From the NCBI GenBank assembly GCA_031213475.1, contig JARUPZ010000026.1, forward strand, positions 8,987,824-9,051,823: DNA of 64,000 nucleotides, in the 5' to 3' direction. The notes beneath the pieces are model-generated. The model was not told the origin of the DNA, did not search any database, and saw only the letters and a list, made by a program, of their open reading frames with translations. A program made the position numbers and the translations under genes. Source of the DNA: Nereocystis luetkeana. Lineage: Eukaryota > Sar > Phaeophyceae > Laminariales > Laminariaceae. Positions 1-64,000 of the stretch are shown piece after piece (position 1 is the first letter of the stretch; every line of letters starts with the position of its first letter).

Positions 1-421
1 GATAGGAAATCAAATCAAGTTACCATCGGGAGAAGCAGTACCATAATACTAGTACATGCTGGGTGTAACTAGAATATAGACACAAGGTTCCCCTCGGAGG
101 AATTCGACAGCCGAAACAAAAACGAACGACCCTCCAGCTGTTAAAAGTTTTGGAGCATATTCGAGTACAGCCTGAACAACGAAAGCCATACGTAGCGACC
201 AACGAAAGGAAATCGGTAACATGCACACCAGGTGCCTGAAAGGGCGTTGAATCGCCCAGGGGTGAAATCGTTTTTCAGCGCTCGTTGTTTTTTCCCCCCT
301 TAAGAACCGGAAGGTTGTCAACACCGAGCACAAACGGTCTTGTTTTTGTTTTTCTCGGAAAGACGCGGTCGAGAGGGTTTCCCGAAAGTTTGATGTTCGC
401 GACTTTATAGAGCACCCTTAA

Positions 422-520
422 CCCTTTTAGAACCGCAGTCCCGTTTTGGGGACGATTCGGGACAAAACAGTTGGAGCTAGAGTGGTTTGTCCCCAAGACA
501 GGACTGCGGTCCTAAAAGGG
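422..520. mobile_element. TTAA-flanked MITE (family R1), 99 bp
   Basis: Long inverted repeats CCCTTTTAGAACCGCAGTCC / GGACTGCGGTCCTAAAAGGG surround a short centre. TTAA is present at both ends (418-421, 521-524). A TTAA target and CCCTTT ends are typical of piggyBac-type elements. It is the best preserved R1 copy in the window. Confidence 0.8.
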
Positions 521-827
521 TTAACGCTGTCAAGAGAAAATGACCTCACCTTTAAGGCATACATACCACTCTTGTCGAGAAGAAAAAACGACCGTTTCTG
601 TTCGATTTTGATATGAAAAAGAGGCGTTTGTATTTCGGGACAGAATGATACGCAATATAACGAAGCGAGACGTTTTACCGTACTGTAGCTCGGAAATGGC
701 CCAAATTCCGCGACCTGCACCAGGTCTGATCGCGCGGTAGCCGTCGCTGTAATTGTCAATTCAGTATCGTCAATGTGTTCCCATCTCAAGCCCCCCAAGA
801 GGGGTGATGTAATCCGCTCTACTCTAC

Positions 828-932
828 CTCCGCGTCGGACATGACGAGCCCGCCAAAGCCGATTCCAAGCATCCCCGCGTCTCCGATGCCCTTCGCTCTG
901 AGCGTGATCAGAATCGTGTCGCTGTCCGGTTG
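828..932 (-). CDS. DOMON-domain exon
   Basis: Acceptor AAATCAG|CAA at 933/932, donor GCGGAG|GTAGAG at 828/827; 105 nt, 35 codons, phase 0 to 0. The product includes DTILITLRAKGIGDAGMLG and IGFGGLVMSDAEV. This fits the DOMON pattern (hydrophobic strand, polar turn, W/L-hGhGF, then M..ADV). DOMON domains bind haem or sugars and occur in cytochrome b561-type and secreted redox proteins. If the donor is not used, translation would stop two codons later. It lies 2.1 kb downstream of the last peroxidase exon on the same strand, beyond an assembly gap, so it may belong to that gene or to another one. Confidence 0.5.
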
Positions 933-1213
933 CTGATTTGAGAAGAGGGGAACAAAAAAGGCAATATAGAAACGAGAGAGCAAAAAACAGGAAAATAATA
1001 AATCGAGAGGAAAATAGCGAAAATACAGCGAAACAAGAGACTGGGAAAAAAAAACGGAAAACGGAAAACAAGTACCAGGTATATAAGAGCTATAAACTAT
1101 ACAAGAAAATAGATTTTTAAAAAAACGGGAAAAAAAAAAAAAAAACAACAAGAGAAAAAAAGCGGACGTACAATAAAACGGGAGACGGGGGGGGGGGGGA
1201 AAGGACAAGATAA

Positions 1214-1311
1214 CCCTTTTAGGACTGCAGTCTCGTTTCGGGGACAATTGGGGACAAATTACTTGGAATTTGAATGCCTTGTCCCCACAACGGGACTGGA
1301 GTTCAAAAGGA
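1214..1311. mobile_element. R1 MITE copy
   Basis: CCCTTTTAGGACTGCAGTC at the left, GGACTGGAGTTCAAAAGG at the right; flank ATAA. Confidence 0.7.
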
Positions 1312-1929
1312 GAATAACTAAAAGAGCCAAAGAGTGCAGGAAAGCAGGTAAAATGTGCAAGATAGGGTTTAGAGAGTGAATACGTAAACGATGCAAGATA
1401 GCCGAGCAGCACATTTTCGTGATTTCGACCAGGATTAATAGCGTCTTCAGGCTATTAATAGTGTCGTCAGCGACATTCATGTTTCCTGCAGGCCGTCTGT
1501 TGTTGTTTTCGCTTGTTTGTTCGCTGGTTCGTTCCTTGTTGCTGCTTATTTTTTTTCATCGTTTTTGGCACGTGTCTGTTCTTCCCCAGTCCCTCCCCGC
1601 CCCCTCTTACCGCTCTCAATCCCCCCCCCCCCCCCTCCCTCCTCTACGCCCACCCCGTCCTGCCCTCCCCCCCTTCGTTTTATACCTGGTATATACAGAG
1701 AGTGCCAGTAGGTTGGGTTGGAGTCGGTTGGCAACGACGCTGTACTAACATGCCGCTCAATACGTGAGCTAGACAACCAGGGAACCGTTTCTGTTGGCGG
1801 TCTGTCACAGCTGGCGATCGAGTATAGACCATCTGTGCGGGGTGGGGAACCTCAACTCCGCACAAGGGGAATGACCTTATCACGTACTGGTAGTGTTTAC
1901 GGTAAGACCCCACGGGGCAACTACATAGT

Positions 1930-2130
1930 GCCCCCATTGCTGTCTCTGGAAATTGCTTATACCGGGAAATAAATTAACTCATTGAAGCTGTCATCCATGC
2001 GCAAGTCCGCCTCACAACCGGTTCTTGGCAGGATGCAGCTCCCCCTTCATGCGACTCGCCCAACACCTCACGTTTCGCTTCGCGCTAGGTGCAAGTAAAC
2101 GCATTGCATTATATCGAGTACACCCCCCCC
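1930..2130 (+). repeat. Dispersed repeat family A, partial
   Basis: Shares CTCTGGAAATTGCTTATACC, GTCCGCCTCACAACCGGTTC and GGATGCAGCTC..CCCTTCATGCGACTCGCC with later copies; ends TATCGAGTACACCCCCCC. Confidence 0.65.
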
Positions 2131-2425
2131 CTCCCGCCCTCCCAAGCCCCCTCTCTTCTCCCTCCTCCTCCTCCTCTCCCTCTCCCCCTCCCTCTCCCCC
2201 TTCCCTGCCTCCCTCCCTGTTATTTTTCCTTTCTTTGTTGGGTAGAAATGCTGTCTTTCGTCGAGATGGTCCTATTTTTTTTTTGTCTCGTTTCGTGTCG
2301 TCTGTTGTCTGTTTTCCTTTTTACAAAACATCGCATCACTGCGTCTGTAATGCGTTTTTTCAGCTGGTTTTTTAAGAGCACTGTTATGTGTGGTACTGAA
2401 ACCTCTCGCGCGTAGTCTCCTTAAT

Positions 2426-2525
2426 NNNNNNNNNNNNNNNNNNNNNNNNNNNNNNNNNNNNNNNNNNNNNNNNNNNNNNNNNNNNNNNNNNNNNNNNNNN
2501 NNNNNNNNNNNNNNNNNNNNNNNNN
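2426..2525. other. Assembly gap (100 N)
   Basis: Exactly 100 undetermined bases, the usual scaffold-gap placeholder. It falls between the last resolved peroxidase exon and the DOMON exon, so missing exons could sit in the unsequenced part. Confidence 0.99.
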
Positions 2526-3033
2526 CGGATTTTCTTGCATATGGATGATAGCGTCAATAAATTGGTGTGATTTTTCTGGTGTGGCCAGTTCAAGAGACAG
2601 CGATGGGTTTACTATGGCCAGTTCCAGAGTGGTGGCCGCAGAGGAGGGGAGGAGGAGCGCAAGTCAAACTACAATAGCGTCCAAGGAAGCGTGTGGATAG
2701 ATGCCTACACGTAGTTGACAGCGGTAGCATCGAATGCCTGATCGTCATTCAACACAACAGGGGTAGGGGAGAGGTGTCCACATCCTCGATGTCGACCAGA
2801 CGAAGCATTCCGCCCCAAAAGAAGAGGCCGGACAGGCCCGCAATGCCACCCCCCCCCCCCCCCCCCCTCATCCCCGCATCCCTTCTCCCATCCCCCTATT
2901 CCTTTGCCCATACGACTGCGGCCATGCATGACATTAATGCCCCCGTCTCCTGCTACCCCCCCCCACCTCTCCCACCCTCTGGCCTATGACATGTGTACAC
3001 CCCTCCCCTGCTACCCCACACCCGCAAGCTCAC

Positions 3034-3387
3034 CACCCTCGCGTCATTGTACGTCGGCAGCCCGTGATCCCCGACCCCTCTGCACGGCGTCCACGGGCAT
3101 CTTGAAAAGCGGGGACAGGTTCGAGATGGCCCCGGCGTAGTACGCGTCGATATCGAGGGCCGGCGACAACACCGCGCCCCGCAAGATGTCGCCCACGTCG
3201 TTTCGCGCGAACAGACCGGCCAGGTCCGCGCACGCCGTGGTCAGCTCGACGTTGTCCTCGGCCACCGACAGATAGCCCTCCGAGACGATCCTCACCGTGG
3301 GGGGAAGGGCGGACTCGAAGGCGGCACCTCCCGCCGTGATCGTGAACACGTCCGCGCCGGCGTCTACGCTGTCGTCGTAGTTTTCCA
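3034..3387 (-). CDS. Peroxidase-like gene, exon 6, with one-base frameshift
   Basis: Acceptor GGAAG|TG at 3388/3387. It encodes ENYDDSVDAGADVFTITAG, then LRGAVLSPALDIDAYYAG, LSPLFKMP and DAVQRGR. After a run of four G (minus strand; C at 3069-3072 on plus) the family signature continues one frame over as DHGLPTYNDAR. Removing one G would restore RGRDHGLP exactly, so either the base is an error or the gene is broken here. The proximal-His motif (FRFGH) is not present at the expected place. Donor GTG|GTGAGC at 3034 (or 3037). Confidence 0.7.
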
Positions 3388-6300
3388 CTTCCGCCAGCCG
3401 CCGCCGACTCCTGCCAACCCGCGCCCCCCCCCCTCCTCCACCACCTCGGCGACCTCTCCCCCCCCCCCCCCCCAAACCGCCTCCCCTCCCCCCCCGCGCG
3501 GGACGGCGAAGCCCCCAACTCCACCTCGAACTCCGCCCGCCCCTCCGATCCCGAAAAAACCCACTCTCCCCCTCCCGGGCACCCTCACCCCCGCCTTCTG
3601 CAGCCTCCTCCTCCTCCTCCTCCTCCTCCGCCTCTTTTCCCTGAAATAGCCCCCCCCCTTGCCCCCCTCCAACAGCAACGCCGAGGGACCGAGAACTCCA
3701 AGGGGAAAGCCGCCTACTCCTCTGCCGTCTCCTTCGTTTGCTGTGGCCGTGGCTTGCGGTGCCTCCAGTGTCTGCGTCGCCGGCTGTGCTGGTGGTGGCG
3801 GTGTCTGTGCTTAGCCCCAGGGTAGCGATGCTGCCGCCCAAGAGGAGGATGATAAAATCGTTCTCGGTGACGTGCTGGAAAATGGCGATCGTCCAGCCGC
3901 GGCAGGCCTGGTAGATGTCCTGAAGGGGGGGCGGGCGGAGGAGCGGGGGGGAGGGATGAAAACGTAACCAAATCGAAACAAAACGCACGCTTGAGATTTT
4001 TTTTTTGAAAGAAAAAATCCTCGATCGAACGTCTGATAAACGTCTGATGTCATGTTTAAAATACTGATTTACAACAAACAACAACAGTACTGCTGTACGG
4101 GCAACATACGCAATGGGCACGCGTGCATCCCCCCCGCCGCTCTTTCTAGCCTCAAACCCGGACCTCGCACAAGCGGGCACACAAGCAGGGCACCCCTCTT
4201 TGCAGAGCCACCTTGCAAATAAACTCGTGCAACGCTTTTTGGCACGTGGCATTATTGTGCATAGACCCAGCCCCAACCCCAGTCCTAAACCCAAAACCCA
4301 ACCCTTCAGGGAGCACGACGTCGGCAAGGGGCGGGTGCGCGGCAGGGCAAAATAAATTCGTGCAATACCCTATGGTACATTACCATATTGCGTATCGGTT
4401 CAGACCCAACCCAGCCCCAACCTTAACCCTAGACCCAACCCCAGCACTAGACCCAACGCTAACTCCAGCCCCAACCCCCACCCCAACCCCAATTTCATCC
4501 CAACCCCGACCCCCAGCCCTATCCCCACCTCATCCCAACTCCACCCCCACCCCCACCCCAACCCCAACCCTAATCCCAGCCCCACCCCCAGCCCGAACCC
4601 GATCCCCTACCCCCACCCCGAACCCCCACCCCCACCCTCATCCCAACTCGGACCGAAACCCCAGCCCCAACCCTAGGCCCAACCGGGGGCTCAAGGTCGA
4701 CAGGGGCGGTTGCGCGACTCCGCCGCGTGTTTCGGTGGCGTTTTTCCGAAAACAAACGGACGGCAGAAAGGCCAGCCTCGGCCTGATCAACACTGGTATT
4801 GCACGGGAACTACTCGCAAGGCGGTGTTGCAATGGGGGGATATCGTATCATACCTACAAGCAGACTGAATAACGAGCACCGTGCGCCACTAACCTCGTCT
4901 GTCTCGAAGCCGCTGTCGGGCGCCACGTCGACGCAGCAGCGGTTGTGCTCGAGCAGGAGCATGATGTGGAGGGCGAAGGTTACCGGTAACTCGGCCGTAC
5001 GCTGGTCGGCGATCTGGAGTTGGCGTAAGTGCCGGTAACGGTGGCGGTAACAGGGTGGCGGTATCGGTAATAGTAACGGTAATAGCAACGGTAATGGTAA
5101 CGGTAACGGTGATGGGAATGGTAGCGGAATAGGTAACAGTGACGGTAATGGAAACGGTAATGGTGACGGTAATGGGGGTGGTATCGGTAACGGTAATGGT
5201 TACGGTAGTGGTGACTGTATCGGCACCGGTAACGGTAAAACGGTAACGGTAGCGGTGGCGGTAAATGGTATCGGTAATGGTACCGGTGGCCGTAACCGTG
5301 ACAATAGCGGTGGAGGTGACCGGAATGGTAGCAGTGACGGTAATGGTAACGGTAATGGTGACGGTAATGGGAATGGTAACGGGAACGGTAATGGTAACGG
5401 TGGCGGTAGCGGCGTCGGTAACGGTTAAACGGTAATGCTATCGACAGCGGTAACGGTAGTGGGAGCGGTAACGGTAACCGTGGCGGTGACGGTAACGACA
5501 ATCGTAACTGTATCGATGGCGGTATCCGTAGCGATAACCGGAACGGCGACGGTAACGCTGACACGGTAACGGTAGTGACAGCGGTAACGGAAGCAACAGC
5601 AACAACACCTCCTTCTACACGCCCTCAGTAACCCAACTATTTAACAAGTCGGACAGATCACGATGGATGGATGCATTTATCTCTACTACCAGTAGATCAG
5701 ATAGATCCTCAGCTGCCGTTGGGAAAGGTTGTGCAGGACCTATCTATGTAGTACAGATCCAACCCGCGAAACATGTGCTAGATCATGCAGAATATACGGC
5801 TCCCACCCGGCAACGTGAACTAGATCATATAGATCATACAGATCATACAGATCATACATATCGTACAGATCATACAGATCATACAGATCAGGAATATATA
5901 TTTCTGCCCTGAAAGCTTTAGATCATCAACTGTGGGCGTTGGGATCTGTCTGAAGAGTGAAACGTCTCTCGATGTTTCCACCCAAAACAAGACACGCGAC
6001 ACACCCGCCCACCAGCCAAACCACCGCCCGCGTCCTAATAAGGCGCCCTCTAATCCGCAGCCGTTTTTTTCGAAGATACTCAACGCCTCCGCCTCCTACT
6101 CGCGGGAAAAGAAAGCCCATGATCAATTTTAAAAATAACAAAAAGCCCAGCCACCACTACACGCGTATGTGTATGACTCCTTCTCGTACGTGCATGCCCT
6201 CCTTTGTCTGAATTTTCCGGGAATGTTCCTGAGTTTTTCACCCCCACTGCTGTCTCTGGAAGTGCCTACACCGGAAAAAAAATCATCAACTCATACAACG

Positions 6301-9206
6301 CTGTCATCGATGTGCAAGAAAGTCCGCCTCACAAGTGGTTCTTAGTAGGATGCAGCTCACCCTTCATGCGACTCGCCGAATACCTCACTGCTCTTCGCGC
6401 TTCGTGCTAGCAATGTCTGCCTGGTCGGAGAAATCCCGACGTGCGCCATCCCGGTATTGTCAGGATGCGAGGGTCTATCGTCATACGATGACGGCCATGC
6501 ATGATATCGAGTACACCCCCCCCCCGTCCCGGCATTGTAGGGATACGAGTCTACGGCCACATGACCACGGCCATGCACGATATCGAGTACCCCGCCCCCC
6601 TATCTTGAAACACGTACCAACACACTACAAACCCCCAAAACTCTCACCAGCCAGGTACCGTCCGCGTTCTGTTGGGGCACCCCCGAATCCGTAACATTCA
6701 TAAAACCGCCTTCCAAGGTGCGTAACGCCTCCGCCTCCGCCTCGCTCCTCCCGTACACGAAGTCGAGGTCGATATACGCGGTGGCGTAGTTAACCGGGCT
6801 CCTCACGGAGTCTGCCACCGCGGCGTCCGACCTATCGAAGGGGATGGGGTCGGAGTCCACTCCCAGGGGACACCAAACGTCCGCCACCCCTCCCCCGTCG
6901 TCACAAGCGATGTCGAACGGCTCGGAAGAGTTGTCGGTGGTGAGGGACAAATCGTACGTAAGCAGCTGCCCCCATGCGACGAAGAGGGAGCTCTTGCTGG
7001 ATACGGCAGGCGTCGTGGACAGGAAGACGTCCGTCATAACCTCCCTGGGTTGCACCAGGTGCGCGTTTTATACGAAAAAGGGCGCGCATGCACAGCAGAC
7101 GACCGTTTTTTATTGCGCCGGCAAGAGCGATAGGTGGAAGCGGCGCAGGGGAGAAGGGGGGGGAGGAGGGGGAGGAGGGGGAACGGGGGGGGGCGAGGCG
7201 AGGAGGGTTTGTTACTCGTTTGTTGCTTGCCTTAGCCATTTCGCTATTAACCCCGCATCCTTTTCGAGAAAGAGGGAGCACCGTTCCTGCTCCCATCGAA
7301 GGTGTTGGAGGAGGGGGGGTGGGCAATAAACCGTGTCTAGGTGGTTCACAAACTGCAATAGCAGCGCAACAAACCACACCAAACCACAAGCACAGCGAAG
7401 CAATAAATAAGCCGTGGAAAGCCCACGACACACCACAACCCCCAGAATCTTGCAAGGCGCGGCCGGTCGATGACCGCATTTTGACAGCATGTACTATTCC
7501 GTCGGACTTGCCTTGCCGTCGGTCGGTCGCTGCCCGGAGGCGTAAAGGCGGCATCGTCATAGTCAGACTCGGCCAAAGAGCGGAGCTGCCGGGGGGGAGG
7601 GAGAGAGGCAGCGAGGGAGAGGAGGAGGGAAATGAGAAGAGCGAAACTACACGAGCGTTCAGCTTCGAAGCCTTCGGCTCTCGCTCGCGCGAGACAGTTC
7701 CGCGTGTCAAAAAAGTCGGCCTCCTCTTCCTTACATGAGGTGGGGGGGGGGGGGGAGTTGTACTCGATAGGAGATATGTACTCGATTTCATGCATGGCCG
7801 TAGTCGTATGACCTTAGACCCTCGCATCCCTACAATGCCGGGACGGAGCATGGAGGGGATATATCGGCGAATTCTACCCCCAACCATCGCCGTACGGCTG
7901 TATGGAACCTTCATCACACGAGCTGAAAAGGGTCTGAGAGGCGCGCTTGCAGAGGTACTGCACACCCCGACATGCACACCCACCCCCCCATCCACCCGCG
8001 TACCCATCGACCCACCCACCCACCCACCCATTCACCCATCCAACTATTAATTTACCCCCCCCCCCCCCCCCCCGAAGAGCAATGCCTGCCTGGTCGGTGA
8101 AACCCCGACGTGCTCCGTGCCGGCATTGTAGGAATGCGAGGGTCTATGGTCATACCACGACGGCCATGCATGATAGTGAGTACACCCCCCACACACTCAT
8201 CTCCCATCCCTCCTCCATCCATCCACCCAACTACCCACCTCACCCCATCCATCCACCCACCCATCTATTGCGTTTCCTCTTGCCAGCGCATACACGCAGG
8301 ATATACTGTATTTCATGCTGGTGTTGCGGTGTTGCACTGGCCCCCCTCAGCACCAGATAAGGGGCGGTACTGCACGGTACAGTACTGACCTGAGTCGTCC
8401 TCGTGGAGTCCTACTGTTTCGGTGTCGATGGCATGCACAGTAACTATCTGTACGTTCTACTGTGGATAGTGACCTATGCATAGATCGTACAGATCGTACC
8501 GAACATCATATTTAAGCATCTATAAATCTATCTATCTATCTATATATCCGTCTATCTAGATCGTGATTTTTCCTCGGATGCGTGGCTAGCTAGCTATGCT
8601 CTGGAAAGAAAAAAAAAAGAACTCACCGTTTTGGCGCAGGGTGACGAGCAATCCCAAGGCGGTGAGAGAGATATCGTGAAGCAAACCCCCCCCCCCCCCC
8701 GCCCCCTCCGCATCCCTCACACTAGATAGTTGCGAGTAAACGATCGCTATCCTAGGAGTTGTTTGGGTGCCACAGACGGCGAAACAAGGAGGACATAAAA
8801 CTAGCGAGTTTTTTCCCACGTATGTGTTACATGGAAACGATGCCCGTAATGAGCACCGAAATGTTGGAGGTGTCTCTATTATTAGGAGTAGGGACGGTGC
8901 TCCGCCTCGAAAGGGATGCGTGGTCAATGGTCACATCACTAAGGCATGCAGCAAATGAGTACCTCCCCCCGCCCCGCCCCCGTCTCCCGCTACCATAGGT
9001 AGCACCAGTCGCCCCCCGGCGCAAGGTACCTGAGCCGTGCCCGTCGACCCCCAGGTGGGGTTGTCGACATTGTTCCCCTCTCCGGCGAAGTCTCTCGGAA
9101 CGAACTCTATGTCCTCCACTTGGGCAGCTGAGGGAAGAGAGGCCAGCAACAACGCGGAGGAGTAGAAGAAGAGCAAGCGCCTGGCGCGGGCGCCCGCGTC
9201 CGCCAT
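3034..9206 (-). CDS. Animal-type haem peroxidase-like secreted protein (multi-exon)
   Basis: Exons: 9030-9206, about 8627-8721, 6648-7044, 4894-5013, 3718-3919 and 3034-3387; about 448 codons are resolved and the 3' end is not found. A hydrophobic signal peptide is followed by family landmarks in the right order: GEGNNVDNPTWGSTGT, WGQLLTYDLSLT, NYATAYIDLDFVYG, DQRTAELP followed by LLLEHNR, and DHGLPTYNDAR. Known family members (myeloperoxidase, peroxidasin, Duox) oxidise halides or phenols with a haem held by distal and proximal histidines. Here the distal position, normally the H of WGQxLDHD, is Tyr (codon 6954-6956). The segment that should carry the proximal RFGH motif (3301-3352) has no His, while the Arg and Glu of RTAE are kept. 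The family and exon order are clear; peroxidase activity is doubtful. A one-base G insertion (3069-3072) shifts the frame inside the RGRDHG motif. Splice phases agree at every junction. Introns hold tandem repeats and MITEs. Confidence 0.8.
3718..3919 (-). CDS. Peroxidase-like gene, exon 5
   Basis: Acceptor CTTCAG|GAC at 3920/3919. It begins DIYQACRGWTIAIFQHVTE, which matches the helix (D)EEIFQxARRxVIAxxQHITYNEFLP of the family; FIILLLG replaces FLPxLLG. After that it runs into a Thr/Ala/Gly and Arg-rich segment. The proposed donor GGA|GTAGGC at 3718/3717 is weak but gives the phase (1) needed by exon 6. Confidence 0.65.
4262..4690. repeat. C-rich degenerate array
   Basis: CCCCAACCCC/CCCTAACCCC-like units over about 430 bp (AACCTTAACCCTAGACCCAA, CACCCCCACCCCAACCCC). 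It lies in the intron between peroxidase exons 4 and 5. Telomere-like in look but not a regular TTTAGGG or TTAGGG array. Confidence 0.7.
4685..4850. repeat. Dispersed repeat family C
   Basis: GGGGCTCAAGGTCGACAGGG, then CTCCGCCGCGTGTTTCGGTG and TTTTTCCGAAAACAAACGG. Related copies at 29345-29455, 31040-31180 and 48495-48630; several contain the string CGACCAATCAGA or AACCAATCAGA. Confidence 0.6.
4894..5013 (-). CDS. Peroxidase-like gene, exon 4 (RxxE and EHNR region)
   Basis: Acceptor CTCCAG|ATC at 5014/5013, donor GACGAG|GTTAGT; 120 nt, phase 0 to 0. It encodes ADQRTAELP, then ALHIMLLLEHNR. In myeloperoxidase-type enzymes the Arg and Glu of RxxE are the distal arginine and a haem-ester glutamate, and the next helix is LHxxxxREHN. 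Both are kept here. The intron immediately upstream is a GGTAAC-type array (5030-5600) that runs almost to the splice acceptor. Confidence 0.8.
5030..5610. repeat. GGTAAC/GGTAAT hexamer-type tandem array
   Basis: About 580 bp of GGTAACGGTAATGGTAACGG variants. It starts within 20 bp of the acceptor of peroxidase exon 4. Confidence 0.9.
5826..5892. repeat. (AGATCATAC)n array
   Basis: Seven 9-bp units with a few changes. Related AGATC-rich blocks around 33640-33740, 38860-39120 and 56140-56400 share CATGTGCTA(G/A)ATCA(T/C)GCAGA and GGGTCCCA..GGCAACATGAG. Confidence 0.8.
6243..6602 (+). repeat. Dispersed repeat family A, fullest copy
   Basis: Runs from CTGTCTCTGGAAGTGCCTAC through GGATGCAGCTCACCCTTCAT and GTCGGAGAAATCCCGACGTG to GCATGATATCGAGTACACCC and a C run, then repeats its own last 70 bp. 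It lies next to the peroxidase exon 3. Confidence 0.7.
6648..7044 (-). CDS. Peroxidase-like gene, exon 3 (distal haem region)
   Basis: Acceptor ACCCAG|GG at 7045/7044, donor CTG|GTGAGA at 6648/6647; 397 nt (one base plus 132 codons). It encodes EVMTDVFLSTTPAVSSKSS, WGQLLTYDLSLT and NYATAYIDLDFVYG. The first corresponds to the family's REISN segment, the second to the distal-His helix, the third to the TAYID..VYG segment. The distal His and its neighbouring Asp are replaced by Tyr and Thr (TYD instead of DHD). Coding potential is high: open throughout, with conserved hydrophobic positions. Confidence 0.8.
8083..8190 (+). repeat. Dispersed repeat family A, 3' part
   Basis: TGCCTGCCTGGTCGGTGAAA to GCATGATAGTGAGTACACCC. 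A partial inverse copy sits at 7783-7857. Confidence 0.65.
8627..8721 (-). CDS. Peroxidase-like gene, exon 2 (boundaries tentative)
   Basis: The donor AACG|GTGAGT at 8627/8626 is strong. Read in the frame needed by exon 3 the exon ends LGIARHPAPK plus CG, and CG joins the first G of exon 3 to give Arg-Glu-Val, the family's PRE(I/V) motif. An acceptor at 8722 (CTAG) gives 95 nt, exactly the phase required; 8716 would also fit. The exon would then contain a 15-G run coding polyglycine, which is odd, so the true 5' boundary is uncertain. Confidence 0.45.
8721..8966 (-). repeat. Dispersed repeat family B
   Basis: Inverse copy: ACTAGATAGTTGCGAGTAAA ... GGATGCGTGGTCAATGGTCA ... GCAAATGAGTACC, ending next to a C-rich tract. 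It carries the empty TA site at 8723-8724. It may include the 5' edge of peroxidase exon 2, which ends at 8721. Confidence 0.65.
9030..9206 (-). CDS. Peroxidase-like gene, exon 1 (signal peptide)
   Basis: The ATG is at 9206. The 59 codons begin MADAGARARR, followed by a 17-residue hydrophobic stretch (LLFFYSSALLLASLP) and a probable cleavage site after PSAAQ. The exon ends CTCAG|GTACC, phase 0. Mature residues GEGNNVDNPTWGSTGT match the N-terminal motif of animal haem peroxidases (RxxDGxGNNxxNPxWG). The start is chosen because it is the only Met giving a clean secretory signal. No acidic residue precedes the hydrophobic core except Asp3. Confidence 0.8.
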
Positions 9207-11046
9207 GTAGGGTAACGCTCCTCAATTCAAAGGCCTTTGGAAAAACTGCAAGCATGCAGGGGTTTTTTCGGGAGGCGGATGGCGGGGGCGGGGGGGGGGG
9301 GGCAAAAACTACTCAGTATTATAGTAATAATAGTGTCGATTCTAATGTAGCGGAAGCACGTTCTTTCGGGAACAGATAAGACGAGAGCCCTAATTGCAAA
9401 GGGGTGTCGCGAGTAAGTCTTGCACACCACCGCCCTGTTCCGGCTTGGCACCCTGAACCACCCCGACCTCATCCCAGCCGGACCTGAGCCCTCCGAGACT
9501 GAACCTGTGTCCCACTCTATCCCTAGAATGAAGGACCTAAAATGAAGGACCTTGGCGATTAACTATTGATGTACACACGGCTCTTGTATTTCGATAGAGA
9601 GTGGTATATTATTAGCCGGCCGCAGGCTCTACCTGGTCACCCCGATCCCACCATAACCGAATCCACCAAAATACAGGGTTTCCACGATTCCACAAAAAAC
9701 CACACACACACAGCAAAAAACGAAGTGCACAAAAAAAAAAGCATGCACTTGTTGTGTGGTGTGCAGAGTTTAATTTGCACATTTCAAGTCCCGACGCGGT
9801 TTGAAATATCAGTACAGCAGCGTAGAACAGCGGTATAAGTTTTTTTTTTTTTTTTTAACTTGGTGGCAGTGTCGTAAGTCTAGAAGAGCAGGAGTGTGGT
9901 ATCGGGAAACATGTGGTTTTCGGGTGCGCATATGCTGACAAACCCTCGCCGGCGCCAGCAGCAGTAGTAGCAGCGACGGGGCCACCCGAGATACCCGGCA
10001 CCTGGTACAAGATATCGGTGCTTATTTTGTAAAAAGTGTGACACAAACTCCAGGCGATTTTTTCGGAGAAATGAAGCAGAAACTAAAGAGGCGGGCGATG
10101 GCGTATTACGCTTGTCATTCTCCCGGGCGGCTCTCTCCACCGCAGCTGCCCCTCTCGGGGGTGAGGTCAGGTCAAGTCGGGTGGGTCAACATGCTCACCC
10201 GCCAGTGGCAACAACAGCCGGCTCTGATGTTGCAGCGGGAGTGACGGGTTGAGTTTACGCAAGACACGTATGTATTACAAACGTGGGAGTGCGGTGAGGT
10301 TGAGCTTTCCTTTTACCAATCCGCCGGAGGATACAAAACTGAAAAAAAAAAAAAACTTTTCAAGCCTCCACAGATACGAACCCCCACAGATGTTGCTCAA
10401 TAACAACATTAATGTAAGTAATGGCTCGGGTGCCACTCGAGGGCCGCGACGGTTTATCCACTCGAGGGCCGCGACGGTCTATCTCTTGGATGGGTAGCGT
10501 GGACACACGTCGGGGCTCTGGGATAACGAGTCGACAACGAGTCCAAGGAGAGCGAGTTAAGTGACAGATGCGCAACGCATGTAATGCAATGCATCAGACG
10601 GTCTCGGGTCACTATTGACAATCATAGTTCGTCCGTCGACGAAGGACTGACCGAGATACTACTGATGATATAGTATATCAAGGGAGATCTGATGTCACAG
10701 TCGAACGATAAGAGACTACACTTGTGACAAGATTTGTTGGTGATGCCTGTATGGGAGATCCTTCCGATGATCTCCGGAGACATGCAAGCAGAACGAGACC
10801 TGATCTACTCCTACATCGCCCCCGAATGCTTGAACATCTCATACCGGAAAACCCAGCACGCTTTGGAATATGTTTGGACAGAGACAAGCTGGAGTTTCTC
10901 TACCAAATAACCATATATATGCTACTATTAATATTATACTGCTGTACTGAAAAAAACGATCCCATTCTAATTTCAAGTATTTTTATCGTGACAAGCCGAT
11001 TCACCTGGTATTTTCTCTATTATAGCCCAAGCCCTGTGGTCTTGAC

Positions 11047-11131
11047 ACTTTAGGACCGCAGTCCCGTTTCGGGGACAAACTGCTTGGAGTTTGAGTGATT
11101 TGTCCCGAATACGGGACTGCAGTGCTAAAAT
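11047..11131. mobile_element. R1 MITE copy
   Basis: ACTTTAGGACCGCAGTCCCG and CGGGACTGCAGTGCTAAAAT inverted; terminal bases eroded. Confidence 0.7.
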
Positions 11132-11943
11132 AGTATACTGGTACACCACCAATGCTGCACACGTATAGATAGGCCAAGCTTCGACAAACCTGTTGCACTT
11201 CATAGCATAGCGTTAGTGGCGGGGCTCGGCTGATTTCAATAATAAAACTGCAGCACTACTGCAATCGCAGCCCACCCGCTAGTAGTGCTGCAGTCCCAGT
11301 GTTTTGGGGTGTGAGGGTGAATGCGTTGTCGGACAAAAAAAAAGAGGTTTGACTATCTACCTGGTACCTGGTATGTAACAGGCTTCACGACGAGCAGGAG
11401 GAGGGAAAATGGGGTTTTCGTTGCTGTGGGGTAATACCTCGTACGTAGAAAGAAGAGAGACTTCTATCGTCCGTACCTGGTGCTACTACGCTGTGGTAAA
11501 ATAACAGGATACTCGATTCAAGTCGGATTGGAACATTCCTAGCACCACATAAAGTATAAAGCCGTTCGGGCTGGCCGATGTGGCTGTACTGCTTCTCTTT
11601 TTTTTTCTTTTATTACGCGGGACCATACCTGGTAGTAAATACCTTGTACCTGGTAGTAAATAGTGTTCGTGACTATAGGTTAACATATACAGTAGGTTTT
11701 GGGTATACCGTAGATCCTGTTTACTACCTACCTGGTATTATTAATAATATGTTCCCCCATACTACCTGTCTAGCGTAGCCTAGCGTAGCCGTATACTAGG
11801 TAGCTATTTCGCGTTCTTCGTGTTTGAGCGGTGGCTATGTTTTAGTACAGTACAAGTGGTATTATTAATCGTGTAATAGCTGGTACGAGAAACGAACGCA
11901 TGTGCTGTGTTGGTCTCTCTCTTCAGCTTGCGTTACCCCCTAT

Positions 11944-12155
11944 TTACGCGGGACCATAGTAAAAAAATAGAACCGAATATTGTTAATACGGGGGACCTTA
12001 GTTAATAGGACTAAATATTGTTAGTAAAAATGGTCATACAGGTTTTTATGTATACCATAGGTTCTATTAACTATGGTCCCCCGTAATAGTAAAAATAGCG
12101 ATTTACATAGGTTTTTGTGTTTACCGTAGGTCCTATTTAACATGGTCCCCCGGAA
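11944..12155. mobile_element. TA-flanked MITE (family R2) with a second copy nested inside
   Basis: The outer copy runs TTACGCGGGACC ... GGTCCCCCGGAA. It is split at a TA by an inner copy (11986-12086), flanked by TA on both sides (11984-11985 and 12087-12088). Removing the inner copy and one TA rebuilds the consensus ATTGTTAGTAAAAAT. This proves the TA target duplication. Confidence 0.8.
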
Positions 12156-12163
12156 TATTAATA

Positions 12164-12267
12164 TTACGGGGGACCATAGTTACCAGGACCAAATGTTGTT
12201 AGTAAAAATTGTTAAATATATAGGTTTGATGTATACCATAGGTCCTATTAACTACGGTCCCCCGTAA
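12164..12267. mobile_element. R2 MITE copy, 104 bp
   Basis: TTACGGGGGACCATAGT left and ACTACGGTCCCCCGTAA right; TA on both sides. Eight bases (TATTAATA) separate it from the nested pair. Confidence 0.8.
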
Positions 12268-12362
12268 TAGTAAACAAGCCAACCACAATCACGAAGGGAC
12301 ACCTGGTACACTTATACCAGGTATATACCAGGTGCGATACAATGTCGGAGAGCGAAAATAAT

Positions 12363-13237
12363 CAGGGCTTTTCGCGGGTCAGGTCAAACTCACGGGTCGG
12401 GTCGGGTCGGGTCGGGTCGGGTCAGCTGACCCGACCCGACCCGCGAAAATGTTTAGGTATGTTGACTTGACCCGACCCGACCCGCGAGATTTTGAAAGCC
12501 TCTTCACCCGACCCTACCCGACCCGTGAGATTTGAATATCTCTTGACCCGACCCGACCCGACCCGCGAGATTTCGAAACCTCCTGACCCGACCCGACCCG
12601 ACCCGCCACTTTCCAACTGACCCGTGAGACACGGGTTTCATGCGGGTCGGGTCACCTTGACCCGCGAGACCATTTATCTTGACCCGAAGGTTCCACCCGC
12701 GGATCTGGCCCGTAGGTGGGTACTTCAAAAACAATTTAATGTTCATTATAGTGCCCCGAAGCGATGTATGACCTGGCTGTAGTGGGTTTGAATGGATGCG
12801 GGCATGCATGCGTATATGAATTTGGCGGTGTTTTAATGTCTGAATATGATACCAAAGGGGTGTCATGGAGTATTGGTACGATAGAAGCCTTTGGGTAAGA
12901 GAGCGGGAAGTTATTCAAGTGTCGGGCCCGCGAGCCGAATACGCGGGTCCGACCCGCGGGTCAGCAAAAAACAACTCGCGGGTCATGCTGGCCCGACCCG
13001 TGAGTGACCTGCTTCTCGCGTGTCATGACCTGACCCGACCCGTAAGCTTTTCATCACCTCTTGACCCGACCCGACCCGTGAGATTTGAAAAACTCTTGAC
13101 CCGACCTGACCCGACCCGCGAGCTTTGAAAAAATCTTGACCCGACCCGACCCGACCCGTGAGATTTTGAACACTTCCTGACCCGACCCGACCCGACCCGT
13201 GACATTTTGAACATCAAGTGACCCGCGAAAAGCCCTG
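12363..13237. mobile_element. Non-autonomous hAT-like element, 875 bp, with 8-bp target duplication
   Basis: The termini are CAGGGCTTTTCGCGGGTCA and its inverse. It is flanked by the perfect 8-bp direct repeat AAAATAAT (12355-12362 and 13238-13245). CAGGG ends with 8-bp duplications are hallmarks of the hAT superfamily. Inside, each half is an array of (GACCC)n blocks separated by GCGAGATTTTGAAA-like spacers (unit about 40 bp); the two arrays face each other around a unique centre of about 200 bp (12721-12925). No transposase reading frame. Confidence 0.8.
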
Positions 13238-13794
13238 AAAATAATATTTACGAGCAAACTGTGGGGCGGTGCCTACGACGCCAATGTGGGACAAACAGTG
13301 CCCCCCGTGAGCTCATCTCTTGTGCGGTTGTGGTGTGGAAACAGATCGAAGTGGGTCGGTACCTCGGGTCTGCACGAAACGGAGTTGTAGACCTTGGGTG
13401 AAACCGTCAACTTGGGTGTCACGAAGCGGTATCATCCAGGGGAAGGGCGCCCGGGATCCCCAGAATGCGAGCTCCCAATATTACCAGCGCCAAGAAGACA
13501 GTGTCACACCTTACCAAGGGTAAATAAACAAGTAAATTTGTTTTTTCTGCGCATGATCTCAACGCGCCCGTGACTGATGTACGGTAGTAGCCCATGGTAC
13601 TCAGGATCCGACTCCTTGCAGGCCGGCAGGGTCGCAGAGGCAATGCACCATGTGCCCATCCGCCCGAGACCTCGAGACTTTGGCGTAACAGGTACCAGGT
13701 CCTGGTATATCATTCCTGCTGTAGAAGGATATGCTCGGATCATATCACACGTATCACGGTGCGTATCAGATGCAGCACAGCACCACAGGCAAAA

Positions 13795-13980
13795 GATGTC
13801 AGGAGACAGCACCCCTTGACGGTCAGCAACTTCGCCTTGACATGCCTTGACTGACACCAAACTATTACCTCTGGTAGTTTTTAGGGTGGAACACTCGGCC
13901 CTACATTCTTGGCAGCACAGGTTTGGCGTTGCTTGACATGTCTCCTGACATATTTGACCACAGGGCTCTGACGTATATGT
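13795..13980. repeat. Dispersed repeat, paired with 26440-26610
   Basis: Both contain CAGCAACTT(C/T)GCCTTG, CATGCCTT, CTGACACCAA, GGTGGAACACTCGG-like and GCTTGACATGTCTCCT. Orientation is the same, about 75% similar by eye. Function unknown. Confidence 0.6.
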
Positions 13981-14787
13981 GGGTCTTATTTTTCATGGTC
14001 TACGAGAGCTGTCTGTACTATTAATACGAGTACTGCTGTTGTGCCTGTTTTTTTCATTTCTTTCGATGCTTCTCTCTTTCATAGAATGTGTATGTCGTGC
14101 ATCCCGTATCCAGTACGATGACATGTCATTGCATTGTCTACTCTGCTTACTGCACAACAATGTAGTAGTATCTCTGTGTCGTATAATATTGTGACTACAG
14201 AGCTTGTTGTATCTCTATGGTGGAAGAATCGGCGCGGACACTGGCTTTGCCCGATGTCGACATGAAGCACACAATTTACCCCAAGAACCTGATCGATCTA
14301 CAGCAGTACAGCAAACAGCAAGCAGTACTCGCACAGCCTGTCATGTTGCGCATATCATTAGCTGGCTATCAAGACCTGAATGTATACTCGGCACTCTGCT
14401 GCCCAAGGCAGATCCCGACTTATTTCCCAGCGAGAAGCTTACCAGTCCTATCTAACACCCGTCACCCTTATGTCGCGCTATTACACATACCAGGTACCAG
14501 GTACACATCATCACACACAAGATGCCAGACCAAAATAACTACATGAAAAGTAGGCTCAGATAGGTACGTACGAAAAATAAGAAATTGGGTGAAGAAGCAC
14601 AGCTCAACCGTGGGACCAACTCTAAATCCTACCATTACAATAGAGTTACATAGATAAATCAAGGTCCGAAAAAAAAGTAAGACATTGAGCCCCTGGACAC
14701 CAAATTGACGTTTCCTAACACCAAGCGGGCCACTGGTACACAGCAGCAGCAGCAGTACGTGCGTCAAATGGTGGGTATCATACAACG

Positions 14788-14827
14788 GGTTCGTTCGTTC
14801 GTTCGTTCGTTCGTTCGTTCGTTCGTT
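14788..14827. repeat. (GTTC)n microsatellite
   Basis: Ten perfect units. Confidence 0.95.
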
Positions 14828-15011
14828 CTTTACCACAGACAGAGAGATATTATACAAAAAAAAAAATGAAGATTACACGCACCACACCGACTGGTTGAGG
14901 AAGCATCGCGGAAAAATACCCTCCGATGTATCTTTCCTAGTGAGCGTGGCAGTACGGAGAGCGAAAAAAGTGAGTGCATCCTGTTGGGTGTTGTTGGGTG
15001 TACTGAAAGCT

Positions 15012-15165
15012 GTACACCCGGATAAGGTGCTGGTGGGGGCAGGGTGTTTCACCCTGCTCCTTTTTTACACACCCTGCTCTCCCCCTGTACACCCGGATAA
15101 GGTGCTGGTGGGGGCAGGGTGTTTCACCCTGCTCCTTTTTTACACACCCTGCTCTCCCCCTCGGC
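15012..15165. repeat. 75-bp direct tandem duplication
   Basis: GTACACCCGGATAAGGTGCT to CACACCCTGCTCTCCCCCT occurs twice (15012 and 15087) without visible differences: very recent. Confidence 0.9.
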
Positions 15166-15308
15166 ACCCTGCTCCCACCCGGACCTGATCCCACCCGGAT
15201 TTGATCCCATTCGGCACCCTGCTCCCATCCACAGCGTCCATACATATACCAGGTATATAAAAGCGCGAAGCGCGAACCATCATCTCACCGGTCGGTCGTC
15301 GTGCACTA

Positions 15309-15413
15309 TTACGGCGGACCATAGTTAATAGGACCTACGGTACACACAAAACCCTATATATTTCGCTATTTTTGCTAACAATATTTGGTCCTATTAACTA
15401 TGGTCCCCCGTAA
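15309..15413. mobile_element. R2 MITE copy, 105 bp
   Basis: TTACGGCGGACCATAGT and ACTATGGTCCCCCGTAA, TA at both flanks. Confidence 0.8.
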
Positions 15414-17839
15414 TACGAGTACCCAGTATACAGCAGTAGTAGTATACCGCACTGGAACCTGGCATGAAATACATCTACAGAATAGCAATCGGGGTGTACA
15501 GAGTCTGCAGGCCCACTTAAATTTCGAGGTAGGTGGATAATCGGGAACTAACTTTCATCTTCTGGTGTGTGGTACGTATGCAGGTACGATAAAATTCATA
15601 CAAAAAAAAACATGAAAACACGAGATACAACAAGAAGAGAAGCTTCCAGGATAGTTTTACCGCGGAAAAGGAGATTTGTTCCGCAAACTCTCAAAACTAA
15701 AGAAATAAAAAAAATAAAAATAAACTCGGGAGGAAGCCGCACAGCGACGGATAGATGCCCGTGGGTAGCTCGAGAAGCTGCTGTCACGCGTAGGCCATCT
15801 CGACCTGGCGCGCTCTCCGCGAGAACAGCAAGCAGTACGACAGCAGTACGATTACCAGCCAACCCGACCGAGAAGTGTTGGTATATCACGCTCAGCACAG
15901 CAGTAAATATAGTACGAGTGCAAAGTACGGCAATACAATACCAGAAAGGATGATCGTGTGTGCAGCGTGGTCTTTATTTATTTTTTGGTTCGTATATACT
16001 CGTGCGTCACTTTTCCGACCAGTACGCCGCCGGTACTATTTTGTCCGAAAATGTAAGGAGCGTTTAGGTACAAATGCATATGAAAATATGAGAGTTAAAG
16101 TTTCGTATATTTCCGGTCAAAATGGTACCTGGTATATGATATTTCGTTTTTTTTGTTCGTACCGCATTGTTTTTTGCGATCGGCTATTCCGATATCGGCC
16201 TGCGGATTTGAATGCTGAACTATTAATAATACGATGATCCTGCTGTACGTACAGCAGCGCTTGCAGCTGGTGCCTGCTGGGGAAGGCTTGGGGTGTTACA
16301 CACCCGATCCTCGCCGAGGCTTCCTTGCCAGCAGTGAGTGGACGGCTCGCAAGCTGTGCTGGGGTTGAACTTGGACACTAAATAACGCCAAACTGCTGTG
16401 GAGTAAGCAGTACGAGCGTAGCTGGTCACATTAAAAGCACAGCGGTGGTGGTTGTTGTGCCATTGCAGGAAGGAATTCGTAGCAGTACGCACAACAACAA
16501 GAAACAAGCTGAACAAAGGCACGCATGTTGAGCCAGTCAGTGTCCCGATACCCCGAGCACCGCCCACTCGCGGCTTCGCGAGAGTAATCGTCGTCGATGC
16601 TCGTCGTGCGTCCAACAACCAACCCTGTAGTGTATCAGGGGCATCGTGTGCTGATCGCCTCCAAGGAGTGGCAAGCGCTACGAGTAGCAGGTAGGTGACC
16701 ATGGGAGAAAGTCGCCGGCTCCTACAAAAGGTCACAGGGGCAGTCAGTCTCCTACGACGACTTCGCTCAAGTCACCCAACCAACCATCCATCCATCCCTG
16801 CGCCTCTCACCTGATTCGAGCCCAAGCCGAACCCTGCGCCCTCTCTAAATTCCTCGTCGCTCGTCTGTGGTAACTCTTTACCGGGGCGTGTTGGCGTAGC
16901 GGGGAATACTTCAAGCACGGGGGGCAGAGACGTGCTTACACAGATCTGAGCTGGAGCTCTTTTTGCTCTGCTCTCTGATAGATGCTGCTACCTCGTCTGT
17001 ATACTCGAATGCACGAGGAGTACTTTTTTTTCCTGTCTGTTGTGAAAAAATAATACCGGGATCGGATTTCAAGGCGTTTTCACGAGGGGTCGGTGGATTT
17101 CACGTTTGTTTGCCTGTTTTTCAGTTTGAAATTTCCATTTGTTTTCCGTTTGTTTTCTCCCGGGTCCGGAACCTTCCACATCATATACACACACCACGCA
17201 CCTCTCGGACAGATATTACTTCATGATCTACATCTGCGATCGTACAGTATCTGCAGTAGTATACATCTATCTATCATGTTATCCATAGATCTTTCAAGGC
17301 AGATCTATTATCCCCGGGCATCATGTACGTGCATACAGATAAAATCAGATTGCCTGTTGCCTCGTATACCAGTATACAGCTTGTTTAGCAAGCTCGTATT
17401 TAAATACCTGGTAGCAATGTAATGCTAATAATGTCACATACCTGTGGGGTACATGTTTCGTGCTGGATTGGGTATCTGTCCTATGCTGTAGTATATAGCG
17501 CATGCAGATCCTGCACCCAACGCCCTCTCACAAAACAACGAACGGCAGGAGGAGGATAGTATGAATTGTTAATATTAAAGTCTAACTAACTGCTGCAGTA
17601 CAGTATAGACCCACGAATAAGAAGAGTCTATACATACATACATGGTGCGTGATAAGAACAAAAGGCTCACTTTTTGGAACACGCTACTAAAAACGGTTCA
17701 GCTCTACACTGCACCCTATACAATAATAACCTATATAGTATGCTCAACGAGGTTTTGTTTACAGATGGCGTCACAGTAAGAATCTCAGGCGTTTCTTGTT
17801 GGCGGGCCCATACTGTACTGGTTTACGGTAGTAATAGTA

Positions 17840-19665
17840 TACGGCATTGTGGTCAACCCCGCCAAGACCGTAGCACTGCCACCCAAAGGACACGTCCCGA
17901 CGGCGGAGGAGATATCGCTCCTGGAGAGCGTTGACGTCCGCATCGCGGACGAAGGAGGGGTGACGGTGGTGGGTGTTCCAATCGGCTCGGATGTATACGT
18001 GCTGGGGCGAGCAATGGAGGTAGTGAGGGATGGAGGCGCGGACCCCGCCTTGCGCGCTGCCTCGCTAACATGCCCGACAGGCAAACAGCGGCCCTCATCA
18101 CCGTCGAATCCCTCGGGCAGCGGACGGGCTACCTCGAAAAAGAGCTCTGGACCCGGGGCTGCCACCCGAAGCATGCCGAAGGGCCGACAACGGGGCTCAG
18201 TGGGCCTACGAAAATATCCTAGAGCTACCGGGAGCGGCGGACGCACAGTCGTTTTTCCAGGAGGGGTGCCCGGCTAGCCAACTGACTCTAAAACCCTACC
18301 AACAAGCCCAAGCACGCCTTTCTACGGGAGCGGGAGGGTTAGGGCTGCCGTCGACGGAAGCGAGGCGAATCTCTGCCTCAATTGGGAGCAGGGTGGGCAT
18401 TCTGCTGGCGGAGGTTCTAGCAGACCTCACGGGCCCGCTAGGAGACAGAGTCAAGAGGGGTCTCCCTGAATCGAGCATCATTGCTGAGCTCGGAGGCAGC
18501 TTGCGAGAGATTCGGGACACGTGGCGGGAGTGACGAAGGAAGCGATGGAGGGCATCGTCCCCGAATCGTGATTGGAATGGAGCATGGGTGCAGAGGGGGA
18601 CCTGGTCCCTGGGCCCCCTGAAGCCGACATGTTGGCTGCGCATGATGCCGTAACCACCAACTCCCGGAAGGCTCAACAGAGGTTGGGCAAGCTGGTGAAT
18701 CATGGTCGGCATGCTGCACACACAGCCTCGCTGGAGGGGTTACCGCAGATTGCACACCCACCTGGACCAGGCGACCCGCTGGGGGGGAACGAGACTAAGG
18801 CCTTCGCCGAAGCTTGCTATAGGAGTTTACAAGGAGCAGAAGTCACTGCTTGCCTTCGGGCGAGGCCAACAGACTCGCTCCGTGTCATACCAGCAGCGGA
18901 GTTCGTGGGCATATGGGAGGGTGCTTCAGGGGCATCGACGCGCACGTGGCAATGAGGTGCCCCTGCTGCGACGCAGTCGACGTAGACACACGCCACGCAC
19001 GCATCTGTCCCAGAGCAGGGGCACAGGTAAACCAGCATCAACCGTTGGTTCACGCGATCTCCCGCACGCTGAAACGGCTGGGAATCCCACACCAAGTAGA
19101 GAGCGGCGAACCGTTCACTGCAGACCGGAACCTGCGGATGGACATCGTTGTCAGGAGAGGGGATCTTCGGAACGCTCCTAACACAGGGAATACAGGGAAA
19201 AGCCCATCCTGCTGGACGTCACCCATGCACACCCGCAAGCGCAGATCCACCTGCGAGGGGGCAGCGCTGATCATGATGGATCAGCTGCCTCTGCCTCCGA
19301 GGCGCGCAAGCGCCAACACTACGCGCGTCCGGGACATGTGTCCTTCGACGAGAGGAGCCACAAACTAGCCACCTTAGCGGTGGAAAGCTTTGGGCGCCTC
19401 GGGTTAGAGGGCAGCATCTTCATCGACCAACTGGCAGCTAGCTTCGTGGGGGGGAGGGATGGTGGGTCGATGGCAAGGAAGGGGGTGGTGAAGGAGCGCC
19501 TGCTCCAAATCGTCTCGGTGACCACCCAGGTCGCCATTTCGAGGAGGGTGTCGAGGTTCAAGCTCCAGCTTAGGGACCACCAAGAAGGAAGAAGGAACAA
19601 GGGGGGGAGGGACGACAGACCCACACCGATGGCGTGGGGATGGAGCTTGGATGCAGCTTATTAGA
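17840..19665 (+). mobile_element. Decayed LINE (RT end, CCHC, restriction-like endonuclease)
   Basis: The plus strand reads, with several frame changes, first VVNPAKTVALPPKG and VTVVGVPIGSD, the region after the catalytic motif of a reverse transcriptase. Then come thumb-like segments (AQARLSTGAGGLGLPSTEAR) and a CPCC...H....C zinc cluster (MRCPCCDAVDVDTRHARICP). Finally RMDIVV and KPILLDVTHAHPQ appear, the R-x-D...(L)DVT spacing of PD-(D/E)XK endonucleases. The order RT, CCHC, endonuclease is that of R2/NeSL/CRE-type LINEs (established). Frameshifts and absence of the 5' half show it is dead and 5' truncated. Confidence 0.6.
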
Positions 19666-22314
19666 ATTTAAGAATAGAACGTATTGAGAAGGAAGGAGCA
19701 AGAACAGCGAATGCATGGATTAAACAAGCCGAAAGTTGGCACAGAAGGGAGGGAGGTAGACTTGGTGCATGGGTTTCCTTTTGTTTCCGAGGTTTTCTTC
19801 TTTCGGGAAAGTTTTGAGTGATCGATGTTGAAGACCATGCTGCACAATGTCGGATGGCAAGATAAATAATAATAAGTATGCAACCCACAGACGAACCGAC
19901 CCGGATCTGAGCTACGACGAGGGGAAGTAGAGAAAACAAGAGGGCGAAGAAATAAATGGGAAAATGAAAAAAAAGAAAGAAAGGAAACACTGATAATAGC
20001 TACAAGGCAGGGGGTGGCATAGTAATAATGTTGGGAACCGAGAACGAAAAAAAGGATCCGGTCAGTTTTTCGGTTTTTATAGGCAGTCTATGGCATTCGC
20101 CGGTTTCGGTCAGTTTCGGATATTCCTGACATATATATGTAAGCGTTATCGGCGTAGGGGACAGGAGATAAAAAAACGAGTCGGTTTCCGGGTTCGGTCG
20201 GTTGCTTGGCAACCGAAAACCGACGGGAAAAAAAAGTTTCGGACGGCCAAGACCGACCGAAAAACCGACCGAAAAACGTGTTTTCGGACTTCGCTTTTTT
20301 TTTCTCAGCCCATTCATTATCTTCGCACATCTTCTTCTCTCTCTCTCCTTCCAACTCGTAACTCATATCCGGGGTCACATAGCAGGCTCTTCTCCCCCCT
20401 TCCCGCTACGGTACGTGCCTTCATTTTTTATCGCGAGAAGATTTCAGCCTTTTCTTCCCTCGTCGACTCGCATCGAATTGTGCCTACCCACGCTGCAAGG
20501 CGCTCTCAACAACTGAATCCCTTTTTTTATTTTTGCAAATAAAGCTTTACAACGCTATTAATACAACTGACAGCAACTTACTACACGAAGGAGTTCATCA
20601 AACAGGAATCAGTAGAACATGTCGAGCTACCTGCAGTATTACTAAAAAACTGGTAGTCTAGAGTGTAACGACCGGATGGTCGTGGCATACCGTGTTTCGA
20701 CGAGGGTGAATAGTGCCGAGATCGGACGGACCGCTGGTAGGAGTTGAAGACGGAGTCCGTTAAGCTGGGTGGGGGTATGGTCGATAAGTCCTTTTTATGA
20801 TAGATGTAAAGTCCTGTTTGTTATTATGAAAACGCTGTAGTAATAGTATAGAAATACAACCGGGAACAACAACAACAACAACAACAACAAAGCAAGAGAC
20901 AGTTTTTCAATTGATGACATCCAGCACATTACCCAGTTAGTTATAGTGTCCGTCTTAACCCTCTACTACAATAACGGTAGAAAGATATTGTCGAAGTGGT
21001 ACAAACTCTACTGTACTACTTCTGCGGTCATAGACTGCGAGACCGAGAGGTCATTCATCCTACAAGCTGTATCTGTGGTCACCCACACACGGTGCTTGAC
21101 GGGCGCTTGGAAGCTGCAGTTTCTTGTATTTTTATTTTCTTGCTCGCCCAAAAATCTCCTGAGGAAAAAGGGGTAAAATAATATTTTGGCAGGCAGGAGG
21201 CGATAACGCCTGCCACGTATGATGAGGGGACACTTTCTACTGGAAAAAAAATAGCGACACCAGGGGGGGAAAGGGGACACCGTAACAATAAGTGTCCATC
21301 CCCCCTTTCTTGGGTCAGTTTTGAATATTTCGACATATTTACGAGACAAAAAAAACGCACGATTTATCCGCTACAGGTCGAGGAGTGCATTATCGGCTGC
21401 CCTGCCCCCTTTTCCGACCCTCCTCGCGCTCGCGAGGCACATTTTGTTTCTCAACGTCTCGCCACTTACAACGGTATTGACACGGCCTAACCCCCCTTCC
21501 CACCACCCCCACCCTCTTTCTCGCGTTCACGAGGCAAACAATAAAAAAACTCCCCCACCCCCTCCGTCTCGAAAGGGATGCGTGTTCAATGGTCAAATGA
21601 CTAAGGCAAGCAACAAATGAGTACGCGCCCCCCCCCCCCCGCCCCCACCCCCACCCCCACCCCATATTGTTCTTACGAAGCGAATCAAAGGAAATGCCTT
21701 CCAACTTTTCACCATCTTGGCACGGCTCTCCACCGTCAAGACGCTAGGAGATCGTGGTTTGACCCCTTGACGGATCGATCCCACACGATAAACAATACAA
21801 AAACAAGGCCAGAAACGGCCTTGAAGCGCTTAGCATCTTCTTGACACAACATCTACGCATTGCCCTGCTTTAACTTCTTCACCACGGCCAAACGTCGCAG
21901 CAGCGCGGCAGTGGCACCATGGCCTGGCCCGAAGCGCCCCCTCCCCCCCCCCCCCCCCCCCTCGGGCCTCCTTCCTCGCGCTAACAAGGCGAATAAGCAC
22001 AAAGTACGGCTCCCAACTTCCCACACAGTAATATATTTTGACAACTGCAGGATGCCCGTAACGCCGCGCCTGTTCGTTCCTTCACCACGATCGAACGTCG
22101 CAGCTGCGCGGCAGCAGCACCTTGGCCTGACCGGATACGGCGACGGTCCCGTCTGCGAGCGACGCTGTTGTGGAGCATCGAACCAGAACTTCCCGTCCCG
22201 ACGACGTGACCCGGGCCTTCTCCACCTCAATTTTAGCGTCGACCCTCTCTCCGACCAGGACCGGGCGCTCGAACCTACCCTTGACGTTGAATTTAGCGTA
22301 ATGTCAACGTTGAT

Positions 22315-22800
22315 TTAACGGCGGGCACGTTGAAGTTAGCGTGTTAACGTTGAAGTTGAAGTTGAAGTTATGGTGTTACCGTTGGGGTGCTATATTTGAG
22401 GAGGTGTTAACGTTGAAGCTATGAAGAGTGCTAACGTTGACGCTAGGGTGTTGGCGTTGGAGTTGGGGTGCTACCGTTGAAGTTAGCTTGTTAACGTTGG
22501 AGTTGGGGTGTTGGCGTTGGAGTTAGCGTGTTATATTTGGTCTTCGGGCGATAACGTTGAACTTAGCGTGATACCGTTGAAAATTAGGGTGCTAGAGTTA
22601 ACGTTGAGGATATCATAGTGCTAACGTTGAAGTTAGGGTGTTACCGCTGACGCTAGGGTGCTCACGTTGAAGTTACTCGACGTCCAAGTCAGAATGATAC
22701 CGTTAAAGTTAGGGTGTTGATGTTGAGGTCAGGTTGCCAACGTTGACGTTCGGGTGCTAACGTTGAAGTTAGAGATAACGGTAACATTGCATTTACAGAG
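22315..22800. repeat. GTTGAAGTTAGGGTGTTAAC-type minisatellite
   Basis: Irregular units of 20-30 bp with the core TAACGTTGAAGTTAGGGTG, about 20 copies. Confidence 0.85.
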
Positions 22801-23279
22801 TTTCCGTTGAAGCGGTTATCGAATTTTCAAATTCTACAGTAGAGTTGACCCTCTCTCTGTCCACGACCGGCCACTCGAACCCGAGGGTGACGCTCCCGTT
22901 ATCGGTGGAGTTGAAGTTAGACTACGTGTTGCGGGCCAACGTTGAGCTTTGAGGTCAGAGCTAACCTTGAAGTTATAGCGACAACGCCGAAGCTAGAGGT
23001 AAACCATCGAAGCGCCAAAACACGGCAACGAAACATATCCACGCGCCTACGAAGGGGATTGACAACAAAATCCTCGAAAGCGCAAAACACACAATAACAG
23101 CGACAACACCACCACCAACGACAACACCAGTTGAAGAACAACATCACAAAAAACAACAGCGTGAACACCACCAACAAGAACAGCCACGGTAATGACATAA
23201 TTTCCGCGACAATAACAGAGTCAACGCCATCTCCACCGCCGCCAACACCGGCAAAACCGCCACCACCACCACCGCGGAC

Positions 23280-23311
<32 letters not shown>

Positions 23312-25024
23312 AACAGAAGTCCTCGCACGCACCTAAGGGACTGCGAAACGTACAGCGCTCCCGAGATGGCCCTGCCGAATGCCGTCGAAAACAAGCCAGC
23401 CACCATCAGCCCGTGGACGATGCATCTTTCATAGCTCCGAGGTCTGCCACAATACAACCCAGCGACCAGAGGGGGACGGCAAGAACAAAAAAATGTAACG
23501 TCATGCCCCAGAACTGCATAGGAGCGTGACAACGTACTCGGGGTTAAAGTTGGCTCAGTATTGCAGTGGGGAACATGGATAAGCGCAGGGATGGATATGT
23601 GTGTGTTCCAGGGGGTATTACCACAAGGAGTACACCCCCCGAACCCCCCACCGCACTGTATAGGCATGAGTGTATCCCCTACCGCACTGTGGTGGTATGC
23701 CTCTCTTCCCTACCGCACGGTAGAGGCATTACTGCACCCCTCCCCCTCCCTCCCGAAGGTGGGATACCTTGAGGAGCAAGACCGTTTCAGTTCGCACATC
23801 GTTTTTGAGCGCTATAGATTTTACTATTATTCTCTTGACAATGATACGAGTGCTAAAGTCGTACCAGGTACGTTATACTTTTGTTCGAATAAAAAAGCAC
23901 CTTGTTCGGTATAGCTTGTTCGGTATTCGCAACCTTTGCCGTTCCGGAAAATCGAGCGCGGAAAAACGATCACAATATCCCTCTGCCGTGCGGATTCAGC
24001 AATAGTTACGGTATTCCACCCAGTGGTTCAGGATCACCGTGTATGATATAACGACATATCTATAACCCAAGCCGTAAGCTCAATAGGTCAATCAGACGCG
24101 ATCAGTCATTGCTGAGCGTTAGCAGCATATCTACTTTTCGGATAATCGTAACCCCAAGAGGCCAGTCAGACCCGATCAACCGTTAGATTAGCCTTACATG
24201 CTACTACAGTACTCGTTTTTTCCCGTGCACAAACAGTGTGGTTCAACCATAGCGTCGAAAAAGTGGCGAAACTCTACCGAAATTTGAGGTTATTTTTCAA
24301 GCCCGCATTATGCAAGAGAGGGTGCCGGCCAGCCGTGTGTGGGTGCGATACGTGAGGGCGCGTCTACTCTGTGTTTTGATCAAAGACCAACGTGTCGTCA
24401 GCTACCACCATCGATCGAAACTGATTTTTTTTTGACCCGATAGCCCGCGATAATACGGTTTCAGCACACAGGTCGATTGCACACTGTTCTTGTAAAGTTC
24501 TGAGGCTTCAACCCCCACATGAGGGGCACCTTACCGAATCACATGGTTTATAAGATAACAGACACCCCCCCCTGGGACAAAGTTCTTGCACGACTTTCTC
24601 CAAAACTAGAGGGCCACGCACGAAGAAAGCACTGTCTTTGAAAACATTTCGTCGAGAGCTCTTCTCGTAAACGAATGACCCGATGTTTCCACCCTCTCCG
24701 CTGTCGAGAAAATCATCTTGGAAACTCATCCGAGGGTGTATGCTATCTTATCACCCTAGGGTGGTAACGTACGTACCTGCACTACGAGTATACCTTACCC
24801 TATCACCGACTGTGAGAAAAATGGCACGCCAAGTAGCCGACACACGACCCCGTCGCCCATGTACCTCACGAACAAAATTCAGGGATCTCGGGTGAGAGCT
24901 TGTATGTTGTATCTCTCTAGGATTGAAGAATCGGCACGTGCTGGAAGTCTAGAAAGAAAACTACGTTTAATGCGAAGAACACACGTACATGACGCCAACC
25001 AGCGGAGCGGGTCACGAACTTTTT

Positions 25025-25155
25025 GAAATATCACGGGTCGGTTCGGGTCGGGTCCGGGTCAGGAGGTTGTCATTCTCACGGATCGGGTCCGGTCATCGCT
25101 ACCCGACCCGACCAAACGCGACCCGGCAGGTTTGACCCGATCCGTGATCAGCCCT
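25025..25155. repeat. GACCC-type hAT-like fragment
   Basis: Inverted GGGTCGGG / CCCGACCC blocks around 25035-25140, ending ATCAGCCCTG. The left terminus is missing or diverged. Confidence 0.45.
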
Positions 25156-25733
25156 GGATGCATTGAACAACTACAGTAGTATCTCCTGAGTCGGAGAGCC
25201 CCGAATGGTTTAGTCAGTGCCAAGGCTTTGGGCTCCGAGGCGCAGCTCCCAATCGCAACCCCTGCCGTATGACACGGGTGTATCACACGGGTTGATAACA
25301 TAACACACCCCTCCCTGGGGCGAATTTCCGTTACGAGTGTCTCCGACACTCGGGGGGTACATATGACGCAAACGGCGGCGTTGGGGAACATGTCGTCCAG
25401 ATCTTCCAATAGACACATATTTCGTCGTATTCATTTACTCCCCGTTGTCGAGAAAACCATCCTGGTAATTCCTACGAGGCGGTGTGCTATTTTATCCCCC
25501 TAGTGTGATACGGCACCAATCCGTTCCGAAATTTAAGGAACGGAGTGGCAAACTATTAATGCAAAAACCATCCTAATATTTAGCGGCCGAGCGATACCTG
25601 GTATTATACCGTAGCGCCGCGCTGGACCAAAGACTTTAAAGAAGAAAGCTCAACTTTTTGATTTTGGTAGAACATAAGGACTATCCGTAGTTTAATAAAT
25701 AGAAGGGGGGAGGGGGGGGGGGGGGGGGGGGGG

Positions 25734-25968
25734 CGTACTCATTTGTTGCTTGCCTTAGTCATTTGACCATTGACCCATTCCTTTCGAGACGGAGCACCGT
25801 TCCTACTCCGAAGAGAGACACCTCCAACAAATGGGCGCTCAATACGTTGTTTCCATACACTACATAGAAACTTTTTGCTAATCTTATCCCCTTCCTGTTT
25901 GGCCACCTGTGGCCACCATCTATCTCCTAGGATAGAGATCGTTTTTTCGCTGCTATCTATTAATAGTG
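25734..25968 (+). repeat. Dispersed repeat family B
   Basis: GTACTCATTTGTTGCTTGCC to CTATCTATTAATAGTG, preceded by a long G run. It has TATTAATA where other copies have TA (25958-25965). A second 5' fragment follows at 25994-26045. Confidence 0.7.
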
Positions 25969-27288
25969 TGTCAAGCTCCTCCATATTCGTCTGTACTCAT
26001 TTGTTGCTCGCCTTAGCCATTTGACCATTGACCACGTATCCCTGTAGAGGGGGGCGCTTCAGAAAAATAAGTCATGTGATTCCCAGCTAGTCCACTGACT
26101 ATTAATAGGGAATTTTCCTTGCGCGTTCCTTGGATAAGATACTTCGAGTATTAATAACATACCTCTCAACTTTCTTGCTACAAACGCAGAGATGGACAAT
26201 TGTCGGGATTGGCCCTTTTACCCACAGTACGAGGGTCGGATATAGAGTATACCTTGGTAGACTTTAGCCCAGCTTCGACAAAATGGTTGAAGTGCTCTGC
26301 GTTTTTTTTTGTTTTTTTTTTAATCCCATTCACCATCTTCGCTTTTTTTCTCTCCCTCCTATACAATAAGCCGTGACTCAGATCCGGGTCTTTACCCGTA
26401 GCCCCTGCACCAAAGATGTACCAGGTAAGGAGGAAGCACTTTTACCCCTGACAGACAGCAACTTTGCCTTGGCATGCCTTTCACTGACACCAAGGTAACA
26501 ACCAGGGTGGATTTTAGAGTGGAACACTCGGGCCTCACCCTTGGCAGCGCACGTTTTGGCTTGCTTGACATGTCTCCTTACATATTTGCCCTGCACAACT
26601 GCGAACCACTTGAAATTAGAGGGGGGGGGGTGTTTGGGAGTAGCTCTGAGGTGAAGTTCAATACCACCACAATACAACAGCCGACGGCTTGGAGTAGTAG
26701 GGAGCTAGCTAGCTTCCTGAAGGTATAGCTCTCACAACAGGTGGCAGGATACAACTCGTGTTAATAGCACATACGACCTGTACCCCGTACCAAGGTACGT
26801 ACAAAGCAGTACGTAAAATTACGATAGAAGGTGGCATGCAACACACCGGTCTATGCCCTACAAGCAACGTGTAGACTACTCGGACGTACGAGGTACGAGT
26901 AGAGTAGAGAAATACCCTCATCACCAGGCAACTCTCACAGGTGGTACAGAATGACACATTTCGTACATAGACGACCTGTACCAGGAACAGCAGTGCCACG
27001 CCGATCTCGGACCCACGTATACCCGAGTCATTCAGTAACTCAATCTCTACCTGCTTAGCTCAGCACGGAACTAATGAATGACAAAAGTGTCAGCGCGCCA
27101 GCAGCCCGCCTCGATCATGACTTGACACAAAAGTGGCGTGATCTGTGACAGCTCAGCCAGGTTCACCTCGTTTATGTATGCCCCGCTGTCATGACAGCAA
27201 CAATTTAGACCGCTTTTTTCCAGCTGCAGTAGCAGCCAATAACAACAATAACAACAGCACAACGAGATCCTCGCAGCCCATCTCTTAC

Positions 27289-27797
27289 CCAGCGTGTCTC
27301 GCGTACTCCTGGTCCAAGTGGATGGGGTTGTTGTCTCCAGCGTGGGTCGCAAACGCAGCTACAGCGTCGGGTCCAAACACGTGAGAGATCGAAAGAAATT
27401 GTCCAGGCAAGGGGGAGTCAGCTCCGGCTCTCCTCGCCTCCAGCAGCGAACCGGTCACGACAAACCTCTCCCGTTCGTCGACGCCACTGCCTTCGCGTGT
27501 GCCCGGGCCACTCAAGAACCGACGCGCACCACCGAAAAGAAGATCACGCGATGGGGAGGTTGGGGAGACGTGTGGTGTCCAACTTGATGGCGGTGGCGGG
27601 GGTGTAGTCGAGCCGTGAGAACGACGTCGTACTTCAAGGTGTTGGGGGGAGCTGTAAGCACGAATAGATCTGGAAATTATAGGGCGCTCTCTTGGGTTGT
27701 TGCTGCCGCAAGCCATCGAGGGAATTGCGCGCTTGCACCCATGCACAGCGCTTGGCCATTGTTTTCGTAGCACCCATGTCCCGGCAGCAATGCGCAT
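27289..27797 (-). CDS. MaoC-like (hot-dog) dehydratase, first exon, mitochondrial presequence
   Basis: The ATG is at 27797 (MRIAAGTWVLRKQW). The first 55 residues are rich in Arg, Lys, Ser and Ala with one acid, and contain SIRAYSS, a typical mitochondrial cleavage context. After a Pro/Ser-rich linker comes LPGQFLSISHVFGPDAVAAF and then THAGDNNPIHLDQEYA. The last is the MaoC/(R)-hydratase signature, whose Asp and His (GDxNPIH) are the catalytic pair. Family members dehydrate 3-hydroxyacyl thioesters; a mitochondrial one would suit type II fatty acid synthesis (inference). The exon ends at GG|GTAAGA, phase 2, directly after the motif, so the rest of the hot-dog fold must lie in later exons. 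One possible continuation from an acceptor near 27197 is open for about 40 codons but has no family match. Confidence 0.65.
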
Positions 27798-28253
27798 CCC
27801 TCCAAGTAGCTGCCGCACTCCTGTGTTGTCTCCAGGGCCTTGTTACAGTAGTATGGCCTTGTGGTAGAACTGTAAGTGGGTTTCAGCACAATTTAGCGGC
27901 GGTGTAGAGTAGGGGGCTGGAAGAAGAGCACCTCTTGACAGGTCACGATCTTTGAGATCCTGAATCCATCACCCACGTCCTCAGTTACCGTAGCTCGGCC
28001 GTTAAGAGAGGTTTTACAGGCACTGCATAGCACGTATCCAACCCAGGAAATTTGAGCTAGATCCTCGTGGAATATACGGGTCCCACACGGCACCATGAGC
28101 AAAATCATACAAAACCGATACTACTGCTGTTCTACTACAGATAGTACCACAGTAATACGTAGTAATACATAATAGTGTTCGTACTCGTAGGTCTGTCCTG
28201 AAAGAATGGATCGGAATCGATGATCTGTGCGAGCTAGTCCGAGGTGAATTTTT

Positions 28254-28465
28254 CAGGGTCGTTCGCGGCTCATGACCCGATCCGCGGTTGGGCCAGGAGG
28301 TATTCAAAATGTCACGGGTCGGGTCGGGTCGAGACACCAAGTGTTAAAAATATCACGGGTCGCATCGTGTCAGGTCAAGAGGTTTTCAAATCTCGCGGGT
28401 CGGGTCAGGTCGGGTCAAGAGTTTGGCAAATCTCAAGGGTCGGGTCCGGTTTAGTCCGTTGGAAA
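28254..28465. repeat. GACCC-type hAT-like copy, right end eroded
   Basis: Begins CAGGGTCG and contains several CACGGGTCGGGTCGGGTC blocks with the AAATCTCG spacer. No clear CCCTG end is seen. Confidence 0.45.
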
Positions 28466-28810
28466 CCTAAGGATCGTCTACAACAACTTGACGGGTGTCC
28501 GTCACGGGGCACAGAAACAGAAAGGTATCGTCGACAGACAGACATTTTATTTATTTATTTTTAATTTCACTTTCAAGCTCAACTCGCAGAAGGTTTTACC
28601 CTCAGCGGTCTTCTTCTGGACAAGCGGTGGTCACAGGTGTCGCTTCTCTCCCCCGGTAGGTGCCTTCATTTTTTGTCGCGCATAGGGTTCAGCATTACCA
28701 CTGCTCGTCGATTTTCATCGAATGTACTACTGCTTTAGCTCACTCGCGCTTTCCGCTATTATTAATAATCAATTTTTATGCAAGAAAAAGTCCCTGTACG
28801 AGTATATTTT

Positions 28811-28885
28811 GCACTCGGTGAGACTTGAACCCACGAAATTGATTTCAGTAGGCACGCGGATCACCTACTAAGACACGGGGGACGC
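28811..28885 (-). ncRNA. tRNA-like relic or tRNA-derived repeat
   Basis: On the minus strand GTGGG-TTCAAGT-CTCAC forms a perfect T arm with a B box (GGTTCAAGTC), followed by CGAGTGC. Upstream, TTAGTAGG and CCTACTGA pair as a hairpin. No matching 5' acceptor half (GCACTCG) is present, so it is not a functional cloverleaf. Confidence 0.3.
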
Positions 28886-30155
28886 CGCCTGAACAATATG
28901 CATGTTTTTCTTGTGGCAAAGCTCTAATATTATACGCGCCCCCACCTTGTAGATACAGCGGAGTGCAACTCATTTAAATATAGCTTGCACGTCGGCCTAG
29001 AGACCCAACCCGACCCCAAGTCATCACCAACCACCCTAGCCCTACACGTACGTACTCGCACTGCCAGATACCAGGTACCAGGTATTACATAACCGGATAA
29101 TAAGCGGGGTTCGGGGTCGGCGGGGCTGGCGTTTAAAAGCAAACACGACCACCGGAAAGGCTAGCTTCGACCAATCAGAGGGCAGCGCGGTGTCGTTGTG
29201 CGAGTTTAAATCTGCTATTATTACAGGCGGACCATTCATCATTATTTGTTTCAATTATTGCTGTATGTAGTTGGCCCACACCCAACCCGACCCCGACCAC
29301 CCTAACACTTACCTGGTAGCTATTAATAGTATCACTGCAACCCTTTCGGAGGGTCGAGCTCGGCAGGAGGGGCAGTCGCGCGGCTCCGCGGCGTGTTTTG
29401 GTGGAGTTATTTTTCCAAAAAGAAAAACGGCTGGCGCCTGATTACGTAGACAAATTATTTTAGCCTGACGCGTGTTTGATTATTACATTATTCAGAGGAA
29501 ACCAAAACGCCTCTCTCTCACGCCTCAGTCCCGCTGTTTCAGAGTACACTCGTACCGCTTTGGAGAAGAAGAGCGCTGGGAGGCAACCAAGCAAACCACG
29601 GGAGGGCAGGAGTAGCAAGGTGCAATCTTTACGGGGCGCCCTGGTGGTGTGGTCATGTTTACTCATAAAAGACGTGTACCTCTCCTCCACAAAAATATAA
29701 AGCACTACGAACGAGTAACACAACATAAAAAGCCGAAGCCACGTGGGTCCGGGGAGTCCGGGGGCAGCAGCCGGGCGGGCGGGCGAGGAGTGGTATCGTG
29801 TGAACAGTAGTGGCCCCTCTATAGTGCTTGTATATATGCGCCAGCTAACACTACCGGTACTAAAGCGGTAGCCAGCAGCGGTAACTGGCACTACTACGCA
29901 CACTACGTGCCATACTGGTGAACCCCAAATGTGCCAAGCGATTCCACAGGCACTGTCAGAGCGCGCAACCGACACTATTTTCTACTCAACGGGCACTATA
30001 AAAGGGGCCACTATAATACTGCCCTATACTCCTAGCCTTTGGAACATGCCCACCGCAATGCCTGCCTGCGCACAGTCCCCCTCCCCCCCCTCTCTCTACA
30101 GCAGAGAAGTCCCGAGGCCCCCGTCCTCCACTTTTCAGAGAGCGTGACCGAAACA

Positions 30156-30240
30156 AGCCCCAATCGACTTCAGCCAATATGCACTCCTCCTGCCGCAGCC
30201 CCAATCGACTTCAGCCAATATGTACTCCTCCTGCTGCCAG
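30156..30240. repeat. 41-bp tandem duplication
   Basis: AGCCCCAATCGACTTCAGCC and AATATG(C/T)ACTCCTCCTGC, two copies. Confidence 0.85.
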
Positions 30241-31039
30241 GCTGTTGCTGTGGCCGCTCGTAAGAACTGGAGGCTAATTTCCTTACAAAAAAAAAAAAAA
30301 AAATCGAATTCGACCAAGGGAGCAACGGTGCTTTAGGGTCGGGAGTCATACTGAATCCCATGTAATAGCCACTGGTAGCCTGCGCGCTATGGTAGCGACA
30401 AAATAAGAAACTGAGCCTCGCGTGGTGCCTTCTGCACTCACAACAAAGATACCTGGTGCCTGGTGTTATAGCTACGCACGTGATATCGACCCTTCTACAG
30501 TAGTTTGTGTTGTTCCGTACGTAAGAAAAGCGTTGCACAGAACATATCCAAAAATATAAGCCACAAATCCAAGCCGCACACCATGAAAGGTGCTATCTAT
30601 GTGCGAGGAGGCCGCAGCTGGACCCCTTGGCTGGCCGCCTCCCTCGTATTAACTAATATAATAAAACCAGTATAATGAGGCCAAAAGAGACCTCGACGCG
30701 CCAAAAAAGGACCGGCTGCCTTATGTAGCACCTTTGCACCCCATCGAGACGGAAGGTGAGGCGGACAGCGAGTGCCAGGAAACGATTCCCGATCGACGCC
30801 TCTGCAACTGACTGCTGTACATGCCGTATACGTGAGTAAATGTGCAATATGCATACACGCATCAATAGTATTGCAACACAAAAACCACGACGGCAAACTC
30901 ATGAGTGAAAACAGTCAGCAGGACGGACGGGGGTATAAGCTAATCCCTCCCCCCTCCCCTCCCCTTCCCCCCTCAAGCCAGCACCTGTTCAGGTCATGGT
31001 TGACCCCATACTCTATGGATGCCTCTAATAGCAACACCA

Positions 31040-31180
31040 CCTTGCAAGCAACCCCGCGCAACACCCCCCGCCGCGTGTTTTGGTGACGATTTTCCAAAAC
31101 ACGGTGGCTGGACAAACGGCCGGCCAGGCTCGAGCTCAACCAATCAGACAGCAGCGGTCTTGCACGAGTATTTCTGCAAC
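31040..31180. repeat. Dispersed repeat family C copy
   Basis: CCGCCGCGTGTTTTGGTGAC, GATTTTCCAAAACACGG and AACCAATCAGACAGCAGC. It ends about 50 bp past the stop of the RING gene (reading minus). Confidence 0.55.
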
Positions 31181-31231
31181 GAGATTTTGCGATACGGGCT
31201 TCCACATCCCCTATGATAACAACCCCATCAC

Positions 31232-31985
31232 CTATTCCTCCCGCTCTGCCAGCCTCACTCGAGACACCGCAAATATATCCCTTCGCGCTGGAGCCACACC
31301 GCTGGCCTCGGCAGGCCGATCCGCTCGCAACCCACTCCTATCCCGGGAGCCACCACCCACCGTCCCCTCTAGGGAAGCCGCCCCTACCGCCCCAGCTAAA
31401 AACCCGCTCTCCCCCGCAGCGCCCCCTACCCCCCCGGCCCTCCCCGACGACGCCACCACGGCCACCCGGCGGGGACCGATAGCCCTAGCGGTTGTTGTGG
31501 TGGAGGCATAACCGGCCGGGGGTACACTGGTAGACGCCCCCGCCCTCGCTCCCCCCCCCGCCGCCGCTGCCGCTGACCCAGCGGAGGCGCCTAGCGCCGA
31601 GCCTTCCGCCGACGCCCCCCCGCCCTCCGGCTGCGCCGGCCCAGAAAGCACGATATAGTTGTCGAACGCCGAGCGGCAGACAGGGCACTTGTCCACATGC
31701 CGGAAGCAGTCCGCGCACACGCAGAGATGTCGGCAGGGCAGGAGCACCGTACTCTTCGGGTCCGTGAGGCAGATCACGCACTCCTCGGCTGCCTCCTCGC
31801 CCCCCATCCCCCCCCCCCCCCGACCCCCCAACCGTCGATAACGCCTGCGGCGGGGTGCTGCTCGCGGCACCGATGGTGCTGCTGCTGCCGACGCCCGCGG
31901 TGGCCTGAAGGGAGCCTACCGCGGAGGGGGAGAGGGGGCCCGGGGGTCCCGTCCCGCCGCCCGCCTCGTCGCTTGCGCCGAACAC
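31232..31985 (-). CDS. RING ligase gene, last exon (RING finger, C-terminal tail)
   Basis: Acceptor CTACAG|GTGTTC at 31986/31985. VFGASDEAGGGTG and a Ser/Pro/Ala region are followed by AAEECVICLTD, then LLPCRHLCVCADC and DKCPVCRSAFDNY, a complete C3HC4 RING of the MGRN1 subtype. A tail of about 150 Ala/Gly/Ser/Arg residues ends VRLAEREE. The 754-nt exon is one base too long for the incoming frame; the slip lies in a 14-base G run (31808-31821). With 13 G the exon is 753 nt and reads straight through to the stop. Confidence 0.85.
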
Positions 31986-34900
31986 CTGTAGACACATGAT
32001 GGTCACGGACATAGTGGATATAATACGGCCACAACGGCCACGGACACAGCGGTTATGGATACAACGGTCAAGGACAACAACAGTAACGGTCACCGACACA
32101 ACGGTCACAGACACAACGGTCACGAATACAGCTGCTACGGGCACAACGGTTACGGAGACAACGGTTACGGAGACAACGGTTATGGGAGCTGGGCTACGGA
32201 TACAACGGCCACGGACACAGCTGCTACGGACAACACGGTCACGGGCACAACGGTCAAGGACACAACCGTCACGGTCACAAAAAAAAGGTCGCGGATGCAA
32301 CGTTTTGATGCGTCGAAAACAACACCCACCACAAACCGCACACATGCACGCACACACATCACAACCACACCCACACACCTCCGCATACGAGTAGACGGCC
32401 TCCGGCTCCCCTACCCCCCCCTTCGATATGGCAACGAGGTGCCTCAAGCATTGCGCGGATGGTGCCTGCTGCGGCGGCTGCTGTTCCGATGAAGACGAAG
32501 ACCGCCCCCCTCCTCCTCCTCCTCCGGCGGACCCTCTCTCTTTCAGCTGGACAAGTAAAACCTGCCAACAACAGAGCACCGGGTGTTCACATTGCTGGTT
32601 TCAGGTTTTTCGCAGGAGGGGTCACTCTTTCAGCTGGGCAAGCAAAACCTGTGGACAAAGCCCCGGGTTTTCACAGCGGTGCTGGTTTTAGGCTTTCCGC
32701 AGCAGGGGCTACTATGATACCACGACTAGGGTTTCAAGGCGACGAATTCAGGCTTTTGCAGCAGGGGCTACAACAACGCAAACACAAGCGTGTCGTCTTC
32801 AGAGTCTTGCAGCAGGGCTTACTACCATGGCAAAGTCACCCGCGTTTCACGGCTTTGGCTTCAGGCGTCTGCGGCAGGGGCTACTACTACCATGGCATAA
32901 TCACCGACATTTCACCGAAGCGGCTACAGCCTTCTAAAGCAGGGGCGACTGTTCATATTTAGTAGTATACAACATGACAAAAGCATCGGGGTTTCACCGT
33001 GACGAGTCTAGGGTTCCAAAGGGTCCAGGGTTCTGCAGCACAGGCCATCACTATACCGGCACTTCGATCGGAACCACCCCTTGCAGGGTGGAACGTCGAG
33101 CTGACCCTGGTGTATAGCATCCAGGGGAGTCAGCCGTAGATACGTAGCCTTCACGAGGAATGCACAATCAGAGCAATGCCTTATAGGGGTAGTGCCTGAT
33201 AATCCGAGCAATGCCTTATAGGGGTAGTGCCTGATAATCCGAGCAATGCCTTATAGGGGTAGTGCCTGATAATCCGAGCAATCCCTTATAGGGGTAGTGC
33301 CTTATAATCCGAGCAATGCCTTTTAGGGCTGGTGCTTTATTATTCTCTGAGCTCCTACTCGCAGGAGGAGCCCAATAATCTCACGCGAAAACGATCCCCC
33401 GACGAAGTTTGAAGAACTTTGCTTCCGCAACCCGACCACGCTAACCTTTCAGGCCTCAGACATATTCTATGATTTAGATCTACGGTAGCCTCTCCCCCGC
33501 CGTTGCGAGAGCGTAAGAGCTTTGCACGATCTGTGAAATATGCAGAGTTTTGCACGATCTGTGCAATATGCAGAGCTTTGCGCGATCTGTGCAACATGCA
33601 GAGCTTTGCACGATCTGTGCAATATGCATACAGATCTTACCGTGGAAACGTGCGCTAGATCATTTATGCGGGTCCCACTCGGCAAACATGAAGTACTGCT
33701 GTAGATCGCACAAAAACAAATTGAGACTAGATCTGCCTTGAAGAGAGACTTACGCAGTGACGTGGGAGAAGTCGCTTCTCTGTCCGAGGTGTTCAAATTT
33801 TCTACGGGCGAGTCCTGCCTTAACAGAAAGACTACCACGAGCACTATCCTTACCCGCAAGGATCAGCAGTTCTTCACTTCAGGAGCCACAAAGCGCAACC
33901 ACTTTATACCGTGGGATGTTTCGAGCACGTGCCACCGAGCTATGACATGTGCCACCGACGCATGGCACGTGCCACCGACGCATGCCATGTGGGGTTTTTT
34001 CCTAGGCAGAGGGGATATCACTACCCACGCTTCGGTAGTGCTGCTATATACAGCATGCTAGGAGTACTTGCTGTCAGAATCGTTGCACCCCCCCCCCCTG
34101 TTGGTGTTTACGTTACCCGGTCGGATGAAAACGGGCATGTGGCCTACCATTACGGGCATGACGTTCTTCGACCGGCGAGACGTGCCGCCTGCTGTGGGAC
34201 CCAGGTTGGTTCTTCCACTGTCAGTTGGCGACATTTGCCACGCAAGGTCTTGCATGAACAAGAGGATATTCTTTCGCTATCGTGTACATTGGATCTTTGT
34301 ACTAAAGCGGCCACAAATCTTCGCAGATCTGTCGGTAGTTGGGGTCGGGATTGCCCTCCTCCGTCACCAAGTCATCGCTGACGACAGTTGTCACGATCGT
34401 CGATGTGAGAAGGGATGGTGTCTCGTCTCGTGGTCACCCGCTCTCGGCCCCCCGTGCCGAGCGTCACCGATACTTGGCGTGTCCTACACGCTCCACCCTA
34501 CAAGAAGATGAGCTTGCTGCATACCCAGGTCGAACCTGAGACGCACCCATCCCACATTTATTCCACCGACGTACCAGGAGCATCGGATGACCCCGGCCTG
34601 CTAGGCTCAGACAATCCCGTTCCCGTACCGATATCAATTTGGCCTGCGATCAACTGCTGGGTCACTGTTAGACAGTGGCTTTCGTCAAACAAGGCGATGC
34701 GTCCAAGGGCTATCCCATCGCCAGAACGATGACCAGTTCGGCCTGTGACCAGCTGCTGGATCAACGTCAGACAGTGGCCTTCGCCCAGCAAGGTGATGTG
34801 TCCATGAGCTACCATATAGGCCGAACGATGACCAGTTCGGCGATCCAGCAGCTGGTCAAACTGATACCAGCACGGCCACGGTGTCATCTAAGCCTCACAC

Positions 34901-37900
34901 CGCGGGGTAATTCCGTGCACCCGCTACGACGGCGGGAAATGACCCGGGCGTTGCTCTATCTCTTGAACTGCCAGCCAACTCTACTGAAACGTGCGCCAGG
35001 CAGATTGCTACCTTCAACCCAAAGGGTTGCCTTGCCTTATACCATCAAGTGCCTCGCCGCCCACCTGACCGTCTCGACCCCGGTCCCGCCCGCTCCGAAC
35101 CAATCTACTGGGGCGCTCGACGACGAGCGATCAGCCGGACAGGGTGTGCCCACACCCTCCCCGTCTCAGCAAGAAAGGCCATACGGTGGAACACTGCTGG
35201 ACGCGCAGCCGCGAGGAGCGCGAAGCAGGAAACGGAGCATCTTCGAGTAGCGGCAAAGACCAGAAATACACTCGATCCCACTTTTGTTCTACAACTCGTA
35301 TAAATAAACTTCGAACAACTAGACGTATACGGTAGGCCAAGCAAGCTGGGTTAGGCCTTTTCGGGCAAGACGCAGTCCCGTTCAGGGGACAAGCTACCCA
35401 AATTCCAAGCAAAATGTCCTCAAAAAGGGGCTGCAGTCCTGAAAGGATTAAGCGTCCACTCCCCCCCAAATCAGTTTTTGGAAGATAGTTTTTTGGGGAA
35501 AGACACGTAGAGCTCCTTAACCCTTACCTCTCTGTCCCTCAATGTGAAGGCCTTTAGAATACTAACATTCGATTAAACCAGTCTTTGTACTATTACGGGG
35601 GACCACACTAAGTAGGACCTACGGTACACACAAAAAGCTATTTGTTCCGCCATTTTCACTACTAACAGTAGGTCCTATTTACTATGGGCCCCCGTAATAC
35701 GGACGGAGTGGTATACTCTTAGGCCTGGGAATGGATTCGTTTTAGTACGTAATAAGAAACATATAGTGTCGCATGGTCAAGATCTGGTTTAAAAGATCTT
35801 GAGGAAACCAAGCAATCCGTGACGGGGGAAAAAAAAAATTGCCACCAACAAAATTTTTTCGATAGTGCTGCCTCTCGAACATGAAATAAAACGCTGTGCG
35901 GGGGTCGGCGTCGCGGCGTTGAGCTACGAGCTGACAACAATTCAGCCTTGCTTTTTGCACGAAACGTGCTCCTGGACGGCGCACAACCAAACCCAGAGCG
36001 AAGCGCAGTAGCGTAGACACGGACGCGAGAGCGTGAACGAATCGCACGTTTCTGGCGGCCCCTTGGGATTGGCGGGCGGCAGCAGGAGAACACTGCCCCC
36101 CCGTGTGAAACACATTCTGTACAGATCAAGTCGCAGGCTATGTAGTCTTGGTTTACTGCTGTTGGGCACGTGTAAACAGCAAGAACACATCCACACACAG
36201 CATCGACAATCGGCTGAGTGACTGCACTCCGCCGAGACCGGGACTTCGACGGCGCCGCCTGCACTTCCGTGGAAGCACGCCCCACCTCTCGACTCACGGG
36301 CAAGTTGTTGTTGTGCGCGCAGCTGGGCTTGAGCCTCGGGGCTAAGGTCGCATTGACCACGACTCTGAAGTTCTGCATGGTGCTGCTGTATGTGCTTGTA
36401 CGTGCTTACCACTCTGTCCGTAAATGTAAGGAATCGTTTATTTTCATTGTGTATATGTGTACCGTCCCTATATCTCCGGACATAGTGGTACGGTAGAGTA
36501 TTTTTACTCGGGCGTTTTCTCACGCGAGACAGCAGTGAGATGCGTTCGCCTCTGAACGCTAGGGGTGACTCGCTTCCCGCTGCATCAAGGCGCGATCGAT
36601 CACAGATGGTCTTCGTTGCGGCGATGGCACCGCGTGTGATGGCAATCGTTCGGCGTGGGGCCGCGTTCATGCCTGGCACCGTTTGCCCGATACAATAAAG
36701 GCTGGACGTCCTTTCTTTTCATCACGGGGATAGTAGTTGTCGAATTTTCCCATCAACAATTGACTGATCAAAAGATGCTCAACTTCAGCAGCAAATTTCT
36801 TGTCCGGCTACTTGTCGGATACAAGCGCGGGTTGCATTGCTGTGTGCGCAAAGTGCTGGCGGAGGGGCTGACACCTATAGCTTTTCTAGTTGTGTCAAAT
36901 AGCTCTTCCCTAGAGATAATACAACCTGAACAATCGATTTTTCCCGCAGACTTTCGCTAAAATAGACGAAAACAAAAACTTCAGATCAAAATCACAGCCA
37001 ATCACCGCCTCCTTCTTCGTTGATGGGATGTGTTTGTCGAACGCCATCATCCAATTCTTTTCCTGTAATCGAGTAACCAGGTGTTTGGTGCAACCGTGAA
37101 TGTAGTCGAAAACTCAGTACCAGGCAAGTACGTTGGTGGCAAGATTATTTTCAAAATGATGTTCTTACAATTTTTCCGAACGGTTCAACTTCTCGAATAG
37201 GTTGGACATTTTTCCCACGTCTGAAATGAATCCATTCCCACCCCCTAACTTGCACGAGTGCCGAAAAAATAAACATCCACACCAATTCCAGGTGCGAAGC
37301 ATATCCCAAAAAAAATGGTTGCATTTCTCAAGAGGCTACCGCAAAGAGCATTGAGCTCGACCCAGGGAGGGTTACTAACACCGTGCAACCTTGAGCGGTT
37401 TTTTACGGAAGATATGGTCCGGAGCCTTCCGAAAAAGCAACGTCCGGCTCTGCGTCTATTAGCACCCATGACCGATGTCGAGAAACAAGCACTGAAAAAG
37501 GATCGCACCTCCAACACCCTGAAAAATGAAAAAAAAAACTGGTAGGTGCTCGTACCTCTTGCATGGCGGAGGACACGTCACCACCAACCTTGCAAACCTG
37601 ATCTCTCGTCTCACCTGGCGGGTAACGCGATGGGTAGGACGATGTCGCCACCCCGCCCAATCCCCGGTCTCCGCTCCCACGGCCGGCCTGACCACGATCG
37701 CCAGAGAACACCTACCCGCAGATGCAGACTCCTCGATTCTCGGCCAACCCCCCCCTCCCCCTCCTCCTCCTCCTCTTCCCACCCCCCCTCCTCGTCTCCC
37801 TCGCCCTTCCCGCATCGAGCCCCCCCCCCCCCGCGCCCCCGCTCCCCCACCGCTACCGCCTCCGTCACCGCTACTGGCATCGTCTTGCCGAACGCGGAAA

Positions 37901-40900
37901 TAGCTCTCCCCGGGTAACGTCTCAAAGAGCTGCCGGCGACCAGCCGGCAGCGCTCTTGGCACCGTCCTCTTCCCGCACCCCCCCGTCCTCGGTAAGCAGC
38001 GCAGCGCCCCCCCCGCAGATCCGAAGCCGCCTCCGTCTCTCGAACCCCCGCCGCTGCTACCGCCGTCGCCGGATTGACCCCACCCCCCCGCTCTCTGGTC
38101 TTGCACGCTTGCGTTATTGGCGAGGATGGCAGGTTTTCGAAGTCCAAGAGCCGCGGTCCAGGACCGACCGGTGTTCCTGGAAGACACTGCGGAGGTGTTT
38201 CCTTCTTCTCCTACTCCTCCTCCTCCTCCTCTTCCGACCGTTTCACTGCCAGCATCGTCGGCAATGTTACCGTTGGCGTCGTTACCGCTACCGTTGATAC
38301 CGTTACCGCTGAGACCGTCACCGCCACTTCCATTACCGTTGATACCTCCGCCGCCCGTCTCACTCCCCCCTCCCGGCCCCCCCATCTCCTCATCCACATT
38401 GCCACCCCCACCACCAACACCACCGCCATCAGCACCACCCCTAGCCCACTGCGGTATCTCCTCCTCCGACGAAGAATGAGGGACACCAGCAACACGCCTG
38501 CCACGCCTACTACCGCCCCCCCGGCCCCGCCCGACCACAGTCGGAAACAGAGACCTCACGGACGTCCAGACATCCCTATAGGAAGGATAGCCCGCGGTAC
38601 CACCGTGCGCGCCCAGGCGGCCAGCTTCGCTGCCGCTCCTACCGCCACCGCCGCTGTTAGACCCGTCGATGGCGCCGACACCTGAGCAAGGGGTGAAATC
38701 GGCAAAAAATAATCGACAGTTGAGCCGGGAGTATTTACAAGATACAAAAAACGAGCAACTCATTAGATGCGCTTCTCCGTACTTCGTACAAGAAGGGGAA
38801 CGGGTGCTCTAGAGCCAAGTGAAAAAACAAAAAGACTAAAAACTTTGCACACCTCGGAGAGATGATGATCTATCTATGTACATATAGATCATCTAGTTTT
38901 TTCACCTGCCGTTGCGAGAGATTGTTCAAGATCTGACTTGTAGGGCAGATCCAGCCTAGGGAGCATGTGCTAAATCACGCAGACAATACGGGTCCCATCG
39001 GGCAACATGAGCTCGTTTCTACAAGATCGGGACTAGATGGTCTATCCGCCTTGTTGAACGATCTAGATCATGAAGTGGGAATGATCTGTAGATTATCTGT
39101 AGTCGATCTGTAGATGATATGCCTGATTTGGGAAGCATTTAAATTTTCGGGAGTCGCCCAGGCGGGACACCCCTCGGGTTTATTTTTCATTCTGGCCTCT
39201 TCTTGGGGTGTTATTACGGGGGGCCACGGCCACGGCAGTAAAAAGGACCTACGGTACACACAAAAACCTGTATATTCATCTATTATTACAGACAATATTT
39301 GGTCTTATTTACTATGATCCCCCGCAATAGTAAAAGGTGCAGTTTCCTGGGGGGTTATTGTGTACCTGGTTGAGTTGATCAAACTATCCCTTCATTATTT
39401 TACAGCCGCAATCCAACCAGCAAGGCCGTGCCAATCAATAAATCCCGCAAATATTTCATGCTTACGATGTGTAGCTGTACGGCGGCTAGTGTACAATGCT
39501 AACAACGCCATACAAAAAAAACTGTACCAGGTACCAGGTACAGTTTTCTTCGAATGACTATTAACATCGTAGACTCGACACGAAAAAAAAAAAATGTGCC
39601 ATATTATCAATAGTAGTATCACGTATGTATACGCTACTAACTGTACATTAGTACGACTGTGGCCGGTAACACAATAACCGCTTGATGTGCACATCCGAGT
39701 CTGAACGAGAAATATATTCCCGGCCAGACTGGCCACTATTCTTCACAGTAGTGGTCCGTATATAGTGCCGGCAAAGTAGTGCCTGCTGCCCGTTATAAAG
39801 CCGGTGAAATCACTTGCCACAGGTGGGAGTCACCAGTGTGGCAGTGTACGGAGTAGATAATGCCAGTTGTCGCTATACTAATGCCGGTATTGTTGGCCGG
39901 CGCATATATACCGGCACAACAGAGGGACCATTACCGTACCTGATACCTGGTACCTGGTAGTGTATAAACAAAATGGTATTAGAGCACCCTTGGGCTGGCA
40001 TGGGTTTCACGATGCCCACGCAAAAACATCTTACCGACTAAAGTAATCGCATCATCGTGACTCATCCATCACGAAAAAAAACAAAAAAACAACAACAACA
40101 ACAGCAACTACAACCCCATTATTTGTTGATTGCCAACATCACACACCTGATGCTGTTGCGGCAGAGCTAGTGGAGTTGCCGCGGCCGGCAGAGGCTGTAT
40201 CGTTGAGGAGAGGGGTTGCGCCGGAGTCTGCACCCGTGGCTTCCGGTAAGAGTTTCCTGAGGGGGTAAGGGAGCGGGGTAGGGGTGGGGATGAGGGTGGG
40301 GTGTGGGGTAGGGGTGGGAGGTAGTAGGAGGGAAATAAAGGGGGGGGAGGTACTTGATATCATGCATCGCCGTAGTCGTATGACCATAGGCCTTCCCCTC
40401 CCTACAATGTCGCGACGGAGCATGTCGGGCTTTCACCGGAGGGGGGGGCAGCGGCTTGAGTTTACGGCGTTCAAGATCAAGACAACCATTGACGAAACCA
40501 AAGCGAAAAAACAGCAATCGCCATCGCGATCGTACAGTCACCAAAAAATACCTGGTAGACCGCTAATTGCTATTGTATACAATATGGCAAGAGCACTATT
40601 AGTAGAATAATGGCAACAACAGGAACAGCAACAGCGGACACCATAGCAAGATCAGCAACAATAGTAGCGACAGCAGTTGACAGTAGCAAAAGCAGCGAAC
40701 ATAGCAATAGCAACAACAGCAACAATAGCAGCAGCAACCCAGCAACAGATGTAACCGTACGACTCCAAAAATAAAATCAATAATTGCAAAAACAAAAAGG
40801 CAGCACCGTACACACAGAATCTTGACACCACGGAACAAAAGCATCATCAACAACCACATCACTACTATCAGGATATGTGTCCAAAAACAACAGAAGGGAA

Positions 40901-41441
40901 TGCTTGGGTATAGTACTACTCTGTTGTATGGCGGTTTACTGGGGTATGCCAGTGCTGTGAGAGGTAAACTCACTCTGTGTTTATATACTCCACTCGCTCC
41001 GTGGCCACTGCATGCTCTACTGCTGCAGTGCCGTCAACTAGCACCACCTCGGTAACCACCGCAACCACAACCCCAATCGTCACAACCACCAACAAAACCA
41101 CCAACACCACCACCAAGAACAAAACCTCACAGTTTCGGATGAAGCCCCATCTCCCTTCCCAAAAACGCCAAGTCAACGTCCCACAGCAGCTCCACCGTGC
41201 ACGCCACCCTGCAGTCCAACTCCAAAGAAACCCCGACCGGGGTCCCCGCCCCCCCCAACACACCGCCTTCCACTACATGCACCCCAGTAGGGCGAGGGGA
41301 GCCGGGGGGGGAAGCGGATTCCTCTCTATCGCGAGGATGAAGGGTGGCTTTGACGCCTCTGCTTGCGTCGGGGTCGCTGGCGAGGAGCAGCGAGCAAGGC
41401 ATGGTCTTGGGCGGGTAGGCTTGCCTCGTGTGCACCAGAGC
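31232..41441 (-). CDS. MGRN1/RNF157/LUL-type RING E3 ubiquitin ligase
   Basis: Exons: 41131-41441, 40147-40256, 37615-38681, 32379-32546, 31232-31985 (stop TAG at 31232-31234). Junction phases are 2/1, 1/2, 0/0 and 0/0, all compatible, giving about 802 codons from the first resolved exon. In order: a substrate-binding-type beta region (ALVHTRQAYPPKTMPCSLLL, LELDCRVACTVELLWDVDL), a very long Gly/Ser/Asn-rich insert, CSLAIVVRPAVGAE, AVYSYAEVFGASDEA (family: YxLQEIYG), and a C-terminal C3HC4 RING. Known relatives are cytosolic E3 ligases controlling endosomal traffic or, in plants, amino-acid export. The 5' exon(s), normally including an N-myristoylated MG start, are not identified. The last exon needs one G fewer in a 14-G run to be read through. 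Confidence 0.8.
32030..32290. repeat. ACAACGGTCACGGAC-type array
   Basis: Irregular 9- and 18-bp units (GGTCACGGACACAACGG) in the intron between the last two RING-gene exons. Confidence 0.75.
32379..32546 (-). CDS. RING ligase gene, penultimate exon
   Basis: Acceptor TGTCCAG|CTG at 32547/32546, donor GCGGAG|GTGTGT at 32379/32378; 168 nt, 56 codons, phase 0 to 0. It encodes LKERGSAGGG, a Ser/Gln stretch, CLRHLVAISKGG and AVYSYAE. Joined to the next exon it gives AVYSYAEVFGASDEA, equivalent to the YxLQEIYGxEN motif directly before the RING of MGRN1/LUL proteins. Confidence 0.7.
33166..33340. repeat. 35-bp tandem repeat, about five copies
   Basis: CAATGCCTTATAGGGGTAGT with spacer GCCTGATAATCCGAG; exact period 35 for three units, decaying at both ends. 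Confidence 0.9.
33518..33630. repeat. 28-bp tandem repeat, four copies
   Basis: AGCTTTGCACGATCTGTG plus CAATATGCAG. Confidence 0.9.
34560..35250 (+). mobile_element. Possible retrotransposon gag remnant
   Basis: It contains a direct duplication of about 100 bp (around 34650-34740 and 34745-34850, both with CCAGTTCGGC and CAGACAGTGGC) and, near 35145-35205, KKGHTVEHCW, which resembles the second half of a retroviral-type zinc knuckle. The first Cys pair is missing. No protease or RT nearby. Confidence 0.25.
35355..35447. mobile_element. R1 MITE copy, diverged
   Basis: CCTTTTCGGG..GCAGTCCCG and GGGGCTGCAGTCCTGAAAGG, followed by TTAA at 35448-35451. Confidence 0.65.
35593..35697. mobile_element. 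R2 MITE copy, 105 bp
   Basis: TTACGGGGGACCACACT and ACTATGGGCCCCCGTAA, TA at both flanks. It lies in the large intron of the RING gene. Confidence 0.8.
36298..36385 (-). CDS. Possible unassigned small exon
   Basis: Between a decent acceptor (ACATACAG at 36386) and a strong donor (CCC|GTGAGT) the minus strand reads QHHAELQSRGQCDLSPEA followed by a Gln/Ala-rich helix. It lies inside the large intron of the RING gene, but its 88-nt length would break that frame. It is therefore an alternative exon, part of another gene, or chance. Confidence 0.2.
37615..38681 (-). CDS. RING ligase gene, large low-complexity exon
   Basis: Acceptor GCTCAG|GT at 38682/38681, donor CGCCAG|GTGAGA at 37615/37614; 1067 nt, open throughout (two bases plus 355 codons). 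It starts GVGAIDGSNSGGGG and is mostly Gly/Ser/Asn/Arg with islands such as YPSYRDVWTSVRSLFP and FETLPGESYFRVRQDD. The final part, CSLAIVVRPAVGAETGDWAG, resembles the FPVVIQAVVDEGD strand before the RING in MGRN1 proteins. The low-complexity block is far longer than in animal or plant relatives and is probably disordered. Confidence 0.6.
39214..39327. mobile_element. R2 MITE copy, 114 bp
   Basis: TTACGGGGGGCCACGG left, ACTATGATCCCCCGCAA right; TA flanks; an extra GCCACG-type duplication makes it longer. In an intron of the RING gene. Confidence 0.7.
40147..40256 (-). CDS. RING ligase gene, second resolved exon
   Basis: Acceptor CCCCTCAG|G at 40257/40256, donor CATCAG|GTGTGT at 40147/40146; 110 nt. 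Only one frame satisfies both neighbouring phases: KLLPEATGADSGATPLLND, then AGRGNSTSSAATAS. It is a Ser/Thr/Ala-rich linker without a known domain. Support comes from splice sites and phase consistency rather than similarity. Confidence 0.55.
40358..40442 (-). repeat. Dispersed repeat family A, 3' part
   Basis: Inverse orientation: GGTACTTGATATCATGCATC to GACGGAGCATGTCGGGCTTT, next to a G run; lies just upstream of a RING-gene exon. Confidence 0.6.
41131..41441 (-). CDS. RING ligase gene, first resolved exon (N-terminal beta domain)
   Basis: Acceptor GCCTCAG|GCT at 41442/41441, donor AAACT|GTGAGG at 41131/41130; 311 nt, phase 0 to 2. ALVHTRQAYPPKTMPCSLLL corresponds to the LVNIRKDSLRLV strand of MGRN1 proteins. 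LELDCRVACTVELLWDVD corresponds to the FTFDCEVxxxVTLYF strand. Residues between them are Pro/Ser/Gly-rich and not conserved. Confidence 0.65.
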
Positions 41442-41879
41442 CTGAGGCGGTTTTGAGGGAGGGGGTAGGGGGGGGGGGGCGGTAGGGGTTAGTCCTTTCA
41501 AAAATCAAAAACTGTTTAGTCTCCCTGCAAAGGCGTCAGAGTCAAGAGGCTTCACGACTGGGCCCCTTACGATCTGGCTACGTATGAGCATACGTGTATA
41601 CGAGGGCATGACATTCGAGTTGGGCCATTTTTCAACAAAAAACAGTGACCGCTGCTACGACTATTAATACTATTGATACTAAGAGTCTAACGAATATTCC
41701 TTCGAGACCGACCTGAAGATGGTTGCGAGCCAGAGCCCTCTGGAGGTAGTTCCTGCCGAGCAGCCGGAAAATGCGCACCCGCCTTCCCGCCCCCCTAATA
41801 GCAACAAGCCTCCGAGAACCGAGCGCGCGCCGGAGCTGCAGCACCGCCCAACATCGCCGAGACGAGTTCAAAACCCATA

Positions 41880-42700
41880 ACAAGCCTACGGCGGCCGTAG
41901 AGGGCCAGAAGAGAGAACACACAGGGTGGAAGCAAGAGTCGCATAAAAGGGAAGAAGCGTGTGTTGAGGGAAAAGGGGTGAAGGGGTGGGAGAGTTACAA
42001 GGGAGAAGCGGGGAACACGAGGCATGGCCACACCATGGCAGTGAACGTTTGACGGGTTTTTGGCAGAGCGCCGAAAGCCGACCCCCCCCGGACCCGAACC
42101 CTATAGCTATGCCGGTGATCAGTGTTTGGATGCTGCGCTTGCTTTGGGCTTCGGCCGGCTTGGATGCTGCGCTTGGAAAGATTCTAGGTGGACCGGTCGG
42201 GTCGGGGATGCTGTGGCTTGGACAATTTCTACTCTGATAGAACCGCCTTTGATATGCTGTATTATACCCCTTAGCCAATCAGAGTGCGTAAATAGCTACT
42301 GTACCTTAGGGAGATTCGCCACTGTGGAAACACACAGGGCGGCGGCAGGAGTTGCATAAACACGAAGGGAAATGTGTCGAGGTAAAAGGGGCGAATGGAT
42401 CGGAAACCATAAGTACTTCAAGGTAGAAGAAGTAGGGGTCACACAGGGCGGAGGCAGGAGTTGAACTAATACCCAGAAACATGCGCTGAGGGAAAACGGG
42501 TTGGAGGCCACGAGAAGAAGACCCACCAAAACTCGCCGTCTAGAGTCGAAACCTCCTATTGACACTTCACCGAACGTACTGTGGAGAGCCAGAAAAGGGG
42601 AACACACTTGTTGCGAAGATAAAGGGAGTTGCAAAAACACAAAGAGGATGTGCTTACAGTAGGGAAAAGGGGGTAAGGGTGGGACAAGTAGAAATTACGG
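41880..42700. repeat. Degenerate ~100-bp tandem repeat
   Basis: The module ACACACAGGG(C/T)GGA(G)GCA(G)GAGT(T/C)GCATAA...GGGAAAAGGGGT recurs about four times (near 41920, 42330, 42440, 42600) with unrelated sequence between. It lies 5' of the first resolved exon of the RING gene. Confidence 0.6.
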
Positions 42701-42840
42701 TAGAACGAGCGGGGGAATACTCGCCGCGAACAAGGCCGCAAATTTACAGGCACACACCCTTGGCCAGGCATGCTTCTTTCGCAGGATGTACGCTACGAAG
42801 CTTTCAAGCTTGCTTTCTCCTGTGTTCCTCGCTCTTGATA

Positions 42841-42945
42841 TTACGGGGGGCCATAGTTAACAGGACCAATTTTTGTTGGTAAAAATGGTTAAACATATAG
42901 GTTTTTATGTCTACCATAGGTCCTGTTAACTATGGCCCCCCGTAA
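42841..42945. mobile_element. R2 MITE copy, 105 bp
   Basis: TTACGGGGGGCCATAGTT and AACTATGGCCCCCCGTAA, compensating G/C changes in both arms; TA flanks. Confidence 0.8.
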
Positions 42946-43361
42946 TAGTTCGCCACGAACGTGTAATTAAATTAATGGCACAATTTTCTATTTTCAAGCT
43001 CGCTACGCTCTTCGACAGTACTCGCGGAAGACAGGAACGACGTATGTATATGGGTATGATGTGCATGGACGATCCCCCCGCACCCAATCCTGTCCGGTTG
43101 GTGGAGCCCTTACGGCCGTCTAAAGCAGCAGCATACACAGCAAGTACCACGTACGTATACATACGTACCACGTACCAGGTACCTGGTATTCAGCAGCAGG
43201 CAAGCACACCAGTAGACCGAATCAACACGCTATACATGTATGCCCCGCCGCCGTACAGCACGTTATGCTTGCTTGCGCTTGTGATACGTGCGAGCAGACG
43301 AGGCAATCCAATCCAGTACCGGGCGCCTACACCAGTATTTCAGGTGTGTGTTCTTCACGGC

Positions 43362-43454
43362 AACCGTTTTAAAACTGTAGTCCCGTTTTGGAGACAAATC
43401 ACCCAGTTTCTTCGTAGTGCGTCCCCAAACGAGACTGCGGTTCTAAAAGGGATA
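43362..43454. mobile_element. R1 MITE copy
   Basis: CGTTTTAAAACTGTAGTCCC and GAGACTGCGGTTCTAAAAGG inverted. About 100 bp downstream, a 66-bp segment (GATAAACCTTCCTTTCTACC...) is directly repeated (about 43451 and 43569). Confidence 0.65.
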
Positions 43455-44308
43455 AACCTTCCTTTCTACCCGTCGACATCCAGCACAACCAGTGTCCGTG
43501 CCGTTTCCCCAACCCTGCTGCTGTAGAGAGATACAAACTTAAACTTCGGCATATGAATGCGAGTACAGGGATAAACCTTCCTTTCTACCCGTCGACATCC
43601 AGCACAACCAGTGTCCGTGCCGATTCCTATCACATAATACATCATGCCGGCATACGAGGACAAAGGGAAAGTTGACGATAGACCACAGGGATGCATCATA
43701 CATATGTTACGGCTATTCATGAAAAAGGGGGCAAACGGAGCCTGCTTGCACGAAATCGGCCAAAAAACTGCGAACGCGCGCGCACGAACGGCAACCGCAA
43801 ATTTTAAGGGGCAACAACATTAGAGGGGATGGAACACTATAATTTTAAAAAATCTAATTTCCTTCCAAAAGTATGTGTTTCCAGCATACAAGGAGGCATT
43901 TTCCACCAGGGGTTTCCAGTGTACAAGGAGGCATTTCCCATTAGGGGCAAACTTTTCTAAACAAACTCTGCGAACGCAAGCGTGGGTGTAACGCGTGAGA
44001 CGTTACATGTTACCAGGTACATGTTACATACGTGCCTGAAAAAAAGTCACGGCCACAGCAACAACGGCCACTGCTGATGCTGCGTGTTTAGTAGATGGTA
44101 CGAATTGGTCTCCGAGTTACGATGTACCAGGTACTTGCCTGGTAGGGGAGCCAGTCGTATGTGCGGCACGGGCGCAAGCAACATGATCGTGCCCAGGACG
44201 AGTTCTGCTGTTGGAGGCGCCCACGCTGGCTGCAGACGGCTGACAAAACTGCTGCTGTAACAAACTTACTGAGTTACGATGAAGGGAGTTGGACTTCGCT
44301 ACTGACTA

Positions 44309-45241
44309 TTACGGGGGACCATAGTAAGACCTATGCCAATGGGACAGCGAAGTTTCAATAAAAACTTTCAATTTCAAAAATACCCGCCAAAAAAATTCAG
44401 AGCACGCGCGCTTCCTATGGGCCACGTAAAAAAAAAAAAAAGTTCCCAACTTTTGAAAAAGCCCGAAAAAAACAAATCTTGGGCCAACATCGGTTTGAGA
44501 AAAACTCAGGCCGATCTTTGTTTCGAAGCGGCGAGATTCCGAGTCCTTGACAAACATCGATCAACAAAACCAACGATTGCGTCCTAAATTCTGAACGGAG
44601 TGCGCTCGTTAGGGGCTCCGACCCACCCTAGGGTCACCGTCTTCACACCATGGCCGGTGTCATGTGGCGAGAGCTGACCAGGCGTATGATAAAACAACAT
44701 TTGGCCGCTGGTTTGCACAAAACTGAAGACAAAACTTCTCCATCCGCCTCGAATGGCAAAAAATAGAGTTTTTTTCAGGTTCGGGAGGATACCGTACGAC
44801 GCCGCCGGCAAGCTCTCGCCCCCTAGACCATGGATCCACCTGATATCTTCGAGGCCGTCATCTATATTCGTTGGCCTTGCCAGATACCGAGCGGGTTGGC
44901 CGTGGGCTGAGTCTATGTCGAGATCGAGCATCGATCGTCGCACGAGCTGGTTTCTATCACCGTGTTGACAATTTGCAACCAGGAAAAACAAATTGCGCCG
45001 CCTGCAGCCGTTGGGGGGAAAAAAAATGAAAAACAAACCATTTTTCTATTTTTTCCCCACAGCGCCGGTACGATAATTTTTTCGGCTGTATTTTTAAAGC
45101 AATATATTTGAAAAAAAACTTTTGAACTTAGCGTTTCCATTGGCATAGGTCTATAAGTACGACCAAATGTTGTCAGAAAAAATAGAAATATTTAGGCTTT
45201 TTGTGTGTATCGTAGGTCCTATTTACTATGGTCCACCGTAA
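44309..45241. mobile_element. R2 MITE copy split by an inserted TIR element
   Basis: Left 16 bases TTACGGGGGACCATAG at 44309 and the remaining right part from about 45155 (GTACGACCAAATGTTGT...) to CCACCGTAA at 45241. The gap is filled by a separate element (44327-45153). Confidence 0.75.
44327..45153. mobile_element. ~827-bp TIR element inserted at a TA inside an R2 MITE
   Basis: Ends GACCTATGCCAATGG(G/A) on the left (44328) and its inverse CCATTGGCATAGGTC on the right, with similarity continuing into CGAAGTTTCAA / TTTGAACTTAGCG, so inverted repeats of about 30 bp. The junctions leave TA on each side. Both arms contain A- or T-rich runs. A minus-strand reading frame of about 150 codons (44584-45036) shows no transposase motif that I recognise. 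Confidence 0.65.
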
Positions 45242-45576
45242 TATAAATATGTCGTCTTGTAGACTTTACGGCAGTACCTGGTATATAGTGTGCGTCAACC
45301 ATAAGACGCGTCAAACGAAATTTTCGAGTAAAGTGGTGTGTGGTGTGTGGTGTGAATGGGCAACGGCAAGCACTCCATCTACTGGAGAGGATAGTTATTA
45401 ATAGCATTGTCATTGTTGTGGTCGATCTGGGGATTCCAGCCACTAAAGGATAGTACGAGTATTATTAATAATAGTAATGATAACGAGGTTATACTCGTAA
45501 AGTTTACGTAAAGAAAGCCAGCATGAAACTTGCACGGAAACAGCAGTCCACGCGCCCGCACTGCTGCTGTTTTTAA

Positions 45577-45665
45577 CCCTTTTAGAACCGCAGTCCCGTT
45601 TTGGAGGCAAACCACTCAAAATTCGAGCGGTTTGCCCCCCAAACGGGACTGCGGTCCCAAAAGGG
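45577..45665. mobile_element. R1 MITE copy, 89 bp
   Basis: TTAA at 45573-45576, CCCTTTTAGAACCGCAGTCC left, CGGGACTGCGGTCCCAAAAG right; right flank TGAA. Confidence 0.75.
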
Positions 45666-46752
45666 TGAATAGCTCTTCAACATATCTTCGTTCCGAGAAT
45701 TTTCCCAGCGATCAACCAAGTCGTACACTGCCTCGTACCGCCCCCATGAAAAACACCAATATGGCAGGATAATAATACCCCGGAATTTTACAACTCATGA
45801 TTCATGATATACCTGGTATATGATATCATACACACATATTCGGCTATATTTTCGGGTTCGATCGTTGCTTGTTTGTGTATGTTTGCTTTCTTTGTTCGGG
45901 CCGCCTTTTTTCAACACCTAAAAAAAGGACGGAAAAAATAGGGACAAGGGAAAAAAACTGAATAACAATCCCGGAATTTTACAAACTTAAAATCGTGACA
46001 AACTGGTACCAGGTATACAGGTACGCGTATGCATTCGACTATTAATATTGATCATATACCAGGTACCAGGTATTAATACTAATAGTACGTACCAGTACCT
46101 ATGATATTCAAGTTCGATCGTTCCTTGTTGTGTGTTTGAGGGTTAATTTTTCGTGATGCATTTTCTCAGCATAAGAAAAAAAAAGAGACGAGAACAAACA
46201 AACAAAGAAGCAGCAAAGCACGAAAAAAAGGCGACCAAAAAAAACGAAGCAGCAACCAGACTGCGTGTAAAATAAAATAAAATAAAAAAAAAGGCGCGGG
46301 GAAAAAAAACAAAAAAAGAGGGTATGAACGGCCGGCCGACATCCATCTATGAATTAACAGCAAGCGATACCAGCGCGCCGTGAGGAAGTGTTCCGCCGGT
46401 GCCGAGCAGAGCCGCCGCAGCAGCAGCAGCGGTGGCAGCTGCACGCAGCCAGATGAGATAGCTTCCATATGGGGGTCTCGATAAGGGTATGTAGCCTCGA
46501 GGGAAGACGGGGCTCGGTCGGATGCTGAAAAAAATCGCGGCAAAATGACGCACGCCCGGGCACATTCGATCAGTTTGATCAATTTCGGACACCTCTCGTC
46601 AAAAAAGATCTCATTCATGGGAGACCAGTATTTTGTAGACGCGTCAAGGCCTCTAAATGGCCTTATTAAACTTCTTCAAGTGGTATCTGAGCGGTCAGTC
46701 AAGCGGGCAAACCGCGGTCTCCAGCTTTGTCTCTCAAGGTTTCTCGTGCTAT

Positions 46753-46871
46753 TTATTTATCGATTTTCGATTTCCTTTTGTCCTTTTTCGGATGAAAATT
46801 TAGCGGCCCAGTGCCGAATTCGGCCATGGGCTTCGACGTGCGTGGAAGGTGCTTGGCCGAAACAGCAACGC
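46753..46871 (-). CDS. Small membrane protein gene, exon 2
   Basis: 119 nt: two bases completing Gly, 38 codons and TAA. VAVSAKHLPRTSKPMAEFG, then GPLNFHPKKDKRK. The plus strand over this interval is also open for about 75 codons, so the strand assignment rests on the splice sites and the phase match. Confidence 0.45.
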
Positions 46872-47183
46872 CTGCGGGGGGGCGCGAGTGGCAAGTCAAG
46901 GTCGGGGCCCAGCTGAAAGTTGCGGCGAATCTCAACTTCCGTCAGGGAGGGTCGGCCGGGGTGGGGCGTCTCCTAATCCTGAGACAAAAAACAAACGCAC
47001 CAGGTACCCACTGCTGTAATATATCAACAACTGAAAGATGAAACCATACAGCAGACCAGACCATTCTCCGGTCGGGTCACCCTTTCACTGCCCCTTGCAG
47101 CTCTCACCTACGACGATCGAGAAGCACACGAAGATGTTCTGCGTCTCAGGGGGCTGGATCACCGGCCCAATCCCTCCGCCCAT
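46753..47183 (-). CDS. Small single-pass membrane protein, 64 residues, two exons
   Basis: Exon 1 is 47108-47183, exon 2 is 46753-46871 (stop TAA). The ATG at 47183 sits in GGCACCATGG, a good eukaryotic start context. Exon 1 encodes MGGGIGPVIQPPETQ and the start of a hydrophobic segment; donor GTAG|GTGAGA, phase 1. Exon 2 follows a pyrimidine-rich acceptor (CGCCCCCCCGCAG) in the matching phase. The joined hydrophobic stretch IFVCFSIVVGVAVSAKHL is one membrane helix; the C-terminus is basic (PKKDKRKSKIDK). I do not recognise the family; the size and topology suit a small organelle-membrane subunit (speculation). It is divergent to the coiled-coil gene, with about 100 bp between the two starts. 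Confidence 0.5.
47108..47183 (-). CDS. Small membrane protein gene, exon 1
   Basis: 76 nt: ATG, 25 codons and one extra base. Translation MGGGIGPVIQPPETQ, then NIFVCFSIVV. The donor GTAG|GTGAGAG is close to consensus. Confidence 0.5.
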
Positions 47184-47287
47184 GGTGCCCCTCCGGCAGG
47201 GATGTAATCGATCCTGCCCGCGCTGCTGCGGGCTGCCCAGCAGCCGAGAGTTGAGAGCTCGAGTAGGGAGAAGAAAAAAGGGTTTGT
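47184..47287. promoter_or_regulatory. Probable shared divergent promoter
   Basis: Only 104 bp separate the proposed ATG codons of the minus-strand membrane protein and the plus-strand coiled-coil gene, and it must contain both 5' UTRs. It is GC-rich (CCCGCGCTGCTGCGGGC palindrome near 47217-47233) without a clear TATA box. Bidirectional use is inferred from the arrangement only, and it depends on both start calls being right. Confidence 0.35.
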
Positions 47288-47479
47288 ATGGTGTGGCATA
47301 GGAAATTAGCGTACAGGGGGCGGACCCTGCTAGAAAATGCTCAGGATCACGACCTCGCGCACAAGGAAACTGCTAGTGAGTTGCAAGTGATGGAACGCTC
47401 TGCAGGCGAAAGAAGAGGTATGAGGCCTTCGGGATCGTCGCCCATTGCCTCTCTCAAAGAGATCCTCAACCTGGACAAG
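47288..47479 (+). CDS. Coiled-coil gene, exon 1
   Basis: 64 codons from ATG 47288 (MVWHRKLAYRGRTLLENAQD) to NLDK|GTAAGG, phase 0. The region from HDLAHKETASELQVMERS to SLKEILNLDK looks coding. A CAG at 47344 could also be an acceptor, which would shift the start upstream. Confidence 0.6.
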
Positions 47480-50400
47480 GTAAGGGTGCTTGGTTCGGGT
47501 AAAATTGTCACGGTTGCCCATTTTCTTTCGTCTTGAATTTTTTGAAAATTCTCTGTGTTATTGTGGCAGCAGCTCAAAGCAGTACGATACTTGCCTCGTC
47601 TGCAGCAACTCGTACTGCTGTGTACATGCACCTCTGCTGCTGCCGTTGCTTTCGAACACTGGGTCGTAGATGCATAGCTACTTGTAGCAGCAGCTGCGAC
47701 ATATGCTGGGAACTGTTTGGAGTGTAATGTCCTATTAATATTCTGTGGTTCTCGAAGTTTGAGCAATACGAAAAAAACGCCAGTCTGGCTGTAAATGTAA
47801 GGATCGATTGGTCTTCATATTAATATGTAATTGTTTATTATAATTCCGCCTATAGGTTCTACGTGGCAGTATGATACCCGCAGCAGTGTGTACCTATTAC
47901 GACAGAACCCCCAAAATACTGCCAGGACTCGCAGTCTGCCAGTATTCCGAGCACCTCCAGCGCTTCGTGTTTTCCCCTCCAAAGGTGAGTCAACTCCAGA
48001 TTGCACCACCTGTGATCTGTACGTATTAATAGTAGAGTTGCGCACTGGCACGGTGTTCACTGCCAGTAGGTTGCTATAAACTGGCAACAGCCAGAAGGTT
48101 ACTACTGGCAGCTGATTGAGCCTGCCAGTATATGCTAACAGTGGATTTAAGATTACGTTATACGTCGAAGAAACACACCATATTACATGGTGGAAAAACT
48201 GTAAATATGAGGCTCGCCCTACAACGCAGGACGCGCAGGCAACGAACTCGGTGACGGATATCTGTGGTCAATCTCAATATTTGCTATTCTAGGGCTGACT
48301 CACTCAGGAGATTATACCGTCATCAAAACCAATCAGCATACTGGATTGCAGCAGTATACTGGCCGAGCGAAGCGACTAGCTACTGCCAGTAGATTGCTAC
48401 TGCCAGTACATACTGCTGTACCAGTGCCCAGCCCTAAATATTGCACGCCGGCACAGACCATCCCAACCCCAGCCATAACCGTGGCCCTACAACGTTAACC
48501 GTTTGGGGGGCTCGAAGCAGGCAGGGGTGGTCAAGCGGCTCCGCAGCATGTTTCGGTGGCGTTCTCCCCAAGCCTCCCGGGCGGCCATAATGGCAGCCTC
48601 GACCAATCAGACAGACCTCCGTCACGAAATTCGTTGCCTACCAGTCCTGCATATAGGGCAGATTTCAAAATGAGTTCCAGGAGGAGAGAGGGGGAAATAA
48701 GATCGACTCATCATCGCTACATCTTCAACATGATACGAACCTGGTACCGTTTTGTCTTCCTATTTAGCTACAATATTTTCTGTGTCAATTCCCCCAACCC
48801 CCAGCCACAGCCGGCAAACAGGTGCAGTATCGATTCCAGTACAGTGTACTGATGCGGTCCAGTATACTGACTGCTGACGGAGCCAGTACAATCTCTGTTG
48901 CGAGAGGCTGCTACTCGTGGTGACTAGCCCTACGCAGCCGATGTGAATATTTTTCGCGGAAAATATTGTAGGATGGAATTATCAAAACGTTGTAAATATG
49001 TTCCCAGTATACTTCATTCTCCGAGAGTACTGGGAGCAGTCGTAATATTGCGCACTATCGAACCCTGAAAGGTTGCCAGTATTCGCAGTACCTCCGGTAT
49101 TTCCCCGCCCGACAGTAGTAGGATGCAGCTCAACCTTCATGCGACTCGCCGAACACCTCACGGCGCTTCGCGCTCGGTGCAAGCAATGTCTGCCCGGTCG
49201 GTAAAAATCCGACGTGCTCCGTCCCGGCATCGTTGTAGGGATGCGAGGGTCTGTGGTCATACGACTACGACCACGCATGCTATCGAGTACACTCCCCCTC
49301 GTCGACAGTAGCACTTTCTTTTGACTCCCACCACGGAGGGCATCTGTGCAGAACGTGTAAATACGGGCAGTCTAAGCCTATGAATGGGTCTAGACTACGT
49401 ACGTATGTTCAAAGCTTTCAGCTTTCATTTCTCCCGGCACATGTACCGCCCTCTTTTACTGGTTGTTGCGCTAATATTTGCTCTAGAGTCAAGGAGTCGG
49501 TGGTCACATGGTAAAGGTGTTGGCGTCCCATATATTAACACGAAATTCCGAAGAACCATAAAAAAAAATCCGGTATACTCGTAGCAGTATGCTGTACATA
49601 TCGGATACGTTCTGAGATTCGTTGCCCACGGCGGCAGAACCCTGGTGGGAGGCTTTATTGCATCAGGTAGATGCCGCACAAGAACAATGCCGAGAAAAAG
49701 AAAATATCTCTCCAACGCGCCCATCCCGCGGGTGCGACAGGCGGAGTTGGTTTTCCAAAGGTTGCTGGAGGCGGTGGAGGCGCATTCTTCGGAACTGGCA
49801 ACGGTCAAGAGGGAGGTATCCACCAAGGCCGGCGGCGACGAATTGCGCGGGTGAGCTCCTACGACGGCTATTAACGGCACTTCCTCTTGTGGCAGTACCC
49901 TCCCCCCGTCTCTATGGTGATACGACTACAGCCAAGCATGACATTAGTACACCCCACCCTGTCTCTCCCAAGCTCCCCCCAACCCCAGCCCCCCCCCCCA
50001 ATTACCCTCTTTCCGTCCCTCCTCTTCCTCCCTTTCTCCCCACGGATGCCCCCCACCCGAGCTGAAAGGTCAAAGTGATGAAAAAAGTAAGCACGAAACA
50101 AAGTAAATACAACGTACTGTAGGTGTAAATGCCTATACGTGGAGAAAATCAGCCACCCCCCCCCCTTTCCACACGACGAGGGCTTGAGGCTGGTCCACAT
50201 TTTTTCCTATCCAAACCCTTTCCGCCCTGACCCCGCCCCCCCGCTGCCCAACCCCCACCTTAACTCTTCTATAAACCCAGAATGTGTAGAGAAATAAACG
50301 GTCGTCTCGCCGCACTGGAGCATCGAGTGGCAGCGGCGGAATCAGCCGTAACAATCCCAGAAAGTTATGACGGTGGGAGAGGCGCTAGAAGTGTTCCCGG

Positions 50401-53400
50401 CGGTGTTCCCGGCGGAGACCGAGGGGGGGGGCTCGGGGCCACGATGAGGGGTTTCACGGTCGGGGAAGCAGTGCAGGCGAATGGGCAGGTGCGCTAAGGG
50501 GTGGGGGGGGGGGGGGGGGGGGCTATCGGTATTGTATCGTAGGCTATCGGTGAGGTGCGCACAAAGGTGGGGGCGGAGGTTGACGGGGAGGGTCGGGGAG
50601 GCGTACTCGTTTGTTGCTTGCCTTCATATTTTGACCATTGCCCGCGTATACTTTTCTAGACGGAGCACCGTTTCTACTCGTGATAGAGACACCTCCGACA
50701 GTTGGGTGCTCGTTACGCTGTTTTCACAAATTACTCAGAAAGTTTTTGCTTGTCTCGTCCCCATCTTGTCTAGCCGCCTGTGGCCACCATCTATCTCCTG
50801 CGATAGCGATCGTTTCCTCGCTACTACCTACCCTGGTAGTGGCCTACTGTCCTCTATGCCACATGCGATAATTTCCTCCTCTCCTCTGATACATCCCGTT
50901 TCTCCTTGTGCATGTCGCATTCTCCCACTGTGTGAGTTTTAGTCTCTACGATTGCTTTGCCACAAGGGCACGTGGGGGAGGGGGGGGGGTGTCTACTCGT
51001 ACCTTATCGATAGGTGTATAATACTTGCTTTAGCCGAAAGGTTTGGTAAAGGTTTGGCAAGCGTGCGGACTGGCCGGCATTTATTAGAGTAGAGGCTTGG
51101 CACAGTCGTGTATGCGACTTGGTCCAGCTTTGACAAAATGGCTGATATTGCACTTCCCGCGGTGTGATATGCATCCTCTCTGTCCTGGTGCTTCCTCGCA
51201 TCTTAGTTTTAGGCCATCGCCTCCGCCAGCCCCCCAATCACCCCCCGCCCCGCCCCTTCTAACCCCCCAACCACCCCAACCACCCCTAGCCACCGCCGCC
51301 CCCCCGCCAGCGATTCCCCCCCAATCACCACTACACCCACCACCACCCCTCCCGCCAGCCCACCCTCCCCATCCCTCAACCCCCCTTTCAACCATAATCC
51401 CCCCTTCCCTCCCGAACCACGCCCCCATCCTCCCTCAACCTCCCCCCTTTCCCCACCCCAATCACGCCCCCACATTCTAACGCCGCATACTCTGGGGTTT
51501 CCTGTGGGGTTGTCGGCAGGCGTTACGGGTTGCGATGGCGAGGCTGGAGGAGAAGGCCGGCAAAGTCGAGCTGACGGCAAAGGTAGGAGCTAGAGCATGC
51601 CATATCAGATCCACGAAATTTATCACCTCGGTATCCCAGGGCAGATAGACCCCTGATCTCTCCGAGATTATGTGGATGGTGTACTTTGGATCATGTTGGA
51701 GCCTGGTGGGAGCGGTAGGATCTGCGCAATCTAGCCCGCTTTTCCTTTCTTTGGATTCGGATCTGTTCCGTACAGAATCCTGCGCAACACATCACAACGA
51801 CAGAAATGTCAATGTTCGCATTTCGATCATCTAGATCGTGATCTAGACCCGGTGTGCGAGAGGTACGGCGGTGGGACTGGACGCGCCAGAGGCGTGTCTT
51901 GTTCGTCTTATTCGTACGTTACGGCGGGCGCTCGATGGGAAAAAATCAAAATTCGCGCCGACCGACTGGGACATCGGCCAACGAACCGATCTATACACTG
52001 GCACAACAACCGATTGATATACTATTTTCCAGCGCATCGGAATCCGAACCGAAGACAACTACTGATCGGTGTATCTCTCGACCTATTCGAACCGACCTAC
52101 CGACCGGACTCCCGGCATACGCATCGACCTTACCGACCGACCTGTTCAGTGTGTAGAGTGATTTGTTGAGCGATATATACCGACCAAGCAGCCAACCGAT
52201 TGGTCGTCTTACTGACCGACCTATCGTCATATCGACCGATATTCCGACCGACCCACCAATCGAATTATCGGCATACCGATCAACGTATCAGCGTATCGAT
52301 CGATACACGTCCAACGTATCTGCGTATCGATCGATGTATCGCGCGATGGAGCGATGATAGCAGCCAACCGAAACGTCGGCATACTGGTCAACATGTCAAC
52401 TTATCGGCAGATCGATTGATCTATCGACCGACGTAACGACCGACCAGCCGATCGCATTTTCTGCATATGGATCGACCGATTGACCGGCCCACTTATCGGT
52501 GTACAGACCGATTTTTACAAGAACGCCGAAAGAATTTGTTGCTGCTGTAACCGCAACCCCAACGACAACAACAGCAACAACGAAAGTTTTTTTTTCCCAT
52601 TTTTTTTTCATTTTTTTATTTTTTGTCTGAGAAAGAAGAAACTCATATACCAGATACATCATGTCCTCCCTGCCTATATCATAATAACAATATAACGTAC
52701 CTTTTTTTCTTGGTTGGCTTATTTGTTGTGTGGTCGTACCCGGTACGTTGGCAATTTCCTTCGAAATACCTTGCTCCAGCTGCGATCGATTTTGGTTTTC
52801 TGTGTCTCACAATCTGCGCCCCCACAATTTGTATCCCTCTAGGATAAATAATAAGGAAAGGACAGTGGATGCAGTAATTGATATCGCTCGGTAGAAATAA
52901 CGTTTTAACGTAGGACGGCAACAACAATAATTCAATTTCTGATACCGCATGATGCAGGGGAAGGAGCTCGAAGATAGTCTCCGCGAGCGTGAACGTGCTC
53001 TTCGACAGTGGGGGGTGGGGCGTGACTTTGCGGACAGCCTCGGGAGGGCGCACAGAGGCCTCGCGTCTCAGCTGGTGGCGGTGAAGGGCGTTTTAACCAC
53101 CAAGCTCGACAAAGTGAGGGGGGGGGGGGGGGGGGGCTCACTTGGAATTAGAGTTGAATGTGTGTGTCTGCGCACTGCAGCACTAAAAGGTATACGGTCG
53201 GTCGCTCTATAGACTTATACCTGGATGCCGAAACGGCCAACCCTTTCAGGATTGCAGTCAGTCCCGTTTTGGGGACAAGCTGCTTAAATATTGAGTAGTT
53301 CGTCTCCAAAACGTGACTACCTCTTAGGACCGCAGTCCCGTTTTGAGGACACACTGCTTATAATTTTTGAGTGGTTTGTCCCGAAAAAGTGACTGACTGC

Positions 53401-56400
53401 AGTCTTAACAGGCCTAAAAGGGTTAAGAAGCCATTACCATGTTGACGTGTTTTCACGGTATGGGCGCCGAATATGATAAGAGGGACCAAAGAAGAGAATA
53501 TGATAAGAAGGACCAAAGAAGAGAATATGGTGAGAAGGACCAAACAAGAGAATATTATGAGAAGGACCGAAGAAGAGAATGCACGGAACGTGGCGTCCGG
53601 CGTCACGCGCGCGCGGGTTTTTTACTGCGCGGTTACCGGAATGCCCGTTCTCCTTGAGTAGGTTTTTTTACCAGGAGGCACCTTTTGGTTGTAGGTGTTT
53701 GACCAGAATGCCCAATTTTGGCGTTAGGTTGTGACCAGAAGGCCCATTTTCGTTACATACTTTTGACCATGAGGCTAATTTTCGATACACATGTTTTTTG
53801 CAATAAGTCAAATTCAAGTTTTGACCCCTTTTGGGACTATTTTGAAAAAAAAAACGTTCGAACCGTCCGCAGTCGGAGTTGGACAACATGCAGGCAGCGT
53901 GCGCCAAGGTGTCGACGGTTTCGGAATTTCTGGACGAAGCGTCGGAACGGGTCTCCACTCTGGAGGTTGGGCTGGAGAAGGAGGAACGCGAAAGGCGGGA
54001 ACGAGAGCGGGAGACGGGGGAGGCACTGCGGTGTTTGAGAGCCGATCTCGCGAAGAGGGCCGATGCGTGAGTCGTCGTTGTGTTTCGCTCTTGATCCCCA
54101 TCGCGTCCCTTCCGTCCCTCGGGCCTGGTTCAACCGACCTTGATGATACTTGGTACCTCTCTGGCCGTAAATATAAGGAACGTTTGATGTTTAATTCAGA
54201 TTCCGAACAGAGCTTATAATTCCGACCATATAGTGGTATACATTTCTTTGTTTGGTGGTGGTTGTACATAATTAATAGTTTGAGTATCGGTAGTAGTTGT
54301 TGTTGTTGTTAGTCGAGGAGAGGAGGAAAAGAGACTAATGTCATACGGAGCAGAATAGTGCCCTGGATATTGGTGAGAAAACAGTCGATTTCCTGCATCG
54401 GAGGTAGATGGTGGCCACACACGGCGAAACAGGAAGGGGATAAGATAAGCAAACACTTTTTTAATGTGATACATGGAACACGGTGCGTACTAAACGCCCA
54501 ATTGTTGTAGGTGTTTTTATTAGGGCTTCGAGCGGTGCTCCGCCACGAAAGGGATGCGTAATCAATGGTCAAATCACGAAGGTAAGCAGAAAATGAGTAC
54601 CCCCCCTCCCCACCCCCATGTCATCAATGAATTCGACCCTGTCATCCATATTGGAAAAAAAAAACGCCTCGCAGGCGGTTCTTACTATTAGTATTAGTAG
54701 GATGCAGATCACCCTTCATGCAACTCGTCCAACACGTCACGGCGCTTCGCGCTTGATGCAAGCAATGTCTGTCTGGTCGGTGAAAACCCGACGTGCTCCG
54801 TCCCGGCATTGTCGCGATGCGACGGTCTACGGTCATACTTCGCACGACTACGGCCATGCACGACATGAGTACACCCTCCCCCACGGAAAAATGTACAAGC
54901 AGGGACGGGATGTGTGTTAGAAGAGGAGATGGGGGAAATAGACGGGTGTGACATGGAGGAGTTTCATACACTAGATAGCAGCGAGAAAACGATCGCCATC
55001 CTATTACGGGGGACCATAGTTAGTACCAGGTAAGACCTATGGTACGCATAAAAACCTACCTGGTATATATTTAACCATTTTTACTAACAATATTTGGTCC
55101 TATTAACTATGGTCCCCCGTGATAGGAGATAGATGGTGGCCACAGGCGGCCAAACAGGAAGGGGATAAGACTAGCAAAAAAAATCTATGTAATATATGGA
55201 AACAACGTAATGAGCGCCGAAATGTTGGAGGTGCCTCTATTGAAAGTATGAACAGTGCTCCGCCTCGAAAGGGATGCGTGGTCAATGGTCTAACGACTAA
55301 GGCATGCAACAAATGCGCAAACTCCCACCCGCCCCCGGCCCCCCGCTTTGCTCGCAGGCACGATTCCCGGTTGGTGGCTCAAGACCTGGCAGACCTTCGC
55401 CAAGCCTTTGTTGGAGAGACGAAGTCGGGGATTAAGCAACTACGGGCGCTGAGGCAGGGAGCAGACGAGATGAAGGTGAAGAAGGGCGAAAGCTGGGGGG
55501 GGGGGGCTTACATACTGGTATACCAGGTATAAAATAAGGCGTACCTTTTTATTAATACCCCTGGCAAAGTCACGTTTTCTGAGGTCTTTGTTCTGGGTGT
55601 TTTATGTGTGTTTTGGGCTTGTTTTTGTTTGCTAGTTTGTTCGTTTTTTCCTCTTCCCATTCATTACCTTCGTCCTTCTTTTCTCTCTCCCTTCTATTAA
55701 TAGTCGTAACTCAGACCCGGCACAGTAGACTCTCCTCCCCCCACCCCACTATGGTTGGGTGCCTGGTATCTGTGGATTTTGTATCAAGAAACGGAGGCGT
55801 TTTGTCAGAAGTTGTGCATTGGAACTGAGGGCAAAATGTCAGGAATGCTCAGCATTCACACACATATTTGGAAAGGTAAAACAAGCGAATCTGGAAGAAA
55901 AAAGTTGAGCGAAAACAATATCTGGAAAACCTGTTTTTTTCGGACAACGAGGTCTTCAATAAGAACGCCCCTAACCCCCCTCAATAACCTAATTGCTGGC
56001 CTGCACTTGTTGTGACTAGGGATGTGGCAAACGGCCCAAGTTGGGGCTGCCAAAATAGTTGTTGTGGTTTATTATTCTCTCATCTCGCAATAGAGCCCAT
56101 GGTATGGTGCGGGGGAGCCGCCCTAAACATTTCATACCTCCGTTAGATAGATCATCTACAGATCATCGATTTCTACTTCATGATCTAGATCATTCAGGGA
56201 AGATAGATAATATTTTCTTGCTCTGTGTGATCTGTATGATCTAGTTCACGTTGCCGGGTGGGGGCCGTATAGTCTGCATGCTCTGGCACAGGTTTTATGT
56301 TCTATGCAGATCCCGCACAACCTCTCACAATGGCATTCGAGAAAATATATGATCTACAGTAGACAGATAGATCAAATAGATAGGTCATGATCTGTCTGTC

Positions 56401-59400
56401 CGAGTTGTGGATAATTTCAAAGCTCGTGGCAGTGTAGTACAGCAGTACCAAGTACTTTGGGCATGACGTACTGTGAGGTACTGGGGCGCACCCATTACTT
56501 CGGGCATAGCGTACTCTAAGGTATTATTAATTGGGCGTGCCGAATGATTTGAGCATAGCGTACGTACCGGTATCATACTGGCGACGTATACTGGACATAC
56601 TGGCAGTATATTTTGGTGCAGCAGTACACTGGTATCAACGCATTTGTACTGTTACCCAGGCCGCCACAGTAGTACAGCAGTACCAGTCCTATTTCAGGCA
56701 TGGAGTTTTATGAGCAAATATCAGAAGACAGCACTTTCACCCCCAGACGAAAAGCGTCTAGCAAATGCCTAGACAGAGAGGTCAAGACACAGCAGAAACC
56801 GGGGACACGATCGAACATCCCTGTTTTTGAAACGCCCGACAATATTGAAGGTCATGCTGCACATTGTCGGATGGCAAGGTCATGCTGCACACAGATATTA
56901 GTTTTTTCCTACCAAGGGGGTAGGGGCAAATGTCTGGACAAACGGATTTACCTATTAATGGTTCATACAGCTAGATATAGACATGTCTCCCGACATACTT
57001 ACTGTGAGGTACTGGACCATCCCTGGTACCCAGCAATTCAAGCAAGCATACTCTGAGATACTGCTGGTGGTGTACTGCGGGAGTGGTCTATACTGGTCCT
57101 GACGAATAGGCCTCATACTCGCAGTATGTAATATCGTGGCGCTCTTTGCAACTTTTGGTACCGGGTACGTACAGCAGTGCTCATTGTGGGCACAACACTC
57201 ACGGCAGTACCGACCTTAGTACCGACAGCAGTACAAACCTTGCACCGACAGCAGCACAAACATTAGTACCGACAGCAGCACAAGCCTCTGTTACCGACAG
57301 CTACACAAACATTGATACCGACAGCAGTGCGAACCATAGTACCGACAGCAGTGCAAACCTTATTAGTGCCGAAAACAAACAGTACAAACCTTAGTACCAA
57401 CATCAGTACAAACATTGGTACCGATAGCAGTACAAAAAACCTTAGTACCGACAACAATCCACCTCGTTAATGCCCTGGAAGGCGACAATACGTTGCGGTA
57501 CCTGGTAGTCGTCGGTACGTACTTTACAGCCAGTTTTGGCATTTGTGTGCTTGGTACGTATACCTGGCCCACAAGAGCGGTATGCTGTACTCGTATGTAC
57601 CGGTAGTATCAAACGCCGAAAATGCGAGACACAGGCGCGCGCAAGCAAGAGTATCAACAGGAGGACCAACCGCCGAGATCAAGATCTGTACTCGTACGAT
57701 GTATACCTGGTCTGGTACTGTATACCAAAATACATGTATGTACCGGTACGTGTTTACACGTGTTTATCCAATATTAATATTGTCTACAGCAGCAGCAGTA
57801 GGTCAGTACCCGAGGATTCAACGCCCAAAATACTACACCGTATCAGGCAGCGTGAGCCGTGCCAGTATCAGTATCAGCAGTATGCCCCGGTTTACACGCG
57901 AGACCTGTGTGGCGAAATGTCCGATTGTGTCTGCCAGACTCGAAAAATGCCACATAACGATATACCGCCGAACCTGCTGTATGTATATGGGGAACAGCAC
58001 GCCGTCGCATATCGTTGGCGCTGCATTTCAATGAATGTCATGTGTGAAAAAAACGATGAACTCGTGCTCGTACTCCTGTATAATACTCGTATCAGTATTA
58101 TTTTCTTGTGTGTGTTGCAAGTATCAAATGATGAAATACTGAGCTCCCAGTAGGTGCAGACCAGTGCACTTACTGCAAGTCGTAGTACCTCCAGCATCCA
58201 GTACCAAAATACGTAGTGACGCCGGCAGCAGTATACTGCTGCTGTGAGCATACGTTTGGCATGTTGCCTGCTATTCTATGTACCTATGATACCTGCTACC
58301 TCTGGTATTTACCAGTATGATAACAATTTATTGAAAATACTAGGCTGCCAGTAGGTGCAGACCAGTTCACCAAAACAGTAGTACCTCCAGCGCATACGTA
58401 GTACCTCTAGCATCCAGTACGAGCACGAAGTGCAGAGTGATCTTTCAACTGCAGTATACTGCTGTGAGCGAGCGCTCGCGAATGCTGCTGTGATCACCCG
58501 TCCTGATGTCAACAGATCTTGAAAATTAATAAGATGCGTCTATATAAAACGTGAAATACACAAATAATATTATCAGCCTCTATAGCTCAGCTGGGAGAGC
58601 GTGGCACTGAAGTTGCCAAGGTCACTGGTTCGATCCCGGTTGGAGGCATCTATTTTTTTCTTCTTTTTTTTTCGCACAAAACGGCCTTCCCTGTTTTGAA
58701 AAAAATAGCCAGTCAGCCGTCAGCACGATATCATATCAGAGGTGGAGTGGTGTGTATGCATTTCTCGTGTGTTCTTGTCTTTTATGAATATCCGTACGTA
58801 GTTCGACGAAAATATGATCCCATACTAATTTCAAGTAGTTTTTTTTTCGCTACAAGCCGATCTACTTGGTCTCATCTCAGCTTTGGATAGGTACGCCACT
58901 ATCTACGCTGCACATACTGCTATTAATAGTTTTCCAATTGAACAGCGGCTACGATTTCGGAGAGCTCATCTGAAGAGAAACACCCTTTTGAAGGCGCAGT
59001 CCCCTTTAGGGGACAAACCATCCAAATTTCAAGTAATTTGCCCCCAAAACGGGTCTGCGGCCATAAAAGGTCCGAATCGCTAGGCACGCATTAATGGACG
59101 AAATACTCTTCTGCTGGAAAGAATCTGGAATGACGTGGGGTCCTTTTCGCAGTACGCGTATTGAAGGCTATTGGTAGAGATACGGCTGGGCACTGGCTGA
59201 CTCAGTCAGTAGCGATTATGCTGTTGTCGAAATCAACCAATATTTAGATTTTCAGGGGTATTTTTCATCTACGTTCTCCTCCCGAAGCGCATTTAGTGGG
59301 TTGTCGTACTATAATATGGCGTGGTCCTTGAGCGTACGTAAAATAAAAAACGACAGGCGAATATATTATACTGGCCAGGTCAATCAGTATATTTCTACAT

Positions 59401-62400
59401 GCAACAGATTACTACTGCCGGTACATACTGTGCCAGTGCCCAGCCCGAATCAGAAAGGTTTACCCCATGGTATGGTGCTCACCCCTCTGTCAAACCGTAG
59501 TCTACACCAAAAATCGATAGCCTCTGTTTTCGTTGTTGGCGAATTTACTGACCAGATCAATCAGTATATTTATACTGCCAGTAGATTGCTACTGTCAGTA
59601 CATACTATGGTGCCAGTGGACAACCCCAGTTAACCCTTTTAGAACCGCAGTCCCGTGTTGGGGACAAACCACTCAAATTTCAAGTAGTTTGTCCCCAAAA
59701 CGGGACTGCGGTTCTAAAGGGGTTGAAGAGGTTTACCCCATGGTATGCCTCTTTTATACCGTAGTCTACAATAAACGTCGGTAGCCTCTAGTATTACTGC
59801 TGTAGTCTATAATCGCGAGGCGGGGCAAGCTCAACTGTCGAATGTTCTGAGGAAAAGCAAAGTGTATAGCAGGAAAAGCGCACCAAACTGGACGAGAGGG
59901 TACCTTCTTTTGCAGCACAACAATCAGGTAGTCAGTGCACTACGGCACAGCGGGCACCGCGCAACATTCCGGCAGTCGGATGGTGCCATAAAGCACAGCA
60001 GTACAACAGCTAACGGTATTAGTGTAGTACACAGCAGCAGTGTGCTAGGTACAAATACCGAAATAGTCTTTCTTCCGTGGAGACGTTTTTTTGTTCTGCC
60101 TGTTGTGTGACCGCGGGCTAGATGTGAGGGTAATGAGCTACAATGGGTACCCCGCCTTAAGAGAGGTGTGGCCCGACTTAAGAGAGGTGTGGCCCGACTT
60201 AAGAGAGGTGTGGCCCGACTTAAGAGAGGTGTGGTACAGGCCGAAAACACCTGCCTTCTCTCTTACCCACCATAGGGAACATCTATTACGGGGGACCATA
60301 GTAAATAGGACCAAATGTTGTTAGAAAAAAAATAGATGAGTATACTGTGTTTGTCTGTACCGTAGGTCCTATTTACTATGGTCCTCCTCAATAGTCTTAG
60401 TGTAGGCGGCTCCAGTCGGTCTGACTTCTATTAACTGTATACCAGGTATTATCTTATGTCGTGCCCTCTTTTGGGTCGCGGTACCCCCATACTGTAATAC
60501 TGTGATGCGAGAACATCATCATCATCATCATCATCATCATCTGAGCATGACGTACTCTTGAGGTACTGGTCTACGCTGACGTGCCGATACTGGCGACGCA
60601 TACTGGATACACTGGCAGTATACTTGATGCCAGTAATATTGTTCTGCTAGACTACACATCTATTGCGGTGGTATTGTACACATCTATTGCGGTGGTATAG
60701 TCCTACTACTGCGTCGTCACCAAGCACAGAAAGAGTAGGGGTATTTTGGACATGATGTACTGTGAGGTTTTCTGGGCCTTACCCAGAAATCTGGGCATGG
60801 AGTGCTCTGAAGCACTGATGTGCTGAGGGGGGTATCGCACTGATACTTGCGACGTACACTGGGTATACTGGCAGACAGACGTTAACTGGATTACAAACTG
60901 GCGGGCGTATACTGGGTACACCGGCAGCTGCATGCTGAGTATACTGACGGGTGCATACAGGGTACGCTGGCTGACGAATAATGCGGATGCTGGCAAGCTA
61001 TATACTGGGGATACTGGTAATCGTATACCAGGTACTTGGTATTGGGGATACTGGCAAAGGTATACGGGTATACTGAAGAACGTATACTGGCAGTGGCGAC
61101 CTTTTGGGTGTGGTAATTTTATCCATCTCTGGGACCCAGATGTACGCCTTTCCTACCTCCCGTCAACACCCACCGCGGCCGCGTTCGTCAGAAAAATCTC
61201 GTAAAATTATCCCGGTCACCTTTCCTCCGTCCCACCAACACCCACCGCCGTAGTGTGTGTGTCAGAAAAATCTCGGGGAAATTATCCCGGTCACGTTTCC
61301 TCCCTCCCATCGACACCCACCACCCTCCACATGCATACGAAAAAGTCGGAAATTTATCCCGGTCAGCTTTCCTCCCTCTCACCAAGAACCACCGCCGCCG
61401 TCGCCGCCGCCTTCTGTCAGAAAAATCTCGGCGAATTCTCTGGGTCTACCGACGACCGTCTTCAAGAGGTGGAGGCCTGCTTGCTAGGGGCGGCGACGAA
61501 AGAAGAGGTGGCGCTCAAGGCTGACGCAAACCGCATGGAGGTGGGATAGGCGTTTTTTTTCTTCTTGTTTGCTCGTTGGACGCACGCCTGTTGATTTTTG
61601 CGCGAATAATGTTGATTTTTGCGCGAATAATTTGGGCGGGTAGATGGGGAAGGGGGTATTAGCTCCTCGGGTATGTTCGGGATGATCTTGAAGTCGAAGT
61701 CTCATCGAAATATGAAGCCTTTTTTTGGCGCACCGGATATCCGGTACACACGGGTGGGGTGTGCTAGTGTCGTGCATGGCAGCAGTGGTATGACCATAAA
61801 CTCTCGCTTTTTCCTATATATATTGGCGGGACTGGGCGCGCCGGGTTTTCACCGACCAGGCATACTGAAGAGATTTGCTTGCATCAAGCGCGAAGCGAAG
61901 CGTGAGGTGTTTGGCCGAGTCGCACGAAGGGTGAGCTGCATCCTACTTTGCTAAGAAATGCTTATGAGGCGGACTTTCTTGCACATGAATAACAGCGTCG
62001 AACGAACTGATTTTGTTTTCTGGTGTAGTCGCTTCAAGAGGCAACAACGGCTACACTATGTAACTGCCTCGTGGGTGCAGTTTCCATAAAGGTTCGTGTG
62101 GGCCGGGTGTTTTCGCGATGTTTTTCGAATCGGTGTATTATCGGAAATATTTCGAGAACATTTCGAGCACGGAATAATCAGGGTCGGGTGGGGTCGGGTC
62201 GAATCTGGCGGGTCGAGTCGGTCGGGTGACCCGACCCGACCCGACCCTTGAAAAATCGAAAGCCCCTTGACCTGATCCGCCTGACCCGACCCGCGGATTG
62301 GGCCGTGACCCGTGAAGGTCCCTGGGAATAGCGGCTTCACATGTGAGGAAGGGGGGGGGTCCATCCGTATGGAGTATGTGGCCCCGGGGTATGCTTGGAA

Positions 62401-63808
62401 TTTCCTTGAAATTGGACTCTCATCGAAATATCAAACAAACAACCGGATACTGATAACACCACTCTACCCTCCCTCTCCCTCCCTCCCTCCCTCCCTTCCC
62501 GCCCCCCCCTGTTCTTCAACGCGATGCGTCGTCGTTACTCTTTGTCGACGAAAAAAAAGGGGGAGCTCAGAGGTTTGCGCGGAGACGTTGCCTTGAGAGC
62601 ACGCCAATCCTCTCTGTCATCGCTGGAATCGACGGTTTCGTCCTTGGAGCGGGAGCACGATAAGACCAGGAAGGCTTCTGATTTGTCGGCCCGGTTCGTG
62701 GACTGGTTCTCGTCGCGGGGGCAGGTGAGTGAGCCAGCCAGCCATAGCGGCAGCGGCTGTGGCGGTATCCGTCGTGTATATTGAGGCGTGCGGGACGGGG
62801 GATGGGTGGGTGGGGGCCGGGGGGGGGTAGGAGGAGGACGCGGGGTTCCTCTGAGTGTGCGCAGGAGTTCGTTTTATATTTTTCTCGGGCAAGACGGGCT
62901 CTAGAGTTCGGGAGAAAAAGTCGAACGATACGAAGAGTATCGTTTTATGTGTCGTCGTCGTTTATGCCCCCCCTCCCCCCCGTCGGACATTGTAGGGATG
63001 CGAGTGTCTATGGCCATGCGACTACGGCCATACATGACACTCCCCCCCCGCCACCCATAACACGCCCACGTGTCACACCCGCCGGGGAACTCTTCCCCTT
63101 TTACTGCCAACCCGCCCCACCCCTAGCCCACCGTCCCCCGCCCGCTTGACTTGGTTATCCGTACGCCGTCGGAAGCTTCAGGCGTACGTGCGAGCACAAC
63201 CCAGTGGTGGCGGAAACGCAGATCGAAAACGCCACCCCACCCCCACCCTGACCTCCCCACACCGCCCAATCCCCATGCACATCTTACCCTCTCCCGAACC
63301 TCTCAACCCCCCTCCCCCCCCCCAACGCGCTTGACTATGTCCATGAATGGCATGTATACCCCCCGCCCCTCCCCCCCCCATGTTCTGTCTCGAAAGAGAT
63401 GCGTGGTCAATGGTCAAATGACTAAGGCGAGCAACAAATGAGCACGCCCCCGCCTTCAACCCCCCCCCCTTCCCCCCCCCCTCCCCGGCGCCGCCGCCGC
63501 GTTTGGCCTGGTTGCCTTGCTCCGTGGGACCTTTCATTCAGGCGTACGAGCACAACCTAGCTGCGGTGGAAACGCACATCGAGAACCTCGCTACACGTTC
63601 GGTCGGCGCCAGAGCTAGCCCAGCGCTTGCCACAGCCGCGACAACGACGAGAGTTGTACGCGGTAGCAGTAATAGCGGTGGCGGTGGTAGCCGCAGTAGA
63701 GATGGCGGCGGAGGGGGGGGTTGGAGCGCTCCAGGAGGCGTGTCCATGGGAGGGGGGGTGGGCACGGGGGTTCCGTACGGCGGCGGGGTACGGTTCACCC
63801 CAGCTTGA
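47288..63808 (+). CDS. Ten-exon coiled-coil protein, 528 residues, uncharacterised
   Basis: Exons: 47288-47479, 49741-49850, 50281-50488, 51520-51582, 52958-53113, 53873-54066, 55358-55475, 61421-61540, 62566-62724, 63542-63808. Every intron is GT-AG, all phases match, and the total is 1587 nt (528 codons plus TGA). About residues 1-450 are heptad-like, rich in Glu, Arg, Ala and Leu (e.g. FQRLLEAVEAHSSELATVKR, EKEERERRERERETGEALR), with the KxEVALKADxxRME style seen in cytoskeletal or basal-body coiled coils. The last 75 residues are Gly/Ser-rich. No catalytic or binding motif is visible and I do not recognise the family. Introns total about 15 kb against 1.6 kb of exon, and are filled with repeats plus a tRNA gene. 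The first ATG is the least certain part; the 5' exon might instead start at an internal acceptor. Confidence 0.75.
48495..48630. repeat. Dispersed repeat family C copy
   Basis: GGCTCGAAGCAGGCAGGGGT, GGCTCCGCAGCATGTTTCGG and CGACCAATCAGACAGACC. Confidence 0.55.
49118..49298 (+). repeat. Dispersed repeat family A
   Basis: GGATGCAGCTCAACCTTCAT to GCTATCGAGTACACTCCCCC. Confidence 0.65.
49741..49850 (+). CDS. Coiled-coil gene, exon 2
   Basis: Acceptor GCGACAG|GCG, donor CGCGG|GTGAGC; 110 nt, phase 0 to 2. Encodes AELVFQRLLEAVEAHSSELA, then TVKREVSTKAGGDELR: amphipathic helix. Confidence 0.7.
50281..50488 (+). CDS. Coiled-coil gene, exon 3
   Basis: Acceptor AACCCAG|A, donor GGGCAG|GTGCGC; 208 nt, phase 2 to 0. 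The first third is helical (MCREINGRLAALEHRVAAAE); the rest is a Gly/Val/Arg-rich linker ending GEAVQANGQ. A 19-base G run follows in the intron. Confidence 0.65.
50604..50840 (+). repeat. Dispersed repeat family B
   Basis: GTACTCGTTTGTTGCTTGCC to CTACCTACCCTGGTAGTGG; TACCCTGGTA (50829-50838) replaces the TA of empty copies. Confidence 0.7.
51520..51582 (+). CDS. Coiled-coil gene, exon 4 (63 nt)
   Basis: Acceptor GTCGGCAG|GCG, donor GCAAAG|GTAGGA. 21 codons: ALRVAMARLEEKAGKVELTA and K. Exactly three heptads. Confidence 0.65.
51950..52500. repeat. ACCGACCGATCG-rich degenerate array
   Basis: About 550 bp dominated by CGACCGA, TATCGACCGA and CCAACCGA without a fixed period; in an intron of the coiled-coil gene. 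Confidence 0.7.
52958..53113 (+). CDS. Coiled-coil gene, exon 5
   Basis: Acceptor GATGCAG|GGG, donor GACAAA|GTGAGG; 52 codons in phase 0. GKELEDSLRERERALRQW, then LGRAHRGLASQLVAVKGVL. It is followed at once by a 19-base G run. Confidence 0.7.
53241..53422. mobile_element. Two R1 MITE copies in tandem
   Basis: A first copy from CCCTTTCAGGATTGCAGTC runs to about 53320, where the second (CTCTTAGGACCGCAGTCCCG) starts without spacer; the pair ends CCTAAAAGGG with TTAA at 53423-53426. One outer end of each is conserved, so it may be a dimeric element. Confidence 0.65.
53873..54066 (+). CDS. Coiled-coil gene, exon 6
   Basis: Acceptor CCGCAG|TCG, donor GATGC|GTGAGT; 194 nt, phase 0 to 2. SELDNMQAACAKVSTVSEFL, then EKEERERRERERETGEALR. 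The most strongly charged helix of the protein. Confidence 0.75.
54355..54600 (-). repeat. Dispersed repeat family B
   Basis: Inverse copy from GGTGAGAAAACAGTCGATTT to AAATGAGTACCCCCCC. Confidence 0.65.
54690..54880 (+). repeat. Dispersed repeat family A
   Basis: GGATGCAGATCACCCTTCAT to GCACGACATGAGTACACCCT. Its 5' flank carries an extra TATTAGTA-type segment compared with other copies. Confidence 0.65.
54970..55318 (-). repeat. Dispersed repeat family B, interrupted by an R2 MITE
   Basis: The left part ends ATCGCCATCCTA at 55003 and the right part resumes TAGGAGATAGATGG at 55123; its distal TA (54972-54973) is empty. Confidence 0.75.
55004..55122. mobile_element. R2 MITE copy, 119 bp, with two 7-bp micro-insertions
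   Basis: It is inserted at a TA inside a family B repeat (CATCCTA|...|TAGGAGATAG; empty sites elsewhere read CATCCTAGGAG or TATCCTAGGAG). The copy is 14 bp longer than the 105-bp standard. The extra bases are CCAGG+TA at 55024-55032 and CCTGG+TA at 55057-55065. Confidence 0.85.
55358..55475 (+). CDS. Coiled-coil gene, exon 7
   Basis: Acceptor GCTCGCAG|G, donor ATGAAG|GTGAAG; 118 nt, phase 2 to 0. HDSRLVAQDLADLRQAFVGE, then IKQLRALRQGADEMK. Confidence 0.7.
57185..57465. repeat. 24-bp-type tandem array
   Basis: AGTACCGACAGCAGTACAAA and CCTT, about eleven degenerate copies. Confidence 0.85.
58576..58648 (+). tRNA. tRNA-Phe (anticodon GAA)
   Basis: A complete cloverleaf can be folded: acceptor GCCTCTA/TGGAGGC (one G-T pair), D arm GCTC-AGCTGGGA-GAGC, anticodon arm TGGCA-CTGAAGT-TGCCA with GAA in the loop, T arm ACTGG-TTCGATC-CCGGT, discriminator A. 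No intron, no encoded CCA. A and B boxes (TAGCTCAGCTGGGA, GGTTCGATCC) are intact. It lies in an intron of the coiled-coil gene on the same strand. Confidence 0.95.
58653..58672 (+). terminator. RNA polymerase III T-run terminator of tRNA-Phe
   Basis: Runs of seven and nine T begin five bases after the mature tRNA 3' end, as expected for Pol III termination. Confidence 0.75.
58983..59070. mobile_element. R1 MITE copy
   Basis: CCCTTTTGAAGGCGCAGTCC and CGGGTCTGCGGCCATAAAAG, 335 bp downstream of the tRNA-Phe gene. Confidence 0.65.
59634..59722. mobile_element. R1 MITE copy, 89 bp, nearly perfect
   Basis: TTAA at 59630-59633, CCCTTTTAGAACCGCAGTCC left and CGGGACTGCGGTTCTAAAGG right; right flank TTGA. 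High symmetry suggests a young copy. Confidence 0.75.
60154..60235. repeat. 21-bp tandem repeat, four copies
   Basis: CTTAAGAGAGGTGTGGCCCG plus A, almost perfect. Confidence 0.95.
60286..60391. mobile_element. R2 MITE copy
   Basis: TTACGGGGGACCATAGT and ACTATGGTCCTCCTCAA; TA flanks. Confidence 0.75.
60515..60541. repeat. (ATC)n microsatellite
   Basis: Nine perfect units. Confidence 0.95.
61150..61435. repeat. ~75-bp tandem repeat carrying a 3' splice-site sequence
   Basis: Unit: TTTCCTCC(C/G)TCCCA, CACCCACC, GTCAGAAAAATCTCG, AAATTATCCCGGTCA. Four units; the last one supplies the acceptor and first codons of coiled-coil exon 8. Confidence 0.8.
61421..61540 (+). CDS. Coiled-coil gene, exon 8
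   Basis: Acceptor TTCTGTCAG|AAA, donor ATGGAG|GTGGGA; 40 codons, phase 0. KNLGEFSGSTDDRLQEVEAC, then ATKEEVALKADANRME. Its first ~15 bases belong to a tandem repeat that also occurs three times just upstream. Confidence 0.7.
61765..62055 (-). repeat. Dispersed repeat family A, inverse
   Basis: Inverse of the family from GTGCATGGCAGCAGTGGTAT through GGTGAGCTGCATCCTACTTT to GCGTCGAACGAACTGATTTT; a related 5' fragment is at 2526-2600. Confidence 0.6.
62179..62324. mobile_element. Short hAT-like element of the same family (146 bp)
   Basis: Begins CAGGGTCGGG, ends GGTCCCTG, and is built of GGGTC/GACCC blocks. Flanks are GGAATAAT and GGAATAGC (6 of 8 identical), consistent with an aged 8-bp duplication. 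Confidence 0.6.
62566..62724 (+). CDS. Coiled-coil gene, exon 9
   Basis: Donor GGGCAG|GTGAGT is strong. The acceptor GGGGGAG|CTC at 62565 is weak but is the first AG after a long pyrimidine tract and gives phase 0. 53 codons: LRGLRGDVALRARQSSLSSL, then STVSSLEREHDKTRKAS, ending FVDWFSSRGQ. Confidence 0.65.
63182..63237 (+). pseudogene. Relic duplicate of the coiled-coil gene's last exon start
   Basis: After a CAG at 63179-63181 the sequence GCGTACGTGCGAGCACAA parallels GCGTACGAGCACAA at 63542, with a 4-base insertion. Similarity continues through GGAAACGCAGATCGAAAA (GGAAACGCACATCGAGAA in the real exon). The frame is lost and the exon is not needed for phase continuity. Confidence 0.5.
63385..63442 (-). 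repeat. Dispersed repeat family B, 5' fragment
   Basis: TCTCGAAAGAGATGCGTGGT to GCAACAAATGAGCACGCC, between C-rich tracts. A similar fragment lies at 21565-21625 and a diverged one at 7212-7290. Confidence 0.6.
63542..63808 (+). CDS. Coiled-coil gene, last exon
   Basis: Acceptor TTCATTCAG|GCG; 88 codons and TGA at 63806-63808. AYEHNLAAVETHIENLATRS closes the coiled coil; the tail is Thr/Arg then Gly/Ser-rich and ends GGGVRFTPA. Confidence 0.7.
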   Translation, partial: AYEHNLAAVETHIENLATRSVGARASPALATAATTTRVVRGSSNSGGGGSRSRDGGGGGGWSAPGGVSMGGGVGTGVPYGGGVRFTPA

Positions 63809-64000
63809 TTTATGGTCCTTTCACCAGGGCAGGGCACTGGCTGGCTCAGCCAGTAGCGACTACATTGTCGTCAAAACCTATCCGTATACTGGATTGCAGC
63901 AGTATACTGCTTCTCCCATCCATTCGTGCTCCCGAAACGCTTTGAGGATTTTCCGCACTGTAATATGGCGTGTTTCTTGGGGGTACGTAAGATAGAAACT
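63809..64000 (+). repeat. Dispersed repeat, shared with 59185-59345 and 48290-48420
   Basis: GGGCACTGGCTG(G/A)CTCAG(C/T)CAGTAGCGA(C/T), GTCGTC(A)AAA, GTATACTGGATTGCAGCAGT and TAATATGGCGTG are shared among the three places. It begins just after the stop codon of the coiled-coil gene and probably forms its 3' UTR or flank. Confidence 0.6.

Follow-up and report, generated by a model that had tools for sequence, protein, structure and literature searches.

TACCWGGTA and a second micro-motif, TATTAATA, are best explained as excision footprints of Tc1/mariner-type miniature elements in the genome of the brown alga Nereocystis luetkeana. We put at roughly 60% the probability that TACCWGGTA itself is the footprint of a non-autonomous, Tc1/mariner (Stowaway)-type element that inserts at TA, with an old ~83-bp family ending in TA-CCA as candidate source. 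Excision is the best-supported reading because TATTAATA matches the ends and the target preference of a resident element and because a TA-CCA family, weakly linked to TACCWGGTA, exists. One genome seems to carry some 10^5 scars that all have one shape, and also a second class for which a matching element is resident; the published accounts cited below treat excision scars one locus at a time, or as a mixture of differently shaped events.

Over-representation of TACCWGGTA

In the window (the whole stretch of 64,000 nucleotides analysed), TACCWGGTA was found 39 times, as 21 TACCAGGTA and 18 TACCTGGTA grouped in 32 clusters; 100 dinucleotide-preserving shuffles averaged 0.53 and never exceeded 2. 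The original prediction, dozens of copies where chance gives about 0.5, was therefore borne out, and every one of its ten example coordinates was correct. Single copies of TACCAGGTA lie at 1073..1081, 12315..12323, 15247..15255, 23862..23870, 26419..26427, 44011..44019, 44125..44133, 46007..46015, 55521..55529, 60440..60448 and 61026..61034, and single copies of TACCTGGTA at 1683..1691, 17405..17413, 29310..29318, 40549..40557, 45275..45283, 45810..45818 and 57499..57507; the others are described below with the repeats or chains that contain them. A count of all TA-xyWyx-TA palindromes, proposed with the prediction, gave 39 with the CC core, seven with the GG core, all of them within members of a 109-bp repeat family, and 0 or 1 for each of the remaining 14 cores. 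TACCSGGTA, with a central G or C, occurs twice.

The enrichment holds beyond the window. Twenty 10-kb stretches, placed arbitrarily on 20 contigs of this 465-Mb genome (one includes 2,500 N), contained 93 TACCWGGTA, 5 TACCSGGTA and a single occurrence of the reversed control ATGGWCCAT; a later 40 kb contained 13 and no control. Extrapolation from the 93 copies gives a genome total of roughly 200,000. Across the whole genome the doubled form was counted 15,917 times, and its control twice.

Other short motifs were also enriched. TACWGTA, which is the Sleeping Beauty footprint, forms a separate and weakly enriched class (85 versus 36.9 expected in 264 kb). TACCGGTA, in which both A are lost, was found 19 times versus 5.1, in favour of the footprint reading. 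The enrichment of TACCAGTA (21 versus 6.5; its reversed control, 10 versus 4.0) is unexplained and counts against the footprint reading.

TACCWGGTA is inserted at pre-existing TA dinucleotides

At several places TACCWGGTA is an insertion at a pre-existing TA, because paralogous copies of the same repeat have a plain TA there. Alignment of the 109-bp family to its consensus gave 29 regions from 314 kb (copies and part-copies, some merged), 18 of which have no insert of at least three bases. Four contain TACCWGGTA or a one-base variant, and the other seven contain other short inserts. The four are the window copy at 55002 (two insertions), L024:5863, L027:4936, as TACCTGGTG, and L014:8544, in a more complex form. 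In the copy at 55002..55124 (minus strand), TACCTGGTA at 55057..55065 is a clean 7-bp insertion at TA, and two substitutions adjoin TACCAGGTA at 55024..55032. A degenerate copy of the same family holds TACCTGGTA at 11626..11634, where other copies read ACCA-TA-GT(A/T)AATA, at 11647..11655, and at 11729..11737, adjoining TTATTAATAATA; it also holds TACAGTA at 11688..11694, where most aligned copies have a plain TA. In another paralogous repeat, L047 reads TGTGTA-CCTGGTA-TTTG and L037 reads TGTGTATTTG.

Self-comparison of the 314 kb gave 17 rows with seven-base inserts, among them CCWGG inserts at L010:5269, L024:5927 and window positions 55027 and 55060, and near-CCWGG variants at L027:5001, L027:7094 and L023:7661. 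TA was the commonest duplicated dinucleotide (29, followed by AC with 21) among 247 indel sites, a set that includes 14 loci chosen for the motif; in this same set, four of the eight TA-duplicating inserts with a five-base core were CCWGG and three were one base away. A short core followed by a further TA, in place of a single TA, was observed for TACCWGGTA and for TATTAATA; the core of TATTAATA matches the TTA ends of a resident element, and that of TACCWGGTA the CCA ends of a family whose link to it is weak.

The 20 bases on each side of 112 TACCWGGTA clusters were compared, the two sides being pooled after reverse complementing. Every position from -8 to -1 deviated (chi-square 13 to 78), whereas positions -9 to -20 did not (chi-square at most 6.2), and the signal remained once CCWGG-like flanks were removed. 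These non-random flanks look like a TA target preference; they form a symmetric, TA-centred consensus of the kind that characterizes Tc1/mariner targets.

A palindromic, over-represented motif with an extended symmetric consensus might also be a selected regulatory or structural site, bound by a protein. We give this explanation very little credit, as the motif adds 7 bp to non-coding repeats and duplicates TA there, and as its one-mismatch variants suggest some 6% decay per site, chiefly through transitions, as in unselected DNA. The case is a warning that a short palindrome over-represented in a genome of this kind may be a scar and not a regulatory site.

A second probable scar matches a resident 109-bp element

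The flanks and the end bases of TATTAATA are also those of a 109-bp element resident in the genome, TTACGGGGG...CCCCCGTAA, which has TA at either end and flanks of the form TAC|TA, as expected of a 2-bp TA target duplication. Among 150 sides of TATTAATA, T was found at -3 in 74, A at -2 in 78 and C at -1 in 67; the corresponding numbers for the 109-bp element were 27, 23 and 24 of 41. The complete TAC at -3 to -1 was present at 11 of 43 ends of the element, versus a fraction of 0.022 of all TA. At 25958..25965, TATTAATA adds 6 bp at a TA when set against the repeat copy that ends at 55003 on the minus strand, which reads CTGCTATC-TAGTG with a plain TA.

Besides 55002..55124, alignment to the consensus placed copies of TA-TTACGGGGG...CCCCCGTAA-TA on the plus strand at 11984..12271 (11984-12090 and 12162-12271, with a partial copy between), 42839..42947, 45158..45243 (partial) and 60284..60393, and on the minus strand at 15307..15415, 35591..35699 and 39237..39329 (diverged).

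An ~83-bp foldback family is a candidate source of TACCWGGTA

A search for TIR elements starting with TACCW had been suggested, and a TA-CCA family was found. Like the 109-bp family, it consists of short elements with terminal inverted repeats. The top-scoring pair of the end search was an 84-bp foldback, TACCACTCTGTCCG...CGGACATAGTGGTA, at 36407..36490. Other members lie at 564..650 (ends TACCACTCT.../...AGAATGATA), 9510..9606 (decayed left end), 16034..16127 and 54154..54236, and diverged ones at 25514..25596, 39652..39734 and 47778..47860. TA is kept at preserved ends, and is decayed or lost at others. Among 21 ends that start with TA, 16 continue with CCA (fourth base C 11, T 5, A 3, G 2), but 17 of the 21 had served to build the model, and two of the four new ends start with CCA (the others with CAA and CCT).

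These 21 ends are flanked by A or G at -1 in 18 (p 0.015), A or T at -7 in 15 (p 0.053) and A at -6 in nine (p 0.059), biases that the 109-bp element does not have; they gave no signal for A at -3 (p 0.47) or for T or C at -2 (p 0.27). Unlike the scar, the family has G rather than A as the leading base at -1 (18 G and 10 A of 38), nor is it short of G at -2 (16 of 38). Exact TACCWGG stood outside only one of the 21 ends (p 0.17), and two when at most one mismatch was allowed (p 0.042). Exact TACCTGGTA shares its TA with two of the 30 ends of 15 foldback elements: the first TA of 16126..16134 is the terminal TA of the element at 16034-16127, and that of 25595..25603 the terminal TA of the diverged element at 25514-25596. 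Counting against the reading as well, a loose cut-off gave 158 ends, versus 53 in a control reversed in one direction, and 314 kb contained 19 paired candidate TA-CCA elements, the weakest doubtful, versus 147 exact scars. The joined flanks of the 15 elements were compared with 250 kb of genome pieces, L035-L048 and the window, and none of these showed a site that has the element in one copy but the scar in another. Just two matches spanned the join: a self-repeat at L012 and a weak match at L019:7802-7899 (72% over 99 columns), whose junction lacks TACCWGGTA. The PF13358 transposase profile had no match in the alga's own genome among 30 candidates scored. The ~83-bp family is a weakly supported candidate.

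How the scars may arise

A non-autonomous Tc1/mariner (Stowaway)-type element would insert into TA and duplicate it. Its excision would leave short 3' overhangs made of its own end bases, and end joining would close the break, giving TA-CCWGG-TA in place of TA. If the source has the ends TA-CCA...TGG-TA of the ~83-bp family, the left CCA and the right TGG could be joined with the loss of one base, or with the two terminal A opposite each other, as a 3-nt overhang would allow; either would produce CC-A-GG or CC-T-GG. By the same rule, the ends of the 109-bp element, TTA and TAA overlapping by TA, would produce TATTAATA. Of the original prediction, insertion at TA stands, and its first option, that a transposon which targets TA and has CCW/WGG ends was excised, is the one best supported, in a data set where no element/scar pair was found.

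A single A-A contact would be a poor join; CCAG or CCAGG ends with 4-5-nt 3' overhangs would anneal better and give the same product. CAG overhangs of Sleeping Beauty self-anneal in this way, with a central A-A mismatch. The scars might come from a different TA transposon with such ends, now rare or lost, a source that we consider possible though unlikely. Its stable GC pairing would yield a uniform product, one 567-bp element with TA and the ends CCAGTCYGGTCG is present at L034:7154-7720, and the CCA family and the scar do not fully agree in their flanks. However, 108 TACCWGG half-sites with no TA following, in 264 kb, have no extended end in common, except for a few pairs (TACCAGGGTATGTTT at L010 and L026; TACCAGGCAAGTAC at window positions 37118 and 44144), and inverted pairs of half-sites showed no clear excess over direct ones, chains and a few elements aside.

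It had also been proposed that TACCWGGTA is an element reduced to five bases, which gained no positive support. A TA-specific, transposase-like activity would here write CCWGG and a copy of TA straight into TA sites, as a mobile five-base unit with its own target preference, repeated some 200,000 times and stacking on its own products. The rarity of trimmed or blunt product variants agrees with such writing, as does the shortage of recognisable parents, which are far fewer than scars in the sample. We nevertheless judge it improbable: we know of no mechanism for it, a CCA-ended family exists, and this genome's other micro-motif, TATTAATA, agrees with the excision of a resident element.

Comparison with known excision footprints

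Stowaway excisions in grasses (Triticeae beta-amylase and DMC1) left TA-flanked scars with 1-4 bp of the element ends, and one site was used repeatedly (PMC1925063). The grass scars are few, varied and at single loci, whereas the brown alga has one near-uniform scar, at about 200,000 copies by extrapolation. Sleeping Beauty/Tc1 elements target TA with a palindromic, TA-centred preference, and Sleeping Beauty leaves 3-nt 3' overhangs whose bases make up the footprint (PMC7827188, PMC7913693); the core here is CCWGG, not CWG, and the overhang length is deduced from the product. Rice DNA transposons provide excision scars read at genome scale, as here, with mixed products: eight of 94 putative excisions were perfect, leaving the target duplication only, and the rest had deletions, filler or both (PMC4423477). 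One product dominates in N. luetkeana. Ectocarpus, also a brown alga, has 17 Mariner-Tc1 families, whose almost 12,000 copies are for the most part non-autonomous and miniature; neither "footprint" nor "excision" appears in the main text of that paper (PMC12477816). Footprints as such are known; the literature searched contained no description of a scar this numerous and uniform.

At such a frequency TACCWGGTA may preserve earlier jumps as a kind of fossil record. In that case, the history of cut-and-paste activity, the choice of targets and the rules of break repair could be read genome-wide, break repair in this brown alga would give one dominant product, and scars at orthologous positions could act as dated markers between species.

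Chains of the motif

The predicted chains are present. Seven doubled forms lie in the window, at 11358..11373, 14488..14503, 29069..29084, 39525..39540, 39944..39959, 43173..43188 (mixed, A then T) and 46057..46072. Their proposed origin, a new event using the TA made by the last one, stands in part: the chains partly fit the target preference, because each scar places a TA at -7/-6 from its own outer TA, and tandem duplication of 7 bp probably adds to them. That slippage, rather than repeated insertion at a shared TA, made the chains is a tentative reading, somewhat short of even odds, which bears on the chains alone and can hold alongside the footprint reading. The central letter is the same in six of the seven window chains and, across 314 kb, in 14 of the 22 adjacent pairs, and a seven-unit run, AAAAATT, occurs at L014:5603. 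Mixed pairs are nevertheless common (8 of 22), the TA that the motif provides at -7/-6 is favoured by the target preference, and chains join different classes: at 46071 the doubled motif of 46057..46072 shares its TA with TATTAATA (TACCAGGTATTAATA at 46064).

Abundance of TACCWGGTA

The window contains 39 copies of the micro-motif TACCWGGTA (21 with a central A, 18 with T). They form 32 clusters, 7 of them doubled forms that share a TA. In 100 dinucleotide-preserving shuffles of the window its mean count was 0.53 and its maximum 2, which rules out a chance origin and confirms the over-representation claimed in the original prediction. Comparison with other TA-N5-TA palindromes singled out the same word: 14 of the 16 TA-xyWyx-TA cores were present at most once, the exceptions being CC (39) and GG (7). 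The 7 GG-core palindromes (TAGGWCCTA) fall within copies of a resident TA-flanked miniature element of 109 bp and were set aside.

The enrichment extends to the whole 465-Mb assembly, where the doubled form TACCWGGTACCWGGTA was counted 15,917 times and its reversed control twice. Single TACCWGGTA was found 93 times in 20 stretches of 10 kb taken at arbitrary positions (2,500 N in one), compared with 1 for the reversed control and 5 for the form with a central G or C; counts per stretch ranged from 0 to 18. An additional 40 kb contained 13 copies and no control. Outside the window the motif is thus present 121 times in 290 kb, about 420 per Mb (121 = 147 - 39 in the window + 13; the 290 kb include additional samples of 50 and 40 kb). 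By extrapolation, the genome would contain roughly 190,000-220,000 copies. Viral contigs carried the doubled motif at 9 loci, with 2-3 motifs apiece; the end of the 109-bp element gave no loci among the viral contigs searched.

One-mismatch variants, mostly transitions, exceeded expectation by about 70 per 132 exact motifs (264 kb), or about 6% per site. This rough divergence estimate suggests that the copies built up over a long time, so that a low-copy, steadily active element could suffice.

Insertion at TA dinucleotides

The 109-bp element, TA-TTACGGGGG...CCCCCGTAA-TA, provides copies with and without the motif. Most aligned copies read AAATATA-TAGG (or near) and CCTA-TTAACT. The copy at 55002-55124 has two inserts, AAATATA-TACCAGG-TAGG and CTTA-CCTGGTA-CTAACT, the second with two adjoining substitutions, and ACCA-TACCTGGTA-GTAAATA stands in a degenerate copy at 11611. 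Among 29 aligned regions (314 kb, window plus other stretches of the genome, numbered with L), 18 had no insert of at least 3 bases; 4 contained TACCWGGTA or a one-base variant (55002-55124, L024:5863, L027:4936 and, in a more complex form, L014:8544); and the remaining 7 had short inserts of a different kind, in some cases (e.g. L028:6015) at the same TA. In another repeat family, TGTGTA-CCTGGTA-TTTG in L047 corresponds to TGTGTATTTG in L037.

A survey of indels between repeat copies in the same 314 kb gave 198 insert sites of at least 4 bases. Seventeen rows were seven bases long; CCWGG was found at L010:5269, L024:5927 (two rows), and 55027 and 55060 of the window, and near-CCWGG variants at L027:5001, L027:7094 and L023:7661. 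When 14 loci picked for containing the motif were added to the survey, TA was the most frequently duplicated dinucleotide (29 of 247 sites), followed by AC (21). Eight inserts duplicated TA and had a five-base core; this core was CCWGG in 4 and one base off in 3. These paralogous comparisons and surveys show that, at the places compared, plain TA is ancestral and the motif derived. The first of the two readings in the original prediction took the motif as the trace of excision of a TA-targeting transposon; of this, insertion at TA holds, and excision is probable.

Target preference and chains

When the flanks of 112 clusters were pooled and 20 positions compared with the flanks of other TA sites, deviations were confined to -8 to -1. 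A was favoured at -1 (111 of 224, 65 expected), where T was depleted (14, 42 expected), and at -6 (112, 57 expected); further preferences were T at -2, A at -3, and A or T at -7. The pattern persisted once CCWGG-like flanks were excluded, and would be expected from an integration enzyme specific for TA. Published preferred targets are ATATATAT for Tc1-like elements (PMC7913693) and AAGTACTT for Passer (PMC9976928).

Positions -7/-6 relative to the outer TA of a scar are themselves occupied by a TA from that scar, which makes the outer TA a better target and helps to explain chains. Reuse of the TA, as originally proposed, would account for part of them; since the letter was the same in 14 of 22 adjacent pairs, duplication of 7 bp probably contributes as well. 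At short gaps, A-then-T pairs seemed to be in excess, but this was discarded as largely due to one 7-unit run. Seven tandem TACCWGG units (A A A A A T T) are present at L014:5603-5653.

Candidate source of the motif

The 108 TACCWGG half-sites in 264 kb shared no common end, a few pairs excepted, which speaks against a long source element with TACCWGG ends; no abundant element beginning TACCWGG was seen there. Inward-facing TACCAGG...CCTGGTA pairs numbered 5,377 genome-wide versus 301 for the reversed pattern, and were set aside because, of 14 examined, 7 lay in one larger repeat family, 2 in another, and others were chains.

A single 567-bp element starting TA-CCAG was found at L034:7154-7720, and a scan with its end led to an old family of foldback elements whose ends resemble TA-CCACTCTGTCCG. 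In 314 kb this TA-CCA family gave 19 candidate pairings, the weakest doubtful, 9 of them at 83 or 84 bp; a loose cut-off gave 158 ends compared with 53 in a one-direction reversed control. The family is diverged and far rarer than the scars, which counts against it as their source. CCA followed TA in 16 of 21 TA-starting ends (354 kb, scored from base 7 onward), 17 of which had served to build the model; it was present in 2 of the 4 new ends. The fourth base varied (C 11, T 5, A 3, G 2).

The flanks of the family lean in part like those of the scars. Around the 21 ends, A or G was present at -1 in 18 (p 0.015), A or T at -7 in 15 (p 0.053) and A at -6 in 9 (p 0.059), leanings that the 109-bp element lacks; no signal was seen in these ends for A at -3 (p 0.47) or T/C at -2 (p 0.27). 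Flanks of the family differ from scar flanks in that G is foremost at -1 (18 of 38) and frequent at -2 (16 of 38). The elements at 16034-16127 and 25514-25596 each have their terminal TA in common with a TACCTGGTA; the exact unit lay outside 1 of the 21 ends (p 0.17), and a unit with at most one mismatch outside 2 (p 0.042).

Excision as the probable origin of the scars

According to PMC7827188, the nicks made by the Sleeping Beauty and mariner transposases lie three bases within the element and produce 3' overhangs of 3 nt; the Sleeping Beauty footprint consists of the overhang bases. Mariner/Stowaway excision usually leaves a small duplication with short element sequences, and its repair in yeast assays is mainly by end joining (PMC4561436). 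CCA ends would accordingly leave a donor site with TACCA and TGGTA; loss of the terminal A on one side, or resolution of an A-A mismatch, would give TACC-A-GGTA or TACC-T-GGTA. These were counted 72 and 75 times in 314 kb, an equality that is uninformative since the words are reverse complements and any strand-neutral model predicts it. Loss of both A would give TACCGGTA, which was mildly enriched (19 vs 5.1). One-end forms (TACCATA, 23 vs 19.3; TATGGTA, 27 vs 20.4) and the all-six-base form TACCATGGTA (1 vs 0.5) were not clearly enriched. The proposal does not account for the enrichment of TACCAGTA (21 vs 6.5; reversed control 10 vs 4.0).

Joined flanks of 15 elements revealed no site with the element in one copy and the scar in another; the matches were a single self-repeat and, at L019:7802-7899, a weak match (72%) across the joined flanks. 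None of 30 candidates scored matched the PF13358 transposase profile. We favour TACCWGGTA as an excision footprint with the TA-CCA family of about 83 bp as candidate source, at a probability of roughly 0.6. That reading is weakened because 17 of the 21 family ends had trained the model, the family's flanks match those of the scar only partially, and the L019 match holds no scar. The same points strengthen the proposal, in our view rather unlikely, that the scars were left by a different TA transposon with CCAG or CCAGG ends, including one with a 5-nt CCAGG overhang.

Footprints of this kind are already known; their number and uniformity here were not described in the literature searched, in which we recognised no brown-alga paper on such scars. 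The uniformity of the product also speaks against the excision reading: perfect excisions made up 8 of 94 putative cases in rice (PMC4423477), and Triticeae Stowaway scars varied in shape (PMC1925063).

A probable second footprint class and other short TA words

In 314 kb, TATTAATA reached 75 copies, where 6.8 were expected and the reversed control gave 6; 24 copies lie in the window (1453, 10926, 25958, 29321, 58921 and 19 others). When compared with one repeat copy near 55003, the copy at 25958 amounts to 6 bp inserted at TA. Across its copies, TATTAATA is preceded by TAC and followed by GTA (of 150 sides, T in 74, A in 78, C in 67), and insertions of the 109-bp element show the same letters (T 27, A 23, C 24 of 41); TAC precedes 11 of 43 ends of this element, compared with 0.022 of all TA. 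The element ends are TTA...TAA, which, joined across the two bases TA, would give TA-TTAA-TA. The agreement of end bases and flanks provides good evidence that TATTAATA is the excision footprint of the 109-bp element.

TACGAGTA/TACTCGTA was also enriched (44 + 34, about 12 expected, in 314 kb comprising L010-L034 and the window), with 9 in an additional 40 kb (L049-L052; reversed control 2). It may represent a third class of TA scar; no case of insertion was seen. TACAGCAGTA/TACTGCTGTA occurred 15 + 14 times in L010-L034 and the window (about 1.6 expected); a similar string lies within a repeat of L035-L048.

Other features

Another foldback family, with arms like TTAACCCTTTTAGAACCGCAGTCCCGTTTTGGGGAC, is present at 413-529, 11049-11129, 45573-45669, 53242-53412 and 59613-59743, and GACCCGACCCG arrays with a 40-bp period at 12393-13211 and 28286-28450. 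An inverted repeat at L027:5640-6695 spans 1,056 bp, its arms matching over at least 40 bases with at most 2 mismatches. The EsV-1-7 cysteine-rich motif is typical of brown algae; a long open frame at L022:5456-7915 (-) has 12 matched stretches of it. Among the organism-named relatives of a RING-finger reading frame at 31232-31915 (-), the best is a protein from Laminaria digitata (83% identity over 53% of the query), which ranks below two unnamed proteins in score. In a frame at 3044-4369 (-), a short stretch matches PF03098, the animal haem peroxidase family (28.5 bits), and a tRNA-Phe (GAA) gene lies at 58576-58648.
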